This document shows positions 1 to 64,000 of a stretch of DNA of 64,000 nucleotides, piece by piece. The stretch is taken from contig CM049311.1 in the NCBI GenBank assembly GCA_026874595.1, positions 64,397,953-64,461,952 of the forward strand, read 5' to 3'. This stretch comes from Sipunculus nudus. Its lineage: Eukaryota > Annelida > Sipuncula > Golfingiida > Sipunculidae. The position numbers and the translations under genes are program-made. The stretch's first letter is position 1, and the number at the start of each line of letters is the position of its first letter. Under the pieces are notes generated by a model, which was not told the origin of the DNA, ran no database searches, and worked only from the letters and a program-made list of their open reading frames with translations.

Positions 1-1106
1 GTATCCGCCAAAATCAGAGTGGAACAGGTGAAGTGAGGCATAGATTGAGTGGCAAGGGGAAATAGAGTGAAGTGTTGCATATTAGGATGGATGTCTGCAG
101 CAGAAATGTGCATGTAGGTTGTGCCACCCACCACAAAATCCAGAAAGCTGTCCAAGTTGTATACATATGCAAAATTTAAGGCAGACAAGTCAAACCACTA
201 CATGTATATGAGTGATTTTAGCCCATGACAGACAAACAGACGGACGCTGTGCAAAAATGGTTGCAGGTGGCACCACCAGTTTTGCGTATGATAAAACTTT
301 GGCCCAATCGGTTCCTGAGATATGAGCTTGGATGTCTGCAGCGTAAACTAGAATGTAGGTGGCGCCACCTGTCATAAAATCAAGAGAGCTGTCCAGGATG
401 TTTAAACCTGCAAAATTTTAGGCAGATATGTCAAACCACTACCGAGATATGATTGATTTTATCCCACGGCAGACAAACAGACGGATGCTGTGCAAAAATG
501 ACTGCAGGTGGGGCCACCAGTTTTGCCCTTGATAAAGATCTATGTGAGGTCTATACACATGCTAAATTTTGGCCCAATTGGTCAAATGGTTCCCGAGATA
601 TGAGCTTGGTTGTCTGCAGCGTAAACGTGAATGTAAGTGGCGCCACCTGTCATAAAATCAAGAAAGCTTTCCAGGATGTATACGCATGCTGAATTTCAGG
701 TGAATTAGTCAAACCACTGCAGAGATATGAGTGATTTTAACCCAAGGCAGATGAACAGATGGACACTGAAATATGGTTGCAGGTGGCGCCACCATTTTTT
801 GTGTATGTTATAAAGCTATCCGAGGGCTACATTTGTACAAAATGTTTTTCCTGGTCGGTCACACGGTTCCCCTGGATATATGGGTTTATGTGTGGAAACA
901 GACGCACAAATTGACGCTGGTCAGAGAGGAAAGGTCAGAGGTCAACGCCAATTGGTTAGGCACCAGTTCACATGTGACCCGATAATTGGTGTAAGTTTTG
1001 GAAAAATCCGTCCAGTAGTCTCAGAGGAGTTCTCTGGAAACAAACGCGGTGGCGGCGAAACCCGGTCAAAAACATAGCATACACAAAACTTTGTTTTTGC
1101 GGATAC
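1..1106 (+). mobile_element. Tandem-core terminal-hairpin element, copy R1 (5' edge cut by window)
   Basis: The window opens inside an element whose relatives are at 35565-37004 and 42452-43829. It starts with GTATCCGCCAAAATC and ends in a hairpin at 1077-1106 finishing GCGGATAC, so the two ends are inverted copies. The core is about three degenerate units of 240-285 bp. Each unit carries two GGTGGCGCCACC-type palindromes (perfect at 358-369 and 782-793) and a phrase resembling GACAAACAGACGGACGCTG. No coding capacity is seen; ORFs here are shadows of the repeat. The 3' end has a GC-rich GGCGGCG stretch just before the hairpin, shared with the relatives. About 32 bp of the 5' end should lie before position 1, judged from the other copies. 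Confidence 0.8.
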
Positions 1107-1300
1107 AATTACACTAGCTTTTTCCTGTTTTGATACGCGGAAACTTACACAGATTTGACTATGATTACACTTTTTTCAATTAATGTTTATAAACATTACC
1201 ACCCGGCGGACTTCACAATTGTCTGAAGAACACAATTAAATCATAAAAATTCTTTCTACCAAAGAGCAAGGTTAGGGTTGATTTTTGGGTCTTGCAACCC

Positions 1301-1597
1301 GACTACAGATAATCATGCTGAAAAATAGTAAGCAGCTGATTTTGCACACAAAAAAACATTGGTGTCTCCCCGACAAACTGCTGTCTACAGCATTAGGGAG
1401 AAAATTTAAAAGTTGATATACACAATAGGAATACTCATTTTAATAACGAACTACAGATAATCATGCTAAATAAATAGTAAGCAGTTGATTTTGCACACAA
1501 AAATACATTGGTGTCTCCCCGACAAACTGCTATCTACAGCATTAGGGAGAAAATTTAAAAGTGGATATACAAAATAAGAATCCTCATTTTAATAATG
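1301..1597. repeat. Tandem duplication, 148-bp unit x2
   Basis: The phrase CTACAGATAATCATGCT begins at 1303 and again at 1451. The following ~145 bp are nearly identical in both copies, including GGTGTCTCCCCGACAAACTG and GCATTAGGGAGAAAATTTAA. No ORF is conserved between them. This is a simple non-coding duplication downstream of R1. Confidence 0.85.
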
Positions 1598-1680
1598 TTT
1601 CTTTCAATCGTGGACCATTTAAACAGCAAGAACCAGATAAGAATAATTCAAAACAAAAGTATCCATGTTCAGAAACAAGG

Positions 1681-1707
1681 GACCCATGGGTCACGGCGCT
1701 CAGCTGA
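1681..1707 (+). repeat. 5' terminal module of a GCTCAGCTGA-type element
   Basis: A 12-bp perfect palindrome, GACCCATGGGTC, is followed by five bases and then GCTCAGCTGA. The same arrangement with the same 5-base spacer occurs at 35387-35413 (plus) and at 54664-54690 (minus). GCTCAGCTGA is the complement of the 3' hairpin arm seen at 6661-6672, 11303-11315 and 39063-39076, so this is read as the 5' end of that family. What lies directly downstream (1708-2500) is AT-rich with no gene seen. Confidence 0.55.
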
Positions 1708-2510
1708 TCATGATAAGACTATAAATGTATCACCATTGTTATACTATATTGAGTAGAAAAAGCTTATGAATATCATGGTCATGTTGGGCTTTTATAAAGA
1801 AATATATAATGTAATATGTGAGTAAATGATATATGAAATAATCTGACTGATGGATTAATATGGAGTAAAATATAGTGGTTTATTTTTTATTTATTTAGGA
1901 GGGGTCGAAAAAACAATTTATTTGAGCAAATATGAATGCAATGACAGTATACTAAGCAGTGGTATAATGATAATAAGGCTATTTGTTGAAGGATCTATAG
2001 TGTATGGAAAACTGCAAGATTTCAATTTGACAGATACAAGGTTATGATTAACTATGCTGATGAGGGGATTTATGAATTTGTGACTGTATGACATGATATC
2101 TTGACAAGATCGGTTTTGACAGGCTACATTATTTTGATGACCCTCGCGTCTACATATTACACAATATTGACATAATTTCTGGCATGTACATAGGTACCTA
2201 TGGACAAATGGTCAACAGTACTGAACCACCTAGAAGGTTAAAATATTAAAAATATGATGAAATGTAGATAAAGTCTGAGAGGAAGAGGTAATTTGGGCCA
2301 TGGTTGGTTTATATGATTGAAGAAAATGTTGCAAATAATATTTGAGATCCGACCATGCCTTTCCATTGGTTACATTTTTGATAAGCTGTTGACAGTTCAA
2401 CAGTTTACACATTTGTCTGATGAGATCCAATTTATTTGGTAAACCCTTTTTATCAATTTTATGTATACAGTTGCCATAACGTCCCCACTCCACAGGTGCA
2501 ATGACTTGAT

Positions 2511-2533
2511 GGGGGGGGGGGGGGGGGGGGGGG
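2511..2533. repeat. Poly-G tract (23 G)
   Basis: An uninterrupted run of 23 G on the plus strand. Other G runs are at 3779-3790, 7675-7692, 7960-7973, 37481-37494 and 41504-41520. C runs are at 24827-24842 and 57770-57781. Exact lengths of such tracts are prone to sequencing error. Confidence 0.9.
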
Positions 2534-2990
2534 TGTTGGGTTATGATCAGACTTACAACCCCTCTGTCTCTCTGTAGATATTTTCTTTAATTATTAAATT
2601 TTATGCTATAGCCATAGAACTATTGTTCACAGTGCCAAGGAGCAAAACCTCAGTGGGATGAAGAAGGGGATGGTGAGAGTTACAGTTTATTCATGAACAT
2701 TAATTATTTAAAACAGGCAGAAAGATGGAGAAACAAAGCAAACCATTTTTTCCCCATTCTACTGAGCCAATAAAAAATTAACAATATTTGCATTTATTCC
2801 TTTTTTTTCATTACATAATTTTTATCCAGGTTTACGAATGTTACTATAAATTTACAGTATAACATACATGTGATTGTGAATATTTCAGTTGATTCACATT
2901 TCTAAATTGCATCAACATTTATAGCTAATGTATCTAGTTTATAGTACCTGTCAACAGAATGGGATGGAGGGAGGAAGGGAGGCAATAAGC

Positions 2991-2992
<2 letters not shown>

Positions 2993-3057
<65 letters not shown>
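2993..3057. repeat. (GA)n microsatellite
   Basis: About 32 uninterrupted GA dinucleotides, followed after a short break by a second impure GA stretch to about 3090. The serine/leucine-rich ORFs predicted on the opposite strand here are translations of this repeat and are not genes. Confidence 0.95.
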
Positions 3058-3059
<2 letters not shown>

Positions 3060-3939
3060 GGACTGCCAGAGAGAGAGAGAGAAAGAGAGGCTCTCTGGTA
3101 ATTATTGCCTGGCCCAGCCTGACCAAGACACTCACAGTGGCAGTAGGTCAGACCTGAAGGTGTTATGTAACTGCCCAGTACACTGCATTTATACTGACCT
3201 GATGTAAACAATGAAGCTTGGTACCTGGAAACTTGAATAAAATCTACAGTTTTTGATCAATTAGTTTCAAATTTCAGATTTTAACAGATGAAATGCTAAT
3301 GTGTACATGCTGTGAAAATTAAATCCACAGCACTAACAGGAAAAATTAAAATATTTATATTTTTTTAAATGGTATCAGGAAAAAAGAAAAGTATTCTCAA
3401 CTATGAAACTAATACGTGTTAAAATTAATCCAAGGATCAAAACACCCAATATATTATACCAGGAGCAAACTGGAGTTGGGAATGTTTAATTTAATGAACT
3501 GAAATAAAGGATCAGCAATATAAATTTTGATTATTTAGCCAGTATCATGTAACAACTGATACGACCATGAGTTATAAGTCAAACAAATTAAAATCTTTAA
3601 TGAGCACTCTGATGAACATCCACACTTTCATTGCAATACATCACTTTGTGGACACAATTAAATGTGCACTTTAATCATTGTAACCCTGGTGGTACAATAC
3701 AAAATCTAAAATGTAGCATAGCCAAAAATAAAATAAAACACAGAAAATTATAACATTCATCTAGTTTATGCACCAGCTGGGGGGGGGGGGAGTGCAGGGC
3801 AGAGGGGATGCCTGCTAGTAGTGGCCAAGCTAAGCCAAGGCAAGCTTCCTGGGGTGGGTTACATAATGCAAGTGAAGACTTTATTACTAGGTAGGCCAGA
3901 TGTAAACAACACTTGACATGGTGTTGGTCCTGTGACCTT

Positions 3940-6051
3940 GATCTTTTTAAAGATGTGTCCTGTGACCTTGACCTTTGACCTCATGACCCCAAAATCAATT
4001 CGGGTCTTGCTTTTCCAATGGGACATATGCAAGTCAGGTTTGAAATCTATACATCAATAAAAGCAGGAATTATCATCCAGAAACTCATTTTTGGACCGAT
4101 GGCTCCTGTGACCTTCACCTTTGACCTTGTGACCTCAAAATTGATAGTGTTCTTCCTCTCTTGGCAGGAGAACTATATGTGCAAGATGCAAGATCTGAGA
4201 TGAAATGTTTTCCTGAAAATGCATCCACATCTTTTTAAGGATGTCTCCTGTGACCTTGACCTTTGACCTCATGACCTCAAAATCAATTTTGGTCTTGCTT
4301 TTCCAATGGGACATATACAAGTCAAGTTTGAAATCCATACATCAATAAAAGCAGGAATTATCATCCAGAAACTCATTTTTGGACAGATCGCTCCTGTGAC
4401 CTTCACCTTTTACCTTGTGACCTCAAAATTGATAGTGTTCTTCCACTCTTGGCAGGTGAACTATATGTGCAAGATGAAAGATCTGAGATGAATTGTTTGG
4501 CTGAAAATGCATCAATCTTTTTAAAGAGGTTTCCTGTGACCTTGACCTTTGACCTCATGACCCCAAAATCAATTTGGGTCTTGCTTTTCCAATGGGTCAA
4601 ATACAAGTCAAGTTTGAAATCCATACATCAATAAAAGAAGGAATTATCATCCAGAAACTAATTTTTGGACAGATGGCTACCGGGACCTTCACCTTTGACC
4701 TTGTGACCTCAAAATTGATAGGGTTCTTCCTCTCTTGGCAGGTGAACTATATGTGCAAGATGAAAGATCTGAGATGAAATGTTTGGCTGAAAATGCATCC
4801 ACATCTTTTTAAAGATATGTCCTGTGACCTTGACCTTTGACCTTATGACCCCAAAATCAATTCGGGTCTTGCTTTTCCAATGGGACATATGCAAGTCAGG
4901 TTTGAAATCTATACATCAATAAAGCAGGAATTATCATCCAGAAACTCATTTTTGGACCGATGGCTCCTGTGACCTTCACCTTTGACCTTGTGACCTCAAA
5001 ACTGATAGGGGTCTTCCTCTATTAGCAGATGACTTATATGTGCAAGATAAAAGGTCTGAGATGAAATGTGTGGCTGAAAATGCATCCACAATCTTTTTAA
5101 AGATGTGTCTTGTGACCTTGACCTTTGACCTCATGACCCCAAAATCAATTGGAGTCTTGCTTTTTCAATGGGACATATATAAGTCAAGTTTGAAATCAAT
5201 ACATCAATAAAAGCAGGAATTATCATCCAGAAACTCATTTTTGGACAGATAGCTCCTGTGGCCTTGACCTTTGACCCCAAAATTTATATGGATCATCCAC
5301 TATTGGCAAGTGAGCTATATATTCAAGATGGAAGACCTAGGATGAGAGTTCGGCTTAAAATGCATCCACAGTATCTTTTAAAATGCCAGTCCAGTGACCT
5401 CGACCTTTGACCTAATGACCCTAGAACCTATGGGTTCTTACTTTAGTGGTGAACCATACATAAGTCATGTTTGAAATCCATGTGGCTATCAACACTGGAG
5501 ATATCATAAGAGGTGTGTGATTTTCACCATATATGGCAATATTCAAGGTCAAGGCCACTATCATAGGAAAGGTCATGACCCCAATTTAAATAAACATCAT
5601 CCCATAACCCATACCTATGTATATGCATAATATAAAAGAAATCTGTCCATTAGTTTTTGACTTATAATGCTCACAGTACTGCAAGGTGGCAATTTTGGGG
5701 GTATTAAACGGCACGAAAACAAGTAAAGAATAATAGGTGGCGCCACCAGTTTCTGGAACATGACAACCCTATCCATGATCTTCAATCAACTTGATTTTGG
5801 GATAAATCCATGCAAGATTTCTTGAGATATTAAAGAATTTGTGTGATTTTCCCCAAAATTGGACCTATTCAAGGTCAAGGACACTCTCCTAGTAAATAGG
5901 CGTCGTCCTCTTACCCATATCTATACATATACCAAGTTTGGTAAAGTTCTGTGATTAATATTTTTTGGGTTATCGCGCCAACAAGATTTATATGTGGCGG
6001 CGGCGGGACCGATATGAAAACATAGTATCCCCCGACTTTGTCTGGGGATAC
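3940..6051 (+). mobile_element. Tandem-core element with ~288-bp units carrying DR1 nuclear-receptor motifs
   Basis: About five units of 286-288 bp run from about 3960 to 5400. Each contains TGACCTTGACCTTTGACCT (reverse: AGGTCA A AGGTCA A GGTCA). The perfect DR1 core TGACCTTTGACCT is at 3969-3981, 4257-4269, 4543-4555, 4831-4843 and 5119-5131, with one-mismatch versions at 5265 and 5401. A second degenerate DR1 (TTCACCTTTGACCTT) sits midway through each unit. A GGTGGCGCCACC palindrome is at 5736-5747. The 3' end has a GGCGGCGGCGG stretch and a hairpin at 6025-6051 with arms GTATCCCC and GGGGATAC, followed by AATTA as in copies R1 and R3. The 5' boundary is unclear. Short ORFs repeating about every 288 bp are repeat shadows. 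Confidence 0.8.
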
Positions 6052-6053
6052 AA

Positions 6054-6673
6054 TTAAATCAACAGTGCTTACAGGGAAAAAAACGTGCTAGTGCCAAAGT
6101 TGGACAAAATTTAAGGTACTGATTTTTTTATTTATACTAATAACTTGAAAAATTTGCAAAATTCAGATTATTTTTGGGTAAACAATTGAATCTTGATTAA
6201 ATAAAGTTATATTCCTGAAAAAAAGTCTCCAGCATCAGCAATTCTCATGTTAAGTGAGCAAATATATTTCCTGATTTTTAAGAAACTGCATTATATTTGG
6301 GCCAATAACTTCAAAATAATACCCAATACTAACCTTATTTTTGGTATGTCCACAGAAAATGTATGGAAAAATAGGAATACTAAATATGATCAAAAACAGA
6401 TCAGTGGTTTTGATATTAGGCAGCTTTGAAGTGTAACAATGGCTTTTTTATGGAAAACGGAGGTTTTTCCTTAATATCTCAAAGGAACGAAGTCCTAATG
6501 ACCCAATTTTGTTGGTATGGTAGGAGATTTTGGGGACATCTATTGGTATGCAGAATTTTGGATTCGTAGGTCCAACGGTTTTAAAACGTGCCCTGTTAAC
6601 GGCCTGATGGCTGGATGGCCGACGGACAAAGGACCATGAGTATAGCTCAGATGACTTATAGTCAGCTGAGCTG
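6054..6673 (+). repeat. Dispersed repeat, TAGCTCAG-hairpin family, copy 1
   Basis: Homologous stretches begin with AAGGTACTGA at 6113, 8257 and 10798 and share phrases such as CTAATAACTT, TTGAATCTT and TTTTTCCTTAATATCTC. This copy ends in a hairpin at 6643-6673 with arms TAGCTCAGATGAC and GTCAGCTGAGCT around a TTATA loop, followed by GAAAAAT. A GACGGACAAAGGACCATGAG phrase directly precedes the hairpin, as in the 11.3 kb and 39 kb members. The ORFs at 6247-6429 and 6448-6708 are not conserved in the other copies. Confidence 0.7.
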
Positions 6674-6868
6674 AAAAATGGTGACAACATTGCACATAAC
6701 ACAACCAAAGTACTGAAGATAAGCTATCAAGCTTATGGCCATGAAAACATGACTTGTATATTTTTCCGGTGAATTGATGGTAGCATTATAGTCATGACAT
6801 TAGTCATAGCTGAATGACTTTTGTTCCAAACAGTTTGCTTGCCTGCACTTTTTCAATTTAACATAAAA

Positions 6869-7260
6869 CTAGATGTGGTCGCATCATGGTCCTCAGAGGG
6901 CCCTGAGTTTCTGCTAGTGCTGGAGTTGTTTACATATGGGTGAAAAATTAAGTTAAATTTGAAAAATATCACAAACAGAAACAGGTTTTTATCAATATGC
7001 ATGAGGAAAAAATCATACTGGATTAAAGAAGATATGTCTAAAATAATGTGTGCAATAGAAAATCACGGAATATAGTGTGTAAGCCATATTTTATTTTGAG
7101 CAAATCTGTAATTCAACAGGTGTGGAGCCCTCATAAGGACCAATGATCCCTGTAAATTTGGAAAAGCTGATGTAACTTGTTGTTAAGTTATCACGCATGA
7201 AAGATAATCAGCAATTGGAAAGTGGCAGCCATATTGAAATCCAACAGGTCTGTAATTCAA
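6869..7260 (+). repeat. Possible orphan 5' end of a CTAGA-type element
   Basis: CTAGATGTGGTCGC at 6869, preceded by AAAA, matches the start style of the element at 31541 (CTAGATGTGTCGG) and the nested element at 31927 (CTAGAATATT). I do not see a matching 3' hairpin close by, so this may be truncated. The rest of the interval is AT-rich with no gene seen. Confidence 0.3.
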
Positions 7261-7420
7261 AATGGTCATTTTATTATATCAATTTTTTTAAAAGTTTTAC
7301 ATCTGCAATATTGCCAAACTGAATATATAATATGCTTTCAAATTTCAGACTTTAATAGCCTAAATCCATACACATACAGCATATGAAAGTTATTTCAAAA
7401 ATGGCTTCAGGACAAATTTC

Positions 7421-7430
<10 letters not shown>

Positions 7431-7482
<52 letters not shown>
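7431..7482. repeat. (TA)n microsatellite
   Basis: About 25 uninterrupted TA dinucleotides. Confidence 0.95.
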
Positions 7483-7484
<2 letters not shown>

Positions 7485-7674
7485 ATGGTAATGGCGAGAT
7501 GATGGACAGACAGGGCTGATCACTTTATGTTCCATTCTCCTGTGGCAAGAATATGTTTGAATTAGATCTTAATTTATTCTAATCCATTTATTCCTTTAAA
7601 ATTAAATAAAATGTACACATTTGCAATAAAAACTAATGTCCCAGTGCACAGGTGCAAAGGAATCAATGGCAGCA

Positions 7675-7973
7675 GGGGGGGGGGGGGGGGGGACTAACAA
7701 CATTTCTGCATATACATTCAGGACAAACAAAGCCTGATCTCCAATTTTGCTGAGGCTGGAAAATAATGAACACATAATTGTATTAGACCCTCATTGTATT
7801 CATTTTAAGTTTATTTTTCTATATATATACAATATATCATGTATATCTGAATATAAAAGTTGATTCATAATTCTAAACTGCATCATCATAAATTTCAATC
7901 TTGTCATATAACACCACATCATGCATACAAATGCATATTTATATATTCACTGAGGGGTTGGGGGGGGGGGGGG
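7675..7973. repeat. Two poly-G tracts with intervening dispersed repeat
   Basis: Runs of 18 G (7675-7692) and 14 G (7960-7973). The DNA between them resembles 2760-2940 (shared GTTGATTCA..TTCTAAA.TGCATCA phrase), so the two G tracts and the GA/G region near 2.5-3.1 kb probably belong to duplicated copies of one dispersed repeat. Confidence 0.6.
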
Positions 7974-8169
7974 TTGATATGACTGTACAACTGTCACAGC
8001 AGGGAATCTCCCTCAGTGACTGTTACAAATCAGGAACTCTGGCACAGCTGACTTCCAGTTACCAGGGGTGGCCAACCTGCATCAGGACAATGCAAGGGAC
8101 TACAATAGTGCCTCAACAAAAAATTCAATAACTAGCCTAATTTTTAAGCTTTTATCTTTAAATTTCAGA

Positions 8170-8634
8170 TTTAATTAAAGTAAAACTTATGTTTACATGC
8201 TGTGAAAATTAAATTAACAGTACCAGCACGAAAAAAACATGCCATGGTCAAAATTTAAGGTACTGATTTTATTTTTATGGTAATAACTTAAAAATTTTTA
8301 CAAAATTCAGATCAGATTTTGGGTTTACTAATTAAACTTTATTTAAAAGTTATATACATGTACCTGAAAAAAAATTCTCTTACATCAAAAATGTTAAATA
8401 AGTAAATATTTTCCTTGATTTTTTTATGTCATTTATGTTCCGGCCCATAACTTAAAAAAATTTCACTTTACAGACTTAATTTCTGGCATGTATACAGGAA
8501 ATATATTGGAGAATACTCCAGATAAATATTAAGAAAAACATACAAATGCTTTTGATATTGGGCAGTCCTGAAGTGTGATCATTGGTTTTTAATGGAAATT
8601 TGAGTTTTTTTTCCTTAATTTTTCGATTTTTGGC
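8170..8634 (+). repeat. Dispersed repeat, TAGCTCAG-hairpin family, copy 2 (3' end missing)
   Basis: Homologous to 6054-6580 from TTTACATGCTGTGAAAATTA through AAGGTACTGATTTTA and on to a TTGGGCAGTCCTGAAGTGTG phrase. It does not reach a terminal hairpin; instead it runs into the 156-bp tandem repeat that starts at 8635. Confidence 0.6.
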
Positions 8635-9010
8635 CCATGTTCACGTATTCCAGGGATTATAAACTGGACAATGGAACCTACCAAATGATGAGCGAAAGAT
8701 TTGTACATTTTTTTTTGGTCGGCATTTTGGGATTTAGTATAATCAGTGGCACAAGGAGTTCTCTAAATGTACAAATTTGGCCTTTTTGTTCCATGTTCAC
8801 GTATTCCAGGGATTATAAACTGGACGATGGAACCTACCAAATGATTAGCAAACGATTTGCACATTTTTGGGGGCGGCATTTCTGAGATTTAGTATAATCA
8901 GTGGCATAAGGAGTTCTTAAAAAGTACAAATTTGACCTTTTTGTCCCTTTTCAAGAATTTCAGGGATTAAACACTTGGCAGTGGAACCAACCAAATTATT
9001 TGCGGACAAT
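8635..9010. repeat. Tandem repeat, ~155-bp unit, about 2.4 copies
   Basis: CCATGTTCACGTATTCCAGG starts at 8635 and 8791, and a diverged third copy starts near 8944. Each unit includes GGATTTAGTATAATCAGTGG or a close variant. The 82-residue ORF at 8637-8885 is a read-through of two units. Confidence 0.85.
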
Positions 9011-10780
9011 CTCTATAGAGGCAAGCTATACGCAAAAAAGAAATACATATCTGTAGTTATTCTTTGTAAGATCTTTGGTCTTGCAATGTCAGAACGCCAT
9101 CAAATAACTGACCAATCATGCAAAAAGCCTGCATTTCAGGGCGGTCGTTGTGTACAGAAATCCCTAGCAGCACCTGATAATCACCAGGGAAGAACCCTGC
9201 CATAAGACCAATGGCCCCCGGTCGTGGGGGTGAGGTGTCTGTCATATACACTGGCGAAAAATATTTTGACGAATTGTGTTGCTCTTTCCTTGGAAAGTAT
9301 TAAGAATTTCCATTCTTGAACCCTTGAATTCCCGAAATTCCAGGATATTTAAACAGCCTGAAACAACCTGAAACGCCCTTTTTCCTCGATTCTTCATACT
9401 CTAACATCAGTCGTGTTAAAATACAGACGTTTACACTATCGTGTTTATAATGAGTACTACCTATAAATGCCTGTGTCTTTTGATTAACCAATATAGCCTG
9501 CATGATCTTTTATGTAACGTGAATAAAAACAATAAACACCCAGGCCTATGTAGGAATTATTTAACTATAAAATATAATTCTATTATAACTGTCCGGCGGG
9601 ATGTATCCCCCTGGCCGCTAAGGCCAATGTTCAATATATCAGTTTTAACTTTTAGAGTTCAAAACTTAAAGATATATTTACCTGTACTGTTAATTCTGTT
9701 ATTAACAGTTTAATTATCCACTACCTACAGACAATTGTTGTATATTGTGACAAATCATTTGAAAATAAATTATAATATATATTTAAATTATATCATTACT
9801 TGAAACTTATTTAAATACTTCATTGAATAACAAATAGTCATAAGTTCATAAATAAAACCTCGCAAAGTGCATAATCACTATAATTCTTAAATGATTTTGA
9901 TGTAGCCTTGAAATAAGTATGCTTTTAACTTGGAGGGTTTTTTAATTAAACAAAGTCAGTTTGTCCAAACAGTGGATTTTTTTATGTGAAAATATTGAAC
10001 ATGCCCTGCCTACATATATAGTCTTAACTCAATAGCTCTATTAGGTGTACCTGCTGTCATATGTGTTAACAAGAGGTGGAATTATAAATGTGACAAGGTA
10101 TTTGTATACGTTAAGAATGGAATAACACTCACCAAATAAAGTTTTTTTCCCAAGCTGAGTATAAAGTAATCATGAATCGTGTTTACATGAATGATGAAAG
10201 TTTAATTTCACACATTATATGTGTATCCTGCAGTGTAATCTGTTTATAGTTACAATTTATTCGTTTTATTCCTTTCTGTTTACTTCATGATGAAATATAA
10301 TTGTTTAAGCTTCGAGTGATCTTTTGATTTACATTAGCAAAAAGATGTCTGCTCTTTAATATGTGGCGGAAGAATTCCCTGCCAGTGAATCCATATAATT
10401 GCGTTGTGGTCAAATACAAGCCTGTAACAAGTACATTTGACACGATGTATTTCAATATGTTATCCAGGTTTGTAATGTTTTGTTAGAGGGGCGGCAGTTT
10501 CTAAGACCGCCCCGGGCGGCAATGAGGCTAGGTACGCAGCTGATATGAAATATTTACAGATAGACAGACAGATGGACAGAAAGGACTGATACCTTTATTT
10601 CACTTTGAGGGGATTAATTTATTTTAAAACCTATTCTTTAAACCCTGAGTGGAAGATAAGCCAAGCTTAGCCGAAGCAGCTGCCTGGAGTGGTTTACATA
10701 ACACGGGTCAGGGCTGCATAACTCACTGTACTGGCCAGTGGCCTGCTTGAATAAAAGCTACTCTTTTCAATAAATTCCTT
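9011..10780. other. Non-coding interval, no gene recognised
   Basis: AT-rich sequence with short non-conserved ORFs only. 10500-10545 is locally GC-rich and 10555-10590 has an AGACAGACAGATGGACAGA phrase like those near the 3' ends of the tandem-core elements. 10620-10760 resembles 3790-3900 (AAGCCAAGC..CCTGG.GTGG.TTACATAA), so part of this is dispersed repeat. Confidence 0.5.
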
Positions 10781-11315
10781 TGAAATGTTGGATATTTAAG
10801 GTACTGACTTTATGTTTATGCTAATAACTTAAAAATTTGGGAAAATTCAGAGCTAATTTTGGTTAAACAATTGAATCTTTATTATTTAAAGTAACATCCC
10901 TGAAAATTCTCCAGCTTCAATAATTTTCATGTTAAGTGAGTAAATATATTTCCTGATTTTTTACAAAGTCTATTATGTTGGGGCCTGTAACTTCAAGACC
11001 TAATTTCTGGTCTGTTCAAAGGATGTATAAAGAGAAATGGTTATATTAAATATGATTAATATCAAATTAGTGGTTTTAACATCATGCAATTTTCAAGTGT
11101 AACAATACGTTTTTAATGCAAATTTGAGGTTTTTCCTTAATATCTCAAAAGAATTTTTGGTATGGAAGGAGATTTATTGGACATCTAACAATATGCAAAA
11201 TTTGGAATTTTAGGTCCAATGGTTTCAAAACTTGCCATGTTAAAGGCCGGACACCAGACGGTCAGATGGACAAAGGACCATGACTTTAGCTAAGATGACT
11301 TATAGTCAGCTGAGC
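10781..11315 (+). repeat. Dispersed repeat, TAGCTCAG-hairpin family, copy 3
   Basis: Starts with AAGGTACTGACTTTATG at 10798 and ends with a hairpin at 11287-11315 (arms TAGCTAAGATGAC and GTCAGCTGAGC around TTATA). The order of phrases matches copy 1, including the GGACAAAGGACCATGA box immediately before the hairpin. The 5' arm has one extra change (TAGCTAAG instead of TAGCTCAG). Confidence 0.7.
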
Positions 11316-11949
11316 GAAAGAACTATTTTATTCACCTTTGAATACCGTCACATCACTGTCTATACACTTAACATAGCAAGAGTATGATACCTCAAAACCT
11401 TTCTCCACCATGTTTCTTACTTAAATTTATAAATTTTTCATTGAGACTTTGAGCTCCTTAAATAATGTGCAGTTTGCAGAAACAAGCATCTATTCAATAT
11501 TATTTATTACATGAAAGGTTCATGTCTGATCATTTATTGCTTTAAACATGGTCAAGAAGAAGATTTCCCAGCAGGATAGTGCATGCAGTTCACAAAATAA
11601 TTTGTGTACGGGTTCTAACTTTATCAATACATTTGAAAGGTTGCAAAACAACACTGGCCTGGAGTGTACCCTGCCAATGTTCTGAAATCTCATACAAATG
11701 CAAGTAACACTGACATACTTCACTGAAAATCCACCAACTTCCACGAATCTCATAATTCAAGTAATAATAATAAAACAAAAGAAAGCATTTTCTTAAATTT
11801 ATTGAAATACAAGAAGCAGGTGTTACTTTATCTGGTGTTACCAATATCTTGGGTGACACTAATGTGACAATAACTTTACATATACTTCAAAATAAAACAT
11901 ATTGTTACATGTCTTGCAACTAAAAATACTAAAAATCAAAATCACTAAC

Positions 11950-11953
<4 letters not shown>

Positions 11954-11984
<31 letters not shown>
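11954..11984. repeat. (GA)n microsatellite
   Basis: About 15 uninterrupted GA dinucleotides downstream of the zinc-finger gene. Confidence 0.95.
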
Positions 11985-11987
<3 letters not shown>

Positions 11988-12212
11988 TCAAAGCTTATTA
12001 ACATTCTTGAATAACTTATCCAGTAATTATAATAAAATATTTAAAAGAACTACAATTCAAAGGTTTTCTTACACTGCTGTTCAAAAATACAGCTGTGGCA
12101 CAATGAAACCAAATTCTTGAATACTATGTGCAAAGTAACATACTTACCTCAATATCAAGCTAAGCATTTGTAATGGCCATCAAAGAACCATTTCCATAAG
12201 CTGACCGTCATA

Positions 12213-12218
12213 TTTATT
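12213..12218 (-). terminator. Candidate poly(A) signal AATAAA of the zinc-finger gene
   Basis: TTTATT on the plus strand reads AATAAA on the minus strand, about 620 bp after the TAA stop at 12841-12843. Others follow at 11533-11538 and 11503-11508. Which is used cannot be told from sequence; the intervening DNA would be 3' UTR. Confidence 0.35.
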
Positions 12219-12840
12219 CTACACTTTTGTTAAATATATTCAACATATATCAAATATATTTCACATTTAATGTTCCTACAAAGGAAACTGCGCAACTTCT
12301 AATTTTCATTATCATATGTTTATATACATATATTCCACACTTAATGTTTCTACAAAGAATACTACAAAACTACAGATCTTCATTATTAAAAGTTGATACA
12401 TATCATTCTATTTACTAAACTTCTGTTTTTTTTTATAAGTAGTACTTTCACTGAAAAAAAAACAAAAACAAAGGCAAACTATTCCATTGTGTGACAAAGT
12501 CGGTTTACATCTTTCTCTTAGGGAAAGAGGAGGAAGTCAAGAGTGATTGCTGGCTTTTATCCAGGAGTGAAAATCAATCTCTGGTTTTTCACCCATGGTT
12601 TACCATGCGGGTAATCAAAGTCCTGAACTTGGGTCGATAGACAATCAAACACAACATCAAGATATAATATAGCACAATCTAGTACAACATCTAAAACTCT
12701 GTTGCATGATGCCCTGTGTTACGTAGATGCAAATGGATCTGCATCTTCCTTAAGAAAATATGGGATGCTTCTAACCCATACAAAAAACCAAAGAGGTTTC
12801 AGTACCCTTGAGTACTTTGTATGTTTAAGATGCAGAACAT

Positions 12841-14733
12841 TTATCTTCTTCTGAATTTTCTCCCTCCTCGATTTTTGCTTCTTTCCTGGGGCATGGCTCG
12901 ACCAGAACCAGACCTAGAAACAGATACATCCATAAGGGATGGGACTTCACCTCCCGAACCCATGGCAGAGACTGCTTGGAAAACCAACTGGAGATTATTC
13001 TCAAGCCCTCCATCGAGCAGGGTTCCTGCAAACTGTTGTGGCAGTCGATCAACCACACTCTGCATTGAGACAGCTCCTGAAGTAAGCTGTGTGATGAGAT
13101 CTGAAGGCAGGTTGTTAAGTGCCTCCATGGTCTCGTCATCAAGCTGCATGCACACTTCCATGGCTTGCTCGATCACAGAAGCATCCTCAATGCCAGTATT
13201 CTGCTGAATCTGTTTGACCAAACGCTCAGCCTCACTGTCCCTACTGACTTGCCCAGAAGTACCACTAGGCATTCTCCTACCGACATTAGCCGCCCCACCT
13301 GCAGCTGGCAGGTTTTTAATAGCTGAACCTGAAACAGGTCTGTTTGCCATCATACCAATACCATCAGCCCTTTGTACAGGGCGTTGTGCATCCTGCATTG
13401 GGACAAGAAGACTCTTTACTTCCTGTGATGGAACAAGAAGACTTTTTGGACCTGGACCAAGAATACCATCATCCATTCTGACTTGGGAAGTACCACCATA
13501 TCTTGCATCCCTGCCCATGCCCCCTTGGGTCACATCTGCCATATTCATTCCTCTTCCATAATCACCCCTCATCCCAACAATCCCTCTATCATAATCCAAT
13601 GCTCCAACATTCCCGGAAGGTCTCGCATTTCCACCAACATTCATACCAAGTCTATTGCCTGATATTATACCACCACCCTGCATACTATCTATCCTCCCCC
13701 CTTGCAAGTTGCTGCCCATCCCTCTGTCCAAGGTTAAACCTGCCGACATTCCCCTACCCATATTATTCATTCCACTTCCAACTCTGTTGTCATTCCCCAT
13801 TCCCATACTGTTCACTCCGCCTCCCATGTTGTTCATACCACTCCCCACACTTCTTCCCATATTATTTATCCCACCTCCCATGTTATTCATGTTACTTCCC
13901 ATATTATTTATCCCACCCGACATGTTCATCTGACCTCTCATGCTATCTGTCATGTTCATCCCACCAACTACACTGCCTCCCGTCGCCCTGTTCCTGTTTA
14001 CGTCCATCATGTTATCTATTCCAACTCCCATTCTTCTTTCCATTCCCATGTCACCCATCCGATTCATGCTGGTCATTCCTCTGTTTAGGTTTCCAGACAT
14101 GTCTCTGCTGACATCTCTCCTTTCGTCTAATATGCCAATACCGCTGGACTGCCCACTTCTAACTGGATTCATTCCACTACCCACATTACCCATGACACCT
14201 CTATAAACACTGGTGGTTGTGGAACCCCAGTTACCACCAATCATCTCAGCACCATCCCTATCCCTATTCATTACTCTTCCATCCATGTAATTTGGTCTTC
14301 CATGACCATAATCCATACCCATCATTGATCCACCCTGCATGGTATTTGACATGCTTGTCATGCCTGTACCGCCCATGCCACCTCTCACACTACTGGTTAT
14401 TCCAGTTGTGCCTCTCGCACTACTGGTTAATCCAGTTGTGCTAAACAAGCCAGATCTTCCCCCTTGCCACCGCTGATTTCTTCCACCACCTCTACTCTGA
14501 GCACTAAGCCTGTTTAGCCCGCTTTGGGTACCTGGCTTGTTTGGCCCACTTTGGCCACCTGACCTATTAGGTCCACTTTTGGCACCTGGCTTGTTCGCTC
14601 TGCCCCCAGAATTTGGTCTGGCACCAAAGCTTTGTTTACCACCAAGGTTTGCCTTCTTTGATGGACTTTCCTGGGTCAAATCTTTAACATCAGTGTTTGA
14701 AGGCCGCTTCCTTTGTGAAGAATCATCTTTCCC
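12841..14733 (-). CDS. Zinc-finger gene, terminal coding exon 8 (residues 726-1355)
   Basis: Acceptor TTTTTCCAG, phase 0, stop TAA at 12843-12841. It begins with a basic GKDDSSQRKRPSN stretch and Gly/Pro/Asn/Ser repeats (KPG, RSGGQSGPN), then a long Gly/Met/Asn/Arg region with recurrent NNMG and GGMN phrases (about residues 830-1145), then a predicted helical segment (about 1225-1325) and a basic RGGRKFRRR end. Pro/Leu/Ser-rich ORFs on the plus strand across 13214-14444 are antisense shadows of the Gly/Met region. Confidence 0.9.
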   Translation of the reverse strand, partial: GKDDSSQRKRPSNTDVKDLTQESPSKKANLGGKQSFGARPNSGGRANKPGAKSGPNRSGGQSGPNKPGTQSGLNRLSAQSRGGGRNQRWQGGRSGLFSTTGLTSSARGTTGITSSVRGGMGGTGMTSMSNTMQGGSMMGMDYGHGRPNYMDGRVMNRDRDGAEMIGGNWGSTTTSVYRGVMGNVGSGMNPVRSGQSSGIGILDERRDVSRDMSGNLNRGMTSMNRMGDMGMERRMGVGIDNMMDVNRNRATGGSVVGGMNMTDSMRGQMNMSGGINNMGSNMNNMGGGINNMGRSVGSGMNNMGGGVNSMGMGNDNRVGSGMNNMGRGMSAGLTLDRGMGSNLQGGRIDSMQGGGIISGNRLGMNVGGNARPSGNVGALDYDRGIVGMRGDYGRGMNMADVTQGGMGRDARYGGTSQVRMDDGILGPGPKSLLVPSQEVKSLLVPMQDAQRPVQRADGIGMMANRPVSGSAIKNLPAAGGAANVGRRMPSGTSGQVSRDSEAERLVKQIQQNTGIEDASVIEQAMEVCMQLDDETMEALNNLPSDLITQLTSGAVSMQSVVDRLPQQFAGTLLDGGLENNLQLVFQAVSAMGSGGEVPSLMDVSVSRSGSGRAMPQERSKNRGGRKFRRR

Positions 14734-17700
14734 CTGGAAAAATTATAGTGTTTGTGTGAAATCAGTTTAATATGAAAAGGGAAAACTGTATTACTTTCAC
14801 TAAAACAATGCTGCATAAAAGGAATCATGCTGACAGCCATGGACCTTCTATAAAGAAATGTTTTCTGCAAAAGGACTGTTGTGAAACTGCTTACCTCAAG
14901 GCGATTAGATATACCTGGATGTCATATAACCTCAGGAATGAGCACTGTAAGAGGGAAAGCTGTGACAGAGGGGTTGACACCTCTGGGGGTCTAATTGAAA
15001 AAGGGATGAAGCTAATAATTGTATAAACCTTGAATAAAGGCAAATCAAGGAAGAATATTCAACAGAATTGGATAAATGGGGTCTTGTCTTAATCTAGTTA
15101 AAAGCTTTAAGTGAACTTGCAGTCAAATTAAAGGGTTCATCATGAAAGGTCCAACCATACTTCAAATTCTGTATTGATGCAAAAGAGATTTTTTCTACAA
15201 GCAGTCAAAGACACTGTTTGTGACTGCAAAACAGATGCTGATTCCTGTTAAGATTACAACAGATTTCAATGAGATGAGAAATTCGACCAGGATGTGTCTA
15301 ATATGTTTCAGAAGATTGAGTTGATGCAAAGCAGCAAATGCAATGCTGCATCTAATGAAAAAGAGACACTTGAAACTGAAAGGCACTGTTGCCATTGCCC
15401 ATAGTTCTGCTGACTGAGCCCTTGCTACTTCAAAGTAAGGATTTTTACAATGAAAATAACCTTTATTTCCGTACTTTTTTTAACTGAATTTGTTTATTAA
15501 AAATCTTCACACCCAAAGTGATACAAACTTTTTGGGAGTGTAGGAGTATATACAACAAATACAAGTTGTACCACTGAGTCGATCCATTAGGGATATCAGT
15601 CCCCATCACACGTGATTTGCATTTCATATATAATTCCATACCAACAAAGTTCATAGTGGTTGGCAGGGTTTACACAAAGGAAAGATATTAGCTGTATATC
15701 AGATCAATGCCTTAGGGCAGCTACATGGAGAGATCTTTGTGCAATTCTCTACAAGGTATGCATGTGTACACTTAATAAGGGTTCTGTCAAAAGTGCCTGA
15801 CTGTCAAACCTATAAACAACACGGTTCAACATGGAGATGACAAATACAAAAGCAATGATTTTATCTCATGAACTTGTGCAGTCAGTGTGAAACTAGTTGT
15901 CATGATATACTTGTAAATTTCCAACTGCCCTAAAATGACCAAATACAAAAATCTAAATAGACTGTGAGTAACTGTGGATCTATCTGGTTAACAAGATAAC
16001 CAGATTAAATGGAGATCATATTCCAGTAAATCCACCCATGAAGGACCAACGAGCAAGGCAGAGTGAAACCTAATGTGGTCCTCATAGATTTTCCCAAGTT
16101 ATAAATTGTGGACATGATCATTTTTGACCTGTCAGAACACAATGGGCCACTGAAAGCACATGACTCTGTTGTATTTGCATCATTAATTAACATGTTCTCC
16201 TTTGGAACCTGTTTGTCTGACTGCCAAAGGGCATGATAATTTGGAAAACTATGCTCTTTTCCTTTTGATCTTATAGATGCAACTTATCTACCTAATTCAT
16301 CTGACAATATGACTGTGAGCAATTTCTCTACATTCCCTCAAATGCTGTCACAAATGTTATTCCAGAGAATAAGCATTTCCATTTTACTGTTTTAGCAGGC
16401 TGGAGTGGCCTTTGAGGACAGCATGAGAACAGCAAATACAGGATATTTCATTAAGGAATTGTGAGGAAACATTGCATAAATATTAAGTGTCCAAAGTATG
16501 AATAGACACCTGTCCAAATCTAAGTATGACTGTATTTCAAAGCATGCATCACAGGGGAGATATAAAAAGTAATGACATTTGTGAATTCACATAATGTAAC
16601 ATGCTTATCCGAAAATATGAACTGTGAAGTCAGCTTCAAAGGACTGCCATACTGAGAGAATTATACTTAAGTGACAGACAAAAGCCACTGTTTGAGGCAC
16701 AGCACTCTTACCATTAAACGCTAAAAAGCAACTAAGCAAATTAATGCTGCATTTAAATGTGGCGTTTCCATGTCCAACTTTAGGGTACAGTCAGCTAATG
16801 TTCTATGAAGAAAAACTGTCATTTTTAGAAGCAGAGTCATTGTTCACTCTGGATATATAAAGTCTCTCACATCAATAGCAGAATTTGTCACACTTATCTC
16901 TAGTGCATGAAATCTACTTGTGTGATGCAAACATGGATGGGCATAGTCAAGGGAGAGAGGTGACACAGTTTTGTGCAGGCATCTTTTGTATAATGCACCA
17001 TATATCCAGTGTAAAACAACCAAAGATAATTCGGCATGCTGCTGAGCAATGCCAGAAATCTAATAATGTTAAGGTAGAGCACAAATCAAATAAAATTAAT
17101 TATTCTGTGTCATATGTACAATTTAGGTGAATGCAAAGTCAGAAGAACCTTCAATGATACTGGGAGGCTCAGAAGGGAGTACAGTTTTTAAATACGAGAT
17201 CTGAAGACAACAACTACACCAGTCTGTGAGAAATAACGCTGGTCTGGTAGAACAATGGTAGTTCTGTTGACTGACTGGTGAACAATGTCAATCATGCTGC
17301 CTCCTCAAACCCTGTTTACCAACATATACCTAATAATGGTAGAGTACTAGGGGAGAGAGCCTTAAAAAGCTTTATGAAAAAAAAAAAGATGTAAAAGCTT
17401 AATTGGCTCAAAAGTATTGGCAGTCTTGCTGCCGGTTCCCCAATAGAAGTGTATGATACTGCAGACCTGAATTTGTACCTCGTCTGCTCTAGAAAAAGAT
17501 GAGCAGCCGGTCAGGCAAACATGGTGTAAACAGCATTGGCTCAAGTGAACAGGCACTTTACTCCTGCTTTACTCTACTGGACAATTTTACAGATAAAAAT
17601 TCATTATGCCTTTGCTCTATATGGTATGGAAGTGTACTGCCACAGCAGATAAGGACCAAGTAATACAGTCTCTCTACATAGCAATGGTCAATTAACAGAT

Positions 17701-20700
17701 GATGTTGTTCTCAATGTTTCCCAAATGTGAAGGTCCAATATCAATGGTTGTAGTCTTTCATGGCTGCTAACAGCATATAAAGATCCATAAATCATTCACA
17801 AATCTGTTCAAACATATATATACCCAAGCATTATTCATTCATAATTCCAACCCTGCAAATGTTCCACTTTACCAGATCTTGGTGTTTTTCTATGGCTGAG
17901 GTTTTAGCCATAAAATGTCTACTGACGGTAGATAAGGTTCAGCTGTGGCACTGCATAAACAAGACTGACAGTAAGAGAGTTTCTCCTTAACACAGCCATA
18001 AGCAGCTGAAATTAAAGATCAGAACACATAACCCAAAGTGCCACATGCAATCTACGCACATCAGTTTTTGAAGCTCTTTCAGGGTTATCTTTCAAATCAT
18101 CCTGTAGCCTGGGTTAAAGTTTAACACCCATTTCTTATGAACACTTCAAACCAATACTCCCTTCTGAATACCTCTTGACGGATTTGTCATTACTTTGGTT
18201 GCAGAAAATACAAGGAGGACCAGTTTCATGACTGGGTACTAATTATGATAGATGTGTATTATGTATAGATGTCAATATACCAACCTTTCCATTTAGGCTT
18301 TGTTTGACAGGTTTTTTCTCCTCAACAGAGCTGCTTTTGCCCTTAGACCGATCCTCCTGAGAGGTATCACTCTTCTTCTCGGATGGTCCAGGGGATTTCT
18401 GCTCTGTGTCAGACTTTTTAACATCTGCTGCAGATGAGGATGATTTTCCCTCTGATACCTCCTCTTTTTTCTCAGGCTTCATTTCCTCTTTATCCTTTTC
18501 ATCTTTCCCTTTTTTCAGCTTATTCAGAAGGGAACTGATGGTATCCTCATCTGCTGCTCCGAGGACATCTAACAGAGCTGTGGCCAGAGCCAGCTTTTTG
18601 TCTTCTGGTGTCTTTGTCTCAGACTTAGTAACATCCTACAAGCAGCAAAGGCAAGGCTCATATGCAAACACTAAAAATAAGATTCAAATCAACGGTTTAC
18701 CTTGCACAATATCTTGTTTTTGGATTTTTTTATATTGCAGAAACAGTCCATTGCAGCCATTTGGAACAGGAGGTACCCTTAAAGTACAGGCTTTTTTTAG
18801 TTTGGGGGATGTACAAGCACCTCTGTTCAAGAATAGACTAAAAAGATTGCTTGGCAGAACAAGCAAAGTGAAAAATGCCATGATCATACAAATGTAAAGG
18901 ACTTTTCAAATGTATCTTCCAATTAAAACCTCCCTATGTTAATGTTCACATGCCTTTTGTCAACTGAAACATTCTATGAATGACTGAGAAGGAAGGTTTC
19001 CTTGGAATGAGAGCAATTAGATTGACTTCACTCACCCCGATATATATAGCACATACTGAGAAAGAACCATGACCATAAAGATCCATTTTAAGTGACCACA
19101 TAAGGCAAACTGATTAAGAGCTATATACAATGCCTACAGGCCTAATGCAAACCTGTGTAAGGGGATATACATCAGGTATAATGCTTCTATGATTAACCTG
19201 TTTGACTAAAATTTGAAAAGTAATTGATTTATTTTCAATTACATGTGTGACATGCACTTGTTTAATGCATGTACTTAATATCTGAAAGACTCTCAAGTTC
19301 AAGCACCAATTACACAAATGTCACCCCTGAAATACAGGCATGGATGTACACAACAAAAAATGATTATGGTTTCCGCCACCAGTCTTGTGTATGAGATAGT
19401 CATCGAAGATGTATGGACATGTTAAATTTCAGGCAGAAAGTCCATACCTCTCTTTGAGCTATATGCACAGATGTATGAAACCTAAAACAATTGTAAGTGG
19501 TGCCACAAATCTTGTAAATGACAAAGCTATCCGAAATGTATTAATATGCCCAATTTCTAGGTGACATGTCAAATCTCTCATAAGAAATAAGCAGGGATAT
19601 ACACTGCAAAATTGTTGGTAGGTGGCAACACCGGTCTTGTATATGACGAAGCTATCCATAACGTAGAGATATGCACAATTTCAGGATAAATGAAATCCCT
19701 CCTGAGAATTAAGAAGGGACATACAGTATGCAAAAATCACTGCATGTGGTGACACCAGTCTTGTGTATAAAAAAGCCATCAAAGATGCATGGACATATCA
19801 TAATGTCAGCCAATGCATCAAACTTCCCTTGAGTCAGGTGCACTGGTCTGGCCAAGCTCAGATGAGGCAGGCAGCTGCCCTTAGAGAACCAGAACAAATT
19901 GCTAGCTGCAGCTACTGCACTGAATGAACTATCGACTTGCACCTGGCTACACTGAGTGAACTCTTGACCTGTTGCCTAATCTAATAAGGTTGGCAGTCTT
20001 CCAAACTATAAATATATCCAGACTGACCTTTAGCCTGTTGCTAAATCTGAAATAGTTGTTGTCTGCCAAGCTATTTATAGATACAGACATTATCTTGGCC
20101 TGTTGGTAAATCTGTTCACACATACTGAAAGACTTTGGCTACAATACTATTTATTAAGCTGACATATTCTTAAGATTTGTTTTATCAAAATGTTAAGAAC
20201 AATGAAAAATGCAGTCCTTTCATTGTTAAAGGTCCAATAATTCAGCCAAAAATCATTTAAGTAAACTTGAACTAAGGCCTCCTAAGAACCATATTTGTGC
20301 ATAAAGAAGTTGAAACAACAGTTTAGCAGAAGAAGACTTTTGCAGCCCTCAGTTTAAAATAGATTTACTAATGGCCATAAGATCAGCTTCAGCTTTCTAT
20401 GACTCTGCAAAAAAAATCAATAAACCAAGGATATTCTCCTACAACTGAAAGAACCCTACCCTAGGATGATTCTTGTGAAAAATTAAATGATTCAGCTTAT
20501 CAATTTCATCATAAAACTTTTCAAGCTGAAAGATGCTAAAATTATGACATTTTTGCCTGTAAAAAACAGGTTGATGTAGGTGGCGCCACAAAAACTGCAA
20601 TTTCAAAAATGAGTCATGTGAACAACATTTGCACAAAACTTGGTGATACCAGCTCCTGTCGTTTCTGAGATAGTATGGGTAAAAATTCAGACAACTGACA

Positions 20701-23700
20701 ATGCCAAACCATCACATAAGCTTACAGGTTCACTAATAATGACTCAACGACCATGTATCTGAGTTAAAATTCTTTTAACTTGGCCAAAATTCATCGAACC
20801 AAAACCATATGAACAGACTTGAGAGGGCTCTTCTCTAGGATCATTTCTGTGAAATACTGAACAATTCAGCTGAATGATTTCAGAGAAGAAGATGCTCAAA
20901 GGATTTTTTGGCTTTTTCCCGGTAAAATGCAAGTTAATGCAGATGGCACCTCAAAAAGCTCAATACCACATATGATATGACAGATTTTTGCATTAATTTT
21001 TATGATGCTAGCTGCTGCTATTCCTGAGAAATTATGGGTTAATGTACCAATGACCAATTACCCTGTACAAAAAAGGTTGATGCAGGTGGCGCCACCAATA
21101 CCTCAATTTCAAATATGTGAAGGACATTTGCATAAAATTTGGTGATGATAGCCACAGCCATTTCTGATATTGTAATTTTAGTATCCTTTTTTGGCTAAAT
21201 GACTGTTCAGCTTCCTGTAACTGGGTCAAAATTCATCAAACTGGAACCATTCTATTAAAATTGAGAGTGATTGATTCAGTGATCATTTCTGTGAAATATT
21301 GAACAATTTGGCTGGACAGTGTCCGAGAAGAAGTTTTTTAAACGTGTTTGAGAGTTTTCCCAATAAAATCTCCATAAATGCAGATAGCAAAAGATGGCAA
21401 AATCCTAAAGAGATTTTCAGATGACTGATTATTTGCATAAAATTCGGTGATGCTAGCTCCTGCCATTTTTGAGATAGTATGGGTAAAAATACAGACGACT
21501 GATATACCACACCATCGCATAAGCTCACAGGTTTGCTAATAATGCTTAATGACCATGTGCAGTTCTTCTTGAAACAGATAAAAGTTTTGAATGATAACAG
21601 GCATGCCAGCATTTTCAAGAATAGTCTTCTGATGTAAAAAAAAAACGGTAAATGATAATGTGTTTCTCATTGAGCAAAGATGTGGTAATGTTGTGATCCT
21701 TTCCATGCAGTTCTGAAATGTGAAAAGAGAGCTGGCAGAGAACTGAAGTCCCTTGACATTTTTTCCATTCTGTCACAAAAAATGAAATTTGAACAGCAAA
21801 ACAGCCTTGTCTTCATTTGCCAAGACACTCATTTTATCAATTCTCCTATGGTCTCAAAGTATCAATTCAAGACCTGAATGGTATTTCAAAAGATATTTGT
21901 AAATTTTCTAATATACACAACTTTGAATAACACATCACTGCCCATCTATAGCCTCAGATGAGAAGTCACCTACAGATGTCTTAAGAACTCTCCTTGTGTG
22001 TGTGGCTTATACCCCTCAGAAACAAACCAGACTACAATAGGAGATTGTGTACTTCCATGTATGATTAATAAATGCAAAATCACCTCCACTAAAAAACTCT
22101 TTCTAGTCTTAATGGCTACATATGTAAACCATGTCAGCTCTGTTGCAGTCCTGTGGAAAGTTCATGTGGGTCATATCAGTGATAGAAACAAAACCAAATG
22201 GTCATCTTGAGATAGCACACCCAATTTGATGTTGGGTTTTAAAAAAGATCATATCTCAAATCTCATCACTAAATCTTGGATCAATACCAAATTGTCTTAA
22301 AACTACTGAATCCACAACAAGAAAGGAATGACAGCAGTCACCTCTCACCTGCAAAAGGCATAGATGTACAAACACAAAAGAATCTGCAAAATCTCCTGCG
22401 TCAGGATCAGAATTTTTATTTCCATCAGATGCTACTGGTTTTTCCAATCAATGAAATCCACTTCTCCACAAATTACCAGAAGACATGTTTTTAGTGTCTT
22501 AAAGAACAAGGAGAACAGGCCTGGGTGCAAATTGAACCTCCTCAGGCTTTGTTGTGAGGGATAACAAGAGAATGCCTGTGGTGTTTGAAGGGGTCAGCTG
22601 CACAGCCTGGGCCAGAAAGATGATCAGCCATGGCTCTTACTGGATAAGATGCTACAATGCTCCAAAAATCAGTTTGATACTTGAGGTTACAACTACAATA
22701 CTTACATTTTACTCAATTTTAACTCTGTATTCTTCCATTTTCAGGGATTTTGATTCTCAAGAAGGAATTAATCAATGATGGCAATGGATGATAAATGGTA
22801 TGAACAGAGAATTGTTCATATATTGCTGTTTTGAAGGACATATCCCATCAGCAAACAAAAGAACATCCAAAAATGGCGTCAAGATATACAGCTCCCAGTG
22901 TTTCACTGATGAGGGCACAACTTGACACCTTTAGCTTGAAGAGACAGGTGAACAGGCTACTTTCAAAGACATTTCCCACATCATAACCCACTGGTGGCAG
23001 ATAAAGTTAAGCAATGATTATGAAATATTGTGCAGCATTAGAAACATCATAATGATTACGCTTACAAATATTAATAAAACAGACAAAACAGGCCATAATC
23101 AAGTCCTGTACAGGTCTTTGCCACTGTAAACTAACTGACTCCTTGTTTTCAAATGCCATTCCATCTTTAAACCCAACAAAGCAAATGTCTGTGTGGTGGG
23201 AGTGCTCTAAAATGAAAAATTTTCTCATTTGGAAACTTGTGAATGAGTTAAATCATGTTTGTGGTCAGAAGTTGTGAGTAATAACCCATAAGGAAATAAA
23301 TTGCAGAAGTGAAGTGTGTCAACATTCCAGCCCACCATTGCATTAGACTACAGGTGGATTTGAAGCATGCATAAACCTGTGGATCAGAGCTTGACACCTG
23401 GGCTTTTTTTCTATCTCTCTAGAACTGAGAAATGAAAAGGGGTCAAATGACATCTGGCCAGGGATCTGCAATGGGCATTGCTAATTCAGGGATCCTAACA
23501 TTTCATGACAACAAAATTCCACAAAATTTCCCCCAGTTTTCTGTAACGACTTCCAGGATACTTATTTTTTACCTATTACTCCATGACACATCTTCACATT
23601 GTTAAAAGTGAACAGCGATTGGAGTGTGCATGCTGAATGCAGTGCACATGTTACCTGGTATATACCAATACTGTAAAACAGATTTTTAATGGCCTACCAT

Positions 23701-26700
23701 CCAGCTGATACAAATTATTACAAACTGACTATTTCCTCTCTGGGTCATTCTGGTTCAGACTTTTCCCTGTTTTCAGTCATTTTCCTTTCTGTTCTATGAC
23801 TAGATTAAAGGGAAGCTCATTTCTCAGGTTTTCCTGATGCCTGGGAGCCCTGTTTTTTAAAGTTTGGTCTATGACAACAAAGGCTATTCTTTGTCTGACC
23901 ATCCTTTTTGTCCTGTACAGAGGAAAAGCATTTTATTCAGAACTAAGAATGCCCCTTGGGTAACAGCTTGTTCATATGGAATTGTATGTATAACATTTAT
24001 AAGTTTACAAGTATCAGGTGACTGATTAGACCTAGAGAATTTTTGCGTCTCCAATTTTAAGGCTGAAAATAGGAGCTCATACCAAGCATGAAAATGAATC
24101 CAACTGTAACATTTGTGAATAAAATTACAAGTATCAAGTGCTCAGAAGTCTCAAATTTGTCAAACTGACCATGGGAAATATACAAAGGTTAATTGAGTTC
24201 ATCGGCTTACTGAACAACCATCTTTGAAAAACTCAATATTAATATGATTCAACTTGTCTTGGTACAGATAGGTATGAACAAAGATACAGCCACCTCAGAC
24301 CTACAAAACAATGTCATTCCTTGTTGGTACAAACAAAGTGTAATTACAAGCAAGTCAGCTGGTCTGTTTTCAGTCCATTGGCCTGTTGTTAGAATCATAT
24401 AGGGGATCTGTTGTTAGACAGTTAGGTCCAAACATGGATGAGTCCATAGGTCATGTTGTAAGACCCAAACAAAGTGAAGTCTATGGGTATGTTGCTGTAC
24501 CCAAAATATAAAAATTAATTAAATTTAAAATAGGCGTGTCTGGTGGCCCCTTTTAAGATCATAACAAAGTTGAGTCTATGGGTCTGTTGTTGACCCGAAC
24601 ACAGAGGAAGCTATGGGTAAAACGGAGGGATTCTATTGGCCTGTTGTTCAAGCCTTATGTATTTTAGTCTCTTAGACTGCTGTCAGACCTATAGTATAGC
24701 CCACCTTGTGGCATTTACTGGGCAAGTGAACCGCTATCTCTTAAAAGCTTCATAATTACATGTTTCTACTTGTCTTGGTGCAGACAGGAATGGACAAAGG
24801 TCTCATGAAAATTCTCCAGCACTGTACCCCCCCCCCCCCCCCTCTCCGATGAATCAGGAAGTCCAAAATGGTAGACATCATTCAGCCATGGACCTAATGA
24901 TTTCATATGATTTCAGAACTGCTGCAGACTCTCAATTCAGTGTAATAGGTAATACCATGAATTGATTTCCCTCAACATAAGATCTGAGACAAGGACTAGT
25001 TAAATCGTAGATACAAAAGAGGGAACTGTGGTAGCAGTTTCTTGAGAAAAGCTCCATCAATTAATCGGACACATGTAGGCAGAGATTTTGTGGCTATGAA
25101 CACAGTGTTGTACATGCAGATGTCATAGCTGCCTACATATTCCAAATTGAGCACTATACAACACATCAATTTTCTCATGTGTTAACTTTGTGAAACAACA
25201 CTCCATTTCATGGAAAAAGCATCTTCTTGCTGGTATGGCCACTGAGCTATATGTGACATAAGAACCTTCATTAGAGTTCATGTTTGGTGCTGCAAGGAAT
25301 ATTGTATGTATACAATGTTCCAATGTGTTAACATACAGAAACAGACCAAGGATTCTTAAATAATGGGCATAACAAAGTAGTATGCCAGACAACTTTTTAG
25401 ACTTGTGATCTCATGACAATTCCTGATGTTTTGGAAATTTGATCAATTAAGTGTTATAGTTGAGATGTTTAAGAAACCATATAAAATGGCTGACCAGCCC
25501 TTTCAATAGAATCAAAGTGAATATATCAATACCTGCAGGTGTATCTACAGCTTTATCTTTAGCCCAACAACATAAATGGCTTTTGTCAAACTCAGAAATG
25601 GCAACCTCTATGAGACAATCCAGAATATGATTTTTAGTATATGAATATCCCCAAGGTAAAAAAAGAATTAATATTGTGTCGTGTAACAACTGTCATGTCT
25701 ATGCAATTGAGATAAGTAGAAAATTCATCTACTTTTTTTTATCAATACAACTTGTATATACCCATCAATCAGGTTTCACAATCCATTCCCTGTTAATCCC
25801 ATGCAGGGAAAACTAAGAAAATCCTTCCCGAGTAAAAAGTACCAGAGACATTTATGGCTCATACCTGAACAATCAAGAAAAGACTACATCCACTGAACAT
25901 CAAAATGTGGAGATGTGCATCATTTGCAGATTTATCAACAGTTCAGGCCACGAATATGGACCTGTACCAAAGAAATCAAATAATCAAAAACAGAAATCTG
26001 GTGTTTTGATGCTAAGCTGTGCACAGGCAAGTATTCAAATAAAAGACTTAGTATACCATATATCGAAAGCCAAAAATATATTCCATACATCAATGGGGAT
26101 CAAAATAATAGTATTGTAGAAATCTAGTGGCATACTGTTATACCTACACAACGATGAGTCAACTGGTCTGTTGTCAAACCAAACACAGGACAGTCTAGTG
26201 GCCTGCAGTTGATACACATGAGTCATAAGGTCGATAGTTAGACCTGAATATGGAGGAGTCAACCTAACATAAGAAAACCAATCAGTCCGCTGCTATACCC
26301 GTACACAGTTAAGCCTATTCATCTGTAGTCAAACTCCAACATAGGTGATACACTGGTCTATTGTTTAAACAAAAAAGGTGTCTTTGGGTCTGTTGCTTGA
26401 CCCCAATAAAAAGGAGTTTATTGGTCTGTTGTTTGACCCCAATAATGAGGAGTTTATGGGTCCATTATATATAGAGACCAACATAGAGGAATTCTATGGG
26501 TCTGTTGTTAGACCCCAATATAGAGGAGTATTTGGGTCTGTTGTTTGACCCCAACACAGAGGAGACTATGGGTTTGTTGCATGACCCAGCATAAAGGAGT
26601 CTTTGCAACTGTTGTTTAATCCCAACAAAGAGGAGTCTTTGTAACTGTTGTTTAATCCCAAAAAAGAGGAGTCTTTGTAACTGTTGTTTAATCCCAACAA

Positions 26701-29700
26701 AGAGGAGTCTTTGTAACTGTTGTTAGACCCCTAACATAGAGAATACTATGCTTGAACCTACACAGAGGAGTCTATGGACTTATTGCTGTAACCCAAAATG
26801 GATGAGTCTATGGGTCTGTTCCTTTCCCCAACATAGTGGGGTTTAGAAAATTGTTGTTAGACCCAAACATAGAGGAGTCTTTGGATTTGTTGCTATACCC
26901 CAATGTGGAGAAGTTTATGGGCCTGTTGTTAGACCCAAATATAGAGGAGTCTATGGGTCTGTTGCTATACCCTAACATGGAGGAGTCTATGGGTCTGTTG
27001 CTATTCCTGACATAGATGGGTATATAAGTTTGTTGTCAGATCCCAACATGGAGGAGTCTAGTATGGGTCTTTTTCTATATCCCAACTTAGAGGATCTGTG
27101 GGTCTGTTACTTTTCCCAAACATGGAGGAGTCTATGAGTCTGTTGTTTGATCAAACATAGAGGAATATATGAGTTTGTTGCTTGACCCAATAAAGAGTGT
27201 CTACTGGTTTGATGCTTAACCCAACATGAGGAGATCATGAGTTTGTTGTTTGACCCAACATGAGGAGTCCATGGGTTTGTTGTTTTAACCCACAATGAGG
27301 ACTCCATGGGTTTTTTGTTTGACCAAAAATGAGGAGTCCATGGGTTTGTTGTTTGACTTAACATGAGGAGTCCATGGGTTTGTTGTTTTAACCCAACATG
27401 AGGACTCCATGGGTTTGTTGTTTGACCCAATTTGAGGAGTCTATGGGTTTGTTGTTTGACCCAACATGAGGAGTCAATGGGTTGGTTGTTTTAACCCAAC
27501 ATGAGGAGTCCATGGGTTTGTTGTTTTAACCCAACATGAGTCTGTTGTTTGATCAAACATAGATGAATATATCAGTTTGTTGCTTGACTCAATAAAGAGT
27601 GTCTACTGGTTTGATGCTTAACCCAACATGAGGAGTTCATGAGTTTGTTTGACCAAACATGAGGAGTCAATGGGTTTGTTGTTTTAACCCAACATGAGGA
27701 CTCCATGGGTTTTTTGTTTGACTAAAAATGAGGAGTCTTTGGGTTTGTTGTTTAACCAAAAACGAGGAGTCCATGGGTTTGTTGTTTGACCCGACATGAG
27801 GAGTCAATGGGTTTGTTGTTTGACCCAACAGGAGGAGTCCATGGGTTTGTTATATGAACCAACATGAGGACTCCATGGGTTTGTTGTTTGAACCAACATG
27901 AGGAGTCCACTGGTTTGTTGTTTAACCCAACATGATGAGTCAATGGATTTGTTATTTGACCCAACATGAGGAGTTCATTGGTTTGTTGCTTGACCAAACA
28001 TGAGGAGTCCGTGGTTTTGTTATTTGACCCAACCTGGGGAGTTCTTGGGTTTGCTGTTTTAACCCAACATGAGGAGGCAATGAGTTTGTTTTACCCAACA
28101 AGAGGAATCCATGGGTTTGTTGTTTGACCCAACAGGAGGAGTACATGGGTTTGTTATATGAACCAAAATGAGGACTCCAAGGGTTTGTTGTTTGAACCAA
28201 CATGAGGAGTCCATTGGTTTGTTGTTTAACCCAACATGAGGAGTCCATGGATTTGTTATTTGACCCAACATGAGGAGTTCTTGGGTTTGCTGTTTTAACC
28301 CAACATGAGGACTCCATGGATATGTTGTTTCACCCGAGATGAGGAGTCCATGGGTCTGTTGTTTCACCAAACATAGAGGGGGGTTCTGGGTTTGTTGCTT
28401 GACCCAACATGAGGAGTCAAGTCCATGGGTTTGTTACTTGACCAAACATAGAGGAGTCTTTGGGTTTATTGCTTGACTCAAAATGAGGAGTCTATGGGTT
28501 AATTGTTTGACCCAACATGAGGAGTCCATGAATTTGTTGTTTAAACCAAATATGAGGAGTCCATGGGTTTGTTGTTTGATGCAACATGAGGACTCGATGG
28601 GTTTGTTGTTTTAACCTAATATGAGTCCATGGGTTCTTTGTCTGACCCCAACACAAATGAGTCTAGCAGTCAGTTGTTAGACCCTAACAGAGAACAGCCC
28701 AATAAAGATGAGCTCTTGGGAGACAGATTCTTACTAAACTGATTCCCACTGGTTACAGCAGACCTATTAGCTGTAAATATGGGGCCAAAAATTCGCCATG
28801 TGAAGGGGAAGCCCCACCATTCTGATGCTTTCACACCAGTGTCAGATCAGGACTAATGCTGGATTCCAGAGCGGTGGATCTGGACTTCAACCCTTACAAC
28901 CACCATGGGTCCTGACCTGAGAGGTTTCATCTTTCTTTTCCGCTGTTCCAGTATCCATCTTCTCCTGGGCATCTGCAGCTTTCTCAGCCGGTTTCTCTGG
29001 GGTCCTGAAACAGGGATACAGTGTCACAGTAAACATACATATATATATTAGAGTGACATCAGACTTTCTGAAAACATTCGAAGCATTTATAGGACATTTG
29101 ACATGCCATATTCAATAAAATAACTGTTTTTTTTTTATTTTTGATGAACAGTCAGTGTGTCAGATGATTTTGACCAAAAGATCTTGTCAGGTCCGTGATA
29201 TGGCCCTATATGTACACAATAACTCTAACAAGCAAATTAGTGGAACTTATGTTCCCTGCTTCTGCCTTTTGTTATTTAAGCTACATGTGATCTTCATACT
29301 TGCCTTCTCAATATGTTTTAGTTTTTATTTTCCCCTGAAGATGTCTACAAATGTCATAGTGCCTGAGTTTTAGTTTTCATTATGCCTTGAAAAATGCCTC
29401 TACATGTTATAAATTTTGTTGTGAATTGGGAACAAAAAGGAAAATTTTTGTTTGTTTTTGAGCTGTTGATAATTAATTTTCAGACAAACACTCCAAAACC
29501 AATTCCAACCAAGGTATGCGTGAGAGCAATCACTGACTACAATTTGAATGAAAATGGATAATATTTAATAAAGTTATCGTATGGAAATGAAAACCTGACA
29601 GATGGACAGACAGACAGAAGGACAGACAGACAAACCTAAATCAATGTCCCCCTTTCCCCTGAAGAACTCATGGACCTCATTGTATGTTGAATTTGGGATT

Positions 29701-32700
29701 TGTAGGTCAAACAGTTTAAAAAAGTACCCTGTTATTGACCGGCCGGAAGCTATAGCTAAAGCTCAGGTGACATCGTCAGCTGAGCTAAAAAATTAAATAA
29801 ACCTAAATAAAATTCAAAAATGGCTCAACACTGAAACATTAACATTCAGATTGCAATAAAACATACTTGTCAGTATTGGTTGTAGGTTTCTTCTCTTTGT
29901 CAACTGATGGAGATCCAGGCCTTGGCTTGGTTATGCTTCCAGAGGTGTTCTTCTCTGTCTTCTCCTTCTCACTCTCCCTCTTTTCCTTCTGATTCTTACC
30001 TTGGCTGTGATCATTAGATGCTACCTGCTTTCCTTCAGATTTGGAATCCATTTTATTTTCTTTAGGTTTCTTCAGGGCCTCTAGAGCCTGTCAACACATG
30101 GTCAAAGGTTTAACACACAAGAAACTAAACTTTAGCAGGTATATCTATAAGACTGAATCAGTTAACTTCAAGTAAGATACACAAACTGTTTTCTCAGGAT
30201 CTTATCATGCCAAACAAACCTGGGAGAAAATAATAAAAATATAATTTTATTTTGAATACTGACGCTGGTGTGTTTATCTGTGTTTGTCAGTCAAACGATT
30301 CCTGAAAATTGTACAGGACCAGTTTCTGACTCCACACTCCCATAGCTGTATGATCAGGTTAATCTTCCCAAAGGTTGGATTTTCTTTCAAATTCTTGGAG
30401 GAGTTTGAAAACTATAACCTTGATCTTCATGATCAAATTTGGAAGGCGTCACTGGATGCCTCAGAAGAAGGGGGGACCTGTTTAAGAGGTATGCCCAATG
30501 TCTGATGATCACTTATTTTGTACATAGACAAAGACTGAAAATCAAACTGAAAGCCAATTGATATGGATGAGAACTCTTCATTCATATGATAGTGATGAGC
30601 AACTGTGCTGAATTTCAATCAAATTTAAATGGCTGCATATACTTATCTCATTTAACCTCTGACAATATCATTTTAACCTTTGACAATTATACAGCTCTTG
30701 TAATCAATCCACTTTCAGTATGAACTTTTAAGCATGTTATTATTATTCATCTCCTGTCTTTTAATCAGGCCAAGCATATAAACCAAATACCACTAATCAC
30801 ACATTTTAAAATTTACCCAGTAAACTTCCTAAGGCAAGTGAGAGAGATGCATTGCAATTATAAACAGGAAGATTGAATTTGTATGCTGAATGATACCTAC
30901 CGCACAGTGTTTTTTCCCATTCAGATGGGCTTTTATGTTTTTCACAGCATTTGCGACTCCACAGTTGAATACAATTTTGCACAGCTGTTGATAGGAAGAA
31001 ATACTAGGTAATTAAGATATTTGTCAGGACTGACTAATGCATGTACATGTATTTGGTTACAGGGTTAAATTGTAGATTCAAAGCTTGGAATGACCTCTAC
31101 TCAAATATCTTCAGAAAACAAGTATTTACCTTTGGGTGGCAAACTGACATGATGTACACTAAACATAAAATTAAAGATTGAAAAGCAGAAATTTTTTATA
31201 CAGATCACAAGTTTTAAAAAAAATGTGATACTTCAATAGATGAATGGTATAATAAACTAAAAATGTACTGAAAGGACTTGTATTAAGAACATTCTGCAAC
31301 TTATGGAACTATCTGGTTCAGTAGGTAGTTATGTAAAGAAATTTATATAAAGAAAAATGTATGTGGACATAATAGGATTGTGGTAAATTTTCAGAGGTTG
31401 CCATGTTTGGTATTTTTAAGTGTATACAAAATGAAGATTTTTTTTTATCAAAATCAGAGGGTATTTAATTTTTTAAATCATCCATTAACATTTTGTTTGT
31501 ATGATCTGACAATGTTGCAGGGTCTTTTAAAAAAAAATAACTAGATGTGTCGGAATGACAGGAATGCCCCCGCCTGGGAATAATTAGAAACATTTGTTAA
31601 ATTTTGTGAATTTTTTTAAGTTCAGCAGGTGTCGTATGGTCAAAAGTAGGTCAACAAGGGCAAAATGCAAACTTGATCTGTAACGGGTCATTATCAAGCA
31701 ACACACCAAAAATCAGGCCAGTATCTGCAGGCATTGTGAAAAAAGGTCCATACATGTGCATTTTTCATAAAAATTTCTGTCTTTCATGAAATTTTCTATG
31801 TTCAGGATCTGCCATATGGTCAAAAATAGGTAAACTGGGACGAAACGGGAACTCGATCTGTAAGTGGTCATTATGTGCCCACAGACCAAACATTAGGCCA
31901 GTATCTGTAAACATTGCATTGCGAAACTAGAATATTAGCAAAAGCTGATAATCAGTTATAAATTTAAATTTGAGAGGTATGTACCATGTTTCATAACAAT
32001 CCACCAAATGCTTCCTGAGAAATAATCTCCTAAGTTTTTTCTATACTAAGCTCTGTGACCTTGAAAAGTAGATCGAGATCACCCATCTTTGAACTTGATC
32101 AAGATTTTGTAAATATAATGCAATAGCACTGAAGAAATGAAGTTCCTGTGTTGAATACCTTTGGAGATATCCTGCACACAAGGCCAAAATTGAAAATCCA
32201 ATAAAAATTGAATAATAAATCAGAAATTGCAGATGGCACCACCAAAATTGTGCAGCACGTAGAGACCATCAGTCCCAAAGATCATAGTAAGTTTTGTGAA
32301 AACCCACACAATGGTTCCTGAGATATAAGCTTCTGAGTGTTTTTCTATAATCAGCTCTAAAATTTAGAAAAATGGGTCAAGGTCACCCATCTTCGAACTT
32401 GACCGAGATTTTATCGATATACTTCTTCACTGATGAAATAAAATTCCAACGGTGAATCCTTTTAGAGATATCCCGCTCACAAGGTAAAAGTTAACAGATG
32501 CAGAACGGACTGACACTGGACGGACAGACAGACAGCTTGGGTGACGACAATAGCCCATCAGCCTATGAGCTGAGGGCTAAAAATGGCTGTACATGTACAT
32601 TTGTCATGAAAATTTATATTTTTCATGAAATTTTCTATGTTTAGGAGCCTTGAAACAATCAAAAGTAGGTCAACCGGGACGAAACGCAAACTCGATCTGT

Positions 32701-35700
32701 AACTGGTCATTATATGCCCACACATAAAAAATCAGGGCGATATCTGCAGGCATTGCGAATAAAAGTCCGTACATATGCATTTGTTATGAAAATTTCTATT
32801 TTTCATGAAACTTTCTATGTTCAGGAGCAGTCAAACGGTCAAAAGTAGGTCAACTGGGATAAAACGCAAACTCAATCTGTAACTAGTCATTATCTGCCCA
32901 CACACCAAAAATCAGGCCAATATCTGCAGGCATTGCGAAAAAAAGTCTATACATGTGTATTTGTCATGAAAATTTCTATTTTTTCATGAAATTTTCCAAG
33001 TTAAAGAGCCGTAAAACGGTCAAAAGTAGGTCAACTGGGACGAAACGCGAACTCGATCTGTAACTGGTTATTATCTGCCCACACATAAAAAATCAGGCCA
33101 ATATCTGCAGGCATTGCAAAAAAAAGTCTGTACAACTGTTTGATTTCGGAATGACGGAAGGACAGACATGGGTAAAACTATATGCCCCGGCCACTTTGTG
33201 CCAGGGGCACAAAAAATGTGTTGTAGAGGGTATGAAATCAAACCCTCTGATTTGTATTGATATGAAAAATAAACAACATGTATGTTCCAGGGTTGGGGTC
33301 AAATACAGTGTGCCTAATACAAATACAAATACATTAGCTGGTCCCATTCAAATACAAATACCAGTGACTGAAGATAAATACTAATACAAATACAGAACAT
33401 CAAATACAAATACAATTATAAATACACAAATGTATTGTTTATACAGAAAACTTATTAATTTTCAGCACCATAAATATTCATAATGTCTCAGGGAGAAGTG
33501 AAACACTTGACTTGATGCTGTCTTTTGAGTTGTTCATAAGTAGTAAATGTTTTTTAAATTATGGCAGATATGAATATGTATTTATACATATGTATTTGTA
33601 CAGTATCTCAACAAATACATCAAATATTGAGATCGAATACAAATACAAATATTATCATTTTTCACAAAACAACTACAAATACAAATACATATTTTGATTG
33701 TATTTAAATACATATACAAATACAAATACGTATTTGACCCCAACCCTGGTATGTTATGACTAGATTTCTTCTCCAGCAAGACATGGTGGGAATAAATAAT
33801 TAAATCCCTCTTAGGAACTATTTTTAAATTCTCTTCCTCCAATGGTTTGCCAACCCTGACTAATTTATTGTAAAAAGTGTTTAATTACTGGTCTTTAAAT
33901 GTACATTTCACCAGGATTTTCAGTTAAACCTTTCCTATTTTTCTGAATAAGAAATTGATGTGAAGATGCAAATGATAAGGCAAGGCACAGCATCTACAGG
34001 AAACACAACAAATCCCCCAGCCCCAGGAGAAAATCTTGATTACCTGTATCCTGCTATTTGATAGTTTATTAGATACTTTTTTAACTGGTAGACAGCAATG
34101 AACTAAAATAAGGACAGTGGTCACAGATTAATTTTTCCTTGTAACAGCATAGAGTTTATTTAATTTTACATCACAGTTGTAGGTTTCATTCCCTCCTCGT
34201 ATTTATTATTCCTTATAACAGTAAAATATTAATTCAATCTTACATCACAGTTGTAAATTCCAGCCTTCTTCTTAATGTATTTTGAATCCAGCTTCTTCAA
34301 TTCTTCAGCTTCTGTGAGAGAATTTACAGCAGACAGACACACTATCAGACACATTTTGAACAAGCATCTGTCCAAATGACATTTCCTACACTTTGTCACA
34401 AATGCAATAACATTCTAAATTAAAATTACAGAAAAATATGGAAATGCTCCACAGAATGTATATGGCTTACATCCCAAACCAAAAAGAAACAATCCAGTAA
34501 GATAATTTGTCTGTAGAAAAATGGATACAGTGTAGAACAATCAATCAGTTCATTATAGACAGTAATGTAGGCCTGACTTCAAAAGGAAACCAAACACTTC
34601 CACTGAAATGCTTTTGCCTAAAATATAACAATTAGGTTTGTTCATTACAAGACTATGATTGGATCTACTGTTGGTAATTATGCTTTAATGTTTAAGATCA
34701 CAGTGCAATGATGAGTATTTTTATCTTAAAAAATTATCACTGATTTTCATTTTCAAACAGAGACAGTTATTGAATGTAAGTTATATTTATGACAAGTATG
34801 ATGTAACTGGTCTTCTATGCACTGGATTCTGCTCACTCAGTGGAATCTGTGCTCAACAAATATGATTTTATTTATAATTATTTAATAGATTTCTACACAA
34901 ACTCTACAAAGTTCTTGTTTGCATTACCTGTGTCCCTACTGTTAACTGAACCAGTGGACCTTTGATTGCCTCTTCTGTCATCACCCTGTCTTTGTTGATT
35001 CTGACGCTGGTTGGTTGAACTTGAGCGATTTTGGTTTCTCTGCTCAGCAGCCCTTCCTCTGTCCCTGCCTCTGGGTTCCTGATGTCCCATGTCTCTGTGG
35101 CCGGAGCCCCTCTGTGCTGTAGTTCGATCAGTGGCAGATCTACCTGTGAAATCATTACGAGTACTGCGTTGTGGTCCAGGGCGACTTACACCCCTATGAC
35201 TAGAATCTCTAACTGATAAAGATCGGCTGGAATCCTGTTGACTTGTATTACGGTTCATATTCTGCTGAATGGAATCTCCTAGAAGAGATGCAACGCGCCT
35301 GTCTTGCTGTACTGCTTGTTCGTTTGGTATGCTACTGGCAAACTGAAAAAATTGAGAAATATTGCATAAAAGCTATGATAACAAGTGACCCATGGGTCAT
35401 GACGCTCAGCTGACTGGGAAGAGATTCGCAAAAGGAAATTTTATCATCAGAATGGTAGTATATACCCATTCAACTGAAGCATCAAACAGATTAACCAACA
35501 GACCAAGATTTAGTCTGTATTTATATATCTCAAAAATAGAGAAAAATGTGTAAACTTTTAAAAAATAGAATACAGGTAACCGACAAGTGACTACATGTAT
35601 CTGCCAAAATCGGATAGTGAGGCATGGATTGAGTGGCAAGGGGAAATAGAGTGAGGTATGTTGCATATTAGCATGGATGTCTGCAGCCTAAATGTGTATG

Positions 35701-38700
35701 TAGGTTGTGCAACCTACCACAAATCCAGAAAGCTGTCCAAGTTGTATACACCTGCAAAATTTTAGGCAGATAAGTCAAACCACTACATGTATATGAGCGA
35801 TTTTTGCCCATGGCAGACAAACAGACAAACACTGTGCAAAAATCTTTGCAGGTAACCCCTCCAGTTTTGTGTATGATAAAGACCTATGTGAGATCTAAAC
35901 ACATGCACAATTTTGGCCCAATCCGTCAAATGGTTCCTGAGATATGAGCTTGGATGTGTCCAGCGTTAACTAGAATGTAGGTGGCGCCACCTGTCTAAAA
36001 TCAAGAAAGCTGTCCACGATGTATAAACCTGCAAAATTTTAGGCAGTTATGTCGAACCACTACAGAGAAATGAGTGATTTTAGGCCACGGCAGACTAACA
36101 GACAGACCCTGTGCAAACATTGTTACAGGTGGCGCCACCATTTTTTGTGTATGTTACAGAGCTATCAAAGGGCTACATTTGTATAAATTTTATTTCCTGA
36201 TCGGTCAAACGGTTCCCGAGATATAAGCTTGGATGTCATCAGCGTGAACGTAGGTGGCGCCACCTGTCATAAAATCAAGAAAGCTGTCCACGATGTATAA
36301 ACCTGCAAAATTTTAGGCAGTTATGTCGAACCACTACAGAGAAATGAGTGATTTTAGGCCACGGCAGACTAACAGTCAGACCCTGTGCAAACATTGTTAC
36401 AGGTGGCGCCACCATTTTTTGTGTATGTTACAGAGCTATCAAAGGGCTACATTTGTATAAATTTTATTTCCTGAATGGTCAAACGGTTCCCAAGATATAA
36501 GCTTGGATGTCATCAGCGTGAACGTGAACGTAGGTGGCGCCACCTGTCATAAAATCAAGAAAGCTATCCTGGATGTATACACATGACGAATTTCAGGTGA
36601 ATTAGTCAATTCACTGCAGAGATATGAGTGATTTTAACCCAAGGCAGATGAACAGATGGACACTGTGCAAACATGGTTACAGGTGGCGCCACCATTTTTT
36701 GTGTATGTTATAAGCAATCCAAGGGCTACATTTGTATCAATTTTATTTCCTGATCGGTCAAACGGTTCCAGAGATATGAGGGTTTATGAGTGGAAACAGA
36801 CCCACAAATGGACTCTGGATAAAGAGAAAAGGTCAGAGGTCAATGCAAATTGGTTAGGCACCAGTTCACATGTGACCCGATAGGTGTAAGTTTGGGAAAA
36901 ATCGGTCCATTAGTCTCCCAGGAGCTCTCTGGAAACGAACGCCGCCGCGGCGGAGGAACTCTGTCAAAAACATAGTATCCACAAAACTTCGTTTTGGCGG
37001 ATACAAAAATACAGGTGGCTCCACCAGTCTGCAGAAACTAATAAAAACACTTAATGGTAAATATCCATGCAAAAAATCATGGTGATCTCTGCATTAGTTG
37101 TTCAGATACTTCAGTTTTTGTATCAAATTGTCCATTATTCTGAGGGATACTTCGGAGTCCTATAGCTTGAAGGATATGGGTAACAGAGACCTAATTTCAA
37201 GTTTCCACAGGCACCTTTCATGGGCCTCCTTGCATGACAAGAATGAAGATTCTAGGTCCAGTTGTTGCGATTTGTACCCTGTTGACAGATAACCACATCT
37301 TTAAAGGGCTCAAAAAAAAAAAAAATTCGTAAAAATTTGAAAAAAAAAATAGAGGTGGCACACCCAGTCTGCAGAAACTGATGGAACAGCTCATGATCAA
37401 TATGTACGCCAAAAATCATGACCATCAGTGTTGTAGTTATTGAAATACTGCAGTTTTTGTATCAAATTTTCCATTATTCTGGGGGGGGGGGGGGTATTTT
37501 GGACCCATACAGCTTAAAAAATATGGGTAACAGAGACCTAATTTCAAGTTTCCATGGAGACTTTTCATGGGTCTCCCTGTGTGTCAAGAATGAAGATTCT
37601 TGGTCCAGTTTTTATGATTTGTGCCCTGTTAACAGATGTTCATATCTTTAAAGGTTTCAAAAATACAGAAAAATTTCGTAAAAAAAACCGAACAAATACA
37701 GGTGGTGCCACCAGTCTGCAGAAACTTATGAAACACTCCATGATCAATATCCATGCAAACAATTATGGTTATCTCTGCATTATTTGTTCAGATACTTTAG
37801 CTTTTGTATCAAATTTTCCATTATTCTGAGCTGTACTTTGGAGTGCCATAGCTCAAAGGATATGGGTAACAGAGACCAAATTTCAGGTTTCCATGGAGAC
37901 TTATCATGGGTCTCCCTGTGTGTCAAGAACGAAGATTCTAGGTCCAGTCGTTACGATTTGTATCCTGTTGACAGATAACTACATCCTTAAAGGTCTCAAA
38001 AATGGAGAAAACGATTCGTGAACATTGAAAAATACAGGTGGCGCCACCAGTCTGCACAAACTGATGAAACATCTCATGATCAATAAGTAAGTCGAAAATC
38101 ATAACCATTAGTGATGTAGTTAATGAGATATTGAAGTTTTTGTATGAAATTTTTGACTATTCTGGGGGGTAATTTTGGGCCCCATAGCTCGAAGGATATG
38201 GGTAACAGAGACCTAATTTCTGGTTTTCATGGAGACTTTTCATAGGTCTCTCAGTGTGTCGAAAATGAAGATTCTAGGTCTAGTCGTTACAATTTGTGCC
38301 ACGCTAACAGATGACAGCATCCTCAAAGGTCTCAAAAATAGAGGAAAAAATCGTAAAAAATCAAACAGTACAGGTGGCGCCACCAGTCTGCAGGAACTGA
38401 TCGAACATCTCATGATCAATATGTATGCCAAAAAAGAAGACCATCAGTGATGTAGTTATTGAGATATTGAAGTTTTTGTATGAAATTTTTTACTATTCTG
38501 GGGGGTACTTTGGGGCCCCATAGCTCAAAGGATATGGGTAACAGAGACCTAATTTCTGGTTTCCAAGGAGATTTTTCATGGACCTCTCAGTGTGTCAAGA
38601 ATTAAGATTCTAAGTCCAGTCTTTATGATTGGTGCCTTGTTAACAGATGTTCACATTTTTAAAGGTCTCAAAAATAGAGAAAAAAATTCGTAAAAAATTG

Positions 38701-40373
38701 AAAAATACAGGTGGCGCCACCAGTCTGCAGGAAGTGATGTAACATCTCATGATCAATATGTATGCCAAAAATCATGACCATCAGTCAAGTAGTTAATGAG
38801 ATATTGAAGTTTTTGTATGAAATTTTTGACTTTTCTGGGGGGTACTTTGGGGCCACATAGCTCGAAGGATATGTGGGTAACAGAGACCTAATTTCTGGTT
38901 TCCAAGGAGATTTTTTATGGACCTCTCAGAATCCCAAGTTACAAGGTTCTAGGTCCAGCGGTTACGATTTGTGCCTGGTTAACGGACGGACAGACGGCAC
39001 GACAGACAGACGGACAGACGGACTACGGACAAAGAGTGATCGCTATAGCTCAGATGACTTTCAGTCAGCTGAGCTAAAAATGTAAAACTCACTACCTTCA
39101 AAGAAAATGCAACCTATCCATAACTATCAACTCTCTTATCATGTAGTTGATTCACAAAGGACTTTACTTAAATGTAAATACATTCAATTGGACAGCATGA
39201 TTTTTTAATGCTTAACTACAGTTGGTTATGACATCGGGCACATAATTAAATGTAGGATATTTTTAGACAAATGATCAACATATATCTTAGAATAAAAGTT
39301 AATATTATTTTTCAAACTAAAGTAATTCTAAGGAGTAGTCAGGATCTGAAAAGAATACTTTCAATTTTCATTTATTTAAATTTGCAGGATAAATTGGTTT
39401 GACATGCTGAGAGTAAAGAACATACCCTAGCATATTCCATCTCCATAAGAGACCGCTGATCTTGGGTTGAATGTCCATGCTGAACTTGCATTCTGGTCTG
39501 CCCCTGAAGCATGCCCCTGGCAGAGACGTCCATGCTTCTAGCACCTGTCTGGTGTAATGGCTGATGACGAGGAATCTCTTCATCAGATGTGCATGGTGAG
39601 CCCATATACCTCCTTCCTAGTTTCATATGCGCCTTGTTGCTTGGTGTAGAACTTGAAAACGGAGGATCCAGTGCAGGGCCAATTCCTGGAATCTCCTCCG
39701 TAAACCTGCTGGAAAAGCTGCTCATTATACCTTTCTCTTCAGGCCTGGATGTATAACTCAAACTCGCAGACTGGTCACTCCGGTTGAGGGCTTGTCCAAA
39801 CATGCTTGAACTTCCACCTCCTCTGTATGCAACATCATCAGTTGGTCGACTTGGGCTGTAGGAATCCCGTCTTGATCTACTGTTACTGGGTTGTCCAAGG
39901 AGGGATGGTTTATTCAGGGCCTGGCTGTCTCTCTCATAAAGTCTCATACCTTGCCTGTCCATATAATCCTGACTAGTAAACGATTCTTTCCTGGAACTGC
40001 CATAGTCCACTAGACCCTGCTGCTCTTCTCTCAGACCTGAGCGATCTTCAAAGCTGCTTCCATATCTGCTGACAGACTGACCCGCTGTTGTCCTGGAAAC
40101 ACCTCTATCACCCAACATGTAACGATCCTGGAGCGATTGGCGGCTACTCTGACTCACATCAAACCCCTGCTGATTAGTTGACCTCTGTCCTACTTTGCTG
40201 TATTGGGAATCCCAGTTGCTGGTCTGTTCCATGGTTCTGCCAGCCATGTTCATATTGATGAGACTTGGTATGCTGGAAGATCTACTGACTGAGCTGGTGC
40301 TGGAGCGCACATTTTCAAATTTGCTGCTGTAGCCCAGACCTGTGTCCAGGACTTGTCCATAGTCCCTGAACAT
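12841..40373 (-). CDS. Eight-exon gene for a 1355-residue matrin/U1-like C2H2 zinc-finger protein
   Basis: Coding exons, in transcript order: 40373-39426, 35342-34928, 34311-34244, 30984-30901, 30087-29867, 29004-28917, 18635-18285 and 14733-12841. Every junction is GT-AG, and phases 0,1,0,0,2,0,0 agree on both sides of each intron, giving 4068 nt including the stop. The protein has an Ser/Arg/Gln-rich N-terminal region (1-454), a Lys-rich helix leading into a zinc finger with C476, C479, H497 and H503, a charged Lys/Glu/Ser segment (506-725), a Gly/Met/Asn-rich repeat region (about 830-1145) and a predicted helical, finally basic C-terminus. I do not recognise the orthologue. Finger type and composition suggest a nuclear nucleic-acid-binding protein, by inference. 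The start is the first ATG in the first exon seen; the frame stays open upstream to the acceptor at 40381, so an earlier exon could add residues. The 10.2-kb and smaller introns are loaded with transposon-derived repeats. Confidence 0.85.
14734..18284 (-). other. Last intron of the zinc-finger gene
   Basis: 3.55 kb between exon 7 and exon 8. AT-rich, only short non-conserved ORFs, no obvious repeat array, RNA gene or transposon terminus seen. Confidence 0.6.
18285..18635 (-). CDS. Zinc-finger gene, coding exon 7 (residues 609-725)
   Basis: 351 nt, phase 0 on both sides, acceptor TGCTTGTAG and donor AAG|GTTGGT. It encodes a short predicted helical module (LALATALLDVLGAADEDTIS followed by SLLNKLKK) and then a Lys/Ser/Glu-rich disordered tail. 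The helical module is the most structured part outside the finger and the C-terminus. Confidence 0.85.
19340..19810. repeat. Degenerate tandem repeat with CCACCAGTCTTGTGTATGA phrases
   Basis: About four diverged units of 120-135 bp, each with a degenerate GGTGGCGCCACC-type core (for example near 19373, 19498, 19621 and 19747) followed by a CTTGTGTATGA-like phrase and a GAAGATGTATGGACATG-like phrase. It sits in the 10.2-kb intron and looks like an old relative of the palindrome-bearing arrays. Confidence 0.55.
20560..21560. repeat. Degenerate palindrome-bearing repeat array in intron
   Basis: Related stretches centred near 20580, 20940, 21085 and 21370 share GTTGATGCAGGTGGCGCC, TTTGCATAAAATTTGGTGAT and AGATAGTATGGGTAAAAAT. 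A perfect GGTGGCGCCACC is at 21085-21096. Spacing is irregular, so the array is old or rearranged. Short minus-strand ORFs here are not conserved between units. Confidence 0.6.
21650..24370. other. Intronic interval, no gene or clear repeat recognised
   Basis: AT-rich intron sequence between the 21-kb palindrome array and the degenerate 34-bp repeats. Only short unsupported ORFs. Confidence 0.5.
24370..24690. repeat. Outlying degenerate copies of the 34-bp minisatellite
   Basis: Phrases such as GAGTCCATAGGTCATGTTGT, GTCTATGGGTATGTTGCTG and GTCTGTTGTTGACCCGAAC match the unit of the array at 26140-28700, spaced irregularly. A run of 16 C at 24827-24842 follows. Confidence 0.6.
26140..28700. 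repeat. 34-bp minisatellite array, about 75 units, intronic
   Basis: The consensus unit joins GAGGAGTCCATGGGTTTGTT and GTTTGACCCAACAT. The left part (26.1-27.1 kb) is more diverged, with TCTATGGGTCTGTTG variants; the right part (27.2-28.6 kb) is more uniform. Higher-order repeats are visible: a block starting with TTGTTTGATCAAACATAG recurs about 403 bp apart (27140 and 27543), and a block with GACCCAACAGGAGGAGT recurs 304 bp apart (27822 and 28126). Since 34 is not a multiple of 3, three units make one 34-residue shadow peptide repeat, which explains the 'GSNNKPMDSSCWVKQQTH' ORFs on the minus strand; these are not genes. Confidence 0.95.
28917..29004 (-). CDS. Zinc-finger gene, coding exon 6 (residues 579-608)
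   Basis: 88 nt between TGTTTCAG and CTCAG|GTCAGG. The first base completes the Lys codon from exon 5. It encodes TPEKPAEKAADAQEKMDTGT and a charged end, continuing the Lys/Glu-rich disordered region. It lies only about 200 bp from the edge of the 34-bp minisatellite in the next intron. Confidence 0.85.
29480..29786 (+). repeat. Short TAGCTCAG-hairpin family fragment
   Basis: A GACAGATGGACAGACAGACA phrase at about 29597 leads to GGACCTCATTGTATGTTGAA and to a terminal hairpin at 29760-29786 with arms AGCTCAGGTGAC and GTCAGCTGAGCT around ATC, followed by AAAAAATT. The hairpin and flanking phrase order match copies at 6.6, 11.3 and 39.0 kb. Confidence 0.65.
29867..30087 (-). CDS. Zinc-finger gene, coding exon 5 (residues 506-578)
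   Basis: The acceptor TTGACAG is followed by GCTCTAGAGGCC in phase 0. The donor is GACAA|GTATGT, leaving two bases. It encodes ALEALKKPKENK directly after the finger, then a Lys/Glu/Ser-rich charged segment with no domain recognised. Likely disordered. Confidence 0.85.
30901..30984 (-). CDS. Zinc-finger gene, coding exon 4 (residues 478-505, second half of finger)
   Basis: 84 nt, phase 0 on both sides, between a CAACAG acceptor and a GTAGGT donor. It encodes LCKIVFNCGVANAVKNIKAH followed by LNGKKHCA. With C476 from exon 3 this gives C-x2-C-x17-H-x5-H. The H-x5-H ending with NGKKH is typical of matrin/U1-like fingers, but their usual Cys-to-His spacing is about 11-13, so this finger has a longer loop and an extra Cys (C485). 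Confidence 0.85.
31541..33210 (+). mobile_element. Tandem-core terminal-hairpin element, ~181-bp unit, with a nested insertion
   Basis: Starts CTAGATGTGTCGGAATGACA after an A-rich flank. Five units of about 180 bp begin near 31622, 31803, 32640, 32820 and 33001 and share CGGTCAAAAGTAGGTCAACT, GATCTGTAACTGGTCATTAT and ATCTGCAGGCATTGCGAAAA. The element ends with TTTCGGAATGACGGAAGGAC, which repeats its 5' phrase, and a hairpin at 33183-33209 with arms TGCCCC and GGGGCA, then CAAAAAATG. The spacing jump of 837 bp between units 2 and 3 is one unit plus a ~655-bp insertion (31927-32580). Non-coding. Confidence 0.8.
31927..32580 (+). mobile_element. Element nested inside the 181-bp array
   Basis: Inserted in the A-run after CATTGCGA of a 181-bp unit. 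The 5' end is CTAGAATATTAGC. The 3' end is a hairpin at 32551-32579 with arms TAGCCCATCAGC and GCTGAGGGCTA, then AAAA. The core holds two related half-units (AGATATCC.GC.CACAAGG; CACCCATCTT.GAACTTGA; CTGAGA.ATAA.CT) and a GATGGCACCACC degenerate palindrome at 32233. The CGGACAGACAGACAG phrase precedes the hairpin. Because the uninterrupted unit exists in four other copies, both edges can be placed to within a few A residues, and no target duplication beyond A's is seen. Confidence 0.75.
33288..33748. mobile_element. hAT-like MITE with AATACAAATAC-rich interior
   Basis: The left end CAGGGTTGGGGTCAAATAC is the exact inverse of the right end GTATTTGACCCCAACCCTG, a perfect 19-bp terminal inverted repeat. 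Direct flanks are GTATGTTC (33280-33287) and GTATGTTA (33749-33756), a 7-of-8 match to an 8-bp target duplication. CAGGG-type termini and an 8-bp duplication are the hallmarks of the hAT superfamily. The interior has no transposase; both halves are rich in ACAAAT/AATACA repeats. The high terminal and flank identity suggests fairly recent insertion. Confidence 0.85.
34131..34262. repeat. Short tandem duplication spanning the exon 3 donor
   Basis: TTACATCACAGTTGTA occurs at 34166 and again at 34240, with similar upstream DNA (TTCCTT.TAACAG..TA) in both. The right copy contains the end of coding exon 3 and its GTAA donor; the left copy lies in the following intron and preserves the TACAACTGTGAT|GTAA donor context on the minus strand. 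Confidence 0.75.
34244..34311 (-). CDS. Zinc-finger gene, coding exon 3 (residues 455-477, first half of finger)
   Basis: 68 nt between CTCTCACAG and GTAAGATTG. The incoming base from exon 2 completes a Glu codon. It encodes a Glu/Lys helix (AEELKKLDSKYIKKK) and GIYNCD, the first zinc-ligand cysteine (C476). Only one of the three frames is free of stops, and it is the one that matches the neighbours. The exon end and donor have a 74-bp-offset duplicate in the following intron. Confidence 0.85.
34928..35342 (-). CDS. Zinc-finger gene, coding exon 2 (residues 317-454)
   Basis: The acceptor TTTTTTCAG is followed by TTTGCCAGTAGC, in phase 0 with exon 1. The donor is CACAG|GTAATG at 34927, leaving one base for the next codon. 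It begins with a predicted helix (FASSIPNEQAVQQDRRVASL) and continues into an Arg/Gly/Ser/Gln-rich stretch with many RG, RD and RS pairs, typical of RNA-associated low-complexity regions. Reading on past the donor gives a stop within seven codons. Confidence 0.85.
35387..35414 (+). repeat. 5' terminal module (palindrome plus GCTCAGCTGAC)
   Basis: GACCCATGGGTC, five bases, then GCTCAGCTGAC. Its complementary arm GTCAGCTGAGCTA is found at 39064-39076, so 35387-39076 may be one composite element into which copy R2 inserted, although the interior cannot prove this. Confidence 0.5.
35565..37004 (+). mobile_element. Tandem-core terminal-hairpin element, copy R2
   Basis: Starts (A)TAGAATACAGGTA, then GTATCTGCCAAAATC at 35597. 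The core is about four units of 273-280 bp, with perfect GGTGGCGCCACC at 35980, 36128, 36253, 36402, 36533 and 36682. The unit at about 36004-36264 is nearly identical to the next one, pointing to recent amplification. The 3' end has GCCGCCGCGGCGG and a hairpin at 36975-37004: arms GTATCC/GGATAC and CAAAAC/GTTTTG around TTC with asymmetric single and double bases between the two stems. Non-coding. Confidence 0.85.
37010..39083 (+). repeat. Six-unit ~337-bp tandem array ending in TAGCTCAG hairpin
   Basis: Units start with a GGTGGCGCCACCAGTCTGCA-type phrase at 37014, 37354, 37701, 38037, 38373 and 38710, the last three being perfect palindromes. Shared phrases include GATATGGGTAACAGAGACCT and GAAGATTCTAGGTCCAGT. 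A run of 14 G is at 37481. The tail is a (GACA/GACG)n-rich stretch, then GGACAAAGAGTGATCGC and a hairpin at 39046-39076 with arms TAGCTCAGATGAC and GTCAGCTGAGCTA around TTTCA, then AAAAATG. It abuts copy R2 directly. ORFs of 60-90 residues recur with the unit and are not genes. Confidence 0.85.
39426..40373 (-). CDS. Zinc-finger gene, coding exon 1 (residues 1-316)
   Basis: The acceptor (TTTATTTCAG) ends at 40382, so the exon begins at 40381; the ATG is at 40373-40371 and starts MFRDYGQVLD. The donor is GTATG at 39425. The segment is rich in Ser, Arg, Gln and Tyr, without a known domain, and probably disordered. A Pro-rich 'GIGPALDPPF' patch and a Met/Gln/Arg-rich end precede the junction. 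Eight residues further upstream are open in frame but have no start support. Confidence 0.85.
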
Positions 40374-40381
40374 GATGAATC

Positions 40382-42451
40382 CTGAAATAAAGTAAATGAA
40401 ACCATACAGGACAAAGCAATATTTCAAATGCTGCCCTTTTAACAGTTCACAAAATTTATAGTTTTAATAAAGAGTTCAAATTCAATGTACAAAGTTTTAT
40501 TGATATATTATCAAAAATAAAATCAAACACAAAAAAGTCTGTCTTCAATTGCAGCACATATTTTACAGGAAATTCTATGTAGTCAATGTCGACATTCTTA
40601 GACAAAAAAAGAGTTTCTTGTACAGCCTAAAAGGTGCAGAAGTTGATATGTTTGTTATTACTTTAGCTTAAAAATATGAAGGCTTCTGACTCTCCAGCCC
40701 TTCCTCGTGCCTGACATTGTAATGAGGTTGATGAGCTTGACACCCACGATGGAAGAATACTGAGATATTCCCCCTGTACATATATTCAACAGACAGTTAT
40801 CTGCTATTAAATGGCAAGTTGTTTTTCATACTTTGGCTAAGCACACGGTAATTTGGGAAAAAAGGGTATGTTATCATCTCCTAATAATCACTGAATAAAA
40901 TCAAATCAAACCAGGGAAAGCAGTTGTCACATGTTTAAAATTCCAGTACAAAACAATCCCACACTTTCGGTGGTCTGATTACAAATCTGTGCTCAGTGCA
41001 CAGGCTGGTGTAACCTTGCCATACCAAGCATCGTTTTCAAGAAACAATGTCTTGGATGACTGCAGACATGTGAATTTTTAATGTTGCTTGAATTTGCTTC
41101 ATGTATTTTTAAGCTGAAATTTATATGTAAAGAATATTTGGCATGAGTATAGAATCTGGCCTACTTTACAATCTCGTCAAGACAAGTCCAAACTGGCCGA
41201 AACCATATTAAAATGTTACATTAGCCATTGACTCTATTCAGAAACTAAATCTGAAGTATATTCACATTTTCTCTGTAATATCTGGACCTATATACTAGCT
41301 ACATCTAGTCATCTCAATTTTAACAAACTTACTTCAAGTGCTGTGTATGTCTTGCTGTCTTGTGTCCCCTTGTATTCTGCACAAACCATGCTGACGTCAT
41401 ACACAATGCCCTCATTTAATTTATTTATTTTGTGTTGCAGTACACATTCTTATTATAATTTGTATTTTGCTTTACATTCCTATTTTTGACCAACCCCAGT
41501 GGTGGGGGGGGGGGGGGGGGCTGGGGGGGAACGGGTATTTTTGGGGCAGTAGCCCCCAAAACCGATACATGTTAATTCACACATGAGAATCCATCCCTGC
41601 AGTGCAGTGACCTCTAGTGGACATTTTGTAATTATTCTGTCACAACTGTTTGAATAGAGTCAAATATCCACTTGTCTGCAACTTGCCTTCATGGCAAAGT
41701 TGGATACTCAGACGGCTTTTGAGCGTGCAGTCAGTGGTTGAATCCAGTTCTGCCATCACATCTTTGCATGTTGTTCTCAATGTACTAATAATTCCTGTAT
41801 TTATCTCACATGTGTATTCAAGATTGCAAACTTCACACACAAATGAGGTCACAGAATAAGTATCGCAGAATAAGCAGTCAATCTGAGAAACTTTAATTCT
41901 TTCATCCTTCTCTAATGACGACTGGATTCTAATTTATGTGAATTAGTCTAATTATAAGGCTCTGAAAATTCTTATTATTCTTAATATATTATAGCAAAAA
42001 AAAAAAAACATGCAGACAAATGCCCTGGACTGACAGATAGTTATGCACTGGTTTCATGTCTGATCAAGAACTTGTTGCTGAAACCACACCTGTGATACTT
42101 GTTGATGTATTGTAAAATTTTTATTAATACTAATATGTGTATACTCCATTCCACCACCCCTGTTCAGTGTTCAATGATATAATTTTGAAACAATGCACTA
42201 AAGGTTACCTTTATTTACCCTTGAAGCAAATCAGATAAATGTTGTGATAACCTGACAGCAAAATAATAGTCTTCTGTGTTTTGATTCCATATGATTAATT
42301 CAGAAAGAAATATGACTGAACGGATGTATGGTCTTGCGACATATCAGTGATTACCTGTGAAACACCAGTGATTAGGGTACAGGTGACAAAAAGAAATGAA
42401 ACAACCTTTTAAATTCAAATATAAAACAGGAAACTGGTGTCAGTTGATAAA
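40382..42451. other. Upstream interval of the zinc-finger gene, nothing recognised
   Basis: 5' intron or flank of the zinc-finger gene. It contains a 17-G run at 41504-41520 followed by further G clusters, and an 11-12 A run near 41997. No conserved ORF or element terminus seen. Confidence 0.5.
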
Positions 42452-43829
42452 CTAGAATACGGGTAGTCGACAAGCAACTACCTGTATCCGCCGAACTCAG
42501 AGTGGGACAGGTGAAGTGAGGCATGGATTGAGTAATAAGGGGAGACAGAGTTAGGCATGGATGTCTGCAGCCGAAATGTGTATGTAATTTGTGCCACCGA
42601 CAAAAGTCAAACCACTGCCGGGATATGAGTAATTTTATCCAATGGCAGACAAACAGACAGACTTTGTGCAAAAATGGTTGCTGGTAGTGCCACCAGTTTT
42701 GCATATGATAAAGAGCTATGTGAGATCTATTCACATGCAAAATTTTGGCCCAATAGGCCAGACTATTCCCCGGATATGAGCTTGGATGTTTGCAGCGTAA
42801 ATGTGAATGTAGGTGGCGCCACCTGTCATAAAATCAAGAAAGCTATCCAAGATGTATAAACCTGCAATATTTTAGGCAGATAAGTCAAACCACTGCCGAG
42901 ATGAGTGATTTTATCCCATGGCAGACAAACAGACAGACACTGTGCAAAATTGGTTGCAGGTGGCGCCACCACTTTTGCTTATGAAAAAGAGCTATGTGAG
43001 ATCTTTACACATGCAAAATTTTGGCCCAATCGGTCAAACGATTCCTTAGATATAAGCCTGGATGTCTGCAGCGTAACATAAATGTTGGTGGTGCCACCTG
43101 TCATACAATCGAGAAAGCAGTCCAGGGTGTATAAACCTGCAAAATTTTAGGCAGATAAGTAAAACCAGTGCAGAGATTAGTTATTTTATCACACGGCAGA
43201 AAAACAGGTGGACGCTGTGCAAAAATGGATGCAGTTGGCACCACCAGTTTTGTGTATGATAAAGAGCTATGTGAGATCTATACACGTGCAAAATTTTGGC
43301 CCAATCGGTCAAACGGTTCCCTAGATATGAGCTTGGATTTCTGCAGCTGAACGTGAATGTAGGTGCCGCCAACTGTCATAAAATCAAGAAAGCTGTCCAG
43401 GATGTATACACATGCAAAATTTCAGGTGGATAAGTCCGACCAATGCAGAGATATGAGTGATTTTATCCCAAGGCAGATGAACAGATGGATGCTGTGCAAA
43501 AATGGTTGCAGGTGGCACCACCTTTTTTTATGTGTGTTAAAAGCTATCCAAGGGCTACATTTATGCAATTTTTTTTCCGGATCGGTCAAATGGTTCCCGA
43601 GATATGTGGGTTAATGTGTCAAAACAGACACACAGATGGACGCACTGGAGAGGAAAGGTCAGAGGTCAAAACAAAATCGGGACGCAGCAGTTCACATGTG
43701 ACCTGAACATATCCTGGGTTTCGTAAAATTCCGCCCAGCGGTCACGGAGGAGTTCTCCGTACACCTACGCTGTGGCGGCGGTGGTGGGCTGAAAACTTGG
43801 TATCCGCAAAACTCTGTTTTGGTGGATAC
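42452..43829 (+). mobile_element. Tandem-core terminal-hairpin element, copy R3
   Basis: Starts CTAGAATACGGGTAGTCGAC after AAA; GTATCCGCCGAAC follows at 42484, the same 31-bp spacing as in R2. The core units carry palindromes at 42812-42823 and 42959-42970 (perfect) and several one-mismatch versions to 43515. The 3' end has GTGGCGGCGGTGG and a hairpin at 43800-43829 with arms GTATCC/GGATAC and CAAAAC/GTTTTG around TCT, followed by AATTAT. Overall similarity to R1 and R2 is clear along the whole length. Confidence 0.85.
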
Positions 43830-43936
43830 AATTATCATCTACTAAGTCAATGCAGTGTTGTGCCAATATTTTGTAAAATAAAAGAAAACAGGTGTTGTGT
43901 ACACCTGACATGTGCTTATATTGATTGTTACTTGTG

Positions 43937-43950
43937 CCACTAGGGGGCAG
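43937..43950 (+). promoter_or_regulatory. CTCF-type core motif
   Basis: CCACTAGGGGGCAG followed by CA is a full match to the core of the vertebrate CTCF consensus. CTCF is present across Bilateria, so a site in a mollusc is possible. It lies about 110 bp after the end of copy R3 and upstream of the zinc-finger gene. A 14-bp match alone does not show binding. Confidence 0.4.
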
Positions 43951-44865
43951 CATCCTAGCTAACAAAAAGCGGCTGCCTAAGGGCCTCTGAACCAACTGCA
44001 ACATGAAAGACAAATAGTAAAACCTGGAAAAGTTTGGAAAATTTGACCATAGCAAATTTAACGCTTGGAAAAACAATATATCACTTACTGGTGTATGATA
44101 CAGCTATTCTGATTGGCAAAACAAAGTCAATTCCTTACAACAGCTGATTCTGCACACATATGAATAGACTTAACCATTCAAATCAGTTCACGAAGACTGA
44201 TGGTCATTGCGATTTAACAGTGGTAGCCATATTGGATGGTACGCTTCTCGAAAAAAACTTTCCCCCTTCGTTTACCCCCGGGTTTTACTATGTAAAAATA
44301 CAAAACATTCATTTATCTTTGCAATGAAATTATGATACAATATTGCATAAATAAATTCCATTGTTAAATATTTATGTCATTTTATGACTGTCACTACAGG
44401 TCTGGACCCCCCCACCACGCATGTTAAAGTTCCGGCACTTCCTACAAGCATGCACACACTGACACTGCCTGACACATCTATGGGAGCTTTTCTCTAGCAC
44501 CGACTGACGGACCTACCAGAACATTATCTGTTTAGTGATAAATATAAATTTTATTTAATTTTAATGGTAGCACTTTATGTAGAATTTTCTAGGAGAATAT
44601 GCAAAGGGCTGGAGATTTGCAAAATTACCAAAGAATTTCATACCCCCCTGTTGTTGGAAGGATGGCCTGAATATAATATGCTTTTTTTTAATATATTTAT
44701 TTTTGTATGGAGGCCTTTAACTTAGAAATGGCAAAGTAATCCATAATTTGCAGAGAGTATTACTCATATGTGTGTATGTACTAAGAGCTCTTCACTTAAT
44801 TGCACAAGTTAATTTGAACTGAAAATAGTCCAGACCTTCAGCTCTGGGGCAATGTTTCCGGACAT

Positions 44866-47386
44866 AGGCACCTGTCGTATCAACTGAATTGTTACGGAGT
44901 ACAAATATCCCAAGCCACTGACCCTCGGGGTAATGATAATAGAGAAAGGCACCTAACTGTACCAGGCTACCACTATGACCAACCCGCTTCATCTGGTTTA
45001 TTTTTACGAAATCCATCAGAAGCCATACAAGCGTACCTCAAAATAGCATCAGGCTAAATCACATGCACGTGGATGTTTGTTGATTTATTCCAGTTATTGA
45101 TTAAAACCTGGATTTTGGGAGTCAGATACTGGTTGCCTCTTCAATTGTTTAAACTGAATACTTTAACATAGTGGACAGTCAACAAAATCTTAATAAATAC
45201 TTGTTGTCTGTCTTGTTTGATAATTGTAATTTTTTCCATGTACATATACATATGATTTGTGTATACTTATAATGTCAACTTTAATATTGATGTGTTCATG
45301 TGTTTTTCATATTGAGTATTCAAGTAACATTTCAGCATGTATATTCTTTTGACTAACTGTACCCTTTGGTAAATGTACTTCTAGTCTAGGACACATCTTT
45401 CATTTTATTTCCCCCTACATGTATCACATAAATATTTATTATTAACTTAGTTCATCATATAAATGTCTTGTCATTGCCTTTTACAGGATTAATTACAGAA
45501 TAACAATTGCATTTATGATGTTGTAGTACCATGGGTCCAATCCATTGGCAAAGGACACTGAAATTCTGAAAACATCTGATATTATAAAATATACACTATT
45601 CTAAGAATGTGGTAACATTTTTGGTATGATCTGGCAGTTCAAGAGTTTATATTCACTAATGACAACTTTATGCAGAGCAAAGTACTCATATTATGTGACA
45701 GATTTTTTTATACAAATGCCATTTGTGTAATATGACGTCTGACAAAACTTATGTGGTCACACAATGAAACAAACATCAAATCATTGTTTCTGCCAACCTC
45801 TGATTTACAGCATCCAGGTTCTAATTAGTAACTAAAATATGTCAACATACATCTAAGTGCATGTGATTTAGCCCGGTGTTATTTTGAGGCACGCTTGTAC
45901 CGGAAGTTGGAATATCTAGGCAGATCCAGGCTTGATGGCTTCAGGTGGATTTTGTCAAAAAAACACCTGACTAAGAAACATATTGACAGCACTTGTATGA
46001 ACCCATTGTTTCAGTAGGTGCACCAACTATTCTCTTTTCTATCCACTTTTGGTTCTGTTACTGGCCAAAATGTGAAAATCAAGCTGATGTATAGCCCGAC
46101 ACGTACAGACTCCATTTATCTGTGTCCAACCGTCTGGCAGTGAGAGTTCACCCTGCGGTACATGGAGGGACCTGTTACATGAAATACCACTACTTGTTGT
46201 GCACTAGAGAAGCAATCTTGTATTCATTTATAGAAAAAAACTTAATATGTATGAAATTATATCGATATATCACCTTTATGGGCTCATGTAGATGTTTTTT
46301 TTTATCGTTTAAACTCCTGGGGTTCAGTTGGTGCATGCATAACAGGAAACTGCCGGAAAAGGAATCCCATGCAAATTAGGTGGGCAAGCTATGCAAAAAA
46401 GGAAGTCAGGTGGGCTTTTCCCTGGAATGCTAGTGCCGTGCACTAGGACAGACCATATTTTCATAAGCATCCTTCCCATCATACATCGCAGTGTTGTCAA
46501 TGATACTAATTTTCTATTGGCTCTTCCAACCGGAAAGCTCCAGCAGGCCGATGGAGACGAAGCAATATCTGACTTCATTCAGAGTAAGTGCCCATACTTT
46601 ATTACAAACTGACAATTCAGCAAAAGTTCTGTCCCAACTGAGTCCAAGCATCTGTATCAATGATATTATGTGGGGGTTGTCTGGTTTCCAAAGCTACACA
46701 AGGCATATACGTGTCTGAGGGGTTTGCACAGATCCGTGCAAGCTTGCAAAGTATAAACTCTCCCTGCAAGAGGCTGCAGTGCTTGATCATTGTTAAGTAT
46801 ATGTCAATGCTGCAGACTGCAGCAAGCGGGTCGTCCTAAACACTGGAATACCACCTTATTACTGTTTATATTGTCAAAATGCCCTATAATTAAACACAAT
46901 CTAGGTTTATATGATACGTTTATCCATTTTCAATAGAGGGAAGGGTTAATTGGAATTTTAAATTGTCATCAGAGTACTGAAAAACACCTTACAGCGCTAT
47001 CTCGAGTTCATATTAACACAAGTTACACAAGTGGTAAAAGATAGAGCCTGCCTGTAAGGTGTTTACAGAACGCTGATGACAATTTAAATTCCGATTTAGC
47101 CCATCCCTCTATTGCAAATGATTAATTAACGGCTTAAACGTTTCATTTAACCCTTGAACGTCTTTTATTACAGGGTATTTTGACAATGTTAGTGGTAATT
47201 AGGTGGTAATCTGCAGTATTCAAGTGTTTAGGACGACCGGCAGCAAGCTGATGTAGTGATGAATTGGGTGGGTCACAGTGGTAGCCTGATACATTTAGGT
47301 GCCTTTCTCTGTTATTAGTACCCTGATGGACAGTTGCTTGGGGCATCTGTACTTCAGTAACGATTTAATTGATACAACAGATGCCT
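44866..47386. mobile_element. Foldback-like element with nested inverted repeats
   Basis: Three inverted pairs were read by eye. (a) 44866-44993 pairs with 47259-47386, equal length, sharing AGAGAAAGGCACCTAA.TGTA and CAGGCTACCACT. (b) 44999-45137 pairs with 45791-45958, sharing ACAAGCG..CCTCAAAATA and GGCTAAATCACATGCAC, the right arm having ~36 extra bases. (c) 46827-46994 pairs with 47052-47240 around a 57-bp loop, sharing TCGTCCTAAACAC, TTGTCAAAAT and AATTGTCATCAG; this alone is a 414-bp palindrome. Pair (a) behaves like ~128-bp terminal inverted repeats of a 2.5-kb element. No transposase ORF is seen. Superfamily unknown. Confidence 0.65.
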
Positions 47387-47657
47387 GCAATTCTGTGTGT
47401 CTTGACTCTTGAGGTCTATACACTTTGAATATTTATCGGTTGGTGTAAGATTTTTTGGTACTATATAGAACGCAGGCTTCAGCCCAACAACCTTATGATA
47501 TGCATAGTCATATTCCTGCTTGCATCTTAATTTTGCAAATTATTTGATATGTCACTTACACTCACCTCCATTACATAAATCCTAAACATCATTACGTCCG
47601 TCTGTATACACTCATAACCTTGTCGAGACAGTATTTGATTAATCCCACAGGCGCTCT

Positions 47658-47682
47658 GAAGCCCGCGTTCTATAGTGGCTCC
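47658..47682 (+). repeat. 25-bp dispersed repeat, first copy
   Basis: A 25-bp stretch including GCCCGCGTTCTATAGTGG is repeated exactly at 50390-50414, and an inverted near-copy is at about 47465-47481. A second shared phrase, TGTCTTGACTCTTGAG, is at 47398 and 50481. They probably mark edges of a dispersed element not otherwise resolved. Confidence 0.6.
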
Positions 47683-48070
47683 GTTTTTCTTAAAAGTCGA
47701 AGTGTGTGTTTCGTAAAAGATATCCAAAACACAAAGCAGAACTATAGAAACCGAGCTTCAGCCAACCGCCGGTACCTTATGCACAATGGGTGTCGCACAA
47801 TAAATTGTTTCCTGAAAAAGGCCGATACATATTATTTTCCTGAGAATTCCCGTATTTAATTTTGCTCATAACTGGAGTTTATTATATTAGAGGAGGAGGG
47901 GTACGGGGAACCTGGGTTCCCCGTCTGAACGGGGGTGTGGAGGCAGAGCCCCAACCTACAGGTTAATTTTCCTGTTCAAATAGTAAATGGTTTCCCATTT
48001 TGGCGATAGATGGCACTTCAATCGCAGATATAAATGAATAAAACTCGCTCCTGCTGGTATCTCGTCTTCA

Positions 48071-48142
48071 CGGCTCACTTAGTAGCCTGTAGGGCTTCTA
48101 GTCTAGAGATCGTAGGTTCGATTTCCGATGCAGGCGACTCCT
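48071..48142 (+). repeat. tRNA-derived SINE head or tRNA pseudogene
   Basis: CGGCTCACTTAGTAGCC resembles a tRNA D-arm / A box, and GGTTCGATTTCC at 48115-48126 matches the pol III B box. The spacing is close to that of a tRNA gene. A clean cloverleaf and 3' acceptor stem are not evident, and about 220 bp of unrelated sequence follow, so a SINE is more likely than a functional tRNA. Confidence 0.45.
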
Positions 48143-48808
48143 GATGCTTAGTAGTTGTTAATGTTAGAAGTGTTGAGTGTAGGGACATCTACAGGGAAAA
48201 GTAGGAGTTAAAATAGGAAAGGAGTTGTCTTATCCCAAGACGTGTGATTCCAATCTGCTCTGCTCCTCTCCGTCAACTACATCTTGGGAACAACTCTTAG
48301 GAAAACGCCTCGTAAGGGTCCAAATAAGAGACCCCTTTGGAATCGTATAGTTGACATTTCAAGCGGTGTCAACATAAAATAATTACCTTTTTGTTGTCTT
48401 TTGATGTTTTATGAAACATCTGCAAAGTATTGGCACCAAAATAATGCTCAATAGCCCTACTTATCCATAATTTTGCCAAGAGCTGATGTTTTTACATAGA
48501 GAACAAGCCACCATGATTACATGGAGTGACCCACAGTCCTTTGCAACGGCATTCAGACTGGAAACCCGCTTTGATCTTATCGCTGTTTGAACTGGGAATA
48601 GAGGGCGATAATAGATGTCAGTGGAGGGTACCAGTCGATCAACGTCCGCTCTTTACAAATTCCTGTATATTGTTATGTTTAAATATGGGCTTACAAGGAT
48701 CATAAGGGATGTTTCATTAATATATTAAGGTAAGAACGTGGTAAAGTTGCCAGAGAGACCCATTTACTATCAAAGACACAAACCGATGCATTTGGTGTGT
48801 ATATTTAG

Positions 48809-50224
48809 CAGGGATGTGCTCAGAAAAATTTGAGTGCCAGGCGGGCGGGCCGTGCACGTGAAATGGGGCGCGGGCGGGCATATTTAAAGTTAAACTTTCA
48901 TCATTTATAGACGTGATATTTCAGCTGCATGAATAAATCATTAGTAATACTAAAAGTATTATTAATTTCCAATATGCCGACAGCAATGCCGCCACTGAGA
49001 GCAAATTTGATTGTAAAAGTTTAAACACCGTGGTGAACTCATCTGTCTGTTCAGATTATGTCGGTCAGGATTTGTTGAATACTTCCATGTAATATGGGTA
49101 TAAGAAAGGACCGTATTCAGTTTTTCGCACTTAAAACCTGATACCAAACATTATATTCCACTTTTCTAGGGCAGTTTGGCCTCATTAGGAGCTGTGACCT
49201 TACAAATGTATTCGAATATTTACGTCGATCATCAATTATATTCAATCAAACATCGTTTGGCGCGTCATATGATTTCATAGAAGCTGATATCAGCCTTAGC
49301 CTTCATACAGATACAAGGTGGCGCTACCATAGCAGCTACGTTCACTTCTTTCGTACCAAATTTTATTCATCAACATTCACTTAATACGGCACATTTTGAA
49401 GAGTACCTAGCCACCAAGGGTGACTATAAAATGTTAGATATATCTGAGAGTACATTTTATAGTCACCAGCCCATGTATGCACTTGGGTGGGATTCTAACC
49501 TCTGTATGATCTTGGTCTAGAAAAGGGAGAAAACACCTCAGTAACTCGAGTATCTCATTTTTAAAGACAAAATTCTGTTATGATAAGCTAATTGCATAAA
49601 TACCCTGCTTAATTATGTCTATAACTCTTACAAAACTGGACCAGTATACATAACAGTGTCGCCGCTACATATACATTCTAACTGCTTCTGTCATGGCGGT
49701 TATGAGCAGAACGACCCGTGTCTTCTTAGACCAAAATACACAACAACTAAAGTAAAATGCACTTACAGTTGCCAATATGTTGCAGTTGTATTGAAAATAA
49801 AATACTTTTGTCATAGTGAAAAAGTTTTAATGTCACCCCATCCGTGAAACTGAAAATAAAACAGTCTTTTCCGGAAAATACGATCGTATCGTGGTCAAAT
49901 ACCACTTATCTCTATATATGGGGAGGCGACGAAACAGTCGTCCGTTAACGGTGCAAGACGTTTCGTCGCTGCAGGCGGCTAAAGAGTACCTTGATGTCAT
50001 CTAGTGTGGAAGACATGCACTTAGATATATTCGACAGGGGTCACTAATTGTAATACCGGTAAAACACCGCGAGATAAGCTTTAACGCATGTATTTTTGTT
50101 CATGGCTTAAACAATTTAAAAATATTAGTTGGGCGGGCATTGACACTTTCTAGTCAAGTGCTGGGCGGGAGGAAAGACTGCCGGGCGCACCCGCCCGGCG
50201 CCGCCCGGCGTGGGCACATCCCTG
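48809..50224. mobile_element. Non-autonomous hAT-like element, GC-rich ends
   Basis: The left end CAGGGATGTGCTC matches the inverse of the right end GGCACATCCCTG. Just inside, both ends carry GGGCGGGC-type GC-rich sequence, unlike the AT-rich interior. CAGGG termini suggest hAT, but flanking 8-mers (ATATTTAG, TTGAGTAG) match at only about half the positions, so the target duplication is not convincing. The interior has a perfect 16-bp inverted repeat, GGTGACTATAAAATGT, at 49419-49434 / 49452-49467 and a GCGACGAAAC / GTTTCGTCGC pair near 49926-49970. No transposase seen. Confidence 0.6.
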
Positions 50225-50674
50225 TTGAGTAGTTTTAAGAGTTTTTTTGGTGCCTTTTACCAGTGTCTACCATTTAACCATTAGGCATTACGAGGCCTAA
50301 CTGTACAGGCCATTCCAACAACTGTGATGTGGATCCGCAACAAGGGAATGAGAGGAGACAGTTTTATTTACATTTTCCTCAATAGAAGCGAAGCCCGCGT
50401 TCTATAGTGGCTCCAAACACCGGTGTTTAGGGGGCTGGATTATTATTTATACTATACTATAGTCTGTTGTGTAGAGCAAGTGTCTTGACTCTTGAGACGA
50501 GACAATCAGGAACCGAAGAAGAGTGAATAGTGACATGACTTATTGGAGAGTAAAACAAGAACATTGGCTTACCTATAACTAATCAAATATTAAACTTAAA
50601 TAAGGCTATAAAAATCAAATAGATTACAGGCATATTGACATTGAAAATGATCGTGAAAATTAAGTAAAACCTAC

Positions 50675-50712
50675 CTCGCGTGAATTCAATCCTTTGTACC
50701 ACTTCCTGCGTT
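50675..50712 (-). promoter_or_regulatory. Candidate 5' exon / promoter edge of the zinc-finger gene
   Basis: On the minus strand, two ETS-type motifs (ACTTCCGGT and AGGAAGT in minus reading) lie just before a short stretch ending CGCGAG|GTAGGT, a good splice donor at 50674. Joining to the acceptor at 40382 keeps an open frame into the first coding exon (R-G-F-I-M). This would be a leader exon 10.3 kb upstream. An alternative donor at 47565 (GGAG|GTGAGT) exists. Transcript data are needed to choose between them. Confidence 0.3.
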
Positions 50713-50732
50713 GTACCGGAAGTATCCAGCAG

Positions 50733-52864
50733 TGTAGAAAACCCGGACTCCACGCACCCCGGATCCGAAGAAAAATCTATAATTCTAAATACTCTCATGG
50801 TAATATGTCGAGATATTTTTAGCAGAAAACTATCTATAAACGTATTTTATATTATTTTTGGTTGTAAAAATTTATTCTCTTTTGCTACAAAATTTGATCA
50901 TTAACACTTACGGACCGTGGTGCAAGGACCTCATTCACGGATCACACGGACCCCAAGCTTTTACTCATCAATTTACCATTCCTTTTGTACATATTTTAAG
51001 ATAACATTTAGGCATAACATCCACGTGAATTATTTATTGTGTTTTTGTATCTGTATTGTTTTTTTTTACATTTTTGTCTTCCTTTTCATTCATATTGTTA
51101 TATTTGCTATTTATTCCATGTCTATCGTTAAAGAAAAAAAGATAAAACAATTCATAAAAAACATTATATGTTTGTGTACGGCATTGCTTGAAATACAAGT
51201 AATCAGCGATTCCTTTTCGTAATCACATTATTGCCAACTTTAAATCGCTTGGCTATACATGAATGTTCATGTTTTGAATTATGTGTTTTATCTGCAGAAT
51301 TATGTTTTATCATTTTTACTTGCTTATTTTTACATGCATAGTCAAATACGTTCTGTGTTATTTTTAATGTATTTTTTTATGTATTTATTCATTTATTTTT
51401 ATGTAAGGAATTGCAAGTCAACAACAAATTAAGGCTAATAAATTTTGTCTTATTTTATAATGTGGAAGAGCTCTGATATCAGTCTCAGGTCCGCAATGAC
51501 CGGTGTCGCATTAAAAAAAATCTCCCTCAGTATGCCCACAGGCCCCACACCCTTTTTTCCACTAAAAATAACAAATGATCATATTTAATACGTGACATGA
51601 GTGCTAATTCTCTTCTGATTGTGTCATAAATAAAAATATGAGCGGTGGTTACTGCATGGGGTCCGTCAAAATGGAACCGTCATCAAATTTAAGCAGTTTG
51701 GGTCCGTCGATCTTCAACAAAATATTTTTGTAACTGAAATCTTTCATTGAATCGATCATTTATAAACCTTTTACATTAAGGGATTTTGCTGTATTCTTAT
51801 ATCAGTGACAGGGGTGTTTTTATAAATAATGGAAAACATGGTATATGTTTTTTGGGGTTCTGGTTCCGGGATCCGTGGGGTCCGGGTTTTACACACTACA
51901 AGATAAATTAAATCTATAATTCTTAAAACTCTCACGGTAGCCTAATCTGTCGAGAAATTTGATTAGAACAGTATCTACAGACATATTTTATATCATGTTT
52001 GGTTTAAACCATGAGAAACAAGTCTGTTTTGTGACATAATTTGATAAGTAACACTGACGGACCCTGACGCACGGATCTGATCATGGATCCCACGGACCCC
52101 GGGCCTATTGCTCGATGTTTTGCTGAACGTCACCTTAAGGCTTAACACCCATGTGATTTTGTTATTGTATTTTATATCTGTATTTATACATTTATTTCAT
52201 CTTTTTTATTCATATTTTTATATTTATTATTTATTCCATATATCTACATCGTTTAATTGATATATTAAGTAATTTTAGGTTAGGCTATAATTATTATTCT
52301 TCTACCTCAGCTAACGTACGTCTCTTGAAATGAAAGAAATCAAACTTTCTTTTGGTATTTATGTTATTGTCAACTTTAAATCGTATGGCTATTCAAATTT
52401 AGAGAAGAATGAAAGAGCTTTGATATTTAAGCGGTTAACAGGTCCGCAATGACCGGAGGCACTCTTATATATATATATATATATATATATAATCTCCCTT
52501 AATTTGTATGCCCATGCACAACATTAGGCCTAGGCCTATATATTTTCAATCCAAACAACAAAAAATCAGTGTGACATGAGTGCTAATACTTTTGTCTCTC
52601 AATCAGAAATAAAAATTTGAGCGGTGGTTATATTCTGGGGTCCGCAAAAATAAAAGAGTCCTAAATTAAAACTCAAGCGGTCCGTTTCATCTAAATAGGG
52701 ATTTTTGTATATCCTTAAATCTTTCAACGGATCGGTCATTTGAAAAGCTTAGGGACTTTGCTCTGTTCTTATATCAGTAACAGGGGTGTATTTGTCGGTA
52801 TAAATATGCAAAATGTGGAAATTGATGTTAGGGGTCCGGGATCCGTGGGGTCCGGGTTTTACAC
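50733..52864. mobile_element. Terminal-inverted-repeat element with two ~1.1-kb internal units
   Basis: Left end GTGTAGAAAACCCGGACTCC is the inverse, with one or two changes, of the right end GGGGTCCGGGTTTTACAC at about 52846-52864; the same right-end sequence also occurs in the middle at about 51878-51895. The two halves are homologous (ATCTATAATTCT, GATCATTAACACT / GATAAGTAACACT, GGTCCGCAATGACCGG, GAGCGGTGGTTA, ATATCAGT.ACAGGGGTGT). A (TA)n tract at 52465-52491 is in the second half. The 101-residue ORF in the first half is not kept in the second. Superfamily unknown. Confidence 0.65.
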
Positions 52865-54344
52865 CGAACTACCGGGGACTATTTTATAAACTTGGAGAAT
52901 TTCTGGAGAGCCGGAGAACCGCTGGTGAATCCTGATGATTGTGGCACGGGGAATATATATACAAATGTATTAAAAATACGCGCAAATCAAATGTTATGAT
53001 AAAAAAATAATAAATAAACGAATATAATAAGATCTAGTTAAATATCAACAATTTCATATGCTTTATAAGGCATAATTATAGCAAGTTATATATGTTTAAA
53101 CATGATTATTTTCAATAGTTTGTGAAAAACTACGTAACTTTATATAGAAGATAAAATAAAATATGTGTGTGTATTGTATTGTATCCTAATATAACAGGAC
53201 CTGTGTCTCTGGTCAGGTTTACAAAATAACCTGGAAATCGCAAGATAAAGGGATGACAGCTAGTTGTAAAATAATAATAAAAAACCACGCGCGGTTGTTT
53301 ATTTATAGTTGGGTGCGGAATATAATAAGTATATTATTTTATTATTTTCTTTCATTTTGGCATCAAAGTAAAGTTTAAGGTATAAAGTATAACTTTTGTC
53401 CGAGTGGACAATGATCAGCCAAGCAGGAGGCGTGTGACAATGAAAAATGTTAAACTGTTTAAATCGTGTGATTGGATGACCCAAATTCAGTATATATGTA
53501 TACGGTGTTACTTGCTTGTTAATAAAGAGCTGCAATTTATTATATCGGACAACGATAAACATATGGGCGGAATAGCGAGGATACAAATGAATTAAAATTA
53601 ATTGTGCCTGATCGTTCAAACGAAGACACGAAATTGTAAACCCTGACCGGGTTGTTTTTCTGTGTAGAAGGTCGCGTTTATAATAAAAATATAAGTTCAT
53701 TAAAATGAGATATATACGGTAATACGATTTTGAAAATGCAAATAGTTGATTGCGGACAGTTTTCATATCAGTTGATATACTGATATATGCATTTCTGCGT
53801 TTGTGTTAGATATTGAAGCATGTCTGTTAACCTAGTAATTTACAGTGAAATTGTACGCACAGTGCTTATAATATAAATAAAATACGCGTAATTGCGACTG
53901 TAGCAAAAAAAGCTAAAATGTGAAATTTTGTGAACCCAACAACCCGAAATACTGGATATTTTGTTCCCAAATTTGATACATTAGGCCTTATTAAGTTGCT
54001 TCAAATTCTCGGATGAGAAATATTAACCGTAGCCGGGAGCTTCAAGGTTTAATCAGCTGAATTTTATTCATAATCTTTAGGATTTATTGGGATTCTGATA
54101 ACTTAGGAATTAATTAAGTAGGCCTAATGCATATCTGTTTCCCTCCAATTTGACACACAACTTTTGAAGTACAGTATTTTTTATTTTCAAATTAGACACA
54201 CAAGTTGTTTAAACTGAAACACCTCAAATGAGATCGAAAACAATTTTACAATTTGTTACAAACATGTAACAACCATGACTGTCAGTTGAGTTAAGCAAGT
54301 AAAGGTACCATGTATATATACGTTGTTCTCCTTCAATTTGCCAC
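52865..54344. other. AT-rich interval, no gene recognised
   Basis: Very AT-rich. The 155-residue minus ORF at 53299-53766 has Tyr/Leu/Ile/Lys composition expected from AT-rich random DNA, no recognisable domain and no splice or promoter support. Confidence 0.5.
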
Positions 54345-54690
54345 CATATATCAGCTCAGCTGACTAAAATGTCAAGGTCATAGGACCACTTACTTTTGTC
54401 CGCAGTTTTTTTTTTATAAATCATTTAATGCAAAACGTTTCACCCCAAAACCTTCCATCTTTCAATTATGGATACTGATAATGGAAGAACACTACATGTA
54501 TTTATTTTGAGGTCACAAGGTTCAATCTTAAGGTAGTATAAGACTCCCTATACTTTAACGAATTTCTGGATACATTTGGAGCCAACCTCTAATCCCAAAC
54601 CGTTTATCTTTCAAATTGATTTTTAGGTTTTTGAAGAGCTAATAAAATATCCTCATGGGCAATTCAGCTGAGCATCAAGACCCATGGGTC
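54345..54690 (-). mobile_element. Short complete member of the GCTCAGCTGA family, minus orientation
   Basis: Read on the minus strand it starts GACCCATGGGTC, five bases, GCTCAGCTGA (54690-54664) and ends TTTTAGTCAGCTGAGCTGA near 54350, preceded by a GGACAAAAGTAAGTGGTCC box like the pre-hairpin box of the other copies. The terminal hairpin is degraded to a short TGAC / GTCA stem. About 346 bp, non-coding. Confidence 0.55.
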
Positions 54691-54989
54691 CCTATAGTTT
54701 TGGCACAGTTGCATATTTTTCCCCCTGAAGAATGTGTTTCCTATATATGGTATAATGCGTAATCTTCACGTCTGAGGACATTTAATTGTACACATACAAA
54801 ATATTATGTCACACTATTTTTATATTCAATAACATAAATAATGATACTTGGTGCTAGGATAAATTTAATTGAAAATGACTGCGCGAAACTCACCCAAACA
54901 CGAAGCAGTACAGTCAATTAAGTGATCAAAATTATTGTTTGCGCCGAAACGGATACTATGTTTTACGCAGAAAGCGCCGCCGCCACAGC

Positions 54990-55945
54990 GTGTTCGTTTC
55001 CAGAAATTTCCTTTGAGACCCCTGGATGTATCTTTCTGAAACACGGCAAAATTAGAGGATCACATTGGAACAGATGCCTAACTAATATAGTCGGCGCCAC
55101 CTACAATCCCTTTCTGGCACGTCTCAGGAGTTGTTCAATATATTACGCTGAAATTGTGCATGTCCTTGGATGTGGGATACCTTCATCTCGTATTAAAGAC
55201 TGGTGACGATCTTCAATCGTTTTCGCGTGGCATCCATCCGTTTGCTTTGGGTGAAAATCACTCATATCTCAGGAGTGGTTGAATGTATCGGCCTTAAATT
55301 TGGCATATCAATCAATCTTGGATAGCTGCCTAGTACAAATAGCTTTCTCGAGTTGCCACTTGTAATCACACATTCCTAGAATACATCTATATATGCATTC
55401 ATCTCAGGAGTGGTTTGACGTATCGGCCTGACAGACATGCATACCCATGGATCTGTAATGCATGGTGGTGCCACCTGCAATCCTATTTGCTCAGCGATCC
55501 AGCATTACAGTGGTGCCACCTGCAATCCTATTTGCTCAGCGATCCAATCTAAATCTGTTCTGGGAGAATATTGCATATATCTCATGTATGGATGAATGTA
55601 TCAGCCTGAATATTTGGACGTGTATATACATCTAGGACAGCCTTGTTGTAGACAAGACTTGTGGCGCATCCTACTCTCACCTTTAGCAGAATACATTGAT
55701 GCACTTTTCTGAGTAGTGATTTGTCGTATAAATCAGCCTGATATTTTGCATGTTCATCTATCTAGGGAAGATTCCAGGTAAACAAACATGGTGCCACCAC
55801 TTACAATCAAGTATTCGTAGAAAACATTCATGTATTTATCCTAGGAGTTGTACATATATATCAGACCGAAATGTTGCATTTCCATACATCTTGAATTGCT
55901 ATATTTTGTACACACGATTGATGGAGACACCTAAAATCGCTTGCG
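54990..55945. repeat. Degenerate repeats with GGTGCCACCTGCAATC cores
   Basis: Units of roughly 150-190 bp share a CATATCTCAGGAGTGG-like phrase, a GAATGTATCGGCCTGA-like phrase and a degenerate palindrome (GGCGCCACCTACAATCC, GGTGCCACCTGCAATCC, GGTGCCACCACTTACAATC). A 37-bp stretch starting GTGGTGCCACCTGCAATCC is duplicated 45 bp apart (55465 and 55510). The 94-residue ORF at 54922-55206 overlaps this repeat and is not supported. Confidence 0.6.
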
Positions 55946-55995
55946 CCTGATGTCCGTCTTTTTTTTATTGTTTATTAAAATCAAAAGTATTCATA

Positions 55996-55998
<3 letters not shown>

Positions 55999-56035
<37 letters not shown>
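55999..56035. repeat. (TA)n microsatellite
   Basis: About 18 TA dinucleotides in what is probably the 3' UTR of the LINE on the minus strand. Confidence 0.95.
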
Positions 56036-56037
<2 letters not shown>

Positions 56038-56669
56038 AACAATATATACATACATCCTACCACATAATGATAACAATACCATGCACATGCAAATGCAAAC
56101 ATAAACATGCAAACATGCATTCGACCTGAACTATATGCTGAACCCCAACATTAATGAAACAAAGAAATCCTAATACAAAAATGATTAACATGCATGGGGG
56201 GGAGGAAGACCCACACATACAACTTAATCAATAACTGATAATTATAACATATCTGACGCCATATACGTGCGGTACATGTGATCAAACCCGCATACGCTAC
56301 ATCAAATGTACAAGCAAAATTGTATATTCAAAAACAAACAAAAACAGCAAAATCAAACAAAATGTAAATAAATGAATAACTCACCAAATCTAACTTAACT
56401 CAGTCTAGACTATAACATAGAGAAAGAATCAACTAAAAAGAAAAATGGACTTAAAACTCACAATTCCCCAAATATAATCCTATAAATTTACACGTACCTT
56501 TTCACAGAGTCAGAACATTTATAATCAGCTGTACAACCTAATGGAAGTGAAAATCAAATTTAAAGAAAACCTAGAACAAACATGCATATCGCCCTAATAA
56601 AAACAAAATCAAACCACAAAATCCTTCAGATTATTTAACATATCTCCAAGACAACCCTTACCCCTGAAA

Positions 56670-59600
56670 TCACATCAAAATGAAGAGTTTAAAAGAACCA
56701 TCTAATTTACATAATGCTTCATTAAATCCCCAGGTATTCTTAAACCGGTCCTTCTCTCTCTTACCTCTATGTAAACTATTGTAGTATTCCTCTTTAATCC
56801 GGCTGATAATTAAATTTCTCCAAAAACATACTATAAACAATACTCTTATTCCGGTTGGTCCACAATACATATCTTCCTGTATGCAACATAAAATTTAACA
56901 AACCAGTACAATTCTCAGAAAGTTCCTTCCACTTGTGCCCAAATCCAAAACAAATAGAATACAAATTTAATTTAATTGTTTCACCTGCAACTTTCCTGAA
57001 CCATATATTAACTTCCTTCCAAAATTTAAAAGCCACAGGACAATCCGAAAAAATATGCAAATTTGTTTCCTCCGAACTACACATGTTACAAGTGTTATCT
57101 GTTAAAATGTTACACTTAACTAGAAAATCCTTAGTTGGTAATGCCAAATGTAAAAAATTCCAATTCATGTCTAGTTGGTACTTGTCATTCAGCTGTTTGT
57201 AACAATGCTTGAATATATGTTTACATCCTACATTATGATTAAAAACTCTTTGCCACTTATTGACACAGTTTGGTACAATAATATCAATCAAAATATCATA
57301 CAATTTTTTACATTTAAAACAATTAATATTAATGAAGTCATTATGCTTTGCAAAGCCAAACTCATATTTTACCTCCGACTCTCTTCCCCTGCGTAATATA
57401 GAAATCCATGACTCTGGCACTGCTTTTATCAATTCACAATACTTACTTTTTAACCGAGAGGTGTTACTAATCCCATACTGTGTAGTTATCTCTTCAAATC
57501 TACGAAAGAATCCCACCCATCTGTCCCATATATCTCTGATCTTCCTACATCATTTAAAAACAAAATCATGCAATACTATAGGTTTCCCTTGGATATCTAC
57601 AATCTCTGAATTCAAAAACCAAAATTGATCTAATACAGCCGTTTTATCAAACGGAACTACACGGTGGCGTATATTAATTTTCTCCCAAGATTTTAACATT
57701 TCCCTGTAGATTAAAGGTTGATCCTTACAATTCTTAGCATTAATATCCAAAACACAAGATAAAACATCTCCCCCCCCCCCCTTTAAACCTTTATAACTGC
57801 CAATAAAATACTCTGCCAAACACTTACATTTATGGTCCATATAGATAACCTTAGATAACCAAAGCGCCCTCTGTGCAATTATTTTTGAACGAACATCCAC
57901 TAGATTTTGTCCACCTTTATCTCTTGGCAAAATGATAACCTCCTTCCGAACCAAGTGTCTCTTAAAATTCCAGAAAAATTCCAATAAATGTTTCTCAATT
58001 TTCTTAACAACCCACGGTGGTACATATATAAGATTAGAGAAATACCAAATACCAGTACTTACAATACAGTTTGCAACCGTTACCCTTCCAGTATAAGTTA
58101 AATTACGAAGTGACCAAAAATAAAGCGTATTTTTAAACTTCTTGATTTTCGGTTCCCAGTTATCTTTAATTGTGTCTGAATTTCCCAATGTAAAACCCAA
58201 AACTTTAACACTATCTGAAGACCAGTTTATATTGCACGGTTTATCAGCCCTGCCAATATAATTTCTAAGCCACAAACCCTTAGTTTTTTCCATATTGACT
58301 TTTGCCCCGCACGCCCCCTGAAAAACATGAAACACATTAAAACATTTGTAAACTGAACGAATATCTGAAACATAAAGCGTTGTATCATCAGCATATTGAG
58401 CAATCTTTAAATGACTTTCATCCGGTAATACTAATCCATTAATACTTGATTCTTTCCTTATTGTACATGCCATTGTCTCTGCAACTATAATGTATAATAA
58501 CGGACTTAACGGACGCCCTTGCCTCGTACCACGAGACAAATTAAAAAAAGAAGACAAATAACCATTAACTTTCAAACAACTCTGAACATCTGAATAGCAA
58601 ACTTTAATCCAATGTATGAATTCTGGACCAAAACCAAATCTCTTTAAACATTTAAACATAAATTGCCAATCTAATCTGTCAAAAGCTTTCTCTTGATCAA
58701 CACATATAAGAGCACCAGACATATTTTCAATTTTTGCATAGTCAATAACATCTCGGATTAACGAAACAGTTTGTGCAATTGATCTCCCTTTAAACGAACA
58801 TGTTTGATCGTTTGAAATAATATTGTGCAACACAGAACGTAAACGGTTACATAAACACTTTGTTTAAATCTTTTAGTCAATATTTAATAATGATATGGTT
58901 CTCGAATTTTTAAGCAATGAACGATCACCCTTTCCATACAACAATGATATAATACCACGTCTTTGAGAAACGGACAAATGACCTTTCTCAAAGGCTATAT
59001 TTAGAACGGTTACTAAATCCGGACCTAGATGTTTCCAAAAATATATATAGAATTCAACAGTTAAACCGCCCGTGCCTGGACTTTTTCCTATTTTAAAACT
59101 GTCTAAAGCTTTAGTTGCTTCCTTTAATGTAATTTTACCCTCACAAAGAACAGATTCGTTTGCACTTAAAGAACTTGAAATATTTGAAAGAAAATAACCT
59201 TGAGACTGAACATCCGTCCGTTCAGCTGTGTAAAGTTCTTTATAATATTGCATGCCGAGGTCCAGCATTGAGCCGACTTTTGTCTGAAGCTTTCCAGCGG
59301 GGTCTTTCAGGCCTTGCATGGTCCGCTGGACACCCTTTGTCTTTCCAGACCAACAAAGAATTTCGTGAGCTTCTCCCCTTTCTCCGGGTACTCAATCTTG
59401 CAGCGAATCGCTGCCGCTTTCATTTCCTTTTCGTGATATTGTTTTAACTGTTTTTCAAGAAATAAAAGTTTCGTGGGATCGTGAATCTGGCCTTGTTCGT
59501 GCTTTAAAAGCTGAGAATTGTATTCTTTCTCTAAAACAGTTTTGGTTCGCCTTTCGGCCTTCACCTTTTCTTTACAGAAACACCTGGTTATTTCTTTCAA

Positions 59601-59697
59601 CTTAATTTTCCCCATATCCCACCATTTTAAAATGTCGATATATATACCGGTTTTTCTCAGTTTGCCAAAATTTTCAAAACTCCTAAATGGTTTCTAC
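56670..59697 (-). pseudogene. LINE ORF2 fragment: reverse transcriptase and C-terminal domain, disrupted
   Basis: Order on the minus strand: linker helix (WWDMGKIKLKEITR, 59640-59310); RT fingers with KSPGTGGLTVEFY and the ISLLN motif (59319-58873); RT palm with DQEKAFDRLDW, GTRQGRPLSPLLY and the catalytic AQYADDTTLYV (58833-57550); then thumb and a C-terminal Cys/His zf-RVT-like motif (CNMCSSEETNLHIFSDC, about 57100-57045). Broken by a frameshift near 59310, in-frame stops near 58875 and 58863, a stop at 57550 and a second probable frameshift near 56825, after which a LINE-like C-terminus continues in another frame. A 12-C tract at 57770-57781 is in frame (four Gly). Not functional. Confidence 0.9.
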
Positions 59698-60111
59698 ATA
59701 GGGGAGGCTGGGGTCCGATGGGCCATGGGGACCAATGAGCCATGTCACTATGTTGCCCATTTCAAGCAGCTACTGACCTCTGTTGATTACCAACAGAACT
59801 GCAAGTCACCTGACCTTCTGCCATATTGTCATCACTGCTTTGGCGCCATTGATTCGCGTCTCACAGAAAAAAGTAAGTTTTGCATGTCATTTTGTAATTT
59901 TTAGACATTGTTGAACGTTTTTGATGTCCACATGATTCCTGGCCATACATAGATGCCGAGTATGTCCATGTGTTGTAAAGATGCCTTGGCTAAACGTTGA
60001 ACTAGACCATTTTTCTGTAGTCCATATGGTTTTGTGGAATAGAAGATTCAAGTAGGAAAAAGTGTGTTGGGTTCCTATGAGCCACTGGGCATGGGGACCA
60101 ATGAGCCCCTT

Positions 60112-60145
60112 GGGGACCAATGAGCCACGTGGCTTATTGGTCCCC
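60112..60145. promoter_or_regulatory. 34-bp palindrome of subterminal repeats centred on CACGTG
   Basis: Two head-to-head copies of GGGGACCAATGAGCCA meet at CACGTG, making a palindrome with one mismatched pair. A third inverted copy follows at 60153-60168. Clustered subterminal repeats of this kind may be transposase binding sites; the central E-box could also bind bHLH factors. It lies in the predicted 5' UTR intron. Confidence 0.55.
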
Positions 60146-60407
60146 ATGGACGTGGCTCATTGGTCCCCATAGGTTATCAAAACCACTTTGCCCCAATTTC
60201 CTTTAGGAAGGACGGTGTTAGTACTTCAAAGTTAAAGTTGGTATTGGCATTTATAGGTTATCACATAGTTTGTTTGGCATTATGCCAAGTATCATGCTGC
60301 CAACTGCCCAGATAAGCAATTTGCTTAGTATAGGTCCCAACTGTAGTATTCGTTTAGCCATAATATGTGATATTGATACTTTTTAACATAATTTCAGGAC
60401 TATCAAT

Positions 60408-60629
60408 ATGCCCCGGACAAAAGTCCGAAAAAGCAACAGAGGGCTCTTCACTGCCGATGTTATGAAAAGAGCAGTCGAGAAGGTCGTCAACAAAAACCGT
60501 CCAGTTAGGGCTGTAGCAAGAGATTACGGGCTCAGCAGAGCGACAATAACCCGCTACGTGAAAGAGACCCAGGCAGCAAGGGAGCACGGCACAACAATAT
60601 CTTACAAAAGGAGTCACGTGACAAAACAG
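60408..60629 (+). CDS. Tigger-like transposase, exon 1 (HTH domain, residues 1-74)
   Basis: The ATG is 10 bp after a TTTCAG acceptor. It encodes a basic N-terminus (MPRTKVRKSNRG) and a Psq/CENP-B-type helix-turn-helix: VMKRAVEKVV, then VRAVARDYGLSRATITRYV, matching the pogo-family DNA-binding domain at the usual position. The donor is AAACAG|GTTTAT, phase 0. Reading on past the donor gives only 11 more codons. The 537-bp intron that follows is very AT-rich. Confidence 0.88.
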
Positions 60630-61166
60630 GTTTATACTCTCCTATCATATAAAAAGTATTAATAACTAAAATGGATGAATAAGTTACTATGGTTTGTAAA
60701 AAAAAAGGTAAAGGGGTAAATATGACAAAAGTTCATTGCGTGAAGTAAATAAGACAATATATCTCTAAATATGAAGTAAATAAGACAAAAAGGTCTTAGT
60801 CTTAACTAGAAATTACAACATTCACTTTTATTACATAAAAATGTAAAAAATTGTATGCCATTTATAAATAAAAGGTAATTAACATTATAATGTGTCAAAA
60901 CCTAGGAAAGAAAGACGACTAGACATGCATTAACAATAAACGATAAAGAGACTCGTTTCACTTTTCTTAATTTAGGAAATATTAAGGATTTCAAATGAGT
61001 TTTAAAATTGACTTTGTTATAAAAAATAATAATGTATATAAACAGAAGTACAAGGGACATATTTCTGTCCTTTCAAAGCCTACTGATTACTCACCATCAT
61101 ATAATGATTTAATAATAATAATGATAATAACAATAAAAATAGTAATAACAGACGTTTCCATTTCAG

Positions 61167-63974
61167 GTTTTTACAGCTGAGGAGGAGCGAGCACTTGCAG
61201 ACTATGTGTTAAAATGTTCCAAAATGTTCCATGGTCTTTCTGTGAAGCAGACAAGGAAGCTAGCATGGGAATATGCTCGGGCAAACCTGAAGAATTATCC
61301 AGATTCTTGGAACACTAACCAAGAGGCAGGACCAGATTGGTTTTACGGATTGATGAAGCGAAATCCAGAACTCAGCTTGAGACTACCTGAGGCCACAAGC
61401 ATTGCAAGAGCAACTGCATTCAATCATCAGAATGTTAAGATGTTCTTTGATCAATATGAGGATATTGCTTCACGTCCATGTTTTAAGGTAGAACCCCATC
61501 GTATATGGAATCTAGATGAAACTGGCGTCAAAACAGTCGCAGAGGCAACAAGGGTCATTGCACAGAAAGGGTCCAAGCAGGTTGGGCAAATATCTTCTGC
61601 AGAACGGGGCACGCTTGTAACAATGTGCTGCTGTGTGAATGCCATTGGCACGTCCTTGCCACCTGCGTACATTTTCCCAAGGGTGAACTTTAGACAGCAC
61701 ATGCTTGCGGGTGCACCTAACGGCAGCCTGGGTTTAGCAGCTCCTTCAGGATGGATGAATAGTCAGCTTTTTCCTAGTGTTCTGAAACATTTCTTAGAAC
61801 ACATGAACGTGTCGAAAGATAACCCTGGCCTTCTTGTGATGGACAACCATGAAAGCCATCTAGGTCTAGAAACCATTGACCTTGCAAAGGAAAAAGGACT
61901 GATAATCCTAACATTTCCCCCACACTGTAGCCACAGGATGCAGCCTCTTGACGTCAGCATGTACGGACCATTCAAGAGGTACTACAACACTGCTTGTAAT
62001 GAATGGATGCTTAGCCACCCTGGTAGAGCTATTAGCATTTATGAAATATCTGCACTGAGTGCACAAGCCTACTACAAAGCCTTCACCCCTGCAAACATTA
62101 CAGCTGGTTTTCAGAAGACTGGTATATATCCAATGAATAGGAATATATATCCAGATGATGTCTTCCTCTCCTCTATGCCAACAGACAGGCCACTGAGTGA
62201 CAAGCAGCCACCAGCCACTCAACCACCTCTTCCAGCGTCAGCCAATATCGAGCCACCGCCATCTACAACTCAACCACAGCCTGGGCCTTCAGCTGTTGTC
62301 GAGCCACCGCCGTCCACCACTCAACCACAGCCTGGACCTTCAGCCGATGTCGTGCCACCACCGTCCACCACTCAACCACAGCCTGGGCCTTCAGCTGTTG
62401 TCGTGCCACCGCCGTCCACCACTCAACCACAGCCTGGGCCTTCAGCTGTTGTCGTGCCACCGCCGTCCACCACTCAACCACAGCCTGGGCCTTCAGCTGT
62501 TGTCGTGCCACCGCCGTCCACCACTCAACCACAGCCTGGGCCTTCAGCTGTTGTCGTGCCACCGCCGTCCACCACTCAACCACAGCCTGGACCTTCAGCT
62601 GTTGTCGTGCCACCGCCGTCCACCACTCAACCACAGCCTGGACCTTCAGCTGATGTCGTGCCACCGCCGTCCACCACTCAACCACAGCCTGGACCTTCAG
62701 CCGATGTCGTGCCACCACCGTCCACCACTCAACCACAGCCTGGGCCTTCAGCCGATGACGTGCCACCGCCGTCCATCACTCAACCACAGCCTGGACCTTC
62801 AGCTGATATTGTGCCACCGCCGTCCACCACTCAACCACAGCCTGGGCCTTCAGCTGTTGTCGTGCCACCGCCGTCCACCACTCAACCACAGCCTGGGCCT
62901 TCAGCTGTTGTCGTGCCACCGCCGTCCACCACTCAACCACAGCCTGGGCCTTCAGCTGTTGTCGTGCCACCGCCGTCCACCACTCAACCACAGCCTGGAC
63001 CTTCAGCTGATGTCGTGCCACCGCCGTCCACCACTCAACCACAGCCTGGACCTTCAGCTGATGTCGTGCCACCGCCGTCCACCACTCAACCACAGCCTGG
63101 GCCTTCAGCTGATGACGAGCCACCGCCGTCCACCACTCAACCACAGCCTGGATCTCCAGCTGATGTCGAGCCACTGCCGTCCACCACCCAACCGCAGAAT
63201 GGGCCTTCAGCTGGTGTCGAGCCACCGCCGTCAACCACCCAACCGCAGCCTGGGCCTTCAGCTGATATCGAGCCACCGTCCCCCACCCAACCACAGCCTG
63301 GGCCTTCAGCTGATGTCCAGCCACCGCCGTCCACCACTCAACCACAGTCTGGGCGTACAACTGATGTCGAGGCCGGATCTTCTGTCCATGTTCAGGCAAA
63401 ACCCTCTGTTAACATCAAACCACAGCCCCAGAGCAGTTCCCTGGCACAGGTTCCAATCATTGCTAGTTCACCATCTGTAGCTACGATTGTTAACAAGCCT
63501 CAGCGATCTTTGAATGGATACTGCTCTCCAGATATGATTCGACCTTTCCCAAAAGCCCCAGAGCGGAAGCAGACCACCAAAAGGAAACGGGCCAAAAGCA
63601 CCATTGTAACCGACACCCCTGAGCGGGACAGGATAGCTGCTGAGAAAAGCAATAAAAAAACTATGCCTGCAGTGGCCAAAAAGCTCAAATTCCAAAATAT
63701 AAGGGCTGCACATTCTCAGTTAGACCACCAAGAAGACAGCAGCTCGGAAGAGGACACGGAGGAACCATGTGCTCTATTTGAAGAAAAGGAACCTGAGCCT
63801 GGAGATTATGTCCTTGTTGATTTTGCACGAAAGCGTAGCACGGTGCAGTATGTGGGATTGGTGAAGACGCCAAAAGATGAGGATGGGGATTATGATATTC
63901 AGTTCCTTCGAAGGTCAACAAGACATCTGTTGACATATGCTTTTGTGGAACCTGCGGTGGAAGAGATTCGTTAA
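61167..63974 (+). CDS. Tigger-like transposase, exon 2 (DDE domain, proline-rich repeat, C-terminal domain; residues 75-1009)
   Basis: The acceptor TTTCCATTTCAG is followed by GTTTTTACAGCTGAG, in phase with exon 1; the stop TAA is at 63972-63974. A CENP-B-like second HTH region (about 80-145) precedes the DDE_1 catalytic domain with D191 (WNLDETGV), D300 (VMDNHESH) and D336 (QPLDVSMYGPFK), the pogo-type DDD triad. Residues 437-809 are 22 tandem copies of a 17-residue unit, PPPSTTQPQPGPSAVVV with variants at the last three positions. Then come a basic KRKRAK stretch (possible nuclear signal), an acidic segment (SSSEEDTEE) and a C-terminal module (GDYVLVDFARKRSTVQYVGL) of tudor-like appearance. 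The usual length for the family is about 450-900, so the repeat accounts for the excess. A transposon protein is more likely than a domesticated TIGD-like host gene, because transposon-like repeats flank its 5' side. Confidence 0.9.
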   Translation, partial: VFTAEEERALADYVLKCSKMFHGLSVKQTRKLAWEYARANLKNYPDSWNTNQEAGPDWFYGLMKRNPELSLRLPEATSIARATAFNHQNVKMFFDQYEDIASRPCFKVEPHRIWNLDETGVKTVAEATRVIAQKGSKQVGQISSAERGTLVTMCCCVNAIGTSLPPAYIFPRVNFRQHMLAGAPNGSLGLAAPSGWMNSQLFPSVLKHFLEHMNVSKDNPGLLVMDNHESHLGLETIDLAKEKGLIILTFPPHCSHRMQPLDVSMYGPFKRYYNTACNEWMLSHPGRAISIYEISALSAQAYYKAFTPANITAGFQKTGIYPMNRNIYPDDVFLSSMPTDRPLSDKQPPATQPPLPASANIEPPPSTTQPQPGPSAVVEPPPSTTQPQPGPSADVVPPPSTTQPQPGPSAVVVPPPSTTQPQPGPSAVVVPPPSTTQPQPGPSAVVVPPPSTTQPQPGPSAVVVPPPSTTQPQPGPSAVVVPPPSTTQPQPGPSADVVPPPSTTQPQPGPSADVVPPPSTTQPQPGPSADDVPPPSITQPQPGPSADIVPPPSTTQPQPGPSAVVVPPPSTTQPQPGPSAVVVPPPSTTQPQPGPSAVVVPPPSTTQPQPGPSADVVPPPSTTQPQPGPSADVVPPPSTTQPQPGPSADDEPPPSTTQPQPGSPADVEPLPSTTQPQNGPSAGVEPPPSTTQPQPGPSADIEPPSPTQPQPGPSADVQPPPSTTQPQSGRTTDVEAGSSVHVQAKPSVNIKPQPQSSSLAQVPIIASSPSVATIVNKPQRSLNGYCSPDMIRPFPKAPERKQTTKRKRAKSTIVTDTPERDRIAAEKSNKKTMPAVAKKLKFQNIRAAHSQLDHQEDSSSEEDTEEPCALFEEKEPEPGDYVLVDFARKRSTVQYVGLVKTPKDEDGDYDIQFLRRSTRHLLTYAFVEPAVEEIR
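62253..63371 (+). repeat. 51-bp coding minisatellite, 22 units
   Basis: Each 51-bp unit encodes 17 residues; unit 21 is one codon short. Units 3-7 and 12-14 are nearly identical at DNA level, while the first and the last five are more diverged, the usual pattern of internal unequal exchange. Because 51 is divisible by 3 and the repeat lacks stops in other frames, long open frames also appear in plus frame 2 (62197-63480) and on the minus strand; these are shadows. Confidence 0.95.
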
Positions 63975-64000
63975 GTTGGGGCTGAATCCATTCTAGGTGT

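Follow-up and report, generated by a model that had tools for sequence, protein, structure and literature searches.

The ten hairpins that recur in a 64-kb window of Sipunculus nudus DNA are the 5' termini of elements and not their 3' ends. It is very probable that these elements are non-autonomous Helentrons of the HINE type (DINE-1-like), together with fragments of them, a reading that explains the repeat families of the window as Helentrons. The Rep nuclease of a matching Helentron would recognize the hairpin and subTIR of the 5' end in single-stranded form and copy the element by rolling circle, stopping at the 3' palindrome, and the copied element would insert into a T-run. Non-autonomous Helentrons named DINE-1 or HINE have already been described in Drosophila and the Pacific oyster (PMC4067079; PMC2374699; PMC7492417).

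Read on the minus strand, all ten hairpins (two of them degenerate) show a T-run, a subTIR with an inverted repeat (IR), and then the element body. The general layout is a T-run, the hairpin of 5' subTIR and complementary IR, a variable region with tandem repeats, and a 3' part. At the far end of families A, B, and D in the window, and of A2 in genomic copies, there is an inverted subTIR and a separate palindrome, usually with CTAG or CTTG before TT; the 5' and 3' subTIRs are mutually inverted in all four families. The palindrome near the 3' terminus is present in A, B, and D and at one genomic locus of A2, while a tandem locus of A2 has no evident palindrome after the 3' subTIR and another A2 copy, of which 3 kb was read, has no 3' subTIR. 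A GTCY microsatellite is present in B, C, and D. The canonical Helitron 5' TC and A/T insertion are not seen: the elements begin with AGCTCA or TATGCC directly after TTTT, and the target is a T-run. The 3' ends of A, A2, C, and D are CTAG, compatible with the canonical Helitron CTRR, whereas CTTG, incompatible with it, closes the B elements of the window and of the C17 family; at other Rep loci, some ends of the B type read CTAG. These features resemble those reported for HINE/DINE-1 (INE-1), namely subTIRs, a partial IR beside the 5' subTIR, a GTCY microsatellite, central tandem repeats, a 3' palindrome, and a T-rich target without duplication (PMC4067079; PMC2374699).

All features of the window described here lie on the minus strand. 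The ten hairpins are all present where the original prediction had placed them, but two are degenerate: the A-family 5' subTIR/IR hairpin at 1077-1106 has one mutated outer arm (-4.5 kcal/mol), and in the B-family hairpin at 11287-11315 the fold is broken. The body of the former element runs on to window position 1, with its 3' subTIR at 1-13 and the palindrome and CTAG before TT just beyond the window edge. A complete A-family element spans 42452-43829 (5' hairpin 43800-43829, 3' subTIR 42484-42495, palindrome 42462-42482, CTAG before TT). Another A-family element, at 35566-37004 (5' hairpin 36975-37004, 3' subTIR 35597-35609, palindrome 35575-35594, CTAG without its terminal G), is nested in the repeat array of a B-family element at 35382-39076 (5' hairpin 39046-39076, 336-bp repeats, 3' subTIR 35404-35415, palindrome TGACCCATGGGTCA at 35386-35399, CTTG before TT). 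Other B-family parts are the 5' hairpins at 6643-6673 and 11287-11315, both of a subfamily in which CATGGTCC follows the hairpin, a B-like 5' hairpin with a 4-bp inner stem at 29760-29786, and a 3' end at 1676-1707 (subTIR TCAGCTGAGC, palindrome TGACCCATGGGTCC, CTTG before TT). The A2 family (GTATCCCC) is represented by a 5' subTIR/IR hairpin at 6025-6051, for which no 3' end was identified in the window. The D-family element at 33209-31541 has a 5' hairpin altered from the consensus (33183-33209), 180-bp tandem repeats (32579-33134), and a 3' end at 31541-31574 (subTIR GGCGGGGGCAT, palindrome TGTCATTCCGACA, CTAG before TT). Nested in its repeat array is a C element (31927-32579; 5' hairpin 32551-32579, terminus CTAG before TTT), in which no 3' subTIR was recognized; it splits the T-run of a D repeat.

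The generic hairpin shape alone is not clearly above chance. A descriptor scan gave 25 matches in the window, only seven of the ten hairpins among them, while five first-order Markov controls gave 15, 9, 10, 19, and 7; the generic count, which fails to separate these hairpins from chance, was dropped as a discriminator. The specific hairpin families are far beyond chance across the genome: the A2-type pair GTATCCCC..GGGGATAC occurs at 2413 places (5 in the control), and 5' ends of A, B, and D give 1142, 9076, and 4853 rows against 9, 4, and 1 in the control, the B and D counts including duplicates from T-runs.

Families B and D have autonomous Helentrons in which both ends match and which carry the tandem repeats themselves. 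The original prediction had called for a search for an autonomous Rep element with the same termini; the ends thus found to be shared with Rep elements support its view of Helentron-type elements whose non-autonomous copies need movement in trans. The autonomous B element is 14.9 kb long on contig C17, with copies on C1, C5, and C10. Its open frame of 2342 codons contains Helitron_like_N (96 bits), PIF1 (82 bits), and DUF6570; the endonuclease match, at 20.5 bits, is under the Pfam cut-off of 24.5, and a PDB search with this piece gave no convincing relative. The autonomous D element, 12.4 kb long on C5 with a copy on C3, has a Rep match and DUF6570, and its C-terminal piece is 36% identical to B over 91 amino acids. 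In both Helentrons, unrelated flanks start exactly at the 5' hairpin and past the 3' palindrome. B homology begins between TTTTT and AGCTCAGCTGAC, after unrelated sequence, in all three copies read far enough (C17, C1, C5), and ends between CTTG and TT in four of four copies read on the 3' side. The two autonomous D copies diverge at the 5' end between TTTT and TATGCCCC and at the other end past CACATCTAG, at TTT, before which they are 98.7% identical. The next hairpin upstream on C17 was rejected as a 5' end of autonomous B, since homology ran further; the true 5' end lies one repeat block beyond it.

Families A, A2, B, and D share a hairpin in which an 8-bp stem is followed by a single defect at position 9 and then by an inner stem and a loop of 3 nt (RAA or AAA). 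This confirms the fixed geometry first described, with its outer stem, single defect at a constant place, inner stem, and small loop, and makes it sharper. In the accounts of HINE/DINE-1 the IR is "partial and/or interrupted", with no fixed position named in those descriptions (PMC4067079; PMC2374699); here the IR is the inner stem behind a defect at one fixed place. Across the families the defect is a bulged C, A.G, C.T, or C.C, and the stems differ in most pairs. It is lacking in the 3' subTIR of all four, where the 5':3' duplex is 2.9-4.6 kcal/mol more stable than 5':IR. Among the first listed places (about 100 rows per pattern, almost entirely from contigs C1 and C2), the defect is retained in 65 of 84 B, 54 of 69 D, and 88 of 94 A rows; at the 3' ends the letter is the repaired one in 68 of 69 cases for B, 44 of 51 for D, and 72 of 80 for A. 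Perfectly paired hairpins, of which there are one D in this sample and 123 B genome-wide, indicate that the defect is dispensable for copy persistence. Paired changes on both arms, which the original prediction had also put forward, are clear between families and weak within family A: compensated double changes number 7 against a shuffle mean of 2.1 (as high in 4 of 2000 shuffles, or in 45 of 2000 when the rows are made distinct), and the proportion of paired cells is unremarkable, being matched in 106 and 456 of 2000 shuffles.

A tentative proposal, on balance doubtful, is that the Helentron 5' end is a two-state DNA switch, in which the 5' subTIR pairs weakly with the IR, owing to the position-9 defect, and free of defects with the 3' subTIR, passing from local hairpin to end-to-end duplex during rolling-circle transposition. 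On the main reading, the fixed defect would make the local hairpin the weaker partner, and the 5' subTIR could then be handed to the 3' subTIR, bringing the ends together; alternatively, the defect may be the feature that Rep reads. The rule is seen in four families, two of them with Helentrons of distinct lineages, and could apply to Helentrons in general. It is likewise possible, though hardly to be favored, that the defect is an inherited, unselected accident, one ancestral mismatched hairpin having diversified. The families may share ancestry, A and A2 opening with six identical bases, and the 123 paired B copies persist; yet stems and defects differ between families while the position is identical and each defect is undone in the 3' subTIR, and the B and D Helentron proteins are just 22-36% identical by piece. 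A fixed hairpin defect undone at the far end offers a concrete and cheap test of how the Helentron Rep distinguishes the 5' from the 3' end. One 5' sequence of DINE-1 seems to show matching geometry, which is a lead only; a text search matched no paper.

A single Helentron mobilizing all families, the shared machinery of the original prediction, is unlikely. The common fold geometry and similar loops of A, A2, B, and D would suit it, but a separate Helentron with matching termini exists for B and for D, and these termini belong to two Helentron lineages. An autonomous partner for A, A2, or C was not seen in 27 3' windows, six large Helentron stretches, and three more B copies, inspected out of 143 Rep match rows. 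Of the windows at the 27 further Rep loci, nine have 3' ends of type B (a degenerate one, and one that may contain passenger copies only, among them), two have ends of type D, and none has ends of type A or A2. The C17 frame, which has an A hairpin upstream, was rejected as an autonomous A partner: this hairpin belongs to an A element nested in the B Helentron. The C10, C5, and C1 copies share sequence on both sides of the nested element, and matches of free A elements end about 878 bases into the query. The Helentron lineage on C11, C13, and C8 is long, with OTU and endonuclease domains in the C11 protein; its ends were sought and not found.

The direction of the elements rests on the open frames of the B and D partners, in both of which Rep is encoded in sense orientation, downstream of the hairpin; one published Helentron has a reversed frame (PMC4067079). 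The original prediction had put the hairpin at the 3' end, where it would be a terminator. It does adjoin an A-run on the plus strand, and Helitrons usually have as their terminator a hairpin close to the 3' end (PMC2374699), but this orientation is very improbable: both Rep frames point away from the hairpin, and the opposite end has a subTIR and a separate palindrome, the arm supposedly repeated at the 5' end being this 3' subTIR.

Insertions go into T-runs, and apart from the number of Ts no target sequence is duplicated. With the joined C1 flanks of autonomous B, 40 of 3255 candidates were scored in a search for paralogous empty sites, and 38 of 55 listed matches run through the junction; in the eight empty sites read there, the number of Ts is the only difference. 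The nested C insertion in the window, which also lacks a duplication, agrees with these sites, so that the comparison of empty and filled sites suggested in the original prediction yields no fixed-length duplication. The joined flanks of the C5 copy of B gave partial repeat matches only, some ending 9-24 bases beyond the junction. A MITE-like nature, with movement by a DDE transposase and the hairpin as an ordinary terminal inverted repeat, can practically be dismissed: there are inverted repeats near both ends, and the similar-looking bivalve element Pearl was initially called a MITE (PMC7492417), but the 3' repeat lies in a subterminal position with a palindrome after it, no target duplication goes beyond the T number, and elements with matching ends encode Rep and a PIF1 helicase.

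The 336-bp B repeats and 180-bp D repeats of the window recur in the matching autonomous element, where they adjoin the hairpin (79-90% identity by piece for D). Because of this position, the tandem repeats look inherited rather than being the interchangeable cargo once assumed, and the origin of satellite-like arrays becomes testable. In the Pacific oyster, Cg_HINE likewise comprises several families with unrelated satellite-like repeats, an 11-12 bp subTIR, a 7-12 bp IR, a microsatellite, and a 3' palindrome, and by that account no autonomous partner could be related to it (Vojvoda Zeljko 2020, PMC7492417). The B and D Helentrons supply what the oyster study could not find, repeat-carrying autonomous elements whose ends match those of HINEs. 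They share with autonomous Helentrons of the Rep-helicase-endonuclease type the Rep domain and, in B, the helicase domain, ends in common with non-autonomous copies, and a T-rich target; they differ in the tandem-repeat array beside the 5' hairpin and, in the S. nudus B copies, in the whole A-family element held in the 5' noncoding region.

All ten hairpins that the original prediction placed in the window (starting at 1077, 6025, 6643, 11287, 29760, 32551, 33183, 36975, 39046 and 43800) are present, two of them in degenerate form. The generic hairpin shape is by itself unremarkable (25 in the window; five Markov controls gave between 7 and 19), whereas the specific families are remarkable, with family-specific patterns returning hundreds to thousands of rows genome-wide against 0 to 9 in controls; some of these row counts contain duplicates arising from gaps and T-runs. 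Read on the minus strand, all ten show a T-run or A/T-rich flank, then the hairpin, then the element body, and the far end, wherever traceable, differs in build. From this orientation and these differently built far ends, it follows that the hairpin is the 5' subterminal inverted repeat (subTIR) with its adjacent inverted repeat (IR), and not a 3' terminus as had been proposed. What was taken for a second copy of the arm at the 5' end is the 3' subTIR. The minus strand carries all ten 5' hairpins of the window, in contrast to the genome-wide strand balance of family A (560 vs. 582 rows).

On the minus strand, the 3' end of family A reads ..GGCGGATAC (in one copy GGCAGATAC), a GTAGTCGCTTGTCGACTAC-type palindrome and ..CTAG then TT; copies lie at 42452-42495, at 35566-35609 (final G missing) and immediately left of window position 1. 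The family B end (35382-35415, minus strand) comprises TCAGCTGAGC, the palindrome TGACCCATGGGTCA and CTTG then TT, and a second (1676-1707) has one palindrome base altered. Family D (31541-31574, minus strand) has GGCGGGGGCAT, the palindrome TGTCATTCCGACA and CTAG then TT, and family A2, in the genomic copy L049, has GTCTGGGGATAC, the palindrome TGGCACCTGCGGTGCCA and CTAG then TT. Five A2 elements lie head to tail at C1:1407723-1418682, spaced about 2.6-2.8 kb apart; in the two of these units covered by L047, the 3' subTIR is followed by several hundred bases and then the next 5' end.

The elements are of a known kind, Helentrons and their non-autonomous derivatives (HINEs), in several families, for two of which partners were found. 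The same anatomy is described in passages of Thomas 2014 (PMC4067079), Yang and Barbash 2008 (PMC2374699) and Vojvoda Zeljko 2020 (PMC7492417), where the IR is called "partial and/or interrupted" and compensatory changes are reported for the 3' stem-loop. In the last of these studies, the oyster HINEs could not be related to autonomous elements, and the oyster genome paper (PMC7992393) reported no autonomous ones. Among the papers listed on Helentron subTIRs or autonomous mollusc Helentrons, from a collection lacking most subscription papers, no title or abstract opening reports partners for repeat-carrying mollusc HINEs.

Autonomous Rep elements with the same termini exist for families B and D; the Rep profile (PF14214) gave 143 match rows genome-wide. 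The B Helentron (C17:35640361-35625479, minus strand, 14,883 bp by coordinates) contains a 2342-codon open frame; a search of its last 1897 codons found Rep, PIF1 helicase and DUF6570 domains and an endonuclease match below threshold. Up to TTTTT the flanks of the B copies on C17, C1 and C5 are unrelated; beyond it the copies are alike, at about 82% in C17's first repeat block and about 96-97% deeper in and between C1 and C5. Four copies (C17, C1, C5, C10) are 98% alike until CTTG then TT and diverge beyond; the palindrome region of the C10 and C1 copies shows single-base differences. The C1 and C5 hairpins are identical letter for letter to the window hairpin at 39046-39076, and in the C17 hairpin the mismatch is C.A in place of C.T. 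Matches between the window B element (39080-37005) and the 5' part of the C17 Helentron run at 64-82% by piece, and the longest spans 1299 bases at 76%. A whole A-family element is fixed within the 5' noncoding region of B Helentron copies and was amplified together with them: it is present in C17 (in L014), C10, C5 and two copies on C1, and for C8 on the 5' side alone.

The D Helentron (C5:20300943-20313327, plus strand), read at its two ends, starts with an exact D hairpin (L070:1602), holds a 181-bp repeat array matching the window D repeats at 79-90% by piece, and terminates in a D 3' end (L069). Another copy lies on C3; it has 98.7% identity over the 673 bases leading up to CACATCTAG then TTT and diverges beyond; its 5' homology starts at TTTTTATGCCCC, with a different flank. 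Between the B and D proteins, identity by piece is 22-36%. For families A, A2 and C, an autonomous partner was not seen among the Rep loci inspected. Helentron 3' palindromes TGGCCCATGGGCCA (L056, L062, L066, L067, L073) and TGACCCATGGGTCA (L058, C17) are one paired change apart, and their lineages have the B subTIR in common. A separate lineage (L009-L012, L019-L020, L036-L040), whose C11 copy has OTU and endonuclease domains, shares kilobases of noncoding sequence; its ends were not recognised in the stretches read. Helentron frames also have tandem repeats (63, 69 or 138 bp) within or adjoining their N-terminal coding part (L009/L010, L013/L014, L015/L016, L017/L018, L070).

When the flanks of the C1 B copy are joined, they match a dispersed repeat. 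Of 3255 candidates, 40 were scored; the 55 matches listed consist of 38 that cross the junction, 15 short pieces and the 2 flanks. Eight empty-site junctions were read: six have five Ts, one has four, and in one the run is interrupted. At the filled site the element is preceded by six Ts and followed by two, with no other duplication. The window C element lies within a D repeat unit (..CCATTTTT / TAGCCC .. ATTCTAG / TTTCGC), where uninterrupted units read CTTTTTTTTGC or CTTTTTTTCGC. Therefore, neither fixed-length target duplications nor ordinary terminal inverted repeats, which would have contradicted the original prediction, are seen at the eight junctions and the nested C element.

The 5' consensus sequences are GTATCCGC-C-AAAAC-RAA-GTTTT-GCGGATAC (A), GTATCCCC-A-GAC-AAA-GTC-G-GGGGATAC (A2), TAGCTCAG-C-TGACT-GAA-AGTCA-T-CTGAGCTA (B) and TATGCCCC-C-GCCAC-AAA-GTGGC-C-GGGGCATA (D). 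All four fold into 8 bp, a single defect (mismatch or bulge) at position 9, 3-5 bp and a 3-nt loop; the window C hairpin and the 29760 hairpin have one defect each, but other lengths. The defect is retained in 88/94 A, 65/84 B and 54/69 D rows. Of the B rows in which it is not retained, 9 were left unscored for an altered arm, 3 have no legible left letter, 5 carry an additional base that leaves a bulge and 2 have another mismatch; none of the 72 scored B rows is perfectly paired. The remaining D rows are 6 unscored, 8 with other mismatches and 1 perfectly paired. Perfectly paired B hairpins total 123 genome-wide. The 3' subTIR has the letter pairing with position 9 in 72/80 A, 68/69 B and 44/51 D rows, as do the A2 3' ends in L049 and the two units of L047. 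The 5':3' duplex exceeds the 5':IR duplex in stability by 2.9 to 4.6 kcal/mol (DNA parameters). The position-9 defect is a structural regularity worth testing properly. The predicted covariation across genomic copies holds weakly and within family A, where compensated double changes show a modest excess over shuffles; shared descent may instead be their source.

Elsewhere in the window, a long tandem array (26372-28653, unit about 34 bp) is by eye unlike the hairpin elements. A 51-bp repeat (17 codons) occurs in about 22 copies at 62238-63371 and looks like coding sequence of a putative proline-rich repeat protein.
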